NCBI GenBank assembly: GCA_027475525.1
Contig: JAMWFC010000012.1
Location: forward strand, 467,831-531,830
Length of the DNA stretch: 64,000 nt
From: Macrolepiota albuminosa
Taxonomy: Eukaryota; Basidiomycota; Agaricomycetes; Agaricales; Agaricaceae
Direction of reading: 5' to 3'
Made by a program: the position numbers and the translations under genes. Positions 1 through 64,000 of this stretch are shown here, piece after piece. The first letter of the stretch is position 1; each line of letters opens with the position of its first letter. The notes below the pieces were generated by a model that did not search any database, had not been told where the DNA came from, and saw nothing but the letters and a program-made list of their open reading frames with translations.

Positions 1-11
1 TGCAGACCCAG

Positions 12-1646
12 GTGTCACGCGGTCTCGCTGATTCCACGACGGCCAACCCGTATAAATCAGACAATATCCGGAAGCTCCTTGAGACCGTGCAGAACCTCAC
101 TCACCTCAAAACCAGCTCATCCGGCCTCTCCACAGACACCGCACTTGCCGCGTCCACACGAGGCCGTTTTCGCTCGCCGAGACCCAACCTCCCTGGTCAT
201 GACCACGCTGCCGGAGTCAAATGCTGTGCGACGTGCGCCACACACAATCGACCGTGCGGTGGGCACGAAGCACAGTACTGCGCACACCCCGGCGGGGCTA
301 TGGAAAAGGATGGTTTCAACGCCGCGCGTGATGCTGCACGCGCTGCCGCTCCTAGCCGTCATGCGAAAAACAAAAGCACCGGCAATAAAGTATACACGCA
401 GCTCACCGGCCCGAAAGGCAAGGTCTACCTCGTTGAGGAAGGAGCCCTGGGGAAGCTACAGACGCTGAGCGAGGAAGCGACACCGTCCGGATTCGCAGGC
501 CTAGTCACCGACGACCTCTCTTCGGTCCCCGCCACTTGCAACACCGAGTGGGAAGGCTGGATGGCAGTAATCGTTGAGGAGGAGAACAACATTGTTAGCG
601 TCATCGATCAACCAGCAACGATTAACGATCCACTCACAAAGGGATCAACTGACCAGCTCCAAACGCCAATGGCTCTCTCCGCAACAGCAGATCACCTATT
701 TTTTATCGACTCAGGCGCCACAGTCCACATCTCGCCCTATAAATCTGATTTCCACACGCTTCAACCCATCACTCCTAAAGCCATCAAAGGAGTCGGCGGC
801 TCGACAATATCGGCCCAAGGGATAGGAAACGTCACACTGCACACATCTGAAGGGAAGTTACTCACCCTCAAGAACGTCCTATATGTCCCCGATTCCACTG
901 TCCGCCTCGTCTCAGTCAGCCGCGTTGCCGCGGACAGTAACGCGCACTCTCAATTCAATGACCGCGAAGTCCGAATCGTAGATCACGTCACCCACAACAT
1001 CATCGCACGAGGACCCCTAATCAAGGAGAAAGGACTTTACACCATCGACCTTTCACCCACCACCGCGGAACACGCCTACACGGTTAGCCAAGGAGTCAAT
1101 ATAGAGACTTGGCACCGCCGTCTCGGACACGCAAACTATCAAGCGATCCTCCACTTAGCCCGCGATCGTAAGATCAAAGGTGCATCCAACCTTCATTCCT
1201 CTCTGCCACCGAAGTGTAACAGCTGCATCCTGGGAAAACAGACCAGATCCCCAGTACCGGTAGCACAAGAGGAAGGACGCAGAGGGTCGCGGAAATTAGA
1301 GATCGTGTGGGCAGACCTGATGGGACCGGTAAATGTGCGATCCAAGTCTGGTAATCACTACATACTAGATATTGTTGATGATTACACCAACATGACGTGG
1401 TCCATTCCCTTGAAGTCAAAAGACGAAGCGTTCGTGGCACTGAAGGCGTGGGAACTGACACGAGAAAATGAAACTGGCTTGAAGGTTGGAAAATACCGCA
1501 CCGGATTCGATGGCGAGCTCTATAGCAGAGATATGGACAAATGGCTAAAGTCCAGAGGAGTCTTGAGCAAACATAGTGCACCGTACACGTCAGCTCATAT
1601 CGGACGAGTCGAGAGGATGCACCGCACCTTAATGGGAAAAGCATGA
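12..1646 (+). CDS. copia gag-pol polyprotein, part 1 (gag end, protease, integrase)
   Basis: The frame is open from the window edge, so the true start is upstream. A Cys/His-rich stretch (CCATC...CGGH...YC, residues about 70-90) sits where the gag zinc knuckle belongs but is not a canonical CCHC. The protease motif IDSGATVHIS is at residue 232 onward. The integrase zinc domain shows H-x-H (WHRRLGH) and C-x2-C (CNSCILGKQ), followed by the catalytic core ADLMGPV, DIVDDYT, TGFDGE and VERMHRTLMGKA. The reading then meets TGA at 1644-1646 and continues in the same frame at 1650 with integrase sequence, so this is one point mutation, probably CGA to TGA, rather than a frameshift. Confidence 0.9.
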   Translation: MSRGLADSTTANPYKSDNIRKLLETVQNLTHLKTSSSGLSTDTALAASTRGRFRSPRPNLPGHDHAAGVKCCATCATHNRPCGGHEAQYCAHPGGAMEKDGFNAARDAARAAAPSRHAKNKSTGNKVYTQLTGPKGKVYLVEEGALGKLQTLSEEATPSGFAGLVTDDLSSVPATCNTEWEGWMAVIVEEENNIVSVIDQPATINDPLTKGSTDQLQTPMALSATADHLFFIDSGATVHISPYKSDFHTLQPITPKAIKGVGGSTISAQGIGNVTLHTSEGKLLTLKNVLYVPDSTVRLVSVSRVAADSNAHSQFNDREVRIVDHVTHNIIARGPLIKEKGLYTIDLSPTTAEHAYTVSQGVNIETWHRRLGHANYQAILHLARDRKIKGASNLHSSLPPKCNSCILGKQTRSPVPVAQEEGRRGSRKLEIVWADLMGPVNVRSKSGNHYILDIVDDYTNMTWSIPLKSKDEAFVALKAWELTRENETGLKVGKYRTGFDGELYSRDMDKWLKSRGVLSKHSAPYTSAHIGRVERMHRTLMGKA

Positions 1647-1649
1647 AGT

Positions 1650-2885
1650 ATGAGGATAGACTCACACTGCCCAGAGTACCTCTGGGACGAATTCTACCTC
1701 ACAGCCGCTCATCTCCACACGAGAACTCCCACTAAGTCACTAAATGGACGCACACCACACGAGTTATGGTTCGGACGCGAACCTGACTACTCTTACATGC
1801 GTGAGATCGGATGCCGCGCTTTCGTATTTGTGCAAACTCACAACCCCAAAGTAAAACCCAGATCTGTAGAGTGTATTCTGATCGGATACGGGCAGAACTC
1901 GAAAACATACCGATGTTGGGACAACGTCAACCGCAAAGTATACCAATCGTTTCACGTGAAGTTTATCGAGAGCCATGAGACTCAGTCGAATAACGTCGCA
2001 CAAAAGTCGAAAGAACGGGCGCAACCGCCGATTCCCTCGCTCCAAGAACTGGACCAGTCAGCGGCCCTTACACCACAGGAGGAGGACGATGACCTTGGAT
2101 GTGAGATGGAGACGAGTACCGCGACTTACGATGCAACCGAAACCGCTCCACCGCCGACTCAACTGCAACCAGACCTCGACAATCAAACACCTGCCAAAAA
2201 TGTCCTGAGAAGATCGACACGCACCCGTCAACCCACCGAAAAGGCAACAACGCATGAGAATCGACAAACGACGAGGTTGGAGAAGATCATGGAAGAAGTA
2301 AGGGAAGGTGAGACCAGGTCGAAACAGAGAAAATTGGAGCGACGCACACAGATACGACACGCATGCGACAACGCAGTCACGCCGAACATCGAACTAGCGC
2401 CCGCACCCACAGATGACAACATCGATCACGATCGAATACTTGCCACGATATCTCAGCTAGGCGACATCGAGCCCCTGCCACTGTTCGCGGAAGAAGAACC
2501 GAGAACATGGCAAGAAGCGAAAGAGAGCCCCGATGCAGAGAAATGGAGGCAAGCTTACCTAGAGGAGATGAAGTCTCTGAAAGACATGAACGTCTATCAC
2601 CTGATTCCACGTACAGCTGTCCCACATGGGCACAAGATACGAAAAGGCCGCCCAATATTCAAAATAAAACGGGACGAACATGGAAAAGCAGTGAGATACA
2701 AGGTGCGCCTTGTGTTCAAGGGATATGAACAAATTTACGGCAGGGACTACAACAAAACCACCTCACCGACAGCACGCATGGAATCGTGGCGGATACTGTT
2801 ACACATAGCGGCAGTGGAAGGCTGGGACGCGACCCAGATCGACGTGAAGCACGCATGGAATCGTGGCGGATACTGTTACACATAG
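1650..2885 (+). CDS. copia polyprotein, part 2 (integrase C-terminus, linker, start of RT)
   Basis: Same frame as part 1, directly after the TGA. It begins with the end of the integrase core (CPEYLWDEFYLTAAHLHTRT, ELWFGREPDYSYMR) and the domain VECILIGYGQNSKTYR. A charged linker rich in Glu, Lys and Arg follows, then the start of the RT (WRQAYLEEMKSL, RYKVRLVFKGYEQ, WDATQIDVK). The frame is lost where a 77-bp segment starting at 2772 is repeated in tandem. The last dozen residues before the stop at 2885 are read through that repeat and are not family sequence. Confidence 0.88.
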   Translation: MRIDSHCPEYLWDEFYLTAAHLHTRTPTKSLNGRTPHELWFGREPDYSYMREIGCRAFVFVQTHNPKVKPRSVECILIGYGQNSKTYRCWDNVNRKVYQSFHVKFIESHETQSNNVAQKSKERAQPPIPSLQELDQSAALTPQEEDDDLGCEMETSTATYDATETAPPPTQLQPDLDNQTPAKNVLRRSTRTRQPTEKATTHENRQTTRLEKIMEEVREGETRSKQRKLERRTQIRHACDNAVTPNIELAPAPTDDNIDHDRILATISQLGDIEPLPLFAEEEPRTWQEAKESPDAEKWRQAYLEEMKSLKDMNVYHLIPRTAVPHGHKIRKGRPIFKIKRDEHGKAVRYKVRLVFKGYEQIYGRDYNKTTSPTARMESWRILLHIAAVEGWDATQIDVKHAWNRGGYCYT

Positions 2886-2925
2886 CGGCAGTGGAAGGCT
2901 GGGACGCGACCCAGATCGACGTGAA
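2772..2925. repeat. exact 77-bp tandem duplication inside copia RT
   Basis: Copy 1 is 2772-2848 and copy 2 is 2849-2925; they are identical. Seventy-seven is not a multiple of three, so the pair shifts the RT frame. Counting it once restores a continuous RT frame. Confidence 0.95.
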
Positions 2926-4147
2926 GACTGCGTTCCTATATGGAATTCTTCCCGAAGACGAAACGCAGTACATGGAACAACCCCAGGGGTTCGAGGAGCC
3001 AGGGAAGGAAGATTGGGTATGCGAGCTGACACGCGGACTATATGGCATGAAACAAGCTGGGAGAATCTGGAACCAAACCCTAAACGAACGGATGGTCGAA
3101 TGGGGTTTTTCTCGCCTGGCCTGCGAATCCTGTATATATTACAGGAAGTCCCACACTGGTACGATTATTGCCGCCGTACATGTTGACGATTTTCTCTCTA
3201 TCGCCAGCTCAAAGGAAGAAAATGACCGTTTCAAGTCTCAAATGCGCAAAGCATGGACGATATCAGATCTCGGCACCCCGCACTACCTCGTCAGCGTATC
3301 AGTTGAATGGGACCGAGCAAACCGCGCTGTGGCATTATCCCAAACCTCCTTCATTGACAAAGTGATCCAACAGTTTGGTCAAAGCGCCGCACACCCGCTG
3401 ACTATACCAATGGAACCGGGCCTGAAGCTCAGACGGCCCAAGCGAGACGCTCAGACCCAAGATGAGAAAGACAACATCGATAAACTACCATACAGGTCCC
3501 TGGTCGGATGCCTGCTCTACATCGCAATCGCCACACGACCCGACATTGCCTTTGCCGTACAACAACTTTCGCAGTTCCTCGACAACTACGACAAATCGCA
3601 CTGGACCGCAGGCATACGTCTAGTCCGTTACCTGAAAGGAACGAGAGATCTCAAACTTCGCTTAGGGGGATCTGCCGTAGTCCTTCGAGGGTTCACAGAT
3701 GCCGACTGGGCAAGCTGCCTGGACACCAGACGTAGCACCAGCGGATACACATGGTCATTGGGCACCGGAGCAATATCCTGGTCCGTGCGAAAACAGAAGA
3801 CGGTCGCCACCTCTTCCTGTGAGGCTGAGTATATGGCGGCGTACGAGTCAACGCAGGAATGCATTTGGCTGCGCACATTTACAAAGTCACTCGGATGGGA
3901 CTTCACGCAGAAACCAACGACTCTCTTCTGCGACAATAAGGCAGCCATCACGCTATCGGAAGACCCGACGGCGCACGCACAGGTGAAACACTTCGACATT
4001 AAATATCATTTTATCCGCGAGCGCGCGCAGATGGGTGACATTATCATTAAATACGTCAACACTAGAGACAACGTCGCCGACATGTTCACGAAGGCGCTAC
4101 CCAAACCCCTATTCGTCCGACTCCGTCAAATGCTCGGACTATCATGA
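2786..4147 (+). CDS. copia polyprotein, part 3 (reverse transcriptase and RNase H)
   Basis: Carries the RT motifs QIDVKTAFLYG, GLYGMKQAGRIWN and AAVHVDDFLSI. The usual YVDD box reads HVDD, and the related element at 15-20 kb also has HVDD. RNase H follows (GFTDADWASCLDT, SSCEAEYMA, LFCDNKAAI, HFDIKYHFIRE), with the normal family end NVADMFTKALPKP...LRQMLGL before the stop. The frame differs from part 2 only because of the 77-bp repeat. The first residues of this ORF overlap part 2 and come from copy 1 of the repeat. Confidence 0.9.
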   Translation: MADTVTHSGSGRLGRDPDRREARMESWRILLHIAAVEGWDATQIDVKTAFLYGILPEDETQYMEQPQGFEEPGKEDWVCELTRGLYGMKQAGRIWNQTLNERMVEWGFSRLACESCIYYRKSHTGTIIAAVHVDDFLSIASSKEENDRFKSQMRKAWTISDLGTPHYLVSVSVEWDRANRAVALSQTSFIDKVIQQFGQSAAHPLTIPMEPGLKLRRPKRDAQTQDEKDNIDKLPYRSLVGCLLYIAIATRPDIAFAVQQLSQFLDNYDKSHWTAGIRLVRYLKGTRDLKLRLGGSAVVLRGFTDADWASCLDTRRSTSGYTWSLGTGAISWSVRKQKTVATSSCEAEYMAAYESTQECIWLRTFTKSLGWDFTQKPTTLFCDNKAAITLSEDPTAHAQVKHFDIKYHFIRERAQMGDIIIKYVNTRDNVADMFTKALPKPLFVRLRQMLGLS

Positions 4148-4196
4148 AAGAAGACACCACGATTCACGCGTGAGGAGGAGAAATGACAATGGTTCG

Positions 4197-4209
4197 TGGT
4201 AAGGAGGAG
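4197..4209 (+). other. polypurine tract of the copia element
   Basis: A purine-rich run (GGTAAGGAGGAG) directly precedes the TGTTGG start of the 3' LTR. This is the expected position of the primer for plus-strand DNA synthesis. Confidence 0.75.
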
Positions 4210-4638
4210 TGTTGGAACATCAGATGTGACGATGTGAAGAGTGAGTGAAAGGTAATATCACGAACCATTGTCATCAGTCTGGTGGCCACCGCTGCTTTGT
4301 CCGATATAACATATAATAGATAGCTAGCGTACCGAAGTACCCTCAGTTGGTTTACACACTACTGAGGGTACGTTATCCACGATTACTGCACACCCATATT
4401 TATACTAACCACGCTCATACCTAGAATATCGGCTTACTGTGTAATATTCTAGGTACATACAATACAGTTGGTTTACACACTACTGAGGAATATCGGCTTA
4501 CTGTGTAATATTCTAGGTGTAGACGACGGTCTACTTACAGCTGCTAGTTCTAGTTCTAACAGAGGAATATCGGCTTACTGTGTAATATTCTAGGTGTAGA
4601 CGACGGTCTACTTACAGCTGCTAGTTCTAGTTCTAACA
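4210..4638 (+). repeat. 3' LTR of the copia element
   Basis: Begins TGTTGGAACA and ends TTCTAACA. The LTR of the copia element at 15-20 kb has the same kind of ends. It holds two perfect 10-bp-stem hairpins (4337-4371 and 4420-4453), a smaller GTAGAC/GTCTAC stem near 4519, and partial repeats of the hairpin segments at 4465-4518. A 77-bp tandem duplication makes up the last 154 bases. Without it the LTR is about 352 bp. Confidence 0.85.
4485..4638. repeat. exact 77-bp tandem duplication at LTR end
   Basis: Copies 4485-4561 and 4562-4638 are identical and both end in TTCTAACA, so the LTR terminus itself is present twice. Confidence 0.95.
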
Positions 4639-4714
4639 TATTAGAGTATATACTGACAATATTATGATAACTACTCACCTGGCAGAGGGAGATTCAAAGA
4701 GAATGAGTCTAGAG

Positions 4715-4868
4715 ATTCTCTATGCCAGGTTGGATGCTTCTGGGGCCTCTGAAGCATGGGAAACAACTGTACAGTACAACAAAACCTTAAAATTCTCTAT
4801 GCCAGGTTGGATGCTTCTGAGGCCTCTGAAGCATGGGAAACAACTGTACAGTACAACAAAACCTTAAA
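4715..4868. repeat. 77-bp tandem duplication in LTR
   Basis: Copies 4715-4791 and 4792-4868 differ at one site (G/A). The related LTR near 20.93 kb has a single copy. Confidence 0.9.
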
Positions 4869-4943
4869 AACTCAAAAATTGCCTAAATAAACAACTGTAC
4901 AAACAAGGCAGGAAAACTCCGGACTTTGGAAGTGAGAAAAGCA

Positions 4944-5097
4944 AACTCTGGCTTATATAAGCAGTCTGGAAGTGGTGCTGAAGGGCCCACACTTGTCTGA
5001 ATAATAGCTAAAGAACCAGAAACTCTGGCTTATATAAGCAGTCTGGAAGTGGTGCTGAAGGGCCCACACTTGTCTGAATAATAGCTAAAGAACCAGA
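4944..5097. repeat. exact 77-bp tandem duplication in LTR
   Basis: Copies 4944-5020 and 5021-5097 are identical. The related LTR has a single copy near 21.07 kb. Confidence 0.92.
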
Positions 5098-5248
5098 GCA
5101 CCTCAAAGGCTGAGAATAGTACTAACAAATAGTGTTGAGAGAATAGAAACAGCAAAATGAGAGAATGATAGAAGAAATAAGGAAATGAATGAAAGGAGAG
5201 TGAAGGAATAGGGAGTGAAAGAAGGAAGAAATGAGGAGTCCCCTGACA

Positions 5249-5654
5249 TGGCTGGGGCAGAGACATCATTGTAGAGGAGGATGTCCTGTCTCCTAATGCC
5301 TGGATTCTCTGGTATGACTTCACAGCTACCATCTGACAACTCATATCTATGAGGTGGTCCTCTGATTGGTACATTATCAATGTATGGCCAAGTTACATGT
5401 GGTATTTCATCTTTAAAGATGAATGTAATATCATCATGGAAGATAGGTACTGAATTTATCCATCCCATTGGTAAAGTAACCAACCTCAGAGCTCCAAATA
5501 GTGTCTGGAATGTAGTATAATCCCTAGAGTGCACATCTAGTACTCTCTCATCATATCCTACATACAAGTCAAAGATTCCTCCACAAGCTCTGCCTGAGAA
5601 GTGCCATAGGTTGGGCCCAAGAACACCATCTTCTGCTGGATGGGGGTGCCTCAT
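5249..5654 (-). pseudogene. Ty3/gypsy reverse transcriptase fragment
   Basis: A short open stretch reads GRACGGIFDLYVGYDERVL, RDYTTFQTLFGALRL, LPMGWINSVPIFHDD and WPYIDNVPIRGP. These are the palm motifs of a Ty3-type RT family common in basidiomycetes. The catalytic YIDD box reads YIDN, so it would be inactive. The fragment stops at ENPGIRR just before the LTR start at 5248; upstream RT sequence and downstream RNase H are missing. It is a different family from the chromovirus that follows, because that one has its own RT at 8.1-8.7 kb. Confidence 0.75.
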
Positions 5655-6149
5655 CCCATGCTCTCATCTCCCAGGGTTTAGCTTTGATGTTGGGCCCCTC
5701 TTTGGTCTGGCTGCCCATTGGAGATGAAATCCCATTATCCTGGAGACCTGGGTAGAGGCAGTGGCAGATGTGGGGGAGCCCCTCCCTTTATACAATGAAA
5801 GGATTGTGGCCATAGTGGCTTTGATGGAAGTGGCAGCAGTGGAAGCAGGAGCAAGTGGATCAGGAGTTTTGGAAAAATCAGGAACTCCAGCATCAATAGA
5901 GGAGGAGTCCAGTGGGGTTTTAGGGTCATAGATGTCTTGTCCAGGTGATTCTTGTGTCTTGTAGAATATTGTAGAATAGCCAGTATATATATCTATTTTT
6001 GATTGTAAATGCTTGATGTGCAGGAAAAGAAGTAGAATGGTAAAGGGAAATCAAATGAAAGGAGAAAAACTAATTTGTAGAAGTTGAATTCCTGATGGTC
6101 CCAGAGGCAGATGCTACACCTTTGCAGCTGTCTGTGGGGTCCTCAGCTC

Positions 6150-6315
6150 TGGGGAGTGTGGGGCTTGTCTGGATAGGAATTGTGGAACTTCCAGAGCTTG
6201 TCAAGGGCATCTTTTAGGTTTGCTGGGGGTTCCCAGATGTCATCTTCTGATCTGTAGCCAGTCCATCATACAAGGTAGTTCAGCCACTCTTGGATTATTT
6301 GAGAGTTGAGGATCT
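6150..6315 (-). pseudogene. chromodomain at the chromovirus polyprotein C-terminus
   Basis: The minus strand reads QEWLNYLV, a TGA stop, then WTGYRSEDDIWEPPANL and KLWKFHNSYPDKP. This is the conserved chromodomain pattern (L-V-x-W-x-G-Y, W-E-P, F-H), which in such elements guides integration to marked chromatin. The TGA stands where the family has a charged codon and looks like CGA to TGA decay. Confidence 0.8.
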
Positions 6316-6531
6316 GGTCAACCTTGTAGTAGTATTCATTATCCACTTTGAAAGGGAGGGCTGGTTGGGCCATTGTCTGAGGAAGGGGTCCAGAGCATGC
6401 TTTTTGAGTAGTTGGACATGGAACATGGGGTAGAGTCTTTTCAGTCCTGGAGAGAGGTCAAGTTGGTAGGCATGAGAAGATATCTTCCAGGTAATTTTGA
6501 AGAAGCTAAAATGCTTGTGGTTGAGCTTCAT
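6295..6531 (-). pseudogene. chromovirus integrase C-terminal region
   Basis: Reads KHFSFFKITWKISSHAYQLD and GLKRLYPMFHVQLLKKH, the SH3-like C-terminal integrase segment (G-P-F-x-I, Y-x-L-x-L-P, H-P-V-F-H-V-S-L-L) with substitutions. It leads directly into the chromodomain. Confidence 0.75.
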
Positions 6532-6599
6532 AGAGGGGTGCCTTATTTGGAGGTTGCGTTGGTCAAGCCAGACTAGGGTCCCAGGGTTCCAGTTGAGTG

Positions 6600-7300
6600 T
6601 GAGTTCTCATTGGAAGTTGGTGTGCTTGGAGTAGGCCTTGTTGGCGACATCAATCTTACTCCAGAGGAATTTGTGGAGGTCCCAGAAATTCTGGGTGACC
6701 TTGTAAGCTGCATGGGCAGGAATATTCCAGAGGAACAGGGTCAGCTGGGGGTAGTACTCTTTGTTGGCAAAGAAGGGGAACATGCCAGTGGCAGAGTGGA
6801 GGGTGTTGTTGTAGGTAAATTTGGTGAGAGGCAGTTTGGCATGTCAGTCATTCTGGAGGTAGTTGACATAGATTCAGAGGTACTGCTTGAGAGTTTGATT
6901 GACCTGCTTGGTTTGTCTGTTGGTCTCTAGGTAGTATGCAGTGGAAAGGTTGGTTTGAATGCTGAGGGCTTTACATAGGGATGTCCAGAACTTTGAGACA
7001 AAGAGGGGGCCCCAATTGAAGACAATGTTGTCAGGAAGTCTGTGCTTGAAGAACATGTGCTCCAGGAAGAGTCAGGCAAAGCCCAGGGTGTTGTCAGTGG
7101 TATGGCACAAAATAAAGATGGCTTGCTTTGAAAATGGTATCAAAGCCCTCTGGTTCTGAGAGCTTGATGATGTGATCCATGGAGATTGAGGACCATGGGC
7201 ATTATCTGATGGATATGATGGATAGGGGTTTGAGCAATCTATAGGGCTAGTATCAGGAAACTTTGGCCTGGAGGCACAGTTTGCAGGCTCAGACATATTG
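6600..7300 (-). pseudogene. chromovirus integrase core
   Basis: The open piece 6874-7056 reads DNIVFNWGPLFVSKFWTSLC and LSTAYYLETNRQTKQVNQTL. These are the second Asp and the catalytic Glu regions of the DDE core; D-R-G has become N-W-G. The zinc-finger side is split over frames around 7072-7370. Several frameshifts and stops make it nonfunctional. Confidence 0.75.
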
Positions 7301-7639
7301 GATGATGTTGTTCTTCATTCCTGGCCAAAAGTAAGTGCAAGAAATGAGTTGGAGTGTCTTACATATTCCTAGATGTCCCCTAAGCTTGTGATTGTGGTAC
7401 TGTCAGAGAATATTGAGGCAAATGTTTTTATAATCAGAAGTGTAAATGCGGCTGTTGCAGAGGAGCATTTTGCCATCAGGGAAGAAGATGAAAGAGGGGT
7501 TAGGCAGGGGTCCATTGATGGCAGTGCTCTGAGAGTTGTGTCAGGTGAGATAGTCATCTCGGGGGGAGAGTTTTAGATCTGTTTCAGAATTCCTTCCTTG
7601 TTTAAGATTAGCACTGCATTTAAATATTTGGGAGGGATT

Positions 7640-8095
7640 ACCATACAATGGTTGGCTCTGAGCTATCTGAGGCAATAGTAGATAGTAAAGTCATACTTCA
7701 AGAGGACTTTGGACCATTGGGCCTATTGGCAGCTGAGGAGCTTGGTGGTCATGAAGTACTGAAGGTTGTTGTAGTCCAAGTACACTTGAATCTGGTGGGG
7801 GGTGCCTTTGAGGTAGGCTCACCACTGCTTGAAGGCTTCAACAATTGCAAGAAGTTCCTTATCATAGATGTCATAGTTGAGCTTGGCCAGGATCATTGAC
7901 CAGATGTAGAAGGCCGTGGATCAGAGCTCCTGGTTGTCTGGTCCCATCTGTGAGAGGATGCTGGCAATGGTGTAGTTGAAGGCATTGCACTCCAGGATGA
8001 CTGGAAGGGCAGGTCATAGTGCTGGAGGATCGGAGCTGAAGTGAAGGCTTCCTTAAATAACAAGAACATGCTCTGGCACTTACTGTTCCAACTCC
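7640..8095 (-). pseudogene. chromovirus RNase H domain
   Basis: Minus-strand reading gives NYDIYDKELLAIVEAFKQW, a TGA, then AYLKGTPHQIQVYLDYNNLQ and a second broken segment. This is the RNase H catalytic Glu and Asp region of Ty3 elements. Three stops fall at probable former CGA or CAA codons. Confidence 0.75.
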
Positions 8096-8117
8096 AGAGA
8101 GTGTCTTTCTGAGTCAG

Positions 8118-8708
8118 CTAGTTGAGAGACTTGGTGATGCCAGAGTAGTTGTCGATGAAGCAATAGTAGAAGTTTGCAAAACTGAGGAAGAACTGTACCT
8201 CCTTGATGTTTTTTGAGGGGGGCCAGTTGAAGATTGCTTTGACCTTTATGAGATCCATGTGGACTCTATCTGGGATAATGATAATGCCAAGGTATTTGAC
8301 TTCCATAATGTGAAATGAGCACTTCTCTGATTTTGCATGTAGGTTGTGGCTCTGAAGTTGTTTGAGGACTTGTCAAACATGGATTTGGTGTTTGTCAAGA
8401 GAGTTGGAGTAGATCAGGATGTCATCCAGATACACAATGACAAAGATGTCATTCATGAAATACTGGAAGGTTGCAGGGGAGATAGTCATACTGAAGGGCA
8501 TTACCAAATACTTGAAGAGGCTATAGTGGGTATAGAAGGTGGTTTTCCATTTGTGTGTAGTTGTATGGTCACTGCAGGGGGAGGTCCTTGGCACTACCCT
8601 CAGAGAAGACATCAGCAAACTTATGATATTTGGAGGGAACAACTTTGGTAAGGATTTAGTCTTCAGTTTTAGTGTTGGGGCTGGTGTCTTTGGCCTGGAG
8701 AAGGCCAA
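8118..8708 (-). pseudogene. chromovirus reverse transcriptase
   Basis: Contains THYSLFKYLVMPFSMTISPA, FQYFMNDIF and the intact catalytic box IVYLDDILIYSNSLDKHQ. The thumb follows (VKYLGIIIIPDRVHMDLIKV, PPSKNIKEVQFFLSFANFYY). The fingers subdomain is shifted or missing. Two frames are needed to read it. Confidence 0.82.
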
Positions 8709-8879
8709 GAAGTTCTTTCCTGGGGTGCTGGAGATCTTCTGGACTTATCATGGAGGGTGGAGATTCAAAGGGAATGGGTTCCTGGGCTGTGCTATGGTCA
8801 AGGCTAAGAGTGAGAGCTTTTCAATTGATCTGGGGGTTTGTGGTGTACAGCCATGAGAGTCCAAGGACAAGAGGGGCAG

Positions 8880-9204
8880 CAGCATGGAGTTTGATGACCA
8901 GGAGTTGGAGAGTCTGGCAATAGCCAGAGGTGAAAATTATGGGCATCTGCACAAAGTGGGTAAAATCATTGGCCAAGGAGGTGCTGCTGTTGAAGAGTCA
9001 GAAATGAATGGGGAGGAAGAGCCATTGAGAGGGTTGTGGGACAAGGGCCACCCAAGCTTTGTTGATGAAGTTGTCAATGATGCTACTGTCTATGAGAGTA
9101 TTGACAGGCTCTAGAAAGTAGGCAAGAGTGGTTTGGAGGAGGAGGGATTGGAGAGAGTATGAGGAAAGGTGAGTCAGGAGGGTGTCCAAAAGAGGTGTAA
9201 CCAT
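8880..9204 (-). pseudogene. chromovirus aspartic protease remnant
   Basis: Minus-strand sequence near 9060-9110 reads TLIDSSIIDNFINKAWV. Its position and spacing match the D-S-G-A-x-x-N-F-I protease site, with DSGA changed to DSSI. Flanking protease sequence is scattered over frames. Confidence 0.6.
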
Positions 9205-9339
9205 GGCACAGATATGTGAAACCAGGGCAAAGAAGACATCATAGTCTGATCCACAATTCAGAATGTCTTTTGTTTCTAAATTGCCAGGTTGTTTTCTGTG
9301 AAGTGAAAGTCATATTCTTCTCTATCAATGGTCCAAGTG

Positions 9340-11620
9340 GCCTATCCCATAGTCTGACACTTTGGGCAGCCAGCTGCTGATAAAGTGTCCAAGTTCCCCA
9401 CAGAGGAGGCAGGTGCCTTTCTGGCATTGTTGTTCTTGAACTTCCTTAGGAATGTTGATTTAGGGCTGGTTGGGATTTCTGACTTGGTTTGCATAGAAGG
9501 CCTCTTCCTCATTGTTTTTAGGGTAGTAACTGGTTGGGTTGTTGGGGTTGTTGGGGTTTCTGAAGAGAGGGTTGGAGATGTTGTTGACCTCGGTGGTGTT
9601 GAGGGTGGCTGAGGGTCATAGTGCTGAGGTGCAGGGTGGTTCTGATGGTCCTTGTCCTGGGATGGGGCATGAGGCAGGGGCTGAGGGTGCTTGATTAAGG
9701 GCTCTAGAGGCATTAGCTTTCCAGAAGGGTCCTCCTAGAGGGTTCCACTAAGTCCAAGAACCAGAGTATTTGTTGCAGTCTTCTTAGTACCTTTGATTGA
9801 TCTGAGTCACTAGGGCCTTGTACATAGCCATTGTATATTGCTTGCTTGGGGGCAAGGCAGAGAATGTCCTTGATTTGTTGGAGGAGCATGCATCAGAGGG
9901 CAAACTGGAGGGCATTGTAGTTCCAGCCTGTCTCATAGGCCTCTTTTTTAAAGCAAACAATGAAGGTGGCAAAGTGCTCTTCAGACCTTATCTGGAGGTT
10001 GAAGAGGTTCTCCTTGGCCTCTGTAACAGTGTTGAAGATGACAAATCAGCTGGAGAATTCCTATACAAAGGCCACCCACTAGGACAGTACAGAGTTGTTG
10101 GGGTCAAACCAGAGAAGGGCTGTGTAGTGGTCAAAGGCCAGTCTCTGCAAGTACAATGCAGCAAATGCAATGCAAGAGCTTTCAAGTTGAAATGTGACAA
10201 GTTTGGCCTAGAATGTGTTGAAACATTGCATCAGAAAGGTCTGCCATCTCTAGGGGTCATGTCTGTGGAAAGGCTTGGGTTTTTGGATGTCTAGCTTATC
10301 TTCCTTAGTGAGGGCATCTCTAGTGTTATCCTACAGGTTTGGGTTGTGCAGGAGGTGGCATTGTAGTAGTAGTAATAGTGATTCCTTCTTCTCTGTTGAG
10401 GCAGAAAGATATCTGTAATGGCACCTCATCCTCTGGAGGGTCCTCTGTCAGACAGGCCACTGTGATCAGGTGGCACCATATGGGCCCAGGAGCTCCTTGC
10501 AAGTGTGGGGAGGTTGTGGGTCCATGTGGAGAGGGCAATCATAGGAAAACTTGGAAGTGGGAGCAGAGGGTGAGTTGCCCAGGTTGTTGAAGAGAAGTCT
10601 AGAATTTTGGGGTTTGTCAATGTAAGAGAGGGTATCCTCCAAAGTGTCATTGCTATTGAGGGTGGGGTTGTCTTCCAGAGGTGGAAAATTCCCTTCTGCT
10701 GCTTGTGCCCATATGTTGAAGGCACTGGGCATTGAGTAGGCCTGGAGCCAGGCCAAGAGCCTGATAGTGTGGGCAGCAGGCTGCTTAAAAAGGCCCCTGG
10801 TTGGGTTCAGGGATTGCAGGGTAGTGGAGGTGGCATTGAGCTCCTCTTGCTATCATTAGTTTGGGGAGGGGGTTCTCTCAGGCACCAGCTCAGAGTTTGA
10901 CCCTCTGAACATGGAAAAAATAGGCCAGGTCCAAGGGGTCCTCAAAGTGGCATGGGTTGGGACTCATGTAGATCTTGTCAATAAGGGCCTGGAGTTTGCT
11001 CCAGACTGGGTCCTCCTGTCGAGTCCTTTTGATGTTGTTGGGGAGGGTTCTCTTCTGGAACTGGTTGTAGAAATGGAGAAGGCAGTTGGCCCATTCTTCC
11101 AGAGTGCCCCAGAAGTCATGGTTGCTGAGGGTAACCAGGAAAGCATGCATGTGTTGGGCAAACTCTGCAGAGGAGGTTTGAAATGCACACAGCACCTCAT
11201 TTTGTTGTTGGAGGTAGTCCTCTATTTGTTGTTCTTTAGGGGGAAAGTTGGAGGTCAGGTTGGTGGGGCTGATTCTTATAAGGAGGTTCAGGGATTTTGG
11301 TAGCCAATGGGGAGTACTGGAGTTGGGCGAGCTGAGGCCAAGGTACAAATTGTCCTCTACTAACAGGAGGCAGAGTGGCCCCCCACAGGGTCTCAGAGAG
11401 TCCTCTAGGGACTAATCTGTAGGAGCTGAAAGTGACAGGGGGTTGGCATACATCTGCCAGTCCAGAGGATGCAGTAGCTGGCTAGCAAAGAGACCATAAG
11501 CTCTGCTTGGATCAGAGGCCTAGAAGCAGGGTGCTGAGTAGACCTCAGAGATTGGAGGTGGGTGTAAGGGTTGGGAAGTGCTGTGATTGTATTGTTCAGG
11601 CATTGAGTGACCATAGGCAT
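9340..11620 (-). pseudogene. chromovirus gag with zinc knuckle
   Basis: At 9364-9427 the minus strand reads CLLCGELGHFISS with the last Cys of the C-x2-C-x4-H-x4-C knuckle lost. Upstream (9784-10540) are Gln/Arg/Pro-rich and Trp-containing capsid-like pieces in several frames. The 10890-11348 open piece (WANCLLHFYNQFQ, HFEDPLDLAYFFHVQ) and 11405-11620 probably are the N-terminal part. No single frame survives. Assignment beyond the knuckle rests on position. Confidence 0.55.
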
Positions 11621-12140
11621 CAGTCTAATAGCCTGCAGAGTAGTAGACAGGGGTATATGTAGACATCAAGAACAGGGTAAAGGGGAGTCTTGATATTATG
11701 TCAGGTTCTGCTGACAATAGGGGCTTCTGATAGCAAGTGGGTCCTTATTAGGCAGACTCAAAGTCTATGGGGTGTTTTCAGGTAATGGCAGGTGAGCTCT
11801 GGAGTTTTGGGTAGGGTGCAAGGGCACTCGGAGAAGTACACAGAGTGCCAGAATTTGAAGGAGCAAAGGAGCAGGATCCTGGGCTAAGTTCAAGATACAA
11901 CAAAGGGAGGTGGAGCCAGGTCAGGAGGTGGAGCCAGGTCAGGTGGAGAAATAATGAGGAGATCAGGGAAAAAGACTGAGACTGGAAAACTGAGACTGAA
12001 ACCAGAAAATGGAAGAGGAGATTGAAGTGAACTGGGAGACTTGTGAAGAGAAAAAAATAAATTGAGCAAGTTGTATGAGATAGATAGACAAGTATAGAGG
12101 CAGAAGTTATGGCAATATCAAGACTACTGTAACAAATCAC

Positions 12141-14984
12141 TGGCTACAAGCTAAATACCTTTGATGAATAAGATCCAGGGCATCTGGGTGAGCTCTGGAG
12201 CAGTGCTCCAAGTAGTCAGTCCTGTGCAGTGTATTGCCTGGATATGGGTATAGTGCTAGGAAGATTGGTTGGGGCCCATCATAGCATTGGGGGATTGGTT
12301 GGGGCCTGTTGGCTGTGTAGGCCTGTGTACCAGAGATGATTGGTGGGGTCTGAAGCTTGTGGGTGGGCATCAATGCTGGTTATCTGATTGACAAGCAAGG
12401 GTGGAAGTGCTGGAGTTTGTGTGGAGTGCTAGGGGTAATGTATAAATGATGGATTGTGACATCTGGAGAAGGACTAGGTGACACCTGCTGCTTTTCCTTG
12501 TCTAGATGTCTCCAACCACAGTCCCCCCTGCTTGCCTCCACCTGAGTCAACATACACATAACTAGCATTACAAGCCAGCCATGACCTCTCACCCTGATAA
12601 GACCTTCATTTTTAAAAGACCTTCTGGACTCTCCCATGGATGCTGCTGTTGAGGCCACACTGCCTGGCACATCCTCTGTTCAGACCTCCCCAGGTCCTTT
12701 CAGCAACCCTTCATGGATGTTGCTGGGGCCCTACTGCCAACGCACTTCTAGTCTGCATCTCCCCAGACCTTCCTGACAGCCCCTCTTCTGGCTCCACCAC
12801 CCAGTTCCTCTCCTCTACTCCTCTATGTCCATCTTCCAGGTAAGCCACTCAAGCAACTACCTCTGCTCCCAGGACACACAACGTGCCTTCCACAGCACCA
12901 AAACAGAACATTGCTTATGGTTGAGGTGGCACATCTCACATACTAATGAATTCTTTTGCGATGAGGGGCTTGGGGGCATAAAAAGGCATGGCACCATCTA
13001 ATGGATGCAATGCACACACTATGACTCATGTTAGCAGCAACCCCAAGGTACAAAACCACTCACTGGTCTGTTGCTAATGCATCACAAGTAGGTGGGCAGG
13101 CTCTGGGCCCTCATCAAGGCCTGCTGATAGATCTCCTCCAACACACCTGCCAACAGAATGTGTAAATTCTCAGGGACCACTGAGATGGTTTCTGGGGCCA
13201 TCTCTAAATATGGTAGGCAGCAAGAGACAAGATGAGGTCGGGAATGAGGATGAGGGAATGAACAGTCATCTATGCAAAGGTAGGCATGGGACAACTAGAG
13301 CTTGCCTCAGCAGCAGATTTGGTGGCAGGCTCCAGAGAATGACTTGGGCCTGCCTTGAAACCAGGCTTTGGAGGACAACTCAGAGCTGCTTCTAAGGCAA
13401 GGAGATGCTGCTGCTCTAAAAAGAGAAGTCAGACATGCCAAGCAGAATTACTGGGACCCACTCATGTTGCTGCACAAGCACCAACATGCACTCTTGATCA
13501 AGCCACCTATGGTACTTCATGTCCTGGGCCTCCCATGCCACTCAGGGTGCAACTTTGTCAGTGGAAGGAAGCATTGAGGAATGGGATGGTGTATGTGACA
13601 TAGTTGGGAATAGGTAAAATCTTTTTTTTGCTATGTGTCAAACACAGGGCTGGACTCCCATGCTTGGACTGCTGGACCAATCTACTGGCACACGTGTCTC
13701 AGAAGGTCTCAGCACTGGAGGGGGATGATGTCACAACCCCTCCCTGAGATCTACTCAAGACACTCCTAGCAGCCTTCTCCAGAACCCTTTGCCTGCTCCC
13801 ACTGACAGCCACTATTATAACCACCAATGCCACCATCACATGCATCAAGCCCTGCTATCATGTGCATCTCTGACAGCCTCATATCATAGAACTCCAGACT
13901 CACCCGCTCCACAATCACTGCTCAGATCATGCTGATCACCCTGGCTAACACCTATTTTGCATCAAGTTGCCCTTCTGCATCAATCAATCATGCGCTCCAC
14001 ATGCACAATTCCCAGTATACAGTCTTTTCTTCACCTGCTGCTGCTCATTCATTCCCAGAAACTATTTTAGACACCTTGGGACATCTCTAGACCCCCGGAG
14101 CAGCCTCCCACAGTACTTATAGTTGTAGCCACTTTGTTTTACCTTAGTCTTGATATTACAATTGCTGTTTGCATGCTCTTTGATTTGACTAGTATGTACT
14201 GACTGGCACACTTGACTGGCATGCATACTCTGAGATTGGTATGCACTTTGCAACTTTAAGCTTACTAACTCCAGTCTCATCTTAGAACTCCTGGTTCTCA
14301 ACTTGACCCTAACCTCAACCCCTCCTCAACTTCTCTGACTTCCAGACCAAGTTTCTGACTCTGGGTATCCCCTTTCCCTTGTGTCTTAAACTCTGGAGCA
14401 TGGTCTAGAGCTCCAGACACCCAAATACACATAGATCAAGTCTGCCTTATAAGGGCATTGCTTTCCTAGAAGACCCCCAAGTCAGCAGTACCTGACAAGT
14501 CCACTGAGTACTGCCTAGCATCTCTTGCAGCTGCAGTAGACTACCTTCTACTGTTGCTACTACTAAGGGCTCTGAAAATTGCACTTGGTCTGCTAGCATG
14601 GCTATCAGGTATATAAATAATGTAATGGTCTCACCTTTGTAGTCAAATTTGGAATGTTGGTTAGTTGACATTCTTGTCAACGTGTCAGGTGCATGTCAAA
14701 CAAAGTTTGATGCTTGGACTTGTTGGATTCTAGACTCTAAGTCTAGTGTTGCAGTTTTGTCTCATAGAATAGAATTGAACCTGAAAGATTTAAAAAAGTG
14801 AAACAAAGTCAAGAGCTTACAGTCACACAATAGAACTAGATTGAAATATAATTCTAGTTCTATGAGCTGTGTAATAAAAAAGCTATCTTATTATGTAATA
14901 ACTTAGCACACATTATGTACAAGTACAGATGCAGTATTCACTACAAGTCAGTAGGTACATAATAATAATATATAGCTAACTACA
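12141..14984. other. CpG-poor repeat-derived sequence without recognisable genes
   Basis: This stretch holds only short, stop-ridden frames and CT- or CA-rich sequence of the same CpG-depleted composition as its neighbours. The AT-rich end (14.75-14.98 kb) loosely resembles 23.53-23.70 kb. I see no domain motif, tRNA or paired terminal repeat. Confidence 0.5.
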
Positions 14985-15301
14985 TGTTGGAAACTAAACT
15001 GCAGAGGACCGTAGTACCTGTAGAATCACACTAGCTGTAAGTATCTATCCCTCAGTGTGATTAGAATCAGCTGTATTCTGTACCTGTATGATCACACTAG
15101 CTGTAAGTATCTATCCTACGGTGCAGTCAATATGTATGTATCATAATAATATAATAACTTTAACTTGCTCTCAGTGTGATTAGAATCAACTGAGGGTGTT
15201 GTTGGTTGGGCATTGCTTATATATATGTCATGTGCTAGGCACCAGGGTCATGATATGAGTGAGGTATGTGTTACAGTGGTTACACTTCCTGGATCCTAAC
15301 A
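14985..15301 (-). repeat. 3' LTR of the 15-20 kb copia element
   Basis: Plus-strand TGTTGGAAAC to CCTAACA. It contains two copies of a GTACCTGTAGAATCACAC-type segment 66 bp apart, where the other LTR has one. Confidence 0.88.
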
Positions 15302-15448
15302 CTCCTCCTCATGCAGGGAATCCTGTCACCTTAAGCCCATAATGCCATGGAGTTGAGTGAATTTTGGGGATGGCAGTGCCTTAGTAAACACGTTGGCCAC
15401 ATTGTCCTTTGTATTAATGTATTGTAGGGCAATTTCCTTTGAGGCAAC

Positions 15449-15823
15449 TTATTTACGCAGAAAATGGTATTTAATGTCCACATGTTTGACACATGAATGC
15501 AATAGAGGGTCCTCTGATAGGTTAATCGCAGAGTTGTTGTCACACAATATCATAGTAGGCTCCCTTGCCATGTACCCCAACACATCTGCGATCATTCTCA
15601 ACCATATGCCCTCCTGTGCTGCCTCAAATGCCACCATGTACTCCACTTCACAGGATAAGGTGGCCACTGTCTTCTGTTTTCTTGTTGACCATGATATCAG
15701 CCCCAATCCCAGCGACCATGCATAGCCCCCAACACTCCACCTAGTATCGAGGCAATTTGCCCAGTCTGAATCAGTGAATCCTACTAAATTGAAGGGTGCA
15801 TCCCCTCCCAAGCATAGATGCAA
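15449..15823 (-). pseudogene. copia RNase H domain
   Basis: Reads LVGFTDSDWANCLDTRWSVG, ATLSCEVEYMVAFEA, ILCDNNSAINLSEDP and HVDIKYHFLRK. These are the catalytic DEDD-type RNase H blocks of copia; the conserved SSCEAEY has become LSCEVEY. The family C-terminus (INTKDNVANVFTKAL) continues after a stop into 15331-15450. Confidence 0.85.
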
Positions 15824-15922
15824 GTCTTGTGTCTCTTTGAGATACCGTAAGACTCTGATTGTGGCATTCCAATGGATCTGTAAGTAGCTGTCAAGAAATT
15901 GTGACAGTTGTTGTACTGCATA

Positions 15923-16171
15923 CTATATATCTGGGCACATTGAGACCGCCAGCCACAAGAGCCCACCCACCAGATTATGGTATGGAATCCACTCCAATTT
16001 GTCCATATCTTCAGAGCTGAGCTTGGATCTGTCCATCCATCGAAGTTTCAATCCTGGCTCCATAGGTACCATCAGTGGGGTGGCATCAGTTTGTCTGTAC
16101 TGGAATACCAAGCAGTCAATGAGGACAGTTTGTGACAAGAAAACTTGCTTGTTGGGGTGATCCCATTCCAC
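15923..16171 (-). pseudogene. copia RT, connection region
   Basis: Reads VEWDHPNKQVFLSQTVLID, MVPMEPGLKLRWMDRSKL and YHNLVGGLLWLAVSMCPDI, matching the segment between RT and RNase H in the 1-4.6 kb element. The HVDD box (GVHVDDFLAIGS) lies just upstream near 16.28 kb in a stretch broken by stops. Confidence 0.8.
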
Positions 16172-16438
16172 AGCAATCCTGACTATGTGTCAGGAAGTAC
16201 CCAAATCAGATGTGACCCAAATTCCTTTTAACTGCCTCTTGAAGTGTTTGTTGGCTGCTGTCATACTCCCAATAGCCAAGAAATCATCCACATGCACACC
16301 TGTAATCACCACACCCTAATCAGTTTTTCTATAATATATGCATGCTTCATACTGCAGCCATGTAAAGCCTAATTCTTGCATTGCTTCATCAAGTGTCTTA
16401 GTCCAAATTTGCCCTGCCTGTTTCATTCCATAGAGGGG

Positions 16439-17215
16439 TCAGTGCAAATGGCATACCCAATCTTGCTTTCCATCCTCCTCAAAACCTTTTGATTGCTGCA
16501 TAAAAATTTTCTCCTCCTCAGGTAGGATCCCATTTAAGAAGGCAGTCTTCACATCAACTTGCGTTGCATCCCAGCCAAGTGTTGCTGCCATGTGAAGGAG
16601 AATATGCCAGGATTCCGCACATGCAGTCGATGAGGTTGTCTTGTCATAATCTCTTCCTTGCACCATTGTGTACCTCTGAAGGACTTGTCTAGTCTTTAGC
16701 CTGGTGATCTTCTCATGTTCATCATGCTTTATTGTGAACACTGGTCTTCCCCTGAATATTTTCTGCCCAGGCAGTACATCCTCATGTGGCACTAGCTCCC
16801 ACACTCCCATCTCTTGCAACAAGTCAATCTCCTCCTGGTATGAAGCCCTCCATCTTGGCCAATCAGCTGAATCCTTAGCTTCCTCCAGGGTTCTTGGAGT
16901 GTCTGGATTCACCTCTGGTTCCTCATCCTGTAGGTCCTTGGCTGAGTTAAGTGTCATCAAGACATGATTGAGGTCATTATCTGCACCAATGTCATCACCA
17001 CCCCCAGCCACATCAACATCACCTTTGGGGATCAGTGTTATCTGTTGCAACTCCTCCAGCACTCTACATCTCTCCTGACACTCAACTCTCACTTGCTCTG
17101 CTGACTCCTTTGATTCTCTCACCACCCTCTCTAATTGTGTCTCCTGTTGGAGTTGATTTACATCAGTGATCTTGGCAGTTGGGACTGATACATGGCTAGA
17201 ATGCCACATTGGCAC
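16439..17215 (-). pseudogene. copia integrase-RT linker and RT N-terminus
   Basis: An acidic linker (VAGGGDDIGADNDL, EEPEVNPDTPRTLEEA) leads into RT: WRASYQEEIDLLQEMGVWEL, RGRPVFTIKHDEH, WDATQVDVKTAFLNGILPEE, GFEEDGKQDWVCHL. It ends at a stop where the family has R-x-LYGMKQAG, which is still readable after the stop. Confidence 0.82.
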
Positions 17216-17377
17216 TGGTGGCTAGAGATCAGGATCTGCCACAGGTTCTGGATTTAGGGCATCCAAGTCTGGGTTCAGTTCAGCAACCTCATCATGACCT
17301 TGAGTTGTGATTTTGGGCATCATGACACTCTCTTCATCTTCAGACTGTTGGCTTAGGTTCAGGGTTGGCTTTGAGTT

Positions 17378-17623
17378 TTATTCAATTTCATTTATAGTTG
17401 TAAAATTGAATCCTTCTGAGTTTTCATGAGCTATGGGTTGTGCAGCAGTGGATGCGTCATTGTGACTTTCAATGAATTTTATGTGATAGGAGCTATATAC
17501 TTTTCTTGTTGTCCTTTCATAATATTGGTAGGCCTTGGAGTTAATGTTGTAGCCAATCAGTATGCATTCAATTGAGCGCTTGTATATTTTAGGGTTGTTT
17601 TTTCCAAGAATCAGAACAAACAT
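17378..17623 (-). pseudogene. copia integrase C-terminal domain
   Basis: Reads FVLILGKNNPKIYKRSIECI and LIGYNINSKAYQYYERTTRK, the same domain as residues 60-110 of part 2 of the first copia element. Only a 15-nt gap with a stop separates it from the integrase core. Confidence 0.78.
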
Positions 17624-17638
17624 GCGGCATCCTATCTT

Positions 17639-18364
17639 TCAAAAATATGAGTAGTCAGGTTTTTTTCCATACCATAACTCATCTGGGGTCACATAATTTA
17701 TGGCTAATGTTTTTGTCCTCCCATGAACATGAGTAGCCATAAGGTAGAACTCATCCCACAGGAAGGGGGGGCATTGTGCAGCTAAGCGCATTGAACGTGC
17801 CTTTCCCATCAGTGTGCAATGCATTTGCTCAATGCAGCCAATATGGGCAGAGGTGTGGGGAGCACTGACTTCAAGAATTATATCTTTACTTCTGTACCAC
17901 TTTTTGTGCTTTTCCCCATTGAATTTGCTGTCACGCCCAGTCAATAAAACTTTCAACTTTAACCCTGTTTCATTCTTACAAGCTTGGATCCAAGCTTGCA
18001 ACTTGCTAAATCCTTCATCCTTTGTCTTTAAAGGGATAGACCAGGGTTTATTTGTATAGTCATCCATGATATTCATGACATAAACATTGCCAGTACGTGA
18101 AGTCACTACTGCTTGTCCTGTCAGATCCACCCAAATCTTTGCTAGCCTCCTGCTTGCTCTATGCCCTTCCCCTTCTTCCCTTATCCTTGGAACTGGTGTA
18201 TGTGTCTGTTTTCCAAGAATACAATGATCACATTTAGGGGGTTTTGAGCAGAAGGTTTTCAGCATACCTTTGATCATACCAGTGCATGCCATTTGCATAA
18301 TAGCTTGGTAATTAGCATGTCTGAGCCTATAGTGCCAGGTTTTTAGATCAGGTATGGCATTCAC
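17639..18364 (-). pseudogene. copia integrase (zinc domain and catalytic core)
   Basis: Shows WHYRLRHANYQAIMQM and CDHCILGKQTHTPVP (H-H-C-C zinc domain), WVDLTGQAVV, NIMDDYTNKPWSIPLKTK, TGRDSKFNGEKH and HIGCIEQMHCTLMGKARSMR. The catalytic Asp, Asp and Glu are all present. This is the best preserved part of the element. Confidence 0.87.
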
Positions 18365-18627
18365 AGAGAGTGTGTGCTCAGGATAAAGGTTGAGGGCATA
18401 AAGATCTCATTTGGGAATGAGCACCCTGGTGGCAACAATTGATTTTGTGGACTTTCTCATGAGAGTTGCCCCTACATCATCAAAAGTGGTATATATACCA
18501 GCATGTTTTGCTAGCTTGTTTTGCTAGCTTACTGACAAATAGAAGGCGTACAGCAGATTCTGGAACATACAGGACATTCTCAAGCTCAAGGCATTTTCCT
18601 CCTCCAATTTGGAGATGTACACTGCAG

Positions 18628-18972
18628 CTATAGTAGTTCCTCCCACTCCATGAATTTGACAGCTAGGGATTGGAGTCTGGTGAAATTGGACCAGTCTGGT
18701 GATATGTGGATGGTTGTGCCTGAGTCTAAGTAAAATGGTAAGACCTCAAAGAGCATTGTTGTACTAGACAGAGCCATTTCATTGCCTTGATCACAATTGG
18801 TGTGGTCATGCCAGTCAACCCCTGCCCTAGGCTCCTCCTCAAGTGCAATCAAGGTGTCAAACTCAAGCTCCTCAATGTCTGTGAGGGATACACCATGTGG
18901 AAGTGTGTCCGATGCCAAACCCACAAATTTGGTCTTGGATGAGAGGACAGCCTTCATTTCTTGAGCTGCCAT
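18628..18972 (-). pseudogene. copia aspartic protease region
   Basis: Contains LPFYLDSGTTIHISPDWSNF, the DSGT/A-type active site followed by the H-I-S element typical of copia proteases. A linker rich in Glu and Leu precedes it. The frame ends early at a stop. Confidence 0.8.
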
Positions 18973-19688
18973 ATAAACTCAGGGTCACCCTCCAGAGTGA
19001 ATGCAGACCCACCCAATGGTGTAACAGTGACTCTTGAGTTAGGTTTTTTCACATCTTTGCCCTTCAACTTGTAATGTGCCAACCATGCTTTTCTTGACTC
19101 CTTGATGGTCTTCCTGGCCATCCCACCACCTTTGAGGATACACCAGGGTAGAGTATGGCCAGTGAAATTTGGCCTATTCCACAACTTACACCCCTCACAG
19201 ATCAGTTTTGCATACTTTGAGCCTTTCTCTCCTGAAGCTGCTGCCAGGACAACATCTGCATTGACTGGCTTGTCTGCATTGATTAGCATCTGCTCACTTT
19301 CAAGAAAATGCCGAATCTCTTCCAGTCCATATACGTCTACATCCCCCACAGCAGTGAGGTTCTGCAATATTATTGAGCAAATGTGTGCATAAGATCTATC
19401 AGACAGTGCGGAAAGAATTGCAACGGACTGAAGAAGTTCCTTAGTAACTTCCCCAGCATCAAAAGCATCGTTGATCTTCTCAATGATTGAGTCTGCGGTC
19501 TTAGTGAGGGACTCCAAGGCAGAGCACTTTGTTATTAAGGCCTTCTGGAGTAGGTGAACTTGCTGAACTGGTACAGCACCACTGTGCCTCTCCTTCAAGT
19601 ACAACCATAAGCTCACTGGGTCCCACATGTTGGCACAGAGCTTTTTCTCTGCAGGTGATATTGCACGCTTAATGAATAAACATGTCAA
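18954..19688 (-). pseudogene. copia gag
   Basis: The first part (DPVSLWLYLKERHSG, LLQSVAILSALSDRSYAHI) has the helical capsid character of copia gag (UBN2-type). A modified zinc knuckle follows (CEGCKLWNRPNFTGHTLPWC). The N-terminal end is interrupted by stops and continues to about 20.0 kb in other frames. It overlaps the protease frame by 19 nt. Confidence 0.75.
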
Positions 19689-20195
19689 ACGGTTATTGTT
19701 GAACCATGCTCAACTTGCACATGGCTCAAAGGTGGGGTGTGGGGTAGTCAGGGGGTTAAACACATATTCCCAGAGTTGGGCCATTGACAGCTCAAGATCC
19801 ATGTTATATGACCAGTCAGGCCACCTACCGTTGTCCTTACTGAGGATGTGGCCAGTCCAGCTAGCTGTCACCTTGCCTACAGATAAGAAAGTGGGTTTGA
19901 TGAGTTATCCACCCTCCTCATCTCATTGATCTGCTTAGACGTAAGCACCACCTCAGTGGGTGTCGAGGTCATTGGGGATTTAGTATCCATTCTGGGGACC
20001 ATCATAGCATGAATAGGGTGCAATAGTAACATGGCCCAGTGAAAGTCTGTAGGTTAATTTTTGCGTGGACTGCACATATTCTGAGTCTACCTGGCTATTT
20101 GGTTGGAAACAAAATAAACCATGAAGTTTTCAACTTCGTGTAAATCGTCCAGGTGAGTCTAGTTCCAGGTGCAGAGCAGCAAATCTCCCATAACC

Positions 20196-20486
20196 TGTTG
20201 GAAACTAAACTGCAGAGGACCATAGTATCTCTCAGTATAATTAGAATCAACTGTATCCTGTACCTGTAGGATCACACTAGCTGTAAGTATCTATCCTATG
20301 GTGCAGTCAATATGTATGTATCATAATAATATAATAACTTTAACTCACCCTCAGTGTGATTAGAATCAACTGAGGATGTTGTTGGTCAGGCATTGTTTAT
20401 ATATATGTTGGTCAACATGCTAGGCACCAGGGTCATGATATGAGTGAGGTATGCATTACAGTGGTTACACTCCCTGGATCCTAACA
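20196..20486 (-). repeat. 5' LTR of the 15-20 kb copia element
   Basis: Same termini as 14985-15301. Minus-strand GGTTATGGGAGATTTGC directly beyond its inner end is the likely primer binding region. Confidence 0.88.
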
Positions 20487-20790
20487 CTACATAAATATAT
20501 ATATGTGTGTGTCTGTGCAAGCTAAATGTAGTTTTAACCTAGAGCTGCAACTCTAGATTGGTGGGTTATACTGAGCCTCCTTGACTGGAGACATAGTTAC
20601 CTTTCACTTGGGTAGCTAATCTAAAGTGCTTGTTCTGATGTCTATCAGGGGCATCACATCTTGTGGTGTCATCTTGATTGAGGAAGTCTCCTCAATCATG
20701 ATTATTGCATCACTCTGGTTCTGGAGAAGATTGATTCTTCTGGGCCTGTGCTATGAAACAACAATGCATCTTGTCAATGAGCTTAGTGCC

Positions 20791-21294
20791 TACAAGGGTG
20801 ACCTCTGAAGGCTATGGCTCAGTCACACAGCTGGCAGAGAGAGATCCAAAGTGTATTAGAGTATACACTAACAATATTATAATAACTACTCACCTGGCAG
20901 AGGGAGATCCAAAAAGAACACATCTAGAGATTTTCTATGCCAGGTTGAATGCTTCTGGGGCCTCTGAAGCATAGAAAACAACTGTAAAGTACAACAAAAC
21001 CTTAAAAACTCAAAAATTGCCTAAATAAACAACTATACAAACAAGGCAGGAAAACTCTGGGCTTTGGAAGTCAGAAAGGCAAACTCCAGCTTATGTAAGC
21101 AGTCTGAAAGCGGTACTGAAGGGCCCACACTTGTCTGAATGAAAGCTAAAGAATCAGAGCACCTCAAATGCTAAGAATCATACTAAAAAATAGTGTTGAA
21201 AAAATAAAAACATTAAAATGAGAGAATAACAGAAGAAATTAAAAAATGAATGAAAAGAGAGTGAAGAAAGGGAGAAATGAGGAGTCTCCTGACA
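20791..21294 (-). repeat. solo gypsy-type LTR with 5-bp target duplication
   Basis: On the minus strand it runs from TGTCAGGAGACTCC to GGTCACCCTTGTA. It is flanked by GTGCC on both sides (20786-20790 and 21295-21299). It matches the LTR at 4639-5248 over most of its length and lacks both 77-bp duplications found there. No internal element sequence is attached, so it is a recombination-derived solo LTR. Confidence 0.8.
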
Positions 21295-21354
21295 GTGCCC
21301 TCAAATACAATGCTCTGATTGTCTATAAGAGAATGTTCCTTAGTCCTGAAGTTG

Positions 21355-21738
21355 CTATTGCACATTTGTTGGTAGGCAACTATGGTTACACAGCAATTCA
21401 GCTATTGGCATGCATGGCATCATAGATGCCTTGCTTTCCACTTTGAAGGCTGTGCTGGCTTGACTATCCAGACCTAGATTATCTATCCTAGAGTCTTGGA
21501 TATGCATGTGAGAGGGCTTTTTACACCACCCTTGTACTGCTACAATATGGAAATTACTCACTGGTATCACATTGGGCACTTCCTGCACCCATGCTAGTGC
21601 TTTGATTAGCTCAACTCCTATATTTTGATTACAACATGCCAAGTATTCCTCAGATGTGTGGCTCCAGAAAGTCAATACCCCAATTGCCTTGCAGCCTTGT
21701 GCTGCAAATACATCTGGAGTTTTAGTAACAGAATACAA
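21355..21738 (-). pseudogene. unassigned open stretch in CpG-poor DNA
   Basis: A 127-codon open frame with ordinary composition (AAQGCKAIGVLTFWSH, ELIKALAWVQEVPNVIPV) but no motif I recognise. It lies next to the solo LTR in decayed repeat DNA. It may be a fragment of an unidentified element, or chance. Confidence 0.2.
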
Positions 21739-21739
21739 A

Positions 21740-23720
21740 CAATCAAATCAGTATATTTTGTACTGAATATATGGGGTGCATCATGCCCTTGTTGACTAAG
21801 TGCTACTATTGATGCAAAATGAGTAGTTTACTATATGTAAAGTAGTTCAAAATGGAATTTGAACTGGACTTTGATTATATTTCAACTGTCTCAATTCCAC
21901 AGAGTACGTGGAGCAAGTGTTGACACGCGCGCACACTTTGTAAAAGTATGATTATAATGTTTTAATTGATTTATTTAGAATGTCATGTAGCACACTCAAA
22001 AATGGGTCAATAAAGTATTATTTACTAAAACCTGAAGCTACTGTAATGCTTCTAGGCCTAAGAGATCCGCTCCCTGGAGATTCCGAGCTGTGGCAATGCA
22101 ATTGCTTGCCCAACTCCCCCATTTCCGTCCTTCTTTTATATCCTTTTCTCCTGTGCACAGGCCAACACCCATTTGCATGGTCTCAATGTATTGTTGCATT
22201 CAGCAGGCCTAGATGCCCGGCTTATCAAGTTTCCCAGGGCTGGGCACCGGTACTCAGCGGTACTCGCATTTCCTGGCACTTCAACCACATGATTTTTCTA
22301 TTCTCCTGGCTAAACCTTTTTCCGTGGTTTTACCATCCTTAGCTCATCGCCTTTCCTCTCCCTGGAACTTTCCTCGTCATTTTGGGGTCACGGTGACTCA
22401 TGTCGGTAGCAGGGTTTTCAAACAAAGCTCGTGTATGGGTATGGTGGGTTCTCCGAGGTGTGTTGTTGGGCTCAATGGGTGACAAATCTTGGAATTTGTC
22501 CAAGATCCCGACCCTGCCGAACACTGCCACTTAGCTGGCCCTTTTCTCCAATCAATCTTTGATCACATTCTCACTTTACTGGTTGCACTGTCCCAGTCAT
22601 CAATTTACACATTGTTGGGGTTTTTCAAGGTGAACCTCCCTGCATCTACAGTTTTCGATGCTTGCTTACAGTTTTCAGCAATACTTGGGTATATTGGAAG
22701 TTCTTATGGTACTTTTTGTCTGCCTTGGTTGTGAGACCAATGTATCACTATGTGTGCTGAGGCATAGCACTCTAGTCATGTCTGAGTAATGAATTTTGTC
22801 ACCTCTGGAAATAAATCCCAGAACATTTACAGGCAAATTGTGTAAGTAGTTTTCAACTGCTAATTCTCTGCTCCAGCATTGTCATCCATTGACAAATCTA
22901 TGGCCTCTTCAGAGAGGTCATCAGACTCCTTGGCCATGTCTCTGGCAGGAGTGTGCAGAAAGTGATTTTCTACAGCCTCAGCTTTCAGAGCTGCAGGCTC
23001 CTCTGGTACCTCTTCTATGTAGGCTTCCACTATCCTGGTGGTAGATGGGCCTGCCATGGCTCATCTGATCCTACAACTTCAATTCTGGGGCACTTACACC
23101 TTAGTCTGTACTGATGAGTCAGTGGCTGCCAAGGCACCTGCAGCACTTATTGGCTGCCTGACCCTGTCTGGAGGTCCTTTAAACACTAATTCACTGGACC
23201 ATTTAGATCCTCCTGACAACTAAGTAGTTGGGAGAGTTAATCCCCCAGACATCTTGTCATGCAGATGATGCTGGCAGGTCAGAACTCTGACCTCAATCTC
23301 AAGCCTTCAGCACTTTCTGGTCCAATGATGATGCCTGTGCATCCTAGTTTTTTGCTGGGTTATCCTATAGGTCATGGGCATTGTGCCTACTGTCTATGGT
23401 AACTGTAGGAATAGAGTTACTTATTGGTTCCTTGTTTGAAATTTGCACAGTGTGGCTGTGCAAGAAGCTCAAGAAGCTAATAGAATTCTGTCAACAAACT
23501 CTGCAACTGATGTTGGATGCTAGGCAATAGATTCTAGCTCGTAGATTCAAAAAAATGTAACAAAGTTACAGTTTTATGAGAGCTTGGTATTCACACTGCA
23601 CAGATTTAGACTAGTCCAGTCTATTGACTATGTAGTTATAGAATAAAAATAAGCTGCTTATCAAGCAGCAGATAAATAAATATATATATAATTAGATATT
23701 ATAATGAAATTATATCATAA
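21740..23720. other. mixed repeat-derived sequence
   Basis: No recognisable gene. One minus-strand frame at 22860-23057 (MAGPSTTRIVEAYIEEV, acidic, ending DLSMDDNAGAEN) could be the start of a gag-like ORF. The segment at about 22.23-22.53 kb is richer in CpG than its surroundings, suggesting a younger or unrelated insert. Confidence 0.3.
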
Positions 23721-23847
23721 CCAATGAGCTTCTGACGTTGTAAGAAGAAAGAAAACAATAAGCAAGGAGGAAAATTTGTACTGGGTCCAAATGGGAAGAG
23801 CTCAGTAGAGCCGGTCCCATGTTTATTGCTTGTATACCAGTAACAAG
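23721..23847. repeat. 127-bp direct repeat, copy 1
   Basis: CCAATGAGCTTCTGAC... to ...CCAGTAACAAG. It is nearly identical to 24062-24188 with a few transitions. The two copies flank a 196-bp dispersed repeat. Confidence 0.85.
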
Positions 23848-23862
23848 AGGGGAGGTGGGTGG

Positions 23863-24058
23863 GTAATAACAAAATATACTATGTCGCAGTACTATGAGTG
23901 TTGAGATTCGGGAAGTAAGTAAGTAAGTAGAAAACCCACCTAGGAAGCAAGCATTGAGATTGAAAAGAATACCAATGTCTCAACCCGCTCTCTAGTGGGT
24001 GAGCACATGAGTCCTGCGACTCTGTGCATATTGACCTCATGAAAGTTTTACTTTAACA
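23863..24058 (-). repeat. 196-bp dispersed repeat, copy 1
   Basis: Minus strand begins TGTTAAAGTAAAAC and ends TTTTGTTATTAC. A second copy is at 52521-52712; they differ mainly in a GTAA microsatellite and by transitions. Both are directly flanked by 3-bp repeats (TGG here). Possibly part of an LTR or a short non-autonomous element. Confidence 0.8.
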
Positions 24059-24061
24059 TGG

Positions 24062-24188
24062 CCAATGAGCTTCTGACATTGTAAGAAGAAAGAAAACAAT
24101 AAGCAAGGAGGAAAATTTGTACTAGGTCCAAATGGGGAGAGCTTGGTAGAGCCAGTCCCATGTTTATTGCTTGTATACCAGTGACAAG
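24062..24188. repeat. 127-bp direct repeat, copy 2
   Basis: Second copy of the 23721-23847 unit. Its start abuts the 196-bp repeat, as if that element had inserted at the junction of a tandem pair. Confidence 0.85.
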
Positions 24189-24485
24189 ATGCAGCTATTC
24201 TCCTATGACATTGAAAAACAATTGAGTAAAACGATTAAGGGTTGTCGCTGGCATACAGTATTCATTGACTGGTTGCGATCAACAACTGTAATTGAGGTTA
24301 GTAGTCACTAAGCAATGTGCTTGGGTGACTTTACCTCAGCTAGTCTCAGCATAACGTCTGCATGTGCATGGACGCCTCAGAGACCATAATGAGTTATTGC
24401 TTTAGCAACAATATTAGTGTTCAAGACACCAGTTTCTGTGAGGAAACAGACCTGAGGCAACCATGTTGTAAAGAAATAATAATTA

Positions 24486-24661
24486 TCATTTTATTGGCTC
24501 ACTCTGTCTGCTCAGCACAAGGGCATGTAAGACAATGGGATGTTTCCTGATATATCTCTGGAAGGTGTCTGAAGACCAATGTCCAGCCACCTGGATTACA
24601 GAGGGTGGTGCTCCAATCTCAGCAAGGAAAGTTGCACCTCCGGCATGTAGAGATTGTCCAG
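24486..24661 (-). pseudogene. tyrosine recombinase, C-terminal catalytic part
   Basis: Reads TGQSLHAGGATFLAEIGAPP, VIQVAGHWSSDTFQRYIRKH and ends QSEPIK before TGA. The family pattern is S-x-R-A-G-G-A-T, G-R-W-S-S-D and the nucleophile Tyr in Y-I-R-K. The Tyr is kept, but both Arg are His here, as expected from CpG decay (CGT to CAT). It continues the recombinase at 25813 across the inserted sequence. Confidence 0.85.
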
Positions 24662-25808
24662 TGATAATGCCAACTGTAGTTGGGTGCGCTGGACATATAT
24701 GCAGTACAACACCGTCTCCAGCACTTGGTGTGCGTAGTTGTGAGGAGTCCTGACAGGGTCCCAGTGTGCTCAAGTGGAGGTGATAGAATGATGTGCTAAA
24801 TTATAGCACTTCAGAGGCTACCTGGCAGACAGTAAGTGTTATAGCTTAAAGAAAGATATTGAAGAAAAGACAAGTAGTGCAGCATATTGTGCCTGTAGGT
24901 GGCACCATAAATGACAAAGACGAGATAGACAAGACTAGTGCCCGACTTAGTGATGAAGTCAGAGAAAGCTAGCGTGATTTGAACGCTAAGTGTAACTGTG
25001 TGCTCAAGAGGTTATGATTCATTGTTATATACATGTAAAGTAGCTAGTTTATATACTATGCACTACCATGTTTGCCCAGATAAAAGTCCATCTGCAGCAC
25101 TACCTCCTAGCGCCTCTCCTTGTGGTTTCCTCTAATGGTGACCTGTCAACGGCAACCTTTTGCACATGGATGACGGCTACCTCCTAGCGCCTCTCCTTGT
25201 GGTTTCCTCTAATGGTGACCTGTCAACGGCAACCTTTTGCACATGGATGACGGCGACCAACGGTGTTATGACCCACAGCAACCAGCAGCGACTCTATATT
25301 GACTTAGAATTATATGAGTCTGCTCACTTTTACTATAACTCTGATTGGCCAGGCTGTTCCAGGGTATGGTCAGAAAATCCTTGACAGACGCCGTGAGCGC
25401 TAATGTCAGCGCTACTCATTGTACCAGTTCCTGACAGGTTCAGATGTTGGATTTAAGTATATCCAGTGCTGCCGTCATTGATCCTTTTAGACTTCTGATT
25501 GAAGTGCCTCATCTAATGGCAGCACCTGCTGCTGGCTCCTTCTAGAAGTGATTGGGGTTTAGTTAGAGTCCCCTCCTGCCGTCGTGTTAGCACTATATGT
25601 TCTGAGCCTTCTTTGTCCTTGGAATAGGTGAATGGAGTGTGCTGAAGGCCTGGTAGCTGGCGGTTAGGGTAAATGGATACGTCCTGTAGTAGAGTGCCAG
25701 AGCTAGGCTGCTCTATATTCCCAACTGGCCGCTAGAGTCTTCAGTACATCAAGTGTTGGTTGGCCTATAATGTCCCTTGATGCGCTCAGTTCAAGTAGAA
25801 GCCTATCA
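24662..25808. mobile_element. 1147-bp insertion with 4-bp target duplication (probable solo LTR)
   Basis: Begins TGATAATGCC and ends GCCTATCA, so it has TG...CA ends with an imperfect terminal inverted repeat. CCAG flanks it on both sides (24658-24661 and 25809-25812). Removing it rejoins the recombinase frame. It contains no coding sequence that I recognise. A 77-bp tandem duplication at 25101 inflates its length, so the true size is probably 1070 bp. Confidence 0.7.
25101..25254. repeat. exact 77-bp tandem duplication
   Basis: Copies 25101-25177 and 25178-25254 are identical. It lies inside the 1147-bp insertion. Confidence 0.95.
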
Positions 25809-25812
25809 CCAG

Positions 25813-26220
25813 CAATATTGTTATCAAAAAAAGTCCACAAACGGCGGATGAAAAAAGATTGGATGGGTGACAATCTGTCTTCTTGGAGCCACAACTCACA
25901 ACAAAGTGGAAACTTGGAACTGCAGCTGTTCCAGTATTGTATAAATTGTCACCATGGGTCAGACGTGTGATGAGTTTTCTGAATATAGACCAGATTTTCT
26001 TCAAAAAAGGCATCGGCCTTGTGTGTCAGCAAGAGGAAAGAAAAGTGATTGTATGCATTGTTGACAGAGTGCAATGTAGTAGTCTTTCAATAGTCCTGTA
26101 ATGCTACGTCATCTGAGCAAGTCATTTCACCAAGATGCAGAAGGCCATGGAAGCCAGTGGAGAGCATGGCAATGAAAAGTAGGTCATCATGGGAGGGGTT
26201 CACACTATAATGAGTGATGA
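25813..26220 (-). pseudogene. tyrosine recombinase, central part
   Basis: The minus strand reads SHDDLLFIAMLSTGFHGLLH, LGEMTCSDDVALQDY, THKADAFFEENLVYIQK and SFFIRRLWTFFDNNIAG, with three stops. This is the region of the first catalytic Arg in fungal DIRS recombinases (L-L-R-L-G-E); here it reads LLHLGE. Confidence 0.75.
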
Positions 26221-26221
26221 C

Positions 26222-26632
26222 TCATACAATGTCTTTGCAAGTCAATGCATGGTTTTGCTGGGTTGCAGACAAGAAACATTTTTTTGAACCTGATAATGTC
26301 TTTTTCATGAGAGAGGAATTGTGTTTGCTGTGGACATTTGGGAAGTAAATTTTGAGTTGGTTGCATATGCCAGACAGGTAAACAGCAATGGATTTTGGGT
26401 TGATATGGTGAGACATGTATGCAATGTAGAGGGATAATGTGTCAGTGGTAGGTTTTGTGTTGAGATGGTGAAGCTTTATGAAGTTGAGGTAGGAGTTGAG
26501 AGCTGAGCTGTAGGATTGAAAGGTAGCATTGTTAATGCCATAACCGAGTGCAATGGAGCATTCTCTAATCAAACGCTCCTTTGACCAAGCAACCCAGCAA
26601 GGTTGCCTGGGTTTTACAGTGGGTATGATCAT
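26222..26632 (-). pseudogene. tyrosine recombinase, N-terminal SAM-like domain
   Basis: Reads LGYGINNATFQSYSSALNSY, FIKLHHLNTKPTTDTLSLYI and PKSIAVYLSGICNQLK, the core-binding domain of these recombinases. Its ATG overlaps the TGA of the upstream RNase H frame as ATGA (26629-26632), suggesting coupled reinitiation in the ancestral element. Confidence 0.8.
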
Positions 26633-27300
26633 TTTTCTATTGCCCCCAGCAGATCTTGAGGGGGTACAAAATTGTAGATGGTGATTGTGGGGTGTAAAGC
26701 TCTGACATCTTCGAACCTATGCCTAGACAGGAGGTCTGCAGTAACATTGTCCACTCCCAAGATGTGGAGAACTTTGAGTCTGTGGCTCTGCTCTAAAAGA
26801 ATATCAACTGCAAACTTGAGCAGGGGGTTATAGAGAGGTTGAGCATGCAATGAATTGAAAATGTCAACCGTGTTACTATTATCGGAGTAGATTGCGATTT
26901 GTTGGGGTGCACTCAGGAACAAGTCAGCGTGATGCAAGGAGCACACTATGGTCAAAGCCTTGAGGAAGAAAATGAGGTCTGGAGGAGTGTCATTTCCTAC
27001 TGGGCAATAATACCCATGTAGTAAATGTGAGTACCAGAAAGCTAGACCTGTTGGGCATGTGTCACACTCAACAATGAGATTGGCATCAGATGGTTCCCAG
27101 GCTTGAGCACTCAGAAGAAGTGTGCCATTGCAGCACTTGAAACAATTCGCTCTCCAAATTAGATTAGCTCTCATGCTTGTGTTGCACCAAATTCTCACAT
27201 TTGGATTATCTGGAACCAAATTCAGTTTTGCATAGATGTTTGAAAGGCATGAGGCTAGTAGTGGAAAAACATTGAGTCCCCAATTCACCCATCCGGCCAA
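26629..27300 (-). pseudogene. DIRS RNase H domain
   Basis: Starts LAGWVNWGLNVFPLLASCLS directly after a TGA in the same frame. RNase H motifs are NLIVECDTCPTGLAFWY, IAIYSDNSNTVDIFN and LGVDNVTADLLSRH, containing the catalytic Asp residues of this subfamily. Confidence 0.82.
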
Positions 27301-28242
27301 TCATTGCCATTCTCTTTTGGTGTAGTGAGTGGATCTTTTTTTGCTGTACGACATAAAGCGACAGATTTCTTTGACAAGATCTTGTTTGGCCTCAGGGGGA
27401 AGTGTCATTGACATAGCATTGGGGTCTACCAAAATACCAATAATGGTTAGTGGAGAGCCAAAAACCTGTTTCTGTTGTTTATGTGGTATGCCGAGATCAT
27501 CCCATAGCCGCAGGAGATTGACTTGACTCTTCAGCATGGACTGCTGGTACAGCTTGTAGAAAGATAGATTGTCTTCATCATCAGCACCATAAGAATTGTC
27601 ATTGAAACACAAAGGGTCTGATACCTCATACGAGTCCTGAGCAGACCAGGTTATAAGGCTATTGACAGAACCCCACCAGTTGAGAGAAGCACATCCACTG
27701 AAGCAGTTGCAACAATCGACATGACGTGAGTTGTCAATTGTTACTATTTGCTTTATCTGCCAGCAGAAGTGCATTGGAATTAATCGGTAAGCATTGGCGA
27801 CATTGGACTTCCACAAAATTAAGTGTCGGTTGCTTGTGCAGCGGATCTTGAGTAGTTTACTCCCTAAGTGCTTCATTCTATCCATAGGAAAACCACTGAT
27901 ATCCTTGTATTTTATCATTGAATTCAGAAAATGTGTGCCGGCAGATTGATTGGTAACCAGACAGAGATTGGATGACTTTGGTTTTGGCACAGCATGAATG
28001 GGGGAACTGTACATGCCATCAAACAACTGACTGCCAAAAAATCAGGGGAAAAATGTCCTGCAGCAACTTCGATATCATGCTGCATTTGCAAGAAGTTGGC
28101 TTCATTTGGATCTTCAGGGGTTCCGAGCAACATGTCACATGTTAGTGGGTAAGTTGAGGGTTATGTGTTGGCAAAAGGCCAGAAGTCTTCCTTAATTAAG
28201 GCTTTTTATGACTGAATTCATGAAAGGACAGTTTGGGTGGTG
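27301..28242 (-). pseudogene. DIRS reverse transcriptase
   Basis: The well-preserved part 27301-28026 reads MYSSPIHAVPKPKSSNLCLV, TNQSAGTHFLNSMI, LILWKSNVANAYRLIPMH and SYGADDEDNLSF, the RT fingers and palm. It ends REWQ-TGA-LAGW; the family has R-E-W-Q-R-L-A-G-W, so CGA has become TGA. The stretch 28027-28242 (HHPNCPFMNSVI then several stops) links it to the upstream ORF. Confidence 0.82.
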
Positions 28243-29244
28243 TCAAACAAGGTGTTCAAAGACTTCTATGCAGACAGGTGTCACTAGTTTGAAGAGATTG
28301 CTATGGTTTTGAAGCGTGGTGGTGACATGGGAGTTGTTCAGTTCATCATTGGAGGGTGAAGGAAGAGGTCTTGCTGTAAGAGACCATTGGATCAAAGTGG
28401 GAGGGAGTGGTCGAGCAAAATCATAATAGTTAAATTGGAGGTATTTGGGAACGTTACCCTTTAAGACATCAATTTGTGATGTTTTGCGGACACTCTGTTT
28501 TTTGATGGTTTCCCCCACATCTCCAACACACATGCCTCCAGAAGCATTTGCTGGCATCAAAGGGACATCCAAGATTTGTGTTCCACCTCTTGCATACTGC
28601 TCAGCTGTTTCCTTGTGGTCCTCCACCTCTGCTTGATTGATTGATGGCTGATTTTCCTCCACCTTTCCACAATGAGCCACAGTGGTTGATTCCTCCGGTG
28701 TCAAGGATGGCATCCCAGAGATCATCAAACATTCCCCTGTCTGTGAGTAACATCTTTGTCCCAGCTCTGACTCGTGCTTAAATGGCTTTCTGAAACTCAA
28801 TGACACTGGCATGTAGACCTGATGGCTTGGCAGAGAAGAGGCTGACAATGTAGCAGTAATGGTTGGACCATTCTTCTCTTTGGTTGGGCCATGCAAACTC
28901 AAGGGCCTCTCCATAGAGGTTTGCAGCGACAGTCCATTGGCTGAGGTCCTCGACTCTTTGAATCGGATCGCTGTAGCCAAGGACGATTTCATGGTTTCTG
29001 ATATGCCCTCGATTCTCTCAAGGAGCTCTGATATGGTGGATAGCAGAATAGATGGCATCGAAGTCTGCAAGTTCTCCTCTAAAGAGTTTATCCCATTCCA
29101 TTGATGGGAAGTTACAGGGAGCTGCTTGGGACATGGTGATCTGTTGTTTGGCTGTAGTGGGGTTCTTGAGGTAAAGTTGGAACAACTCTCTATTTTGGAC
29201 ACATTGAGGGTCTTCATTCTCTCAAGCAAGTCTTTCTTCTTCAT
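28243..29244 (-). pseudogene. DIRS ORF1/gag-like region fused to RT N-terminus
   Basis: A 333-codon frame. Residues 1-250 are Ser/Thr/Pro-rich with no motif (gag-like by position). The last 70 residues (FARPLPPTLIQWSLTARPLP, SNLFKLVTPVCIEVFEHL) match the segment that precedes the RT in this family, so one polyprotein once ran from here to 26629. The ATG at 29244 may be internal; the same frame is not open further upstream. Confidence 0.6.
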
Positions 29245-29344
29245 ACCAAGGGAAGTCGCTCGCTCTGACTTTCTGCTTCTTGACTTTCATCCCACTCCTT
29301 TCAGCACCAGATTCATATGGTCCCTTGGTATCACATGATTCGTT

Positions 29345-29806
29345 GTCGACATCTGATCCTTGCTGGACCAGTTGTGCTCAGCAGGCAGGCAAGTATCCTC
29401 TATTGATTTCTCCTTCCTCAATATGACTGGCACTGGTTCTATTTCTCCTCAGAAGACTGCAACTCAGTGTTTTGTCTATGCTGCTCGCTTCGCTTTTTGG
29501 CCTTTTCTCAGTGCAAAGCTCATCAAAGGGGATGGGCCGCTGCGACGCATGGCGAGACCGAGGTCTACGGGTTGTCGGAAAGGTGACGCTGTGTGGACGT
29601 GGCAGTGTCAGCGTGACATTGTCAGCGTGACGTGCCAGCACGACATTCGAGGGTACGGTAATTTATGAGTAAATGAATAGAATTCGTCCCCGTTTATGTA
29701 GACGTCAGTATCGAAACTGCATAGATTGATGTCCGTAACCATAATATATAAAAAAAAAGGCATAAATGTATCAAAAAAAAATGTCATAATTTCGAAAAAC
29801 CATTCT
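29345..29806. other. transition zone to CpG-normal DNA
   Basis: CpG frequency rises abruptly here. No gene is seen; A-runs at 29748 and 29776 are close to the 3' end of the minus-strand gene that follows. Confidence 0.5.
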
Positions 29807-30262
29807 TCAGTTCTCATCGTCGTCCCTGTAGGCGTAGAACGTGTTTGCGTCAACACGGCCGCCGTACAGGAATAGATACATCCCTGTGCGACGCGGCCTC
29901 GCGTTCGTAGCCTGTAAATGGGTTGATTCGACCAATCATAGCGAAAAAAAATGCAACGAACCTGTCCGTTGTAACAATTGGGTGCTTTCCTCCCCATAAC
30001 TCCCTTGCAGCGCTTCAATGAGCCAACAACGTACGCGTACGCACGCCTGACCGTTTATCAGGCATTCAGAGCAAAAAAGAAGGCACAAGGCCACTTACTT
30101 CATGCCTTGAACCACACCAGTCACTCTGCCTCCCCTTTTTCCGATTTTACGCGACGGATCGCCGTCGACGGTTCGGGAAACCGCATGCGATGATTCATCG
30201 AAAGTCGAAGAGCAATTCATGGACGTTGTGAGGTCAAAAATAACGTCGAATAAAGCGTTCAT
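29807..30262 (-). CDS. small 3-exon gene of unknown function (117 aa)
   Basis: Exons 30262-30099, 30046-29962 and 29911-29807 join in phase with introns GTAAGT...CAG and GTTCGT...CAG of 52 and 50 nt, giving 118 codons with a TGA stop. The protein starts MNALFDVIFDLTTSMNC, has a basic middle (RKIGKRGGR, LKRCKGVMGRK) and ends YLFLYGGRVDANTFYAYRDD. I recognise no family. Two clean introns and phase continuity over three exons argue for a real gene. It stands alone between repeat DNA and a tandem array. Confidence 0.55.
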
Positions 30263-30334
30263 GGCTGGGCAACGTCTGGGATGCTGTGACGATCCCAATG
30301 CATCGAATCGCGCGTGACGGTCATGAATACCCTA

Positions 30335-30940
30335 CCTGCGCCTCAACGTCGCTCCTGTTGGCCTTTAAACGGCCAACGTTGCCCCTCTTCGTCATCCTTG
30401 ATGTCCCTGTACGCGGGTTAGATACATTGTGCCCTCCACATTGTGCCCTGCCTGCACCTCAACGTCGCTTCCGTTGGCCTTAAAACAGCCAACGTCGGCC
30501 CTCTTCGTTGTCTTTGATGCCTCCGCACGCGGTTTGACGGTCACCAATACCTACCTGCGCCTCAACGTCGCTCCCGTTGGCCTTTAAACGGCCAACGTTG
30601 TCCCCCTTCGTCATCCTTGATGTCCCTGTACGCGGGTTAGATACATTGTGCCCTGCCTGCACCTCGACGTCGCTCCCGTTGGCCTTAAAACAGCCAACGT
30701 CGGCCCTCTTCGTCCTCTTTGATGCCTCCGCACGCGGTTTGGAATATATTCGGCACGCCCTATAATATAAATCATGAGGTCGGGACGCGGTTTACAAGTA
30801 TGACGCGATGATTGATCACATAAAACCCACCCCCGCATCATCATCGCTCCCGTTGGCTGATATTAGCCCTCGCGTGGTCCTTGGAGCATCTGCACGCGGG
30901 TTTGAACTTGTATGCACGTCCTATTATCGAAATAATGTGT
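30335..30940. repeat. tandem array of about 100-bp units with palindromic cores
   Basis: Units start near 30340, 30447, 30552, 30656 and (diverged) 30830. Each carries CAACGTCGCTCCCGTTGGCC and then a short palindrome (GTTGGCC...GGCCAAC or GTTGGC...GCCAAC) around TTTAAA or TTAAAA. Units alternate between two types (ending GTACGCGGGTTAG and GCACGCGGTTTG), so the higher-order period is about 211 bp. Confidence 0.85.
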
Positions 30941-31037
30941 TCGGAGCATAGCTAACAAGTCTTACGCAGCATTTTATCCCAAATACGTCGCCTACGCATC
31001 AGCATTGCTGAAGTCCTGTGGCAAGAGCACGAAGGCA

Positions 31038-31857
31038 CTAACCATGTAATATAAAACCACGATGGTCTCTTTGTCCAGCACGTCGACAAGCTGCGAGCCA
31101 TAAGCCGTAACGAACCTGTTCCAGACCGTCTACATCTTCATTGCTGACAGGGGCGCGAGAGTGGATATTATCGGAAAAGGATATTGAAGGCGTGGGATGA
31201 GGACTAGCGGGATACCGTGATGACATACAGACATCGTCATTAGTACCGAATACATTCATCGTGTTCCTAATATTTTCTGCGTCTCCGGTTGGGTTATATC
31301 CAGGTACGATGAGATCGGCTGAGGTAAAAATATTAGGAACATTTGTTCCCAGATACCATGAAGCTTGAGCGTGAGGATGGACGCCGAAGGTATGGATGGG
31401 ATAATGCAAAGCAGTCAATTCTACAAGCTCTATCACAGATTTAGCACCAATAGGATGGTTCTGGCCATACCCAAGTTTTATGCGTGGATGAACAAAGGTA
31501 CCGCCTGAGAAATCCAGAGACCTTTAGAGTGATTGGTGAGAATTATATGTTGGCAAAGAAGGACAGACAGTCTTTTGCATCCCTGGCTGCGTTTAAATGA
31601 CGTGGCGTCCAGTGACCATGCACAGGAATAACCATTAAGTAGTTAACAAATTTGACTGGCTTACGTTAACGCCGATGCAGTGTGAGCACAACGGTTAATG
31701 ATGTTCTGCCCTGCTGAGTCCTGTAACAGAAATAGAAACGGTGACTCCGATTCCTTGATATCTAGCAGGATAATGAATAATTCATAGATGTTCGTTATTA
31801 AAGAAAAAGTAATGGACAACTTCGTACCTGTGTCAATATCAAATCGGGGCTTTTCAT
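31038..31857 (-). CDS. unassigned multi-exon gene (partial model)
   Basis: Exons 31857-31828, 31720-31665 and 31521-31038 join in phase. The product begins MKSPDLILTQDSAGQNIINR and contains GGTFVHPRIKLGYGQNHPIG and HPHAQASWYLGTNVPNIF. The upstream frame stays open to about 31.98 kb (YPTSQTQEKNVKHKN), so the first exon may be longer. At the 3' end another frame (FVTAYGSQLVDVLDKE, ending SNADA at about 30.99 kb) reads better than the listed one, so a further intron is possible. The 3' splice site of the last exon (AAAG/G) is weak. No family recognised. Confidence 0.45.
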
Positions 31858-31859
31858 TT

Positions 31860-32465
31860 TTTCGCCTGAATTGTGAGAGGAAGGGAAAGTGAGCAAGTTT
31901 TTATGCTTTACATTCTTCTCCTGTGTTTGAGACGTAGGATATTCAATCGCCAATTCCAAAGCTTATAATCAGCTGTGATCCAACGATGTCAATGCTGTCA
32001 AACCTAGAAAGAACTAATAAGAACAAACTGCCCCGTAGTCCTGGAGACACGTAGTCTTTCGTCTATATGCCGACTTTACCCACATTTGCATTTGGCTGCA
32101 TATGACCCGCCAGTGTGACTATATGACGTTTTCAGAACATATAGCCGTGCGGGTGAGAGGAGACATACCTAGCACTTTGAATGTCGACAACGCATGCTTG
32201 AGCGACTCCCATGAGAGCGGATGCTGACAATGAAACTGCTCGTGGGTGCACGGGGATTGCCGCAGATCTGTCAGGTCACGTTATATAAAGTCTTCCCATG
32301 CTCTATTCTAGAATAAACTGCTGGTTCCAGAACTGGTTACATCAGAAAGTGCCAAACGTGGCGGTCTCGGCTCCTGCAACAGCTGACAAATAGTTGTGTA
32401 TGTTTATTGTTATTGTATGATTTGTATTTGATTGGCCCATCTGTTCTTGTTCTGCAATTGTCACC
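31860..32465. other. intergenic, between divergent genes
   Basis: Lies between the minus-strand gene and the JmjC gene on the plus strand and presumably holds both promoters. No motif is claimed beyond the TCACCATGG context of the JmjC start at 32466. Confidence 0.4.
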
Positions 32466-35400
32466 ATGGACGGTACAATGTCATCTAGCCACCCTCGCAT
32501 TGACAACTCTAAGTTTTACAATCACTCTTGGTATTCAGACGTTGTTCCTAACACTCCTGACCTGTCCTCTCACTTTGACAGCACACCTGTGGCGGCAAGT
32601 TGATTAGGTTTTTTTCATGCATGCTCTGCTGACCTATTCAAGGCTCTTGCACGTGTGTTGTCTGATGAAGAAAAAAATATTTCTCTTGCTAGCCGTTCAG
32701 ACGTATTCTCCATATTTCGAGATACTATAAATGATGTCCCTGTTTATTGTGTACCGAAAGATAAGGCACTCGAAGCCTTTTTCAAAGTCATTTTATCATA
32801 TCGTGTACTCGACATATACACCCTTGTGTGTGAGGATAAGATGCGCCCTCCACGAACCTCAGGGCCAATGACGGAGAATAGTCGATCAGTAGGTTCATCC
32901 CTATTACCCATTTCATTGATTGAGTTTGTATTTTAGCCGGTAAACCCTTTAAACTCACTCCCAAACCTTATCGGGAAATTCCATAAAAACCTCGTACAAC
33001 ATCTGAATAAAATACATGCCGAATCTAGAGGAGAACGACCGAGAGACCGCCCCACCCCGAAGTTTACAGGTCCACGCATGAAGCTGTATTCCGAACTCAC
33101 GTCTCGGGTCAGCAATAAGGGTGTTCAAAACACCATAATCAATCTTACAAGTGCGGCGCTACATCTGAGTTGTCTATTGAAGGTAATCTTAATTGATATC
33201 AATTTGAATGTCCATTAAAGTTGCCTCAGGGTAACCTCTATTTACCGTCCGATATCAAGGCAATCGAAAATATCATCGTTGACGAGTATTGTCCTTCCCG
33301 TCCTTATTAGAATGTCTGCTCATTGTCTTCGATGTGTATAGCGAAAGCAGGTCTAGCGACCAAGATCAATTAAAATACCTTCATACCGCGCATGGCAGTG
33401 CCATCGATGGTGCCGGTTCATATGGTTGCTCGACTATTATGCACAACGCACTTTATTTGGCATTGCTCGTATCCCCGCTCATGTTACTTCTTCCTCGTGA
33501 GTATGGGGTACTAACCGGTAAAGACTCCCTGCTACAGGTAAATTGATCTACCTTTTATTTTGTTTGAGCGACTCTGATTGCTTCCAAAGCTTTGGAGGCA
33601 TGTTGGAGGGCTCGAACGTCTGCGTATCATCGTCGAGGCAGATCGAGCATTATGGCGAGTGTTATTCTCGGCAGCTCAGGGTGGTGACCTGCTAACCGAG
33701 TTGTCATCTGCTTTGAGTACCCTGACCGATCAAATTAACGAAGCGGCACCTGCTTGGATCGAAATTGTATCCGTCCCTTCCCCTTCTAAGAAGCGTCTCT
33801 GCGATGCTTCGCTTGCTACTCCTGCATCGACCACTTCAACGAGCGACGAAACCCAACGAGACGATGACGCAAGCCAGTTGTTTGGACCTGCTCCGTTCCC
33901 TGTTGGATCGGATGCCTTACCAGGACCCTCTAATCGCTCGGCAAGCCCGTCGGGTCACGTAGATGTTCCTCATCCAACCGTCGGCGACAAGCCTGATGGT
34001 TATGAGCAGTCTTCACCTACGAGGCCCGATTTTTTTGACAACTTAGGGGACCTTATGGACGTCACACCTGATGATTCCCGTATTGACCCGTCTCCTAGTA
34101 CAGATGCACTTGTCCGTGCATCGGAAGACACCACAGGTTCCGAAAACCTCAACCAGTTAACCGATGTACCTTCCTCTCCAAATAACGTCCGTGCGTCGGA
34201 GGACGCTATGGACGTATCGCCCGTTATTTCCAATCGTGACGTTGAGAATTCCCCTGAACCAGACCCTATGGACGTGACGCCCGACGTTTCGAACGTCGAG
34301 GATTCCCCTGCAGGTGACCGTGAGGTCAATCATACCAATTCTAATATGGCACCTGCTACTGGGGCACCTCTTCCCAATACAGAAGCACCGGATGGAGAGC
34401 AGATGACACCCGTAGTTACCGGTATTGGTTCATTAACTTTGGTCAACGCCTCCGAGACAACAGTTAACGACGACCTGCCTTCTCCCGAACCGGTGGTGAC
34501 TGTCGGCCCCGCTAAGACTTCTAAAAACAACCGGAGAAAATCGGCGCGTATTGCGGCTAAAAACAAGCGACGTAGTACGGCACCCTTGACGCCTAGGAAG
34601 AGGAAAAGAAACTTTACGAGTAAGGCGCACGTTGACTCAGATAGCGCGAGCGAGTCTCCCATGTTGGACTCGGATGGCGCTAGCGATTCCTCCAATGACT
34701 CTGCTGAGGTAACGGCGGTTGCTTCACCCCTTGAAAATGTTGAGACAGATCGGGGTTATATTGACCTGACCCTTGAGTCTACGGTGAGTGACTGTCTATG
34801 TATTGGTCAACTGGTTGTGATTCTGGGTTTAGGATGATGAGGATAGCCATATGGTCAAAAACCCGAATCGTCTCGATCTCTCAGAATCATGGATCCTCCG
34901 TGAAGGGGACGCCGTACAAATACCTTTGACTGGCAGCAATGGGGTATTTGAATACACGCCAAAATTTCACGTGCGTATATATTCTATTCCGTTATAGTAG
35001 CCTTCCGTTCACTGCTCTGTAGCTTGACAGGGACCTTCTTTGGTTTTGCAGAATGTATGCCGCATCTATTGCTCGTCGGGATCGACCCTCGTCCGTGAAG
35101 GTGATGACTCAAACCGAGTATCACTCTTCATCTCCGCTTGCTCTCTCGAAAATATTGGCATCGCAATCATGCATTCTTGTTATTGGGAACCAGCATATTG
35201 ACCCGGGCTTCAATGCGCGCTCCTTATCAGATGTATGTGTCCTGGACAATGTTATCCAGGTGCATGGTACGTTCTCCTTTGTTTTATTATTATTGTTGTT
35301 GTTGTTGTATTTAATTTAATTTAATTTGTTTTATTTTTTCCTGCAGATTTCACCATATCTGGTACCGAACGCTTGAAGCATGCAACCCCTCGAGATCTTC

Positions 35401-37274
35401 TAAGGACACTGGAATCTTCGTACCCAAGATCATTAAGTGCTTTGGATATCCCTGCTTCCCTAGAAACTTTTCCGCGCCTCCCGTTCTCAAGCGACTCGGC
35501 TGTCTGGCATTAAGTGCTTTGGATATCCCTGCTTCCCTAGAAACTTTTCCGCGCCTCCCGTTCTCAAGCGACTCGGCTGTCTGGGGAAAAGTTCAAGGTC
35601 GGGTACTGTAAAGTGGAGGATTTTTATCCAATTTTGGATATGCGATGGAATCTAGCATCTACCAGCGGAACCCACCATTACTGGCACATCGATGCCAATG
35701 GTTTTGCTACCTTTGTCTTCGTCGAGACTGGCACGAAGTTGTGGTTCGTGGCGTCGCCCAAATCTGGAAATTACGATGACTTCGGAGACTGGGATCTTTA
35801 TGTTAACGATTTTTACACCAGAAAGCCAAACGATGAAAAGTGGGACGTCGAGCTACTTGTTCTGCAGCCGGGTTCCATGCTGTTTGTCCACTGGTTATTT
35901 CTTTTCCTTATATTATTTACTGATAATATATTATTACAGCATTATGCGCCCGTGTCTACCTCACGCCGTAGTTACTCCCATACCAACAATATGCCGCGGG
36001 GGTCATTTCTACAACACATCGACTCTCGCTGCCTCGATAATCGGCTTATATCACCATTACGTTGCTTCCACATCAATATCCAACACCGACCACGCCTCCG
36101 CCTCATACACGGTGCTAATGCGCCTCCTCACCTATTTTGTCCTTGTTCTCGTCGACTCTGTGACCGAACACGGTACGTGTAGTCACCACCACATCTGTTT
36201 ATACTGTTCACGTATGTGCAGATTACGACCATGGTCATGTTCCGGACACAAACTCATGGGACGGTGTGCTGATCCTTCTTTGTCTATGCAACTATTTTGA
36301 GTTGCATGATGCACTTGTGTCTACGAACTATGCTTGGAGCGGCGACCTTCGATCCTTTGAGGTGTCCGTCAAAAACCGGGTCCGCGCGCGAAGGCTTATG
36401 TACTGGTTCTTCTCCAATCACGAACTTGAAAGCGAGTCCGATGGCAGTGTCATAACGGGTCTGCCTGCGCTTGAATACATATCGTCTCGATTCCTGGCTA
36501 CACATGCTTGTGTACTTATGCACTACAAAAAGCTCGCGTGGCTGAATAATTTACGCGGGTCCGACGCAAACACCCCACCGTCAACAACTTGTATCAACAT
36601 TCAATCCGTCCTCCGTGATGGACCTGCCTGGAAGGCATACACCCTTGTCCGTCACCGTCAACAACTTGTATCAACATTCAATCCGTCCTCCGTGATGGAC
36701 CTGCCTGGAAGGCATACACCCTTGTCCGTCTGCGTCTTGGTGCTTCCGATGTCGATCCTGCCGAATTGACGTTTGCATGGAGGGGAAGCAGATACATTGT
36801 TCGCAGAGTTCCTACAGTTGACTTTTGTGAGTGTTTTCTGCGTCTAAGTCCTGACATTTCTCATCCTTCCTCAGCTTATCCGTACATCGACGGTTATGTT
36901 TGGCGCGACTTCACGATTGCACGCCAACTCGGCGTCACGCTCACAAATGCCAATCCCCGACGCGACGAGGACGCTGACTTGTCTTGCTGGGTCGAATTTT
37001 CTGTTGATGACTTGAAATCTTACAATGCCTGCCCTGAGGTCGGTTATATCAGCGACACCCCCCCCGAATCTCCTGTACTCGCTCCTACAAACACGCCCCC
37101 CCGTAGTACCAGCCCCCGTCCTCCCAGCCCCCGTAGTCCCAGCCAAAGTGATACTTCGAGTAGCTCAAGCAGTGACGACGAATCATCGGACAGGCCCGGT
37201 GAGTTGCTCTGTACAGATATCAATATTGTACTCATTCGCGTAATCTAGCTGCTAAGCGAATCCGGCGGTCCTAG
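32466..37274 (+). CDS. JmjC-domain protein, 13 exons
   Basis: ATG 32466 lies in a strong TCACCATGG context. Exons: 32466-32588, 32643-32888, 32937-33182, 33221-33285, 33342-33537, 33590-34783, 34833-34970, 35023-35266, 35347-35881, 35940-36172, 36222-36826, 36875-37198, 37249-37274. The N-terminal third is helical. Exon 6 encodes a disordered Ser/Pro/Asp region with a basic patch (RKSARIAAKNKRR) and YIDLTLEST. The JmjC fold is in exons 9-10: GTHHYWHIDANGFATF supplies His and Asp, MRPCLPHAVVTP the second His, then GGHFYNTSTL. JmjC enzymes are Fe(II)/2-oxoglutarate oxygenases, often histone demethylases; the substrate is unknown here. The end AAKRIRRS is NLS-like. About 1340 aa. Two 77-bp duplications break exons 9 and 11. 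Collapsing the second restores phase; collapsing the first leaves a 1-nt shift at a GGGG run (35583-35587). Confidence 0.75.
35431..35584. repeat. exact 77-bp tandem duplication in JmjC exon 9
   Basis: Copies 35431-35507 and 35508-35584 are identical. The second copy puts a TAA in frame right after SSDSAVW. Confidence 0.95.
36581..36734. repeat. 77-bp tandem duplication in JmjC exon 11
   Basis: The offset-77 match runs from 36576 to 36653 without mismatch. Counted once, the exon reads WKAYTLVRLRLGASDVDPAE without a break and its length fits the splice phases on both sides. Confidence 0.95.
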
Positions 37275-37499
37275 CGATTTTTTTAATATATATTGTAGTT
37301 TATCTCGTGGCGCGGTTGTTTATTTTTTTTTTTTTCTTTTGTAAACTTAATATCGTGTAGACCATCAAATAAGATGGTATATCCAGTGTCTCCAGTGCTT
37401 CAAAAGATTAAGATTGTTAAGTTGTTTACCACGCAGTAGCCTATAAAAACACTCGAGCCAGTGTTTGTATTTATCTCAAGCTATAGTACCCTGCTGCTG
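37275..37499. other. intergenic, AT-rich, candidate Helitron 3' end
   Basis: Contains a T-run (37321-37337) and a 6-bp hairpin ACCATC/GATGGT at 37360-37377. On the minus strand a hairpin shortly before the end of the element is expected, but I do not find a clear CTRR terminus. Confidence 0.3.
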
Positions 37500-37645
37500 T
37501 AAGCTATCGCTCCAGCTATGGTTTACGTAAGCTGTTGCTACAGCAATATTTTATGTAAGCGGCTGCTCCAGCGACGATTTATGTAATCTGCCACTCCGTT
37601 ATATTTTATGCAAGCTCCAGCGATGATTTATGTAATATGCCAGTC
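37500..37645 (-). repeat. 28-bp minisatellite, left array (inverted)
   Basis: About five diverged units. On the minus strand they read like GGAGCGATAGCTTACGTAAA, the same unit as at 45465-45830 but in the opposite orientation. Confidence 0.75.
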
Positions 37646-37656
37646 CGTTGACGTGA

Positions 37657-40600
37657 TCACTCCGTCCTGATGTATACAGCCAACGTGGCTGTCCTGGAAT
37701 TGCACTTTGACATATCGATCGAGCTAGTAGATTCACTTTCCCTTATCATTTTATGTCCAGTTGTCAATCCGTCGTGATACCAAGATTCGTTGGATGCAGA
37801 TACGTAGCGGCTTGAAAAATGAGAGTTGCCAAAATATATAACTCCTTTTAGTATGTACTTACTCACACTCGCAGAATCAACCGTCGTGATTTCAAGCCTC
37901 TTATCCACATTAACTGATACGCTTGATATATCGAAATAGACAATCGGAGGAGCCATCAAAAACTGAGAAACCTTGATTAGTCGTCTCGCACACGAATCAC
38001 ACCTTGTGCTTGTATAGCACCAAAAATCATCAACATGCTCACGAATGGATGGTCTTCCTGGCGTCAGTATGATCATTACTGATTTTGATTTAACTCTCCG
38101 ACGGGCCGTGGCATGGTGAGCTGGACAGACCATAAACGAATCAAGCACATCTGACGTGTTGACAGATAGTTCGTTAATCAAAGAGTGTACAGACGTGTAT
38201 TCACCAAATGGGAACTCTCTGTGATTCCTCTGAGACAGCTTGGTCCGAAGCCATTCCCTGGTCTCCTCGAGGGCCTCATGATCTCCCGGCGCGATACTAT
38301 GGAAATCTTTCACTAGATGTTTGTTTAGACGCGGGCTCGATGTACTAAGCTTTCGAGACCATTCTAGAGGGTCTTCTCGCCATAAGTTGTATATAATAGA
38401 CAATACGGAATCGTATGCGCAACTGTTCAGCTTCCATGAACAGGCAAAGGGGGGACAAGTACCTTGCAAAATAGACAGACTATCTGCGTGACTCAACCGT
38501 CGGCGTTTGCTTGGACCATGCTCAATATCTTCCTGTATCTTCCGTTTTCCTGTGCTACATGGATCCTTATATACCTTGGCCCCTCTGGCAGGAACGAAAG
38601 TGTTTTTGGGCAATGGTCTTTCTTGCAGTGGCCTTTCTCTTGATATTATATGCCAATTTATGTCTATGTACCCTGAATCATCAAATTGATCGTTTTTACT
38701 CCATCTCAGGGACGGATGCAAATGAGGAGGAAAGTAGGTGTCGCTTTTGCATCGTCTAAATGATGCTATCAAATCGGACCGTCTTGGAGCGTCATGGAAA
38801 CCCTTTGGCAGCTTCCCTACATACCTCAGCCTTGTTATCTCATCCAGCAACTCCAAATCCCGGAACTCCTGGCGTAGTGCGCCAGTTGCTTTTCCTTGAA
38901 TGACGGTTCTGTCAAATCCGCGTATTATAATAGTTCCGGCTGCAGTAGCGCTTCGGGACAGTGCTGTATAGTAAGCCTGATGGGATTGACATTTGAACAA
39001 GTCAACAGGATTGAAAGGCCTAGTCTTCCCTTGGCTAGCGTAATCGGTTATAGCATAGTTGACGAGTATTTCGACTTGTGATCGCGAAATTGTAATCTTT
39101 TGATCGTTAGGTAGACTGCATTCAGTCGAAACTGTGCTTCTAGTTATTGGTACTACGTCTTCAGAAAGACCTTCTATCTGTACGTGGTGCGGTGGATTCT
39201 TCAGTTTTACAAACAGCGTGTCTATCATACGTTGACCAACAGAACCCGTACACGACTTCCATCCATATACGTAACCTTCTTGACCATTTGTGATACAGAG
39301 CTCTGTGGCAATGTTAGTCTTGATGATAATAGGTAAGCCGACGCATAGCGACAGTTTGCCTGCAACTTGACCAGATGTGGATGAAGGAGGCTGCTCCCAT
39401 AAAATATTCTGAATAGAGGAGTGTAGAGGAACTCTGTTTCTACCTGATGCTCCTCGACCTTTACCTTTGCATGTGCTCTCGTCACCCTTGTCAAGTACAG
39501 TATCTTCGCTAAAGAAATCTGTCAGCTCGAGCCCACTCTCCAGGGCAAATCTACTACTTCCAACCACATTGACAGCATCTTTATCTATGTTGTGTGCTGT
39601 TATGATAGACACATTACGGAAGTCATCATTGAGAAGCGAGGAGTCTGAAAGATTGGAGACTCGCCGAGACTCCAGGAACTGGATATCGTCTTTGGTGCAT
39701 GCTCGATACCTCATGTTAGCGAGGGCCGTTCTAAAGGATTTGTCGTCTGGACTTTGCATTGTCTGTCTCATATTCTGTCTCAATATGACTACTGCAGTAA
39801 CCTGGTGCCAAACTGCTTTACCCAATGCAGCCTTTTGTTCGTTCAGATCGATAGATCGCATACCCACACTGCGACTGTACAGCGCTGCATTCTCACGGCC
39901 AGTTACTGGCGGCAGCTGGGCAAAATCGCCAGCAAACACCATGTTCATACCGCCAAAAGGGAGGTGCGACAGACCTGTAATCTGAGTAAGGCGCGCTGAT
40001 ATCTTGTACATATCCCTGCAAGACAACATGGATACTTCGTCGAAAAATACATATTGCACCCCGATAAGGCGTGACTTTACTTGAGCCAGTTGTGCCGGAG
40101 AGTCACGTACCATATCATTAATTCCAAACAGATAATGGTAAGTCGATCCACCTAACAGTGATGCTGCAGTGCCGGTAGGAGCAACCACTGCAAACCTATG
40201 AGATTCTCCACGGGCTGCAAAGTATTGGGACAGCGCTTTAAGCACCTGTGTTTTCCCGGTGCCCCCCATACCCCCCATATACATTCTCAACTGTTCGGGG
40301 TTAGAAGTGGCAGCGTGGTTAGCCACTATTCTAAATGCTCTGGTTTGTTCCTCATTGAGATTGAAACTGGTAGTAATTTCGGATATGGTGGGTTCCCATT
40401 TGATATTTAAATGTTTTTTCTCTAGGAAACTACGATCACATACTTCCACAATGCCCGGCTTGTTTTGTTCATCTGATCTTCCAACGCGCTGTTCACGAAC
40501 AGACAACATGTCTTTTTGCCTATCTTTTAATATGGACGCACGAGTTTCACTGACCTTATGTCTCCAGTAAGTACCGGGCATGTCTGACACCGAAGGTGAA

Positions 40601-43600
40601 TGCTTCGTTGTATCAGGGGAGGTTTGGGCCATTACAGGCTTATCCCAATTCAGGTTCGTCATGGTGGAAGTCATAATAGCCATGTCTCTCCGACGTTTTA
40701 ATTCGGTTTTGCCAATCTCATTACTACAGTCAAGGTCTATCCCGTAGTCCTCAGGTTGTCCGTTATCTTCGTCGTCCACATAATCCTTTTGTTCGATATC
40801 TCTGATATTGGAAACTGAATTGTCCATTCCCGGGAATGCCATACCGCCTCGCTTCAGTTGTGCATAGAAGTCGTCACGGGCATCCATACACTCATACTTA
40901 ATATTCATATTAGCCATAAGACACAATTGCCTCTCGGTAAAATGGTGGTTGTCGAATGCTGCGCTCCATAAATCATACTTGTTTTTTAAATCAGCACCTG
41001 AACGCCAAGGCTTGAATAAGGTAAGCATTGTGACGCAGTATTCGTCTCTATCCCCTTTATCACGCCTTGGAAGAGTAGGACCTATGAAATTGGGCACGCG
41101 CTTCTGCCCTGGCGGATACACAAGGGTAGCATGAGAGTCCGACAAGGGATGATCGTCTGTAAAGTTGACGGTCAGTGTGTTGGCCGTTTTAGACTTGGAA
41201 CTTTTGTTCCCTCTACGAGTTGATTTTACTCGTTCGCATCTAGAAGCCCATTCGTACAATGTCATGTTGCGCAATTCTATGCCACGGTATATGTAGTCAA
41301 ACACAGGAGATAGTCCCACTACTCGGCCTTTCTTTCTGATGATCGCTATTTTGTCAGACCCGTATGAACTGTCAGTTGGCTGATCTTCGGGCCAAGCACG
41401 TTTGACCTCGCGGACGAAGCTGGGCCAATGAAGATTGGTGAATTTATGGTCGGTGTAATGATCGGGGTTACCAAGAAGGTACATACATATCATCGGGGAA
41501 CCCATTTCTGACTTTGCACTCATTACATTGGCCATTTTTGTCATGAGAGACCTTGCTTTTTCTTGCTGTGGGAGAGGTCCGTTAACAATATCTTGGTATT
41601 TTGTGAGCACTGTGCCAACGGCCTCAAATGCTGTGTACGTTTTAAGCGATGATTTAGTTATATATTTAGTGACATATAAAAGGACACCCCTGACCGCCGT
41701 TCCCGAACGAAGACTAGTTACATCAGTGTTGCATCTAAACAAATAACTCAAAGATGCGGTGAATGTATTCAGCCATGGTTCCGCTTTACGCATATTGAGC
41801 GCACCTGTTAGAGGGTCGACTTCAGTCTGTTGGAAGAGTTCTTTGGGAAACCGAGCCTTACATCTGCCCCATTTGTTGTCTAGACATCCTTTATTCTCTT
41901 TGCCTAATTTTTTACTTCCGTCCTTCTTATATGATGTATGGCAGGTATGCACATTTGACCTAAATACAATGTCATCTACAGTGTTACGGAATTGAGTCCA
42001 CCAATTAGATGTCTCCTCACATCCGACACACTCCTGGGGCAGTGCCTGAGGGTCAGATTGACCAGCATCGGGTATACTGTCCGTAGAAGCATCACGGGCT
42101 GTTGGTACTGGGAGTCTGTTGATTGAAGTTTCTTGTTTACTCCGACACAAATGATCGGGAGGAGGGGGCTGGGGCATCGTCCGTGTGGGATCAATATATT
42201 CTGGCATCTTCTTGGATTTTTCAATGTTATCTATTACTTGGTCCATCGTCCCTGTAAGGAAGTCGCCGGTGAAGGCAGATTCCAGATATTCTACTAGGGC
42301 CCTCTGAAAGTCAGATGAGGGGTCCATGATTTTCCGACGAGCTTCCTCAGGTGATAGACTTCCACGAAGCCAAAGAAGCATATGCAGATGCAAGGTAAGT
42401 CTACCTTGCTGCTCGACTGTCCCGTAGTATGCAGACGTGTGACCATACAAGCCTTCGTGCTCAGTATCAACACCCAATACGTGCTTTATGAAAGCAGACA
42501 CCATAAAATGAAAAAATCTGGCCCCTGCAACAGGATTACGTGCAATAAGTCGATATGCAGTGTCAGAAGGTAATAATACATCAGGTTCAAACTTTATATT
42601 ATCACCGGCATAGTACAAACATATAGGGTGTCTGATATCCACAGGCGACAACGTTATAAACCAAGAAGGTGCGCCTTTGTCAATCACTAATGACCATATC
42701 TCGTTCCTCATATGCTTTTTTGTTATTGGAGATCCGTCGATCCGGCCCGACACAGCATCAACGTCTTCAATAACTTTGAAACATTTCTGTTCCTCCTGGT
42801 TCGTGGGCTTGATAATCTCGCCTTTGGCCATACGATCAGCCATACTTTTGAGTAATTCCACGTCGAGACTTGCTATGCGTTCAGCAATATGAGCAAAGTC
42901 GTTTCTTTCAATCGCCAGAAAGCCCCCTGTAGTTGCGGCTCTGATCTGCTCATGACTGAATGCCGCAAAGGGAAAGCCAGTATCTCTCTGGAACCGCTTA
43001 TCGTGATACATGAGCAGATTGCCTTTGTGAACCTTAACAGAGACACAGCCTTTTACACAGCCTGGACCCCCAAAGCCATACGGAAACAACCAGGGAAACA
43101 TTTGGGGATAAACAGTTGCGTCCTTCATCCAATTAACCGGACGGGATGAATGTCCAACCAGCAGTGCTTTGCCATTGGAGTGCCAGTGCTTCAAAGCAAT
43201 GCCTTTAAGCTCATCTTTTGTTTTTGCTGATAGGCTCTCCCCCGTCAGTCCATGCACGACAAAAGGACAATCACCGGCTGATACCCCATTGTCTCCATCA
43301 ACCTTGTAAACAGCAGGGTCAACTGTTCTGTTTTCCTCCAGAGACTCTTTGTAAACGACCTTTACAGGTGGTGTATCTTCTGGATAGTCGTCAAGATTGC
43401 TATCGCATATTTCAATGTCCGTATAAGCAGAGTGATTAAGCTTGAGCCATTCCAATGCCTGCTTCACAGCGTTTCGGCGGACAAGCAAAGGCAATCGTTT
43501 GAGATCTTCCCCAGTAGGCTGACAAGGCCCTGTAAATAGAATAGCTAAAACATCATCCATGTCAGCCCTCGGAGGAGGCAGTACATGGTAAACCTTTTCA

Positions 43601-45348
43601 ACGGGAGATTCAAAAGCGATCAAATGTGCGTTCATTTTGCTGAGACCCGAGGACGACACATGTGTGAAACAGAGAGACCTGCGTACTTTGGCGACAAGGA
43701 GCTGTTCAACCCAATTTAAACGGGATAAAACAACTGGAACAGCACCAATCCAAAAACCGTTTGCAAGTGCATACTTAGGAACTTTGCCCTTCAACAATGG
43801 GATCCTGCACTCTGAACAGACAGAATTGCATCTATGATCCAACACCGGGCCTTTTATTTCTCTCACAGATTCCGTTCCTGAACGCCTCTCCACTCTGGTA
43901 ACTCCTTTGGCGGATAACACACCGAGAAACCCTTTCATACTTTTTAGAGTATGCATATCCTTAACTGGGCGCAGCAAACCACAAACAGCGCAACCACTTT
44001 CTTCTAATTGCGCTGGACCTGTTTCGTTGCAAAAGTCGCGTATGATTTGAGTAGTTAGGCTTGGTGTAAGAGGCGCAGGAGGAAATTCGGGCTTGTCAGG
44101 GCCCCGAACATCTGCCTCAAGAACAACTTCATACTTTTGATTACGCACTACAGAGCGTCTCAGCGTGTTTCTTGCTTGTGAACTGAGTTCAGCCGTCAAT
44201 ACAGTAGACCAACTAACGCATTTCGAGCAACTGTGAGAATTAAATAAATCACTTGGATGTGACGCTCTAAAACGCTTAGGCAGCACAATCCCATGTATAC
44301 GCGCTACGGATCGTAGCTGCTTCAATGTGAGATGTTGTGAAAGGGTAGACAAAGGCAGCCTAGCATGCACGTATCCTGCAGCAATCGGGTACGACAGCAA
44401 ACCTACATCATCTGCATGATTGATGAATTTGAATACGTGTCGCGGGTTGTGTTTGCCCTGACTCGCGTCGATGTACGTATCTACTTGTGCAAAGGAGAAC
44501 GCATAGGTTTTACCACCGCCTATAGGTCGCCTGAGGACACGTTTAGGTTTACGAAGCGATCTTTGACGTCCGAGGGACTTGCGCGCGGACAATCGACCAC
44601 TCCTACGGGAAGCTCTAGACGCAGATAGATGCGAATACCCTGATATTCTAAGTCCAGGTACCACAAACGATTTTACTGCAGAAAGGGTTGAGCTAATAAC
44701 GATGTGTTGGTCCAAACAAGGCCACGTATCAGGCAAACGGTATCCACGCAGTAAGGTTTCGACAGCAAACGTAACATTACATACATTGTTCCTCATCATG
44801 CGGTTACACAATATAGGACCTAGGTGGCATCGGCGCAGGCACGCTAGAAAATCGTGACGGGACATGAGGGATCGCATCACAAAAAGTCGCGTTATCCTGC
44901 ATCGTTTGAACGTCGCCGGAACAGTCGAAAATCTACAATAATATAACCAGGGCATATAGAACCGAAAAAAAACATAGTATCGATTAGGTATGTTGACCCT
45001 AAAAAAGGAAAATACCCAATGCGTGTGTGTCCTGTTGCCCATGGAGTCTTGAATTGCAAGGTATGTGCACTGATTTGTGCACATATCAAACCGTACAGTA
45101 GTATGGCATTCTGTATAGGTACGATAGCATCGTTCAGTATCACGGATCGAGCATCGCTCAGTATCATAGATCGAGCATTGCTCGGCGTTCGACAGAACAC
45201 ATAGGTATCGAGAGCGCGCGGGTTGAATTACTGTAGGCTCCCTGTCGACCGTACATGAGATATGTCGCACCAAATTAGATACGTGCATACCTTGTGAACG
45301 ATGCATATTTAAAAACAACGAGCAATATATGGACTGATAGCCAGGCAC
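37657..45348 (-). CDS. Helitron Rep/helicase with C-terminal cysteine-protease-like domain
   Basis: One uninterrupted frame of 2563 codons. The first about 160 residues are Cys/Tyr-rich and unlike protein, so the likely start is ATG 44865 (MSRHDFLACLRRCHLG), giving 2402 aa. In full-frame numbering: Cys-rich region CAVCGLL...CSECRIP near 450-520; MFPWLFPYGFGG; the HUH rolling-circle site LTLHLHMLLW near 985; Rep tyrosines LLYVTKYITK near 1220; PIF1-type helicase with Walker A GGMGGTGKT (about 1690), Walker B VFFDEVSML (about 1765) and QLPPV. From about 2300 a separate domain begins NSCAYDSVLSIIYNLW, with later His residues (CPAHHATARR) and PPIVYFDIS, resembling a papain-fold (Ulp/USP-like) peptidase. 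All key residues are present, so the element may be active. Confidence 0.93.
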   Translation of the reverse strand: MPGYQSIYCSLFLNMHRSQGMHVSNLVRHISCTVDREPTVIQPARSRYLCVLSNAEQCSIYDTERCSIRDTERCYRTYTECHTTVRFDMCTNQCTYLAIQDSMGNRTHTHWVFSFFRVNIPNRYYVFFRFYMPWLYYCRFSTVPATFKRCRITRLFVMRSLMSRHDFLACLRRCHLGPILCNRMMRNNVCNVTFAVETLLRGYRLPDTWPCLDQHIVISSTLSAVKSFVVPGLRISGYSHLSASRASRRSGRLSARKSLGRQRSLRKPKRVLRRPIGGGKTYAFSFAQVDTYIDASQGKHNPRHVFKFINHADDVGLLSYPIAAGYVHARLPLSTLSQHLTLKQLRSVARIHGIVLPKRFRASHPSDLFNSHSCSKCVSWSTVLTAELSSQARNTLRRSVVRNQKYEVVLEADVRGPDKPEFPPAPLTPSLTTQIIRDFCNETGPAQLEESGCAVCGLLRPVKDMHTLKSMKGFLGVLSAKGVTRVERRSGTESVREIKGPVLDHRCNSVCSECRIPLLKGKVPKYALANGFWIGAVPVVLSRLNWVEQLLVAKVRRSLCFTHVSSSGLSKMNAHLIAFESPVEKVYHVLPPPRADMDDVLAILFTGPCQPTGEDLKRLPLLVRRNAVKQALEWLKLNHSAYTDIEICDSNLDDYPEDTPPVKVVYKESLEENRTVDPAVYKVDGDNGVSAGDCPFVVHGLTGESLSAKTKDELKGIALKHWHSNGKALLVGHSSRPVNWMKDATVYPQMFPWLFPYGFGGPGCVKGCVSVKVHKGNLLMYHDKRFQRDTGFPFAAFSHEQIRAATTGGFLAIERNDFAHIAERIASLDVELLKSMADRMAKGEIIKPTNQEEQKCFKVIEDVDAVSGRIDGSPITKKHMRNEIWSLVIDKGAPSWFITLSPVDIRHPICLYYAGDNIKFEPDVLLPSDTAYRLIARNPVAGARFFHFMVSAFIKHVLGVDTEHEGLYGHTSAYYGTVEQQGRLTLHLHMLLWLRGSLSPEEARRKIMDPSSDFQRALVEYLESAFTGDFLTGTMDQVIDNIEKSKKMPEYIDPTRTMPQPPPPDHLCRSKQETSINRLPVPTARDASTDSIPDAGQSDPQALPQECVGCEETSNWWTQFRNTVDDIVFRSNVHTCHTSYKKDGSKKLGKENKGCLDNKWGRCKARFPKELFQQTEVDPLTGALNMRKAEPWLNTFTASLSYLFRCNTDVTSLRSGTAVRGVLLYVTKYITKSSLKTYTAFEAVGTVLTKYQDIVNGPLPQQEKARSLMTKMANVMSAKSEMGSPMICMYLLGNPDHYTDHKFTNLHWPSFVREVKRAWPEDQPTDSSYGSDKIAIIRKKGRVVGLSPVFDYIYRGIELRNMTLYEWASRCERVKSTRRGNKSSKSKTANTLTVNFTDDHPLSDSHATLVYPPGQKRVPNFIGPTLPRRDKGDRDEYCVTMLTLFKPWRSGADLKNKYDLWSAAFDNHHFTERQLCLMANMNIKYECMDARDDFYAQLKRGGMAFPGMDNSVSNIRDIEQKDYVDDEDNGQPEDYGIDLDCSNEIGKTELKRRRDMAIMTSTMTNLNWDKPVMAQTSPDTTKHSPSVSDMPGTYWRHKVSETRASILKDRQKDMLSVREQRVGRSDEQNKPGIVEVCDRSFLEKKHLNIKWEPTISEITTSFNLNEEQTRAFRIVANHAATSNPEQLRMYMGGMGGTGKTQVLKALSQYFAARGESHRFAVVAPTGTAASLLGGSTYHYLFGINDMVRDSPAQLAQVKSRLIGVQYVFFDEVSMLSCRDMYKISARLTQITGLSHLPFGGMNMVFAGDFAQLPPVTGRENAALYSRSVGMRSIDLNEQKAALGKAVWHQVTAVVILRQNMRQTMQSPDDKSFRTALANMRYRACTKDDIQFLESRRVSNLSDSSLLNDDFRNVSIITAHNIDKDAVNVVGSSRFALESGLELTDFFSEDTVLDKGDESTCKGKGRGASGRNRVPLHSSIQNILWEQPPSSTSGQVAGKLSLCVGLPIIIKTNIATELCITNGQEGYVYGWKSCTGSVGQRMIDTLFVKLKNPPHHVQIEGLSEDVVPITRSTVSTECSLPNDQKITISRSQVEILVNYAITDYASQGKTRPFNPVDLFKCQSHQAYYTALSRSATAAGTIIIRGFDRTVIQGKATGALRQEFRDLELLDEITRLRYVGKLPKGFHDAPRRSDLIASFRRCKSDTYFPPHLHPSLRWSKNDQFDDSGYIDINWHIISRERPLQERPLPKNTFVPARGAKVYKDPCSTGKRKIQEDIEHGPSKRRRLSHADSLSILQGTCPPFACSWKLNSCAYDSVLSIIYNLWREDPLEWSRKLSTSSPRLNKHLVKDFHSIAPGDHEALEETREWLRTKLSQRNHREFPFGEYTSVHSLINELSVNTSDVLDSFMVCPAHHATARRRVKSKSVMIILTPGRPSIREHVDDFWCYTSTRCDSCARRLIKVSQFLMAPPIVYFDISSVSVNVDKRLEITTVDSASVSKYILKGVIYFGNSHFSSRYVSASNESWYHDGLTTGHKMIRESESTSSIDMSKCNSRTATLAVYIRTE

Positions 45349-45353
45349 CGTAC

Positions 45354-45464
45354 ACAGACAATCTCATCGTTGAAATCAATTCACGAGTACAAAACAAGTT
45401 ACATATGAAGCAACCATCACTATAGTCACCTGATCTAATATTACATCACAACTCGAAACCATCG
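45354..45464. other. non-coding upstream of the Helitron ORF
   Basis: AT-rich and without open frames. If the ORF starts at 44865, this and 44866-45353 form its leader/promoter region. Confidence 0.4.
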
Positions 45465-45830
45465 ATGGAGCGATAGCTTACATAAACCATGTCCAGAGTA
45501 GCAGCTTATATAAACCATTGTTGGGGCGACAGCTTACATAAACCACTGCTGGAGCGACGGCTTACATAAACCACCGCGAGAGCCATAGCTTACATAAACC
45601 ATTGCTGGAGCGATGGCTTATATAAACCACTGCTAGAGCAACAGCTTACATAAACCACCGCTAGAGCAATAGCTTACATAAACCATTGCTGGAGCGACGG
45701 CTTACATAAACCACCGCTAGAGCAACAGCTTACATAAACCACCGCTGGAGCAACAGCTTGCATAAGCCACTGCTAGAGCGACAGCTTACATAAACCACTA
45801 CTAGAGCGACAGCTTACATAAACAAGCATT
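45465..45830 (+). repeat. 28-bp minisatellite, right array (13 units)
   Basis: Thirteen units of 28 bp with consensus GAGCGACAGCTTACATAAAC followed by CACTGCTG. Units vary at a few positions, nearly all transitions. Confidence 0.92.
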
Positions 45831-46138
45831 AACACAGTAACCGAAGGTAACGCGACGAAAGATTCAAAGCACGTTGGAAGTACAATTAAATCCAGTGGGG
45901 TAACAAACCATTTATACATAGATTTGCCGAAGAAAAGATTATTCACTCAGTGAACAAACGGTCAAACAAACAACGGCTCAACAAAAAGTCTGTCTATATC
46001 GAGACTATCAAAACAACGCAACACAAAAACGACTGCTAAAAGTAACAAGTAACGTCCGATGGCTAGATGGCTAAGGTCACAACTGATGTCACAATCCGCC
46101 CGTCTGCACTGTGCCTCCCAGGCGGAAGGTCGCCGAAT

Positions 46139-46142
<4 letters not shown>

Positions 46143-46180
<38 letters not shown>
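46143..46180 (+). repeat. (T)38 homopolymer
   Basis: Thirty-eight T in a row. On the minus strand it is a poly-A 45 nt after the stop codon of the 46225-48058 gene. Length in an assembly is uncertain. Confidence 0.95.
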
Positions 46181-46181
<1 letters not shown>

Positions 46182-46224
46182 GCACAGTCGACCAACAAGG
46201 ACAAAGGAGCGGCGAAAGCAGGAA

Positions 46225-48058
46225 CTACTTACGCCCCTTGGACTTGGCCTTCCCCTTAGTGGCACCGGCGCGGTCCACCACAAGAGCAGGTTCAACAAGA
46301 CGCATCACGTAAGTAGGGTCGTGCAACACAATGACAAACAGCAAGTTCAAGGTGAGATACCTGAAAAACGTGAGAACATATTCAAACACAACGAACACCA
46401 ACGTACTTGTGACCACCGGACTCATACCAGTTGGCACTAAAACCAACACTGACGACAGAACTTTCCGGAACCTCAACATTGTTGTTTTCGTATGGACGCC
46501 AAGAAGGAAGAGAATCAAAGTCACTGGGCGTAAAACGGAACGGTTGACCGGTTTCTACCCTGCCGTCATACACAGGTACTGAGAAAATGTTAGAACACCA
46601 TCTGGAAACGAGCATAACAAGAACCTTTTTGATCAAACTCAACGACCGGCTTATACAGATCGGCAACCCCAGCCGATTTGAACACAGGAGCATCCATCTC
46701 GGTAAACATTGAGTTACTCTTTATACCGGAGGGCCTCTTGGACTTAGGGGTCGCGTACCCACCGTCTGAAGTCACATCAAATGCAGAACCAACAAAAACA
46801 ACGAATCACGACTCACCAACATTGTATGTAGGGGTTTTACCCTCACCTCTAGTAACAAATGCCACACCATTACCAGAAATAGTACCTCGAACACCGTCCG
46901 GGAGGTTGAAAACACAACCCAAAACAGCAAACTGGCGAAGAGACTCTTGATGGAATTCAACAATCTCGATACGATGCTGACCATACTTGTCAGACGGACT
47001 CCCAACAAGAACAGAACTGTCAAATAAATGCGAGGCAGTTACCACTCCAGAGGTAATACAGACACAGAAGGGACCCGTCAAATCCCGAAGAGCCAATCGC
47101 TGCTTCGGGGCATTGAGTTGGACAGGGTCAGTCCTGGCCAAGTTAACGTAGAAGGCGTGACGATTGAATAAAAGAGAAGACGACAACGAACTGTTGAAAA
47201 AGTCATACATAAGAACAGAAAAAAATACAAAACAAGAAGCAAAACGCACGTCCAATTGTCTTCATTCATATGCTCAGCAACAACACCAATGCGCGCGTAA
47301 CGGATTTTACCGTCACTGTTCATTTTGTCATATCCAAAAGGCTGGATTATGAGTTGTTTCCTGACGACAAGTTGAGTAAATGCAAGCAAAATAGTAGACG
47401 TTGGTCCGCACTTAAGGAACGGCAGTCCTTGATAAGTCGACACCATAAACTTTTCTTGGATAGAAGGCTGCATGACCGCATCCACTGCAAGCTCTTCCGC
47501 AGGATCGAGACAAGGATCAATGCTGCAGCAAGACATCAACAAATGAGGTACAGAGACGAAGGGAAGAAAATAAAATAAAATAAACATACGGTTCAACAGC
47601 ATCTGAGCGGACAATCGAAAGCGGAGCAGCCAAAGCAGACGAAACGGGGACGGGAGGCACGGGAGACTCGCCATCTTCCGACAATCCATAATCGGGAGCA
47701 GAACTATCATCGACAATAAAGTCCGATAGCGTGTCACTATTATTGTCCGCAACATCCCAATCGTCGATGTTATCATCGCCCGCCGTGACAACAAGAGGCT
47801 TCTTAACAAGCGGTCTAGGTACGGGCCGCTTAGCAATCCTATACCAAAGCGAAAAGAACAAAATGAGCACAAGCAAATAACAGAAGAAACAATCCACACT
47901 GACACAACAGGCAAGTCATCATCGTCATCGTCAGACAAGTCAACAAGTTTTTTGGGTGCAAATTCGTCATCCAAATTCGGACTAGCGGCCTTGGCCGCAG
48001 CTCCGGCACGCGACCTTTTAGGGCTTGACTGGCTCGCAAACAAAGCCTTCTCCGTCAT
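46225..48058 (-). CDS. multi-exon gene of unknown function beside the Helitron (499 aa)
   Basis: Seven exons join in phase: 48058-47904, 47838-47590, 47522-47250, 47190-46817, 46765-46625, 46578-46407, 46360-46225, total 500 codons. Donors include GTATGT, GTGCGT, GTGAGT and GTACGT. The product starts MTEKALFASQSSPKRSRAG, then has an acidic run (LSDDDDDDLP), a folded-looking middle (IDPCLDPAEELAVDAVMQ; FYVNLARTDPVQLNAPKQR), a conserved-looking end (FRFTPSDFDSLPSWRPYEN; ESSVVSVGFSANWY; YLTLNLLFVIVLHDP) and a basic tail GKAKSKGRK. I recall similar C-terminal patterns in multi-copy hypothetical proteins of agaricomycetes but cannot verify this. It may be Helitron cargo. Its start codon overlaps the stop of an upstream frame (ATGA). 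Confidence 0.72.
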
Positions 48059-48059
48059 G

Positions 48060-48829
48060 GTACGGGAGCGCCTTGAGAGTGCAAAACATAAGGCAAACCG
48101 CGCATGAACGCGAACAAATCAGAAATCACGTACACAGCACGACCACTTGACAAGGTCGCATCTTCAGCAGTCAATCCAGCCATAGCCCGACTACATAGCA
48201 GCAGTCAAGCAAAGTAACAAGGAAAACGGAGATACAAACATGACAGGTGTATCAACGGACGGAATAGACACAGCCCTCTTTTTCTTGGGCGACGGCGTGG
48301 CAGGAACACTAACAGAACTGACACCAAGACATTAAGTAAAACGATAGTCACAAATACAACAAGTAACACACGAACCCATCATGCGAAGCAGAAACCTTTC
48401 GCTTAGACGGCGACCCGCCGTCAATAGACCTAAATAACATTAGCATTACAGATTACAACACGAAAAGAGTACTCACCCAGCAGATGGTTCGCCTGTTTCA
48501 GATCCAGAAGCTGTCGCCGCAGAAACGCTATCAAATATGCTACAATAAGCAAATTAGCAAGACCAACCGGAACTGAAAGAGCCGTACACACGCTTGCAAC
48601 CTATCCGCACTCCTGCACCGAGGACAACAAGTTTTTTTCTTTAAAAAAAAAAAAAAAACCGTACACACGCTTGCAACCTATCCGCACTCCTGCACCGAGG
48701 ATAACAAGTTTTTTTCTTTAAAAAAAAAAAAAAAAATCAAAGACACCAATATAAAACACACATGGTCTTGAGTTGGTCAACAAGTGTCTGAGCCTTATTC
48801 TCTTCAGACTTTATCTTGCGAGGGGGCAT
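48060..48829 (-). CDS. probable 5' exons of the same gene, or a separate small gene
   Basis: The minus strand from ATG 48829 reads MPPRKIKSEENKAQTLVDQL, then short exon-like pieces ending in GT: FDSVSAATASGSETGEPSAG, SIDGGSPSKRKVSASHD, SVSVPATPSPKKKRAV, then MAGLTAEDATLSSGRAVYVI ending HSQGAPVP with a TGA that overlaps the next ATG. The pieces are Ser/Pro-rich with an NLS-like SPKKKRAV, as for a disordered N-terminus. If GTACGT near 48.13 kb is a donor and the AAG just before the next ATG an acceptor, it fuses in frame to the downstream gene. Exon limits are not certain, and a 77-bp duplication (48582) disturbs an intron. Confidence 0.45.
48582..48735. repeat. 77-bp tandem duplication ending in an A-run
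   Basis: Copies 48582-48658 and 48659-48735 differ by one C/T. The A-run after copy 2 is one base longer. Confidence 0.9.
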
Positions 48830-49576
48830 GGGTTCGTATAGTGACACAAAACACACAGAGAAAAAAGAGGAGGCGGAGAGGGGATTATCAAGGAGAGTGG
48901 ACAAAGGACACTTATATAGAGCAGCAAGCTGCACGTCGCATCAAGGAGGGAAAGACAGTATAACGTAAAGAACGGTGTATCCCTTTCTTCGAACAAAATA
49001 AAATTAAGTAGAATGAAAATTTCAGTAAGACAAGATTCACAGAAGGCACAGCGGGACCTTTTAGATAGAACACAAGCATTGCAGATCCACAACTCGTAAC
49101 GTTGTACCTTAATAGCCGTAACCTCAGAAGGGCAACACACTAGAGATTCACCAATGAGAGGACAAAGAAAGAGAGACAGAGGAACATCATAAGGTCTGTC
49201 CCTGAACAGTTGAGGATGATAAAACGAAGCCAGAAACGAAGCCAGAAATTAATGTACCACTGGAGACAGACTACGGGAAGCGTCACGATGACAGGCACAG
49301 AAGGTACCAAACAACCGAAGTGCATATACCAAAAAAGACGAAGCCGATAGGAAGGAAACGAGTTGGGTATGGGATAGGTAAACCAAGATACGTCACGTCA
49401 TACACAGGAAAACAGTCGAGGCACTCACTGATCACTTCCTGATACTATAAAGAATACACAGATAGCACAACAGACTAGAAGGATATCAAGACACAGCAGC
49501 AATACAATGTACGTCTAGCCACTGTCCGACAGGTGTATTATACTGACAGAGCCACAGTAGATATATCATAACAAAA
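48830..49576. other. intergenic, divergent promoters
   Basis: Lies between the start of the minus-strand gene (48829) and the plus-strand gene (49577). No coding sequence is seen. The arrangement allows shared regulation of the two genes. Confidence 0.45.
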
Positions 49577-50743
49577 ATGACCTTAGGAGCAGATTACGAC
49601 ACAGAGGCAGCAAGTAAGCAACGTTTACAGACATCTCAACATCAGTAGACTCATCACGCAACCAAGAAACTGCGATTGAGAAAGCCATACGCAAAGGAGA
49701 AGAAGAAAACGACGTTATGTTGACCAGCGTCGCAAACGTAAGTAACCAAACCGCACACCGTATGTCGGACTATCAACATACAAGACATAACAGGAACCAA
49801 GATGGGCAGAAGCCATTAAGACAAAAGAAGTAAATAAGCCTCACTCATGGCGACTAGTGTACGTCCATGAAGACGGCGATATATCAGACGAGGAGTTGGT
49901 TTTCACGGTATACGGAGCCATAAGCGAAAAGGATCTCCTGCCACTGAAAAGAGAAACACGCATGAGGTGCGTTCAATGAGATCCAACAGAACAGAGTCTA
50001 ATCACATAAAGCAGCGACTACAGACGACTGAAATACATGAAGCAATACGTGAAGCTGGACGGCCTAGGAACAAAACATTTCGACGATGCAATGATAGGAG
50101 CAACGGAGATTAACAAGCACTTCGAACTTGAATTCTCAGAAGGCCGTCTCGAATGCTGGTATAACGCGTTCCTCGGACAGCAAGAAAGATCACTAGACAT
50201 CGCGAACAGGATATTTACACCGACATGCGATGTAGAGAAGAACGAACAACACATTCCCATGGACAGGGAACTAGACCCGTACAATCTCACAGAGAAAATA
50301 AGGCAGAAAGGGTTCATGATTACCGAAGACAACGTGGTCCAATTTTCGAAGATGAAGGTAAATGAAGGGAACAGGACAACGTAAGTACAACACAATAGAG
50401 CAACACACAAAACTGAAGGAAACTTAAGATACGAACATTACAAGCCGGAAAGATTCCGAGTGGGAGACCTCGTTTCTGTCCAGCTATCTTTCCAGGTTGT
50501 TAACCTGGCGGGTGGGAAACTCAAAATGCTTCTCGTATTGAGATCCATGACTCTTATCGAGCACCGGTCTAGCTTCATAAAAGTGAGCGACAAAGCAACA
50601 CAGTAAACACACTGATAAACACCCCACAGAACGTAGTATCCAACAAAGGGACCAAGAACAAACTGAAGAGAAAGCTGAGAGACATTTCAGACAAGGGCCA
50701 GAACAGAATGGACGTAGACGCATCAGGCAACGGCAACCAATGA
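49577..50743 (+). CDS. 6-exon gene of unknown function, divergent from the previous gene (308 aa)
   Basis: Exons 49577-49613, 49646-49737, 49794-49966, 50024-50380, 50429-50582 and 50630-50743 join in phase to 309 codons ending TGA; donors are GTAAGC, GTAAGT, GTGCGT, GTAAGT and GTGAGC. The product starts MTLGADYDTEAA. It has SWRLVYVHEDGDISDEELVF, then a helical middle (LECWYNAFLGQQERSLDIAN), a beta-rich motif ERFRVGDLVSVQLSFQVV and KLKMLLVLRSMTLI, and a basic-acidic tail (LKRKLRDISDKGQNRMDVD). I have an impression that this motif is common in agaricomycete hypothetical proteins, unverified. No enzyme motif. Alternative: the last donor is skipped and the protein ends soon after KATQ. Confidence 0.7.
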
Positions 50744-51129
50744 TTACATCGATCAAAAAGCCTTCAATTGCGACCACGACACTCGGATCTCATTCGCTTT
50801 GTCACATTGTCAATAACGGCCTCGTTGATCTTTGCCAATCGCATATAGTTTCGACTACGATTCACAGACACTTGCTTGGGTCTGACTATATTGTCGTCCT
50901 GCTTCCTTCCCTAACGAGTCCACTGGACCCGTATTTTGTTTCTCCCTCATCCACCGATCCTTCTCGTTTTAGTCGCTTTTATAGTATTCCCGCATCATCA
51001 TATTACCAAATACACTGCATTTGCCCACAAATGTAATATCACAAACAAACAACTTTTATAGTATTCCCGCATCATCATATTACCAAATACACTGCATTTG
51101 CCCGCAAATGTAATATCACAAACAAACAA
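50744..51129. other. non-coding sequence with duplicated tail
   Basis: No gene is recognised. The right part is the 77-bp duplication that starts at 50976. Confidence 0.5.
50976..51129. repeat. 77-bp tandem duplication
   Basis: Copies 50976-51052 and 51053-51129 differ at one site (A/G). Confidence 0.92.
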
Positions 51130-51240
51130 CCGCGAAGGCTTACATAAACCGCAGCTGGAGCGACGGCTTACATAAACCATAGCTGGAGCAACAGCTTACA
51201 GAGCAGCAACTTACATAATGTCAACTTACATAACCAGCGG
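51130..51240 (+). repeat. 28-bp minisatellite, third array (short)
   Basis: Three to four units (GGCTTACATAAACCGCAGCT and variants) in the same orientation as 45465-45830, decaying to the right. A single unit-like piece recurs near 51430. Confidence 0.8.
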
Positions 51241-51712
51241 CCAGGAATTTATTTCTATTTTCTTTTGACGCGACCCCAACTTGTACATATTTTATTCACT
51301 TTCGTACTTCTTCACTTTTGTTGTTCACCAGTTCATTAGTTCAATAATATTTCATTCCTGCTGACAAGTCGATAGCTACCTATCTAGTGTAAGTAGATTA
51401 TGTTATCGTAATATAACGATTCATCTATCGACGATGTAAACGACTGCTGGAGCAAAGAAATAATGAAACATTCTCACATCCGTCAGAAAACATAACAAAT
51501 TACATACACAATAAAAATATACAAACAGGAAACAAATGAAAATAAATCAAGATAAAGGATAGCAAAACAAACAAATAAAAATAAAAAACACATTCGTATA
51601 TATAATCCATCGACTTGGTGAAATAAACACAATAATGTGCTCAACACAAGAAAATTATATATATGTGTATATAAAGAAAACGCAAGGATTTTTCAACATG
51701 AGGATGAACATA
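51241..51712. other. AT-rich sequence without genes
   Basis: A-rich, low-complexity sequence; no frames or motifs that I can support. Confidence 0.5.
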
Positions 51713-51950
51713 ATAGCCGGTAGAGATAGCCGAAAGGGAGCAAATATCGAGGACATGGCAGTAATAGCCGGTAGAGATAGCCGAAAGGGAGCAAATATCG
51801 AGGACATGGCAGTAATAGCCGGTAGTAATAGCCGGTAAAGATAGCCGAAAGGGAGCAAATATCGAGGACATGGTAGTAATAGCCGGTAGTAATAGCCGGT
51901 AAAGATAGCTGAAAGGGAGCAAATATTGAGGACATAGCCGGTAGAGGAAG
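51713..51950. repeat. minisatellite, 51-66-bp units
   Basis: About four units of TAGCCGGTAGAGATAGCCGA... to ...GAGGACATGGCAGTAA. The first two are 51 bp apart; later ones contain an extra TAGTAATAGCCGG piece. Confidence 0.9.
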
Positions 51951-52029
51951 AGAACGGCAACTGCCGAGATCACGTGAGGGGCACAAATTTCGAGGACAAA
52001 ATGCGCGCCAAAGCAGGTAGTAAAACCTC

Positions 52030-52462
52030 AGTCTACTAAAGTAGACCTCGGAACTTTTGTCGTACTCTCTCTTTCTTTTCAATGGAGTCGAGTATTCTGA
52101 GATAACCGGTGAGAGCCTGTCAAGCAAGGTTCTCTGCAAGGTTGGATTTTCGGATTCTTTCAACGATAGAGGTAATGGAATCGATTTTTGTTTGCTGTCC
52201 TTGCCAAAATCCGTTGACGATGCTTTCAAGTTCGTCAAAGATTTGCTTCTCCTCTTCGGACAGCTGTGCTGCCTCTGGGGTAGGGTCCCAAGATGTTCTG
52301 CAAGGCTCGGCCAGGGCATGAGCTCCTTCTCCTGACTGGTACTCGGAAAAATTTTCCGTGAATGTTTGGGAGGTGGATCCTGTGGGGTCAGGTTCTCGAG
52401 CTGGTCCAGTAGCCATGCGCTGAGGAGTGGAACTGGAGGCTTGCCTGCCATGCGAACTCATA
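52030..52462 (-). pseudogene. gag-like N-terminal fragment of an LTR element
   Basis: The minus strand from ATG 52462 reads MSSHGRQASSSTPQRMATGP, TENFSEYQSGEGAHALA, QIFDELESIVNGFWQG and IVERIRKSNLAENLA. A TGA follows, then LTGYLRILDSIEKKERVRQK in the same frame. A disordered start followed by amphipathic helices fits a gag N-terminus. The 192-bp repeat upstream (52521-52712) could be the end of its LTR. No pol sequence follows; the minisatellite does. Confidence 0.4.
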
Positions 52463-52520
52463 TATCGGAGTGATACGAGGTGATATAAGGTGTATTGAGT
52501 TTCAATGATTGCAAAGCCAG

Positions 52521-52712
52521 GTAATAACAAAATATACTACGTCGCAGTACTACGAGTGTTGAGATTCGGGAAGTAAGTAAGTAGAAAACCCACCTAGGGA
52601 GCAAGCATTGAGATTGGAAAGAATACCAATGTCTCAACTCGCTCCCTAGTGGGTGAGCACGTGAGTCCTGCGACTCTGTGCACATTGGCCTCGTGAAAGT
52701 TTTACTTTAACA
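52521..52712 (-). repeat. 192-bp dispersed repeat, copy 2
   Basis: Second copy of 23863-24058, flanked by CAG on both sides (52518-52520 and 52713-52715). It retains more CpG than copy 1, so it is younger. Confidence 0.8.
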
Positions 52713-52715
52713 CAG

Positions 52716-53245
52716 TAAATATAATATAATTTCAATTACTATTAACTATGGGCTATGTGGCTGTGGCAACATAGTGCACTATGCTACAGGTAGCTCCTAG
52801 TACTTCATCAGGTGCATCTTTCAAGTTGGAAGAGAGTGTAGATGATCCACTAGCTTGAGTTGGTCCTTGAGGATGCTGTCCTCCATGGAAGCTCAGTTTG
52901 ACTGTTTGCAACTGTATGTCTCTATACTTGTAGTCAGCAGCCATACAATAAACACTGAAGAGTGTTTTGTGACCGCAGAGCCTGCTACTTGTATTTACAT
53001 GAAAAATAAAGTTTAAATAGAGAGCCAATAGACACAGATTGGATGTTTATTATGATCAAAATGAGGATGAAGAAAAGTGTGGGCACAAGGAATTGCATAG
53101 TTTGCTGAAAAACAGGCATATTGCATGCCTGAAACAAGTTTGCCGAGACAATATGCAATTTATGTGCCCAAATTAAACTGAAATCTGCTGAGACAAAGTC
53201 ACCTGCAGCTGATGATTCTTTTGCTTGGCGGAAATCTGTCACTAC
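52716..53245. other. CpG-poor repeat fragment
   Basis: Two open minus-strand stretches (52753-53028 and 52985-53242) without recognisable motif, in DNA with the same CpG loss as 5-29 kb. It is probably a transposon remnant. Confidence 0.4.
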
Positions 53246-53827
53246 CAGAACCCACTACTAAAGTAGCGGGAATCTTCTTAACTTAGTCCATTACATTCTC
53301 AGGTGTGTAATATTATCAGCTACATACCATTTCTCTATAATATGATTACGTTCTCAGTGCTATCGACGCGCCGCGTTGCGAATCGCAAGTCCTTAGCCTA
53401 ACAGAGATCATGAAGGGTTCCATTGTAATATGACGACTTGTTGTTCTTTTACTACTCACTAGGCATTATCTGGCTTTTGATAGAGGGATGTTATCATAAT
53501 TGACTCGTCACCCCGAATGCATCGTTGGGATTTATTAAAAGTTTATCTGTACAGTCCTATTAAGTCCACTAGTAAAAATCGGTGAGGTAAACAAGAAAAT
53601 GAAAAACCGAGGTATCAAGAGAAAGATGATTGGCAAGGTGAGAGGTACTGAGCATGGTATACGTACGGAGATACTGTACAATAAGATCATGAGACTACGG
53701 CAAAATTACCGGGAAATATCAAAGACAAAATCAGTAGGTAAAATACATGGGCATGTCCGAAAGAAAGATACTTTATACGCTGATTCAACCTGTGAGTTGA
53801 ATCCAAAATGGTCAACACCGATAATAT

Positions 53828-56045
53828 TTACATCAAATCCGCATGGCGTAAATGTTCGCGTAATATGGATTCTTCGACTGACAGACAAGATTAGCAAGTA
53901 AATAAATAGGTGGAGGTGAAGAGTAAGTACCTGCGCCGAGAGTTACAGCGGTTGATCGGGTGTCCTAAAAAAAAAAAAAGACAGGTTAACCATCTAGGAC
54001 TCAGTGCTAACCCCAAGGGTCGTCCCACACAGGGGACATAATCAGATATACTTACGATCACAGAAGTCAGGTACATGAAAAAAGGCCGTGCGGTAGGAGA
54101 ATGGTGCTTCGAGATATCCTTAAAATGTTGCTGGAAGTCTGCGGGACATTTCAGCCGCGATGGGACATCGTTAGAAGATTGAAGGGGATATACATTTCGT
54201 GGCAGTTTTGAGGTCGTTCTTCCTGTCTCCAAAACTGGGAACGGAGTCTCGAATCCGAACGCCCCTTTGTAGCTTAGCCTGGAGAAGATCACATTTGTTC
54301 AAGACTAGCGTTGATTTGGATGCGTTTGTCGTCAAAACTCCTCCCGCCAACATATGATGGTCGTAAAAGACTCACACAGGATAATCTGGGCACGCGCTAG
54401 AAGCTTGCAGGAGACAACCGAACGCCATAGGAGATAACTATCTTCAAGGCGATTCACACGCTTATCTTCTGCGAGTTTTTCGTCAAACGGAGAGACTTTT
54501 TGTGAAAAGGCAGTGTCAGTTAAATGAAAACGAACATCAATCAGCGAGAGAACTCACTTGGTCTATTGATAGTCAATATGTTCCCGCGATCATTGGGTAG
54601 ATTGATGAAATGAACGTGCTACTCACGCAAGGAAGATGATAGCATCAACTGCATTAGAAAATTTAAGATATCAATTCCAAGTCAGGTATGGAAATTGGTC
54701 ATACCATCATCAAAATAGGGATACCATGCTGCACGCTGCGAGTTGAGGTACACTTAGTCAGGCGCCAAGGAGGCAGTGAAGTGTTTCAGTGTACTCACAC
54801 TACTCCGAGTTCCACCAACATCATACAAACGCCACTCCTGTCCAATGGCCTTACCTGTCCGAGGTTATTAAGAATATTTGAATTGCTGGTCCTGAGTAGC
54901 GCACCACTATCGAAGACAAATCGGTGCTCTTGCACACCGAGAGTACGTAGACGCGCACGAACCACGTCATCATCTGTAGGTTGGTAATTTTTGGAAGCTA
55001 TACGCTCGGCATCATTCAGGAAACTAAGGAAACGGAGCTCGAGCCGGGGGGTTCCTGAAAGATATCAAAAAAAGAAACTCACAACCCTGGACTATCCTCT
55101 ATTCGCGCCTTACGCCTATGCAGCATTTCAGTCACAACGGGGTCTTCCCATAAGGTCTTGATATCATTTTTGCAGGCGTCAAGGATTTCAGCAACGTCGT
55201 CCTCGATATCTTTCGCTTTACGTTGGTTCTCTCCTACTTCCGGCCGTGCCAAGCGATTAGGACGTAATTTGACAAGCGCGCTTTTCCATCCATTGTTGGA
55301 GTTGATTGAGAACTCTTGTAGCGCACGACGATTGATTGGAGCATGTTCGAATGGGGCGGCTGTCATGTAAGCAGTAGAATGTACCTCAGTCGACGCTTCA
55401 CCGAGCTTTCGCTCCAGGTCTTGCTGTACACGCGTCAAAGGGGTAAGACTGAGTCGAAGAAGGCGATGGTGTTCTCTGAATTTGAGTGTGGGGAGTGCCT
55501 TGGCTTTCCGACGAACAATCTGTACCTCGTCTGAAGAATCGTCACTGTTGTGGCCGTCAACATATCCCGCAATCTCTTGAGTCAGATGTTCTAAGATACA
55601 GTTGACATTTCGAACGAGGTTGAGCTGGATGACAGCACGCCATGAAGCGCGTTCTTCAGACCATTCACGTCGGGCATACGTCAATTGGAAGTCTGTGAGA
55701 ATGGCATGGTGAGTTTGTAGTCTTGGTAAGAATTGAACAGAATACTCTTGAGCGTTGCCGTCTTTCCACTCTCGCTCTGGCCTAAAAGTACGTGCGGAGT
55801 CAGCAAACTGCATCAACTGCATTGTGAGATTAAAATTGGATGGAACCTAGTAATAGTAGCTTGACCGGCTTCTTCTTCTTCTTGTCACCCTCCCTCTCCT
55901 TGCGAAGTTGTTCGTCAATCTCGTCGCTGACCCTCTTAGCCTGAGCCTCTGCGAACTCGCGAGCTGCACGCTGTTCTGGAGTCTCGTTGGGGGGCGGAGC
56001 GATAGCGAGGGTGAGAGGATCGTCAGACTCGTAAGGATAGCTCAT
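53828..56045 (-). CDS. G-protein alpha-like subunit, 13 exons (487 aa)
   Basis: Exons 56045-55847, 55781-55746, 55692-55083, 55023-54908, 54854-54801, 54728-54705, 54648-54627, 54562-54558, 54495-54376, 54304-54194, 54138-54056, 53964-53931, 53877-53828 join in phase to 488 codons. Guanine-nucleotide motifs: P-loop GQSESGKTATLK; switch I RARLRTLGVQEHRF; G3 YDVGGTRS; FLAPISPFDEKLAED; G4 FLNKCDLLQ; G5 area YLTSVIDT; C-terminus EESILREHLRHADLM. Canonical G-alpha proteins are about 350 aa. The excess is a charged N-terminus and an insert after the P-loop (exon 3, with DGHNSDDSSDEV), typical of basidiomycete G-alpha-like proteins. No N-terminal MGxxxS myristoylation site. Likely a membrane-signalling GTPase; receptor unknown. 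Exon 8 is only 5 nt. The exon 4/5 limit is chosen to avoid stops and is the least certain. Confidence 0.88.
54558..54562 (-). other. 5-nt microexon (exon 8 of the G-alpha-like gene)
   Basis: ACCAA lies between ...ATAG and GTGAGTT on the minus strand. It supplies the last base of the Ala codon, all of Pro and the first base of Ile in the conserved FLAPIS motif; without it the motif and frame are lost. Confidence 0.7.
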
Positions 56046-56139
56046 GGACGACGGAGGGTCCAGAGAATGCTTCGAGGTCAGACTGGGACCAAGGAGCTCA
56101 CAGGGAAGACAGCCTGCTTCACTCTTCATCACCTCGCGA

Positions 56140-59100
56140 GATCTTTTGAAAAGTCACGAATGTGTATCAAGAGAGTGAATCCTCATTCGGGTTGTTCCTT
56201 GATCTACGATGACAGATGGGCTTATCAGCTGCGGTAACCTTTAAGAAGTCTTTATTCCCTTGTAAAACTTTAGGGAGATCATGATCACTGTTGCCAAAAC
56301 AAGTGGTTCAGGTATTGATGTTTCCATCTCCGATTGCTCACTAGGTTATTATTGCAAACATTCAATATTCAATACACACAAGGTATGTACAAGGTGGGAA
56401 CCAGACTCATAATATATGTAGATCCCGAGTTATTCACTGGGCACGATCAACGATCCTCTCCGAAATGTCACGTCAACAGCCAGCATTAACAACAACTTGA
56501 GGTCGCGACAAGGCTTTGTAAGACAATATATATGTTGCCCCCTTGAGAACAAGCGGACGGCTGAGATATATATATAGACTTAGGCTCCCAAAAACGGTAT
56601 GATATACTCATCCTTTGCCCGAGGACTTGAAAGTCCGGCTGTCGGTGCCAATCTCGGGACGTGGCGCCTGTCGCAACTGGCAGTGGCAGGCAGTTGCCTA
56701 CGGATAATGATTGGTAGTCAAGGATTTTTTGAGGTTGCCGATCATTCTCAGGACTCCTTCAACTCCATAATACATATTGAATGTAAAAGGGTCAAATCGT
56801 GTATCAGGATCGTAGAAAAGTCGTACTCGCTGAGTTGACCGGACGAGAAAGAATTGTGTCCGAATCACGGTGCACGGAACAGGGGGTAGATATCACAATA
56901 GTAACATAGTAACATGAATACAATGGCGATAGAGCATGCAGTGCAGTTCCGCAAAGCCATCAGATCTCAAAGCGACTGATATCGACGATACTGCGAAGTA
57001 GTTTAGGACAAGAGCCCAATATCAATCTGTCATGTCATGGCTCAACGTTGAACCCTTTAACGCCCGTCATCCTTCTGAAAGAGGTCATTTGATGACGAGT
57101 ATGTACTGCCACGATGATCGTCCTTCGGTTAAAACTCGCAATTCTATTTCCCATCCCTTTGCAAAGAGATCAAGAAGTTCTCGAGTTGTACTAAGCCAGG
57201 ATTCTAAACTAAAACCTCGGAGACACTCTGGATCTATTCGTGTGAGTCTATCCTCATTACGACGATACACATCAAGGATGCAAATACATCTAGTACACGC
57301 TACACCAAGACAGGAGCTGAAACGTCACTCAAGTACTATCAACATGGAGCGCTCGCTATCAAAAGTATCCGGGCCTGATGAGATATCCGTTCTCGTAGTC
57401 CAAACTTATACACGTCGTTCAAAGCAACTACAGCATGAACTTCTTTGTGATGACCTCCATGACTATTCCCTGATGCTCCTGCATCAGTGTGTTATTGTAG
57501 CAGTCTTTGATCGGATCTTTGTCATTTGTGAATGAGAGCAGGACCCGATTTTACGCCCAAAGCCCGACAAGTTGGCAGTAGATTTAGAGAAAAACGAACA
57601 TCGGATACGTCGCTGAAGACTCAAAATCGACATGAACGGACGTCTGTAAATATGAGATAAAAGGACGAAAGCATATCTTCAAGGAATACAGTTCACCCAA
57701 CAGGGAAAGAATACAATCGAGCACATACCCTAACTCAGGAGGCACACCTCCTGGTAATTGAATCACATTAAGTTTAAAGCATACCACAAGGAGGAGGGGT
57801 TTCGCCATTCATCTAGCAGACTCGTGGGGGAGAAATGTTCGTCAAAGCTGGTAAGATATCGCCAAAGCACAGAGCACAGTTTTCCGGTAACGTGAATCCA
57901 GATACTGAATATACTGAATACCAGTAGAATCGTCCCTAGTCGGTTTGCAAACACTGAGAGAAGGCACGTCAGGTAATTTAAAGCCACCGCCAAAGGGTGA
58001 GTCCAAGCCCAAAGCCCCCTCACGTGGAAGAATGAATTGACTTGCAAAGCGGTCAAAACGGCCTGTGTGGGTGGTGTATCTATTGACAAGTCGATGATGA
58101 TGGCGATTTTTAGCGGACATCGCTGACGAGTATTGGCATTTTGAATGCAGGCCCTTGACAGGAACGTAAAAAGTGCCAACATGTCAAGGTTTGAATTGAA
58201 AGCTCCAAGTCGGACTGGAGATATCATCGTTCTATGTATATCCGCATGAAACGGGGTAGAGATACACGCCGATTCATCGCCAGCTTTTAGTGTCGTGAAG
58301 TAAGGTGAAAACGGTACCGATATCGATATCCTCGAACGTGGAAGTAAATGACAGTTTCAGTGTAAATCCGCGCTCGAGGTCGTTGTTTCCGGAATATACC
58401 GATCGGAGATCCAATTCCCTCCCCATAAATCCCCAAAAAATTTCTGCCGACATCTTGTCGTTTCTTCCCCTTATTTCTTCTTTACGCACTTTCGCACTAT
58501 TTAGGCTGTCAATGTGAGTTTGACATTCCTTTTCTGATGCAGTGATGATCCAACATCATACCATACTTTACCACATTCTTAACAAAAACCATGTGGAATA
58601 CTTTATCGATTTCAGCCTTGTCTGATCTCTTTTTTTTTGGCTTTTTCTACGACTTTCAGAATGCTGATGCCTTTCTTTCCTTTGACTAGGATGACGCTTC
58701 GTGGTGTTACTGTCATAGACTCTTGTATTTGAGGTTTTTGAATATAGGGACACACATTGGACAGGTTGAGGTGAGAATTCTCTTTCTTCACGTCTTAACT
58801 TCCCTTTCTCCGCCTTCAGTTCTCCTCCATCGTGTTCCTATTCTCTCTTCCTTCCACCTGATGATATTATTTCGATGGGCGGACACGAATGTCCTCTTAC
58901 CCATACCAAAGTCTCCAAAGTGTACAATATGGGGGCGGGCGAGGGGACTTGCTGAAACGCATCGAGTACCTGACCTCTTTTGTTCTTTCTCGTTCTTCTG
59001 TGTCCTGTGTCTTTGGGTGATAGGATACTGACAATGTGTGTTGTTGCTGCAGATTACATGTTCCTCGTTTGGCGCGGTGGCGTTTAGTGTTTTACATGTG

Positions 59101-59300
59101 TAAGGTTTGTGAGGCCGTGCGGAATCTTTCCACTGTAATTCATGTTGTACAATACATGATGTGAATACACCTTTCTTTTAGTCTCGAAACTGCGATCATC
59201 TTCAGTATTTTGGACACTGATTCTTCATTTGTGACGTTTTAATGAGTAAATAATATACACACATCCGCGCAAAGCTACATGTATAGTACTGTTAATAAGT
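56140..59300. other. region without a supported gene
   Basis: Several open stretches occur. On the minus strand 57085-57270 (GFSLESWLSTTRELLDLFAK, ending YILVIK) and 57763-58227 (hydrophobic) are the most protein-like, but I cannot join them into a model or name a family. The plus frame at 57032-57535 is opposite the first and Ser/Arg-rich, so it is probably its shadow. 58.3-59.2 kb has pyrimidine-rich tracts followed by GT/AG signals on the plus strand and may hide a small spliced gene. Confidence 0.3.
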
Positions 59301-59363
59301 TAGAGGCAGAAAACATCGAAAGCACAAGACCACCAAATCCATCCTACTGTTCAGAAATTGCGG

Positions 59364-60995
59364 CTATGACAAGCCATTCCACGCTGCCAGCCCTCCAAAG
59401 AACGCGCTTAATGACACCAAGCTCGCTTGGTACACAACGGTCGGGACGCCCATGCGCGGAAGAATCAGAGGCGTGTGCAACAGCGCGAGGTAACAGTGGA
59501 CAGCCCACACGAAAGGCCCACCAATCAAAAGAGGGAGGTTCGATGAGCCCGGTGGAGGATCGTCTCGTGAGATGGAGGACCGTAAGTATGCTGTTGCGAG
59601 GAGGAGTGTAAGGCCGAGAGAGAGCAGTAGGTCGTTGATGCGTTGGAGACAACTTATGAATACCGGGATACGCTACATCCACAACGTTAAGTATGGTTCT
59701 AAAGGGATCAAAAAAGAAGAGTAAAAACATACAATGACAGGCATTCCATACGCATCTTCCAGCTCCTCCCTCGCACGTAGTGCGATCAGCTCGTTCAGCT
59801 CGTCTTCCACGAGCAACTTGATAGCTTGCTCTTTGCTCTTGGCACCCTTTGGCAGCAATGGATGGTGCTCTCCTGCTTCCTCTTCGCTAAACGGCTGCAA
59901 TCTCTGTCCATCATACACGTCATCTTCAACCTGGCGCTCGAAGAGCTCGAGAGTACTCTGTCCCGACGCAGACGCCGGTTGATTAGTGATAGGCCCCTTG
60001 CCCCTTGGACTTTTCGATCCTGACGATGAAGCACCAGGTCCTAAATCTCGACTTTCCGTGCCGTAAGATTTTCCCGTTACGGCTTCGGATCCAGAACGCC
60101 GAACAGTGACAAGTACATCGCGGTACAGAGCACGCGCTTGGTACCCCTTCGAAATGCCGATAATAGCCTCAGCACATGACCACCCGAGCGCAAGCCACCA
60201 AACGCGACGAAACGCCGCATCGCACGTCGTCGGCTTCACAGGTGCATGCTGCGTCACTGACAACAACACAAGCGAGGATTGTTGGAATATGAGATAGAGG
60301 AGGGTGTGTAGAGCTGTGGCAAGGACTGTTGGGAGTATTGTGAATGACGCGGGGAAGATGGACGTTATGAGGGAGCTGACTGGATCGCGGAGAAGGTAAG
60401 AAAGGGAGAAAAGGGCGGACGATGTGAGAAGTTCAGGGAAGGGGTGTCTGAGATAGGGCACAGAGGGGTATGGCCAGGCTTCAGTCACTGGATAGAAGGC
60501 ATATGGTAGCGCCGCCATTAATGCAAATGCTATAGCAAATGTTAAAGGACTCAGAGTGTATAGGAGCACCAGACGGCGGTAAGTGCCTGTACGCCATTAT
60601 ATCAAGACAATGTAGATGTGAGTGAATTTTCTCAACGAACCTCGGTAAAGACCTTGTTCTTCAAGCTCTTCGTCGAGCTCCCACTCTTCGACTTCCTCAT
60701 CGCCATGCAACGGTGCTCCTCCAGTATACCTAGGTGTGCAAGGTTCGACTGAACGAGAAAATTCCATGACAATTCTCTCCTCAGGCACGACGTTCAAGCA
60801 GCTGACCGACCGACGATTGCGCTCAAGACTGGACCTATGCTTTCTGGTAGGACAGGAATACGGGTTAATAGATTTAATAGGACCGTAGGCTGGTGGTGGC
60901 GAATGGGAGTGTGATTGTGAGACAATAACCTGGTTGGACCCGTGCGCGTGATGATCGGCTGCTGGGACCTTTGGACCAAAGCCAGTTTTGTCCAT
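59364..60995 (-). CDS. multi-pass membrane protein of unknown function (505 aa)
   Basis: Exons 60995-60641, 60586-59733 and 59672-59364 join in phase to 506 codons. Residues 1-118 are hydrophilic: MDKTGFGPKVPAADHHAHG, SHSHSPPPAYGP, and an acidic stretch EEVEEWELDEELEEQ. Membrane segments follow (VLLYTLSPLTFAIAFALMAA; LLTSSALFSLSYLL; TALHTLLYLIFQQSSLVLL; VWWLALGWSCAEAIIG). A cytosol-like loop (SKSPRGKGPITNQ to LLPKGAKSKEQ, VEDELNELIALRAREELED) precedes three or four C-terminal segments (LLLSLGLTLLLATAYL; LIGGPFVWAVHCYLALLHT; LVSLSAFFGGLAAW). It resembles lone-standing conserved fungal membrane proteins, but I cannot name it. Introns have GTTCGT and GTATGT donors. Confidence 0.78.
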
Positions 60996-60999
60996 TACG

Positions 61000-62250
61000 A
61001 TTCTACCTCTGCACTTGTTTCGATGCAAGCAACCGGGTGGCTGGATGTAGCTGAAAACGACGGATCTTAAAGCTTGACGACTAACCTGTCCTTCGGATCT
61101 GTATATAAATGTTCTAAATGTGACAAAATCGTCCCACCAGAAGTAAAAACAAGTCTGATGAAAAATCTCTTTGAAGAAACAACGATCAAGATATCAAGAA
61201 GCTCTGAAGTATCGTAGTATCGTCGAAACTTCGCCGCTTCTGCATTTATGGCTACCATCGTATGTCCTATTCGTCTACGAGGCGAATAACGGATGCATAT
61301 GAATTCGTCCAAACAGCGACCACAATACAGAGAAATGCCTAAACGACAAGCGGACGCTTTTTCTTTTCATAGCATGATCCGTCCCCGTGTTCAAGGTGTC
61401 AGTCATCAATACAAAACTTCAAAACTTTCAATTTCTGCGAGAACCTCGTGCTTAATGTCATATGACATTTATACTCACATAGCTTTACGAACCACGACTT
61501 ATCCCCACTGGTTAACTGCTTGCCCAGCTATCCCTACAATGTTGCCTCATCATTTTTGGCTCTTGTCCTACGTCTGGCTACGTCCTTTCCCCTTTTCCGT
61601 ATTTTCTTCGAAACGTTTCAATCCATACGAGGTACTACTCTCATCATTGGTAATGATGTCGCCATAAGCATAGATGGCGTACGTATAGGCAATAAGATGA
61701 GGCTTGTATGGAACGAATGTTAACCCAAGGAAAGCCATGAATGAGATCATATGATCGCTCAAACTCCATCCAGCAACAATTTCCGTTCGCGGTCATTGAA
61801 TCTTTGAGTCCTCGAGATACCATGTGTCCTGGGTTCGAAAACTCCACGGAGTTGCAGGTGGTTTTCGTAGAGATCGAAGGACTTCTGCACCCAATCCTGT
61901 GTAAACTTGACTGTAATTGGGTAGCTTTTTCTTGAACCTTGAGTTTCCTTGGCTGCGGTGGGCGATTGCTCGGTCCATCATAGAGAATTCCTTAAAATGA
62001 TCTTCGTTTCTATTTTCTCGCACTCATTTTGGCTCGGTTTGTATACATATCAGACATCTATAAAGAATATTAGTCTACTGACCCATGAGGTCTGGTTAGA
62101 GAAAAATCAGATCAATGGATGGTAATTGTCGATTTTCTAAACTTTCCTACAGGACTACCACGAACGGCAACTTGTTAGAAGGAATTGAGATTGATCCGGC
62201 TGTCCGTGCCGCAATTGCCAGTGAAAGAAGCCGCCGGCAGGTATTTTCAT
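61000..62250. other. intergenic, no supported gene
   Basis: A minus-strand frame at 61793-62023 (YSQVYTGLGAEVLRSLRKPP) has plausible composition but no partner exons. GGTTCGAAA at about 61830 resembles a tRNA T-loop, but no stems pair around it. Confidence 0.3.
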
Positions 62251-62272
62251 ACAGCCATTTTTCGTAAAGTTA

Positions 62273-62772
62273 CAGCCATTTTCATAACGTTAGACCCCGT
62301 TTGGCCTGGCTTGCTGCCGAAACCTAACACTGCTTTTAGTTCTTCCTCGATGAGGCGTCACATATCGAGGGAATTGAAGAAACTGATTCTAATACTTGCG
62401 CTTGTCAGGAAGTATAGATACAAGATGTCCAAGAAATCACTGGCGTGAGCGTCCGAACTATCAAACACATTCGGACAAGATATCGTCGTAGCTCCGTTGA
62501 AAAGGACAGTTGATGGACGAACTCGAATGCTCAATGGTTTTGAAGTAACTCATATAATACTAATACCACCTCAAGCTACATGATCCGTAGTGTTTGCGAC
62601 GCGAAATTACTGGTGAGAGACAGCGACGAGGTTTTCTCAGGCAGCGGAAGTGGCAGTTGGAGGGTCACAGTAATAAACGACGTTATCATTCGGCAAGCCA
62701 GGCATCGCGGATATCAGGCCAAAAAACTAAACAAGCGAAACTCAAAGGGGTCTAACGTTATGAAAATGGCTG
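62273..62772 (+). mobile_element. Tc1/mariner-like element remnant 1 with terminal inverted repeats
   Basis: Perfect 26-bp terminal inverted repeats beginning CAGCCATTTTCAT are bounded by TA on both sides (62271-62272 and 62773-62774), the target duplication of Tc1/mariner. Inside, a plus-strand frame (MRRHISRELKKLILILALVR, then VVAPLKRTVDGRTRMLNGFE) looks like the helix-turn-helix N-terminus of an IS630/mariner transposase. It is about 500 bp, so the DDE domain has been deleted. Confidence 0.75.
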
Positions 62773-62774
62773 TA

Positions 62775-63270
62775 GACCCCCTGAGTTCTGCCTGTTTATT
62801 TGTTTGGCATGATATCCGCGATGCCGGGCTTGCTGCCGAAGCGTAACTACAAAATTAGCACAGCTCTTACCTACCCTCCTCCTCAATGAGGCATCACATA
62901 TTGCGGGAGTTGAAGAGACTGATTTTACGACTTGCGCTTGTCAGGAAGTATCGATACCAGGTGACCCAGGAAATCACTGGCGTGAGCATCCAAACTATCA
63001 AATGCATATCATCAGACTGGTGATGTAGCTCCATTAAAGAGGACAGTTGATGGATGAACTCGAATACTCAAATAGCTTTGAAGTAACTGTGAGTGTCCTG
63101 GAAGTCTGAAAGAGCTGATGCAACTGACTTTATGCCACAGTTTCATAGAGAAACAGCCCGATTTACTCTTATCTGGCTGAAGTAATGGCGTAGTTATTCT
63201 TCGGCAAGCCCGGCATCGCGGATATCACGCCAAACGACGAACTCAAAGGGCCTATATCCGTTATGAAAGA
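62775..63270 (+). mobile_element. Tc1/mariner-like element remnant 2
   Basis: Directly abuts remnant 1. The inner inverted-repeat arms (TTTGGCATGATATCCGCGAT on the left, ATCGCGGATATCACGCCAAA on the right) and the helix-turn-helix piece (VRKYRYQVTQEITGVSIQTI near 62.94 kb) match remnant 1. The outer ends are degraded. Confidence 0.65.
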
Positions 63271-63381
63271 AGACTCCGACCACGATATCACTGAACAATA
63301 ATATATCATCATCAAGCTTACTACTGCTCCAATCGAGGTCGCGACAGACTAACTTACTCTTTCTCCTACTTCGTTCCCTCT

Positions 63382-64000
63382 ATGGTGTGTTCTTGCCACG
63401 GTATCGATCTGTATCATAGAGTCATCATCTCTCTGACAGCCGCATCTATCCCCACAAATAACGAGTCGAGCTCAAGCTCTTTCTCCTGAAATCCTCTCAA
63501 TGATCTTCAGCTCCGTATATGAGCAAATCGTTGTTGTTTATTCGGAGGATCTGCAAGACGATCTTTATGAACATCACATCCCAACCCACAGATATTACAA
63601 AGGGGATAACACGGACATAGGTCTCATCGATAAAGACCTGCGGTCCCCATCTCTATTTCCTTATGCATTTCACTCTGTATGCAGAGCCTGGAGAGACGTT
63701 ATGGAGTCCATACCCCTTTTCTGGACACGACTCGTCATTTTTGTTGGAAAATACCAAACGCCATTATCCAGAATACGCCAAAGCTTGCAACTATCGCGTG
63801 ATCTTTTTTTTGATGTCTACGTCCTGCGAAAGGAAAAAGACATTACAAACTCACTAGACCATGTCGGCGACCATCATCAAGAGCGAGCACATATTCAAGA
63901 GCTGATGCCACTGCTTATTTCTCATCGTCTCAGAATGTGCAGGATGTCTTTCGATCTCCTTTGCGGCTCTTCCCTTTTACGACTCCTTGAAGATATTCGT
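63382..64000 (+). CDS. F-box protein, 5' part (runs off the window)
   Basis: From 63440 to the window end one frame is open: LSPEILSMIFSSVYEQ (F-box start), then FHSVCRAWRDVMESIPLFWT and a leucine-rich continuation (SLQLSRDLFFDVYVLR; LMPLLISHRLRMCRM). The pattern L-P-x-E-I-L...V-C-R-x-W-R...P-x-L-W is the F-box of agaricomycete F-box proteins, which recruit substrates to SCF ubiquitin ligases. A likely start is ATG 63382-63384 followed directly by a 55-nt intron (GTGTGT...CTGACAG), giving MPHLSPQITSRAQALSPE. The alternative is ATG 63499, inside the F-box. Confidence 0.65.

Follow-up and report, generated by a model that had tools for sequence, protein, structure and literature searches.

The window, the whole stretch of 64,000 nucleotides analysed here from the Macrolepiota albuminosa assembly GCA_027475525.1, includes: (i) a copia element with its reverse-transcriptase region, (ii) long terminal repeat (LTR) sequences at 4639-5248 and 20791-21294, (iii) a gene at 33.6-37.2 kb, and (iv) a 2568-amino-acid open frame on the minus strand (37657-45363) with DUF6570, Helitron_like_N and PIF1 domains. 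A large repeat covers the part between about 35.4 and 51 kb. The repeat that holds the 2568-amino-acid frame (33578-51053) keeps the order of its marker units in 30 to 34 pairings among the matches listed, and is read as a large Helitron-like element that seems to take the 33.6-37.2 kb gene with it. Fungal Helitrons are reported to capture genes (PMC4289320). A 28-bp satellite of about 13 copies is located at 45456-45823, with similar units at 37498-37590 (in the opposite orientation) and 51132-51200; the first two of these arrays flank the Helitron-like frame. The tandem array at 51711-51935 is composed of 51- and 64-bp units, which share sequence and are 13 bases apart in length. One G-alpha-like open reading frame aligns, along about 82% of its length, with proteins named Termitomyces at 88-90% identity, which makes a Termitomyces or near relative the likely source of the DNA.

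Distributed over these features are nine tandem pairs of period 77 (Table 1), which a script scan (periods 20-399, threshold 93%) and Tandem Repeats Finder place where an earlier note on this DNA had located them. The only other periods that reach 93% in the window scan are 28, 51, 64 and 84, all of satellite arrays. Match runs in the nine pairs are 77-79 bases long when single mismatches are counted through; six pairs are perfect and three carry one transition each (G/A at 4715, C/T at 48582 and A/G at 50976), as had been described. The units are named here after the starts first given for them, which are accurate in general; at 36581 the exact run begins 4-5 bases earlier, and the corrected start is 36576 or 36577. 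No sequence is evidently common to the nine printed units, in keeping with the earlier description, and at least one near-identical copy of every unit is found elsewhere in the assembly.

Table 1. Tandem pairs of period 77 in the window (positions of the window; a dot in the strand column denotes no strand).
Feature	Position	Strand	Basis
Pair in copia reverse-transcriptase region	2771..2926	.	79 exact matches in run
Pair, probably the last 77 bases of the copia LTR	4485..4638	.	exact run of 77
Pair in LTR, one G/A difference	4715..4869	.	run comparison
Pair in the LTR that also carries the 4715 pair	4943..5097	.	Tandem Repeats Finder and run comparison
Pair in multicopy repeat	25100..25254	.	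Tandem Repeats Finder and run comparison
Pair in multicopy gene of the large repeat	35431..35584	.	exact run of 77
Pair in the gene that also carries the 35431 pair	36576..36730	.	exact run 36576-36653
Pair with poly-A end, one C/T difference	48582..48735	.	run comparison
Pair, one A/G difference	50976..51130	.	Tandem Repeats Finder and run comparison

The pairs interrupt sequences that are continuous in other copies. At the first pair, the copia reverse-transcriptase frame breaks into two open reading frames (1647-2885 and 2729-4147) and the RVT_2 family match likewise falls into two pieces, while a copy elsewhere with a single unit stays open through the site; a restored frame had been claimed from the sequence, and this copy bears it out. 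The LTR at 4639-5248, compared to that at 20791-21294 (396/441 identical), has the two extra 77-base stretches expected from the earlier note, one aligned as 77 and the other as 68 + 9, and also one extra stretch of 15 bases. For the gene at 33.6-37.2 kb, the claim of a JmjC gene whose frame is restored by counting the unit once stands in part: the frame fits another copy, in which the 35431 unit is single, but the JmjC name is not confirmed, as no Pfam family matches the gene at E 1. Its matches to solved structures are weak only (Cat1, E 0.024; a KDM7 homologue, E 0.097), and a protein search with the open reading frame at 33578-34837 gave no match at E 0.001.

The length of the pairs is fixed well beyond the window. 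The host assembly comprises 100,137,612 bases in 129 contigs, from which 298,549 non-redundant bases on 42 contigs were sampled (the window, 92 loci with matches to the units, and an additional two stretches of 5 kb; the short loci L095-L106 stand outside the count); this sample is biased towards repeats and represents only part of the genome. A length distribution without a peak at 77 had been named beforehand as a possible refutation; a spike is found: at 95% identity, pairs of period 77 number 47 (9 are those of the window and 38 lie elsewhere, on 17 contigs), against 6 sites for all other periods of 20-400 together. Five of these six are the satellite arrays of the window and the sixth is a period of 21 on contig C115. 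By distinct sequence the period-77 pairs number 45, of which 37 are perfect and 8 have one mismatch. Run lengths at the 37 perfect sites are 77 (18 sites), 78 (14), 79 (4) and 80 (1), a distribution of a fixed 77 plus chance extension, as expected. The two 5-kb stretches, which were picked without regard to repeats, hold no pair in their 10 kb, and the count of N is 0 across the 92 fetched loci. One duplication length irrespective of sequence is what an unmerged de Bruijn k-mer overlap requires, whereas replication slippage requires a spread of unit lengths.

Distances between units vary among repeat copies in steps of the same size. The interval from the 35431 to the 36581 unit is 1071-1075 bases in 23 of 34 copies, and in each of the other 11 it exceeds this by 77, 154 or 231, to within 2 bases, among the matches listed. 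Of the copies displaced in the 48582-50976 interval, again among the matches listed, 10 of 16 deviate from a multiple of 77 by at most 5 bases, where about 2.3 are expected. Length differences among copies are whole multiples, as an unmerged overlap requires, in 11/11 and 10/16 displaced copies. The 12-kb interval between the 36581 and 48582 units is not clearly quantised at 77 bases: the 5-base margin takes in 5 of its 17 displaced copies, compared to about 2.4 expected, among the matches listed. These counts use 40/43, 40/41, 40/43 and 37/43 of the matches to the four units; second copies of pairs, short partial matches and three matches with no partner were left out. Within the copia copy of the window, 1713 bases separate the 2772 and 4485 units, compared to 1637 on contig C88 and to 1636 on contig C93, which the window exceeds by 77. 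Between the LTR unit and the 2772 unit, C93 (about 306,000-309,700) measures 3724 compared to 3647 in the window, an excess of 77, as if a separate pair were present further upstream in the C93 copy; this stretch was fetched in part.

The units often end where copies of a repeat begin to differ. A branching k-mer, which has a copy elsewhere with a different neighbouring base, is found here as an excess and not at every site: at seven of the nine units in the window (2772, 4485, 4715, 4944, 25101, 35431 and 50976) and at 6 of 30 perfect sites outside it. For the 77-mer at 2773-2849, one of the fetched loci (L003, on contig C93) holds an exact match, which is preceded by a different base. Three exact copies of the 4485 unit (L009, L010 and L013) continue into two kinds of sequence, both unlike that of the window. 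Among the matches listed, C36 and C93 have exact copies of this unit in pairs with a spacing of 5,360 bases, as the LTRs of one element would be; thus, judged from sequence, the unit is probably the last 77 bases of the copia LTR and the point of divergence the exact LTR end. The first copy of the 4715 unit has at least 20 other exact matches, two of which form a tandem pair on C112, and the flanking base differs in some copies. The 4944 unit has one other exact copy among the matches listed (L053), with a different adjoining base. Exact copies of the 25101 unit at two other places (C44 and C79) have different flanking bases on both sides, and the unit is doubled on C79 too. For the 35431 unit, at least 11 other exact copies are found and the next base differs in one of the six fetched, while for the 50976 unit, taken over 50977-51053, it differs in 3 of 12 exact contexts among 12 short loci. 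Another copy of the latter repeat has a period-77 pair about 10 bases from the 50976 site (L100, C75:105071-105310). Edge divergence is absent from the 36581 unit, whose sole exact copy among four other fetched loci agrees on both sides, and from the 48582 unit, where none of the 13 exact contexts of the first copy in 18 other fetched loci diverges at the edge. An exact copy elsewhere is not special by itself in LTRs, since a control 77-mer at 5120 has at least two; a control at 25350 has no other exact copy among the matches listed.

A sliding local control, computable for five units, finds that between 10/852 and 39/1309 positions diverge by chance. Three of these five units are at a divergence point, for which the arithmetic gives odds of about 1 in 10,000. 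The remaining units (4715, 4944, 25101 and 50976) have no local null, as their copies share no exact 77-mer off the unit or are too short, and these units served as search queries, hence exact copies of them were sought. For the 30 sites outside the window, local controls predict 0.54 at a diverging base; six or more were reached in 1 of 200,000 simulations, a probability that is a guide only, since near-identical copies are not fully independent (some repeat copies sit in large duplicated blocks) and the L015 site repeats the 25101 unit. Loci belonging to the window are excluded from this test, as are mismatched sites, several loci that overlap or duplicate others, and one perfect site, which was lost together with its locus L030; the overlapping pairs L003/L009 and L004/L014 are included, where overlap can add non-diverging contexts only. 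About 0.3% of the genome was available for this comparison, in which 24 of the 30 sites show no edge divergence; an exact copy is in hand for 15 of the 30, and 9 of those 15 do not diverge.

The mismatched pairs in the window are asymmetric. At 48582, the first copy has 13 exact contexts and the second 0 in the 18 other fetched loci; at 50976 (50977-51053), the second copy has 12 and the first 0 in the 12 short loci; and at 4715, the second copy, unlike the first, is without an exact match in 19 other fetched loci. Since one copy of each pair matches other repeat copies exactly and the other matches none of those fetched, this asymmetry suggests that, in the three pairs, one contig end was subsequently altered by polishing or mismatch correction.

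The exact length of the pairs, the spike at 77 in the sample, the quantised lengths of one repeat interval and the excess at divergence points support the proposal of the earlier note, and it is held here, at a probability of about 0.96, that the nine 77-bp pairs are assembly artefacts, unmerged 77-base contig overlaps, and not real DNA. A k-mer with differing next or previous bases ends a contig; contig ends are thus expected where repeat copies diverge. A short-read de Bruijn assembler would have stopped its contigs at branching 77-mers at such points, so that both contigs meeting at a branch would carry the identical 77 bases, and a later joining step (scaffolding or gap closing that left no N) may have set the contig ends end to end with no trimming. 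From this, the use of de Bruijn software and a single copy of the unit in the reads are inferred. SPAdes at k=77 likewise leaves 77-base overlaps, and 77 is a common final k of this assembler. The pairs with one mismatch (8/45) mean that this unmerged-overlap reading needs an extra correction step.

Related effects are described in other assemblies. In part of one study (PMC5368935), SNP calls from de Bruijn assemblers accumulate k bases away from the ends of contigs, in a way that matches the reported k, and unresolved repeats are suggested as the cause. In the vertex notation of that text, an overlap of 77 corresponds to k=78, while other papers, including that of SOAPdenovo2, are said there to count the overlap itself as k. 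The copy differences of this positional bias are one base past a fixed overlap, like those of most units here; however, the bias concerns variant calls, whereas here the sequence is doubled. The k-mer overlaps at the ends of SPAdes-type contigs, which Unicycler removes according to part of its description (PMC5481147), are likewise assembly-made sequence shared by neighbouring contigs, but here the overlaps are retained inside joined contigs as tandem pairs. False duplications, as treated in part of PMC9516828, are also assembly-made and affect gene models; their cause there is heterozygosity and read errors, in contrast to the one fixed length found here. Searches of the literature on k-sized tandem artefacts did not find exactly this joined form, which does not show that it is absent.

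Ordinary slippage during replication, or unequal repair, with products that transposon copies then inherit, would account for the many sites in transposons and for a 25101 unit doubled at two places. Slippage yields a spread of lengths, however, and it is rejected on the single spike at 77 in 298,549 bases. The position of the pair also varies by copy, as on C75, where the doubling is about 10 bases from the 50976 unit, and copies carry 0, 1, 2 or 3 extra units; this explanation is therefore given hardly any credence. A real fungal process with a replication or repair ruler could make tandem duplications of exactly 77 bp, and many of them, and the 8/45 pairs that differ by one base are what slightly aged real duplications would look like. 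Such a ruler does not predict the excess at points of divergence between repeat copies or at the LTR end, and the pairs disrupt frames that are intact in other copies; on this siting and these frames, fixed-length biology is rejected as highly improbable. A strict 77-bp ruler acting preferentially where repeat copies start to differ, e.g., by recombination between copies, is judged just as improbable, and no biological process that predicts fixed-length pairs at divergence points is known to us. The last alternative is a different artefact with a fixed 77-base overlap, e.g., string-graph or read-length joins. String-graph overlaps vary in length, and a fixed 77 coincides with the common final k of SPAdes, which leaves this a very unlikely source of the pairs, even though the peak position goes with read length for a string-graph assembler in part of PMC5368935.

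Paired matches at constant offsets are noted on three contigs (556,397 bases on C81, 236,323 on C90 and 104,673 on C114), which suggests large duplicated blocks inside these contigs and, possibly, further assembly errors.

If the pairs are unmerged overlaps, the lengths of repeats and the broken genes in this window are not to be trusted. Should a good part of the 100-Mb assembly resemble the repeat-biased sample (47 pairs in 298.5 kb), extrapolation would give thousands of false 77-bp insertions, which break frames, lengthen transposons and imitate tandem duplication. While the biological interest of the pairs is low, their practical interest for users of the assembly is real: gene models, indel counts and transposon dating derived from it need a 77-bp filter.
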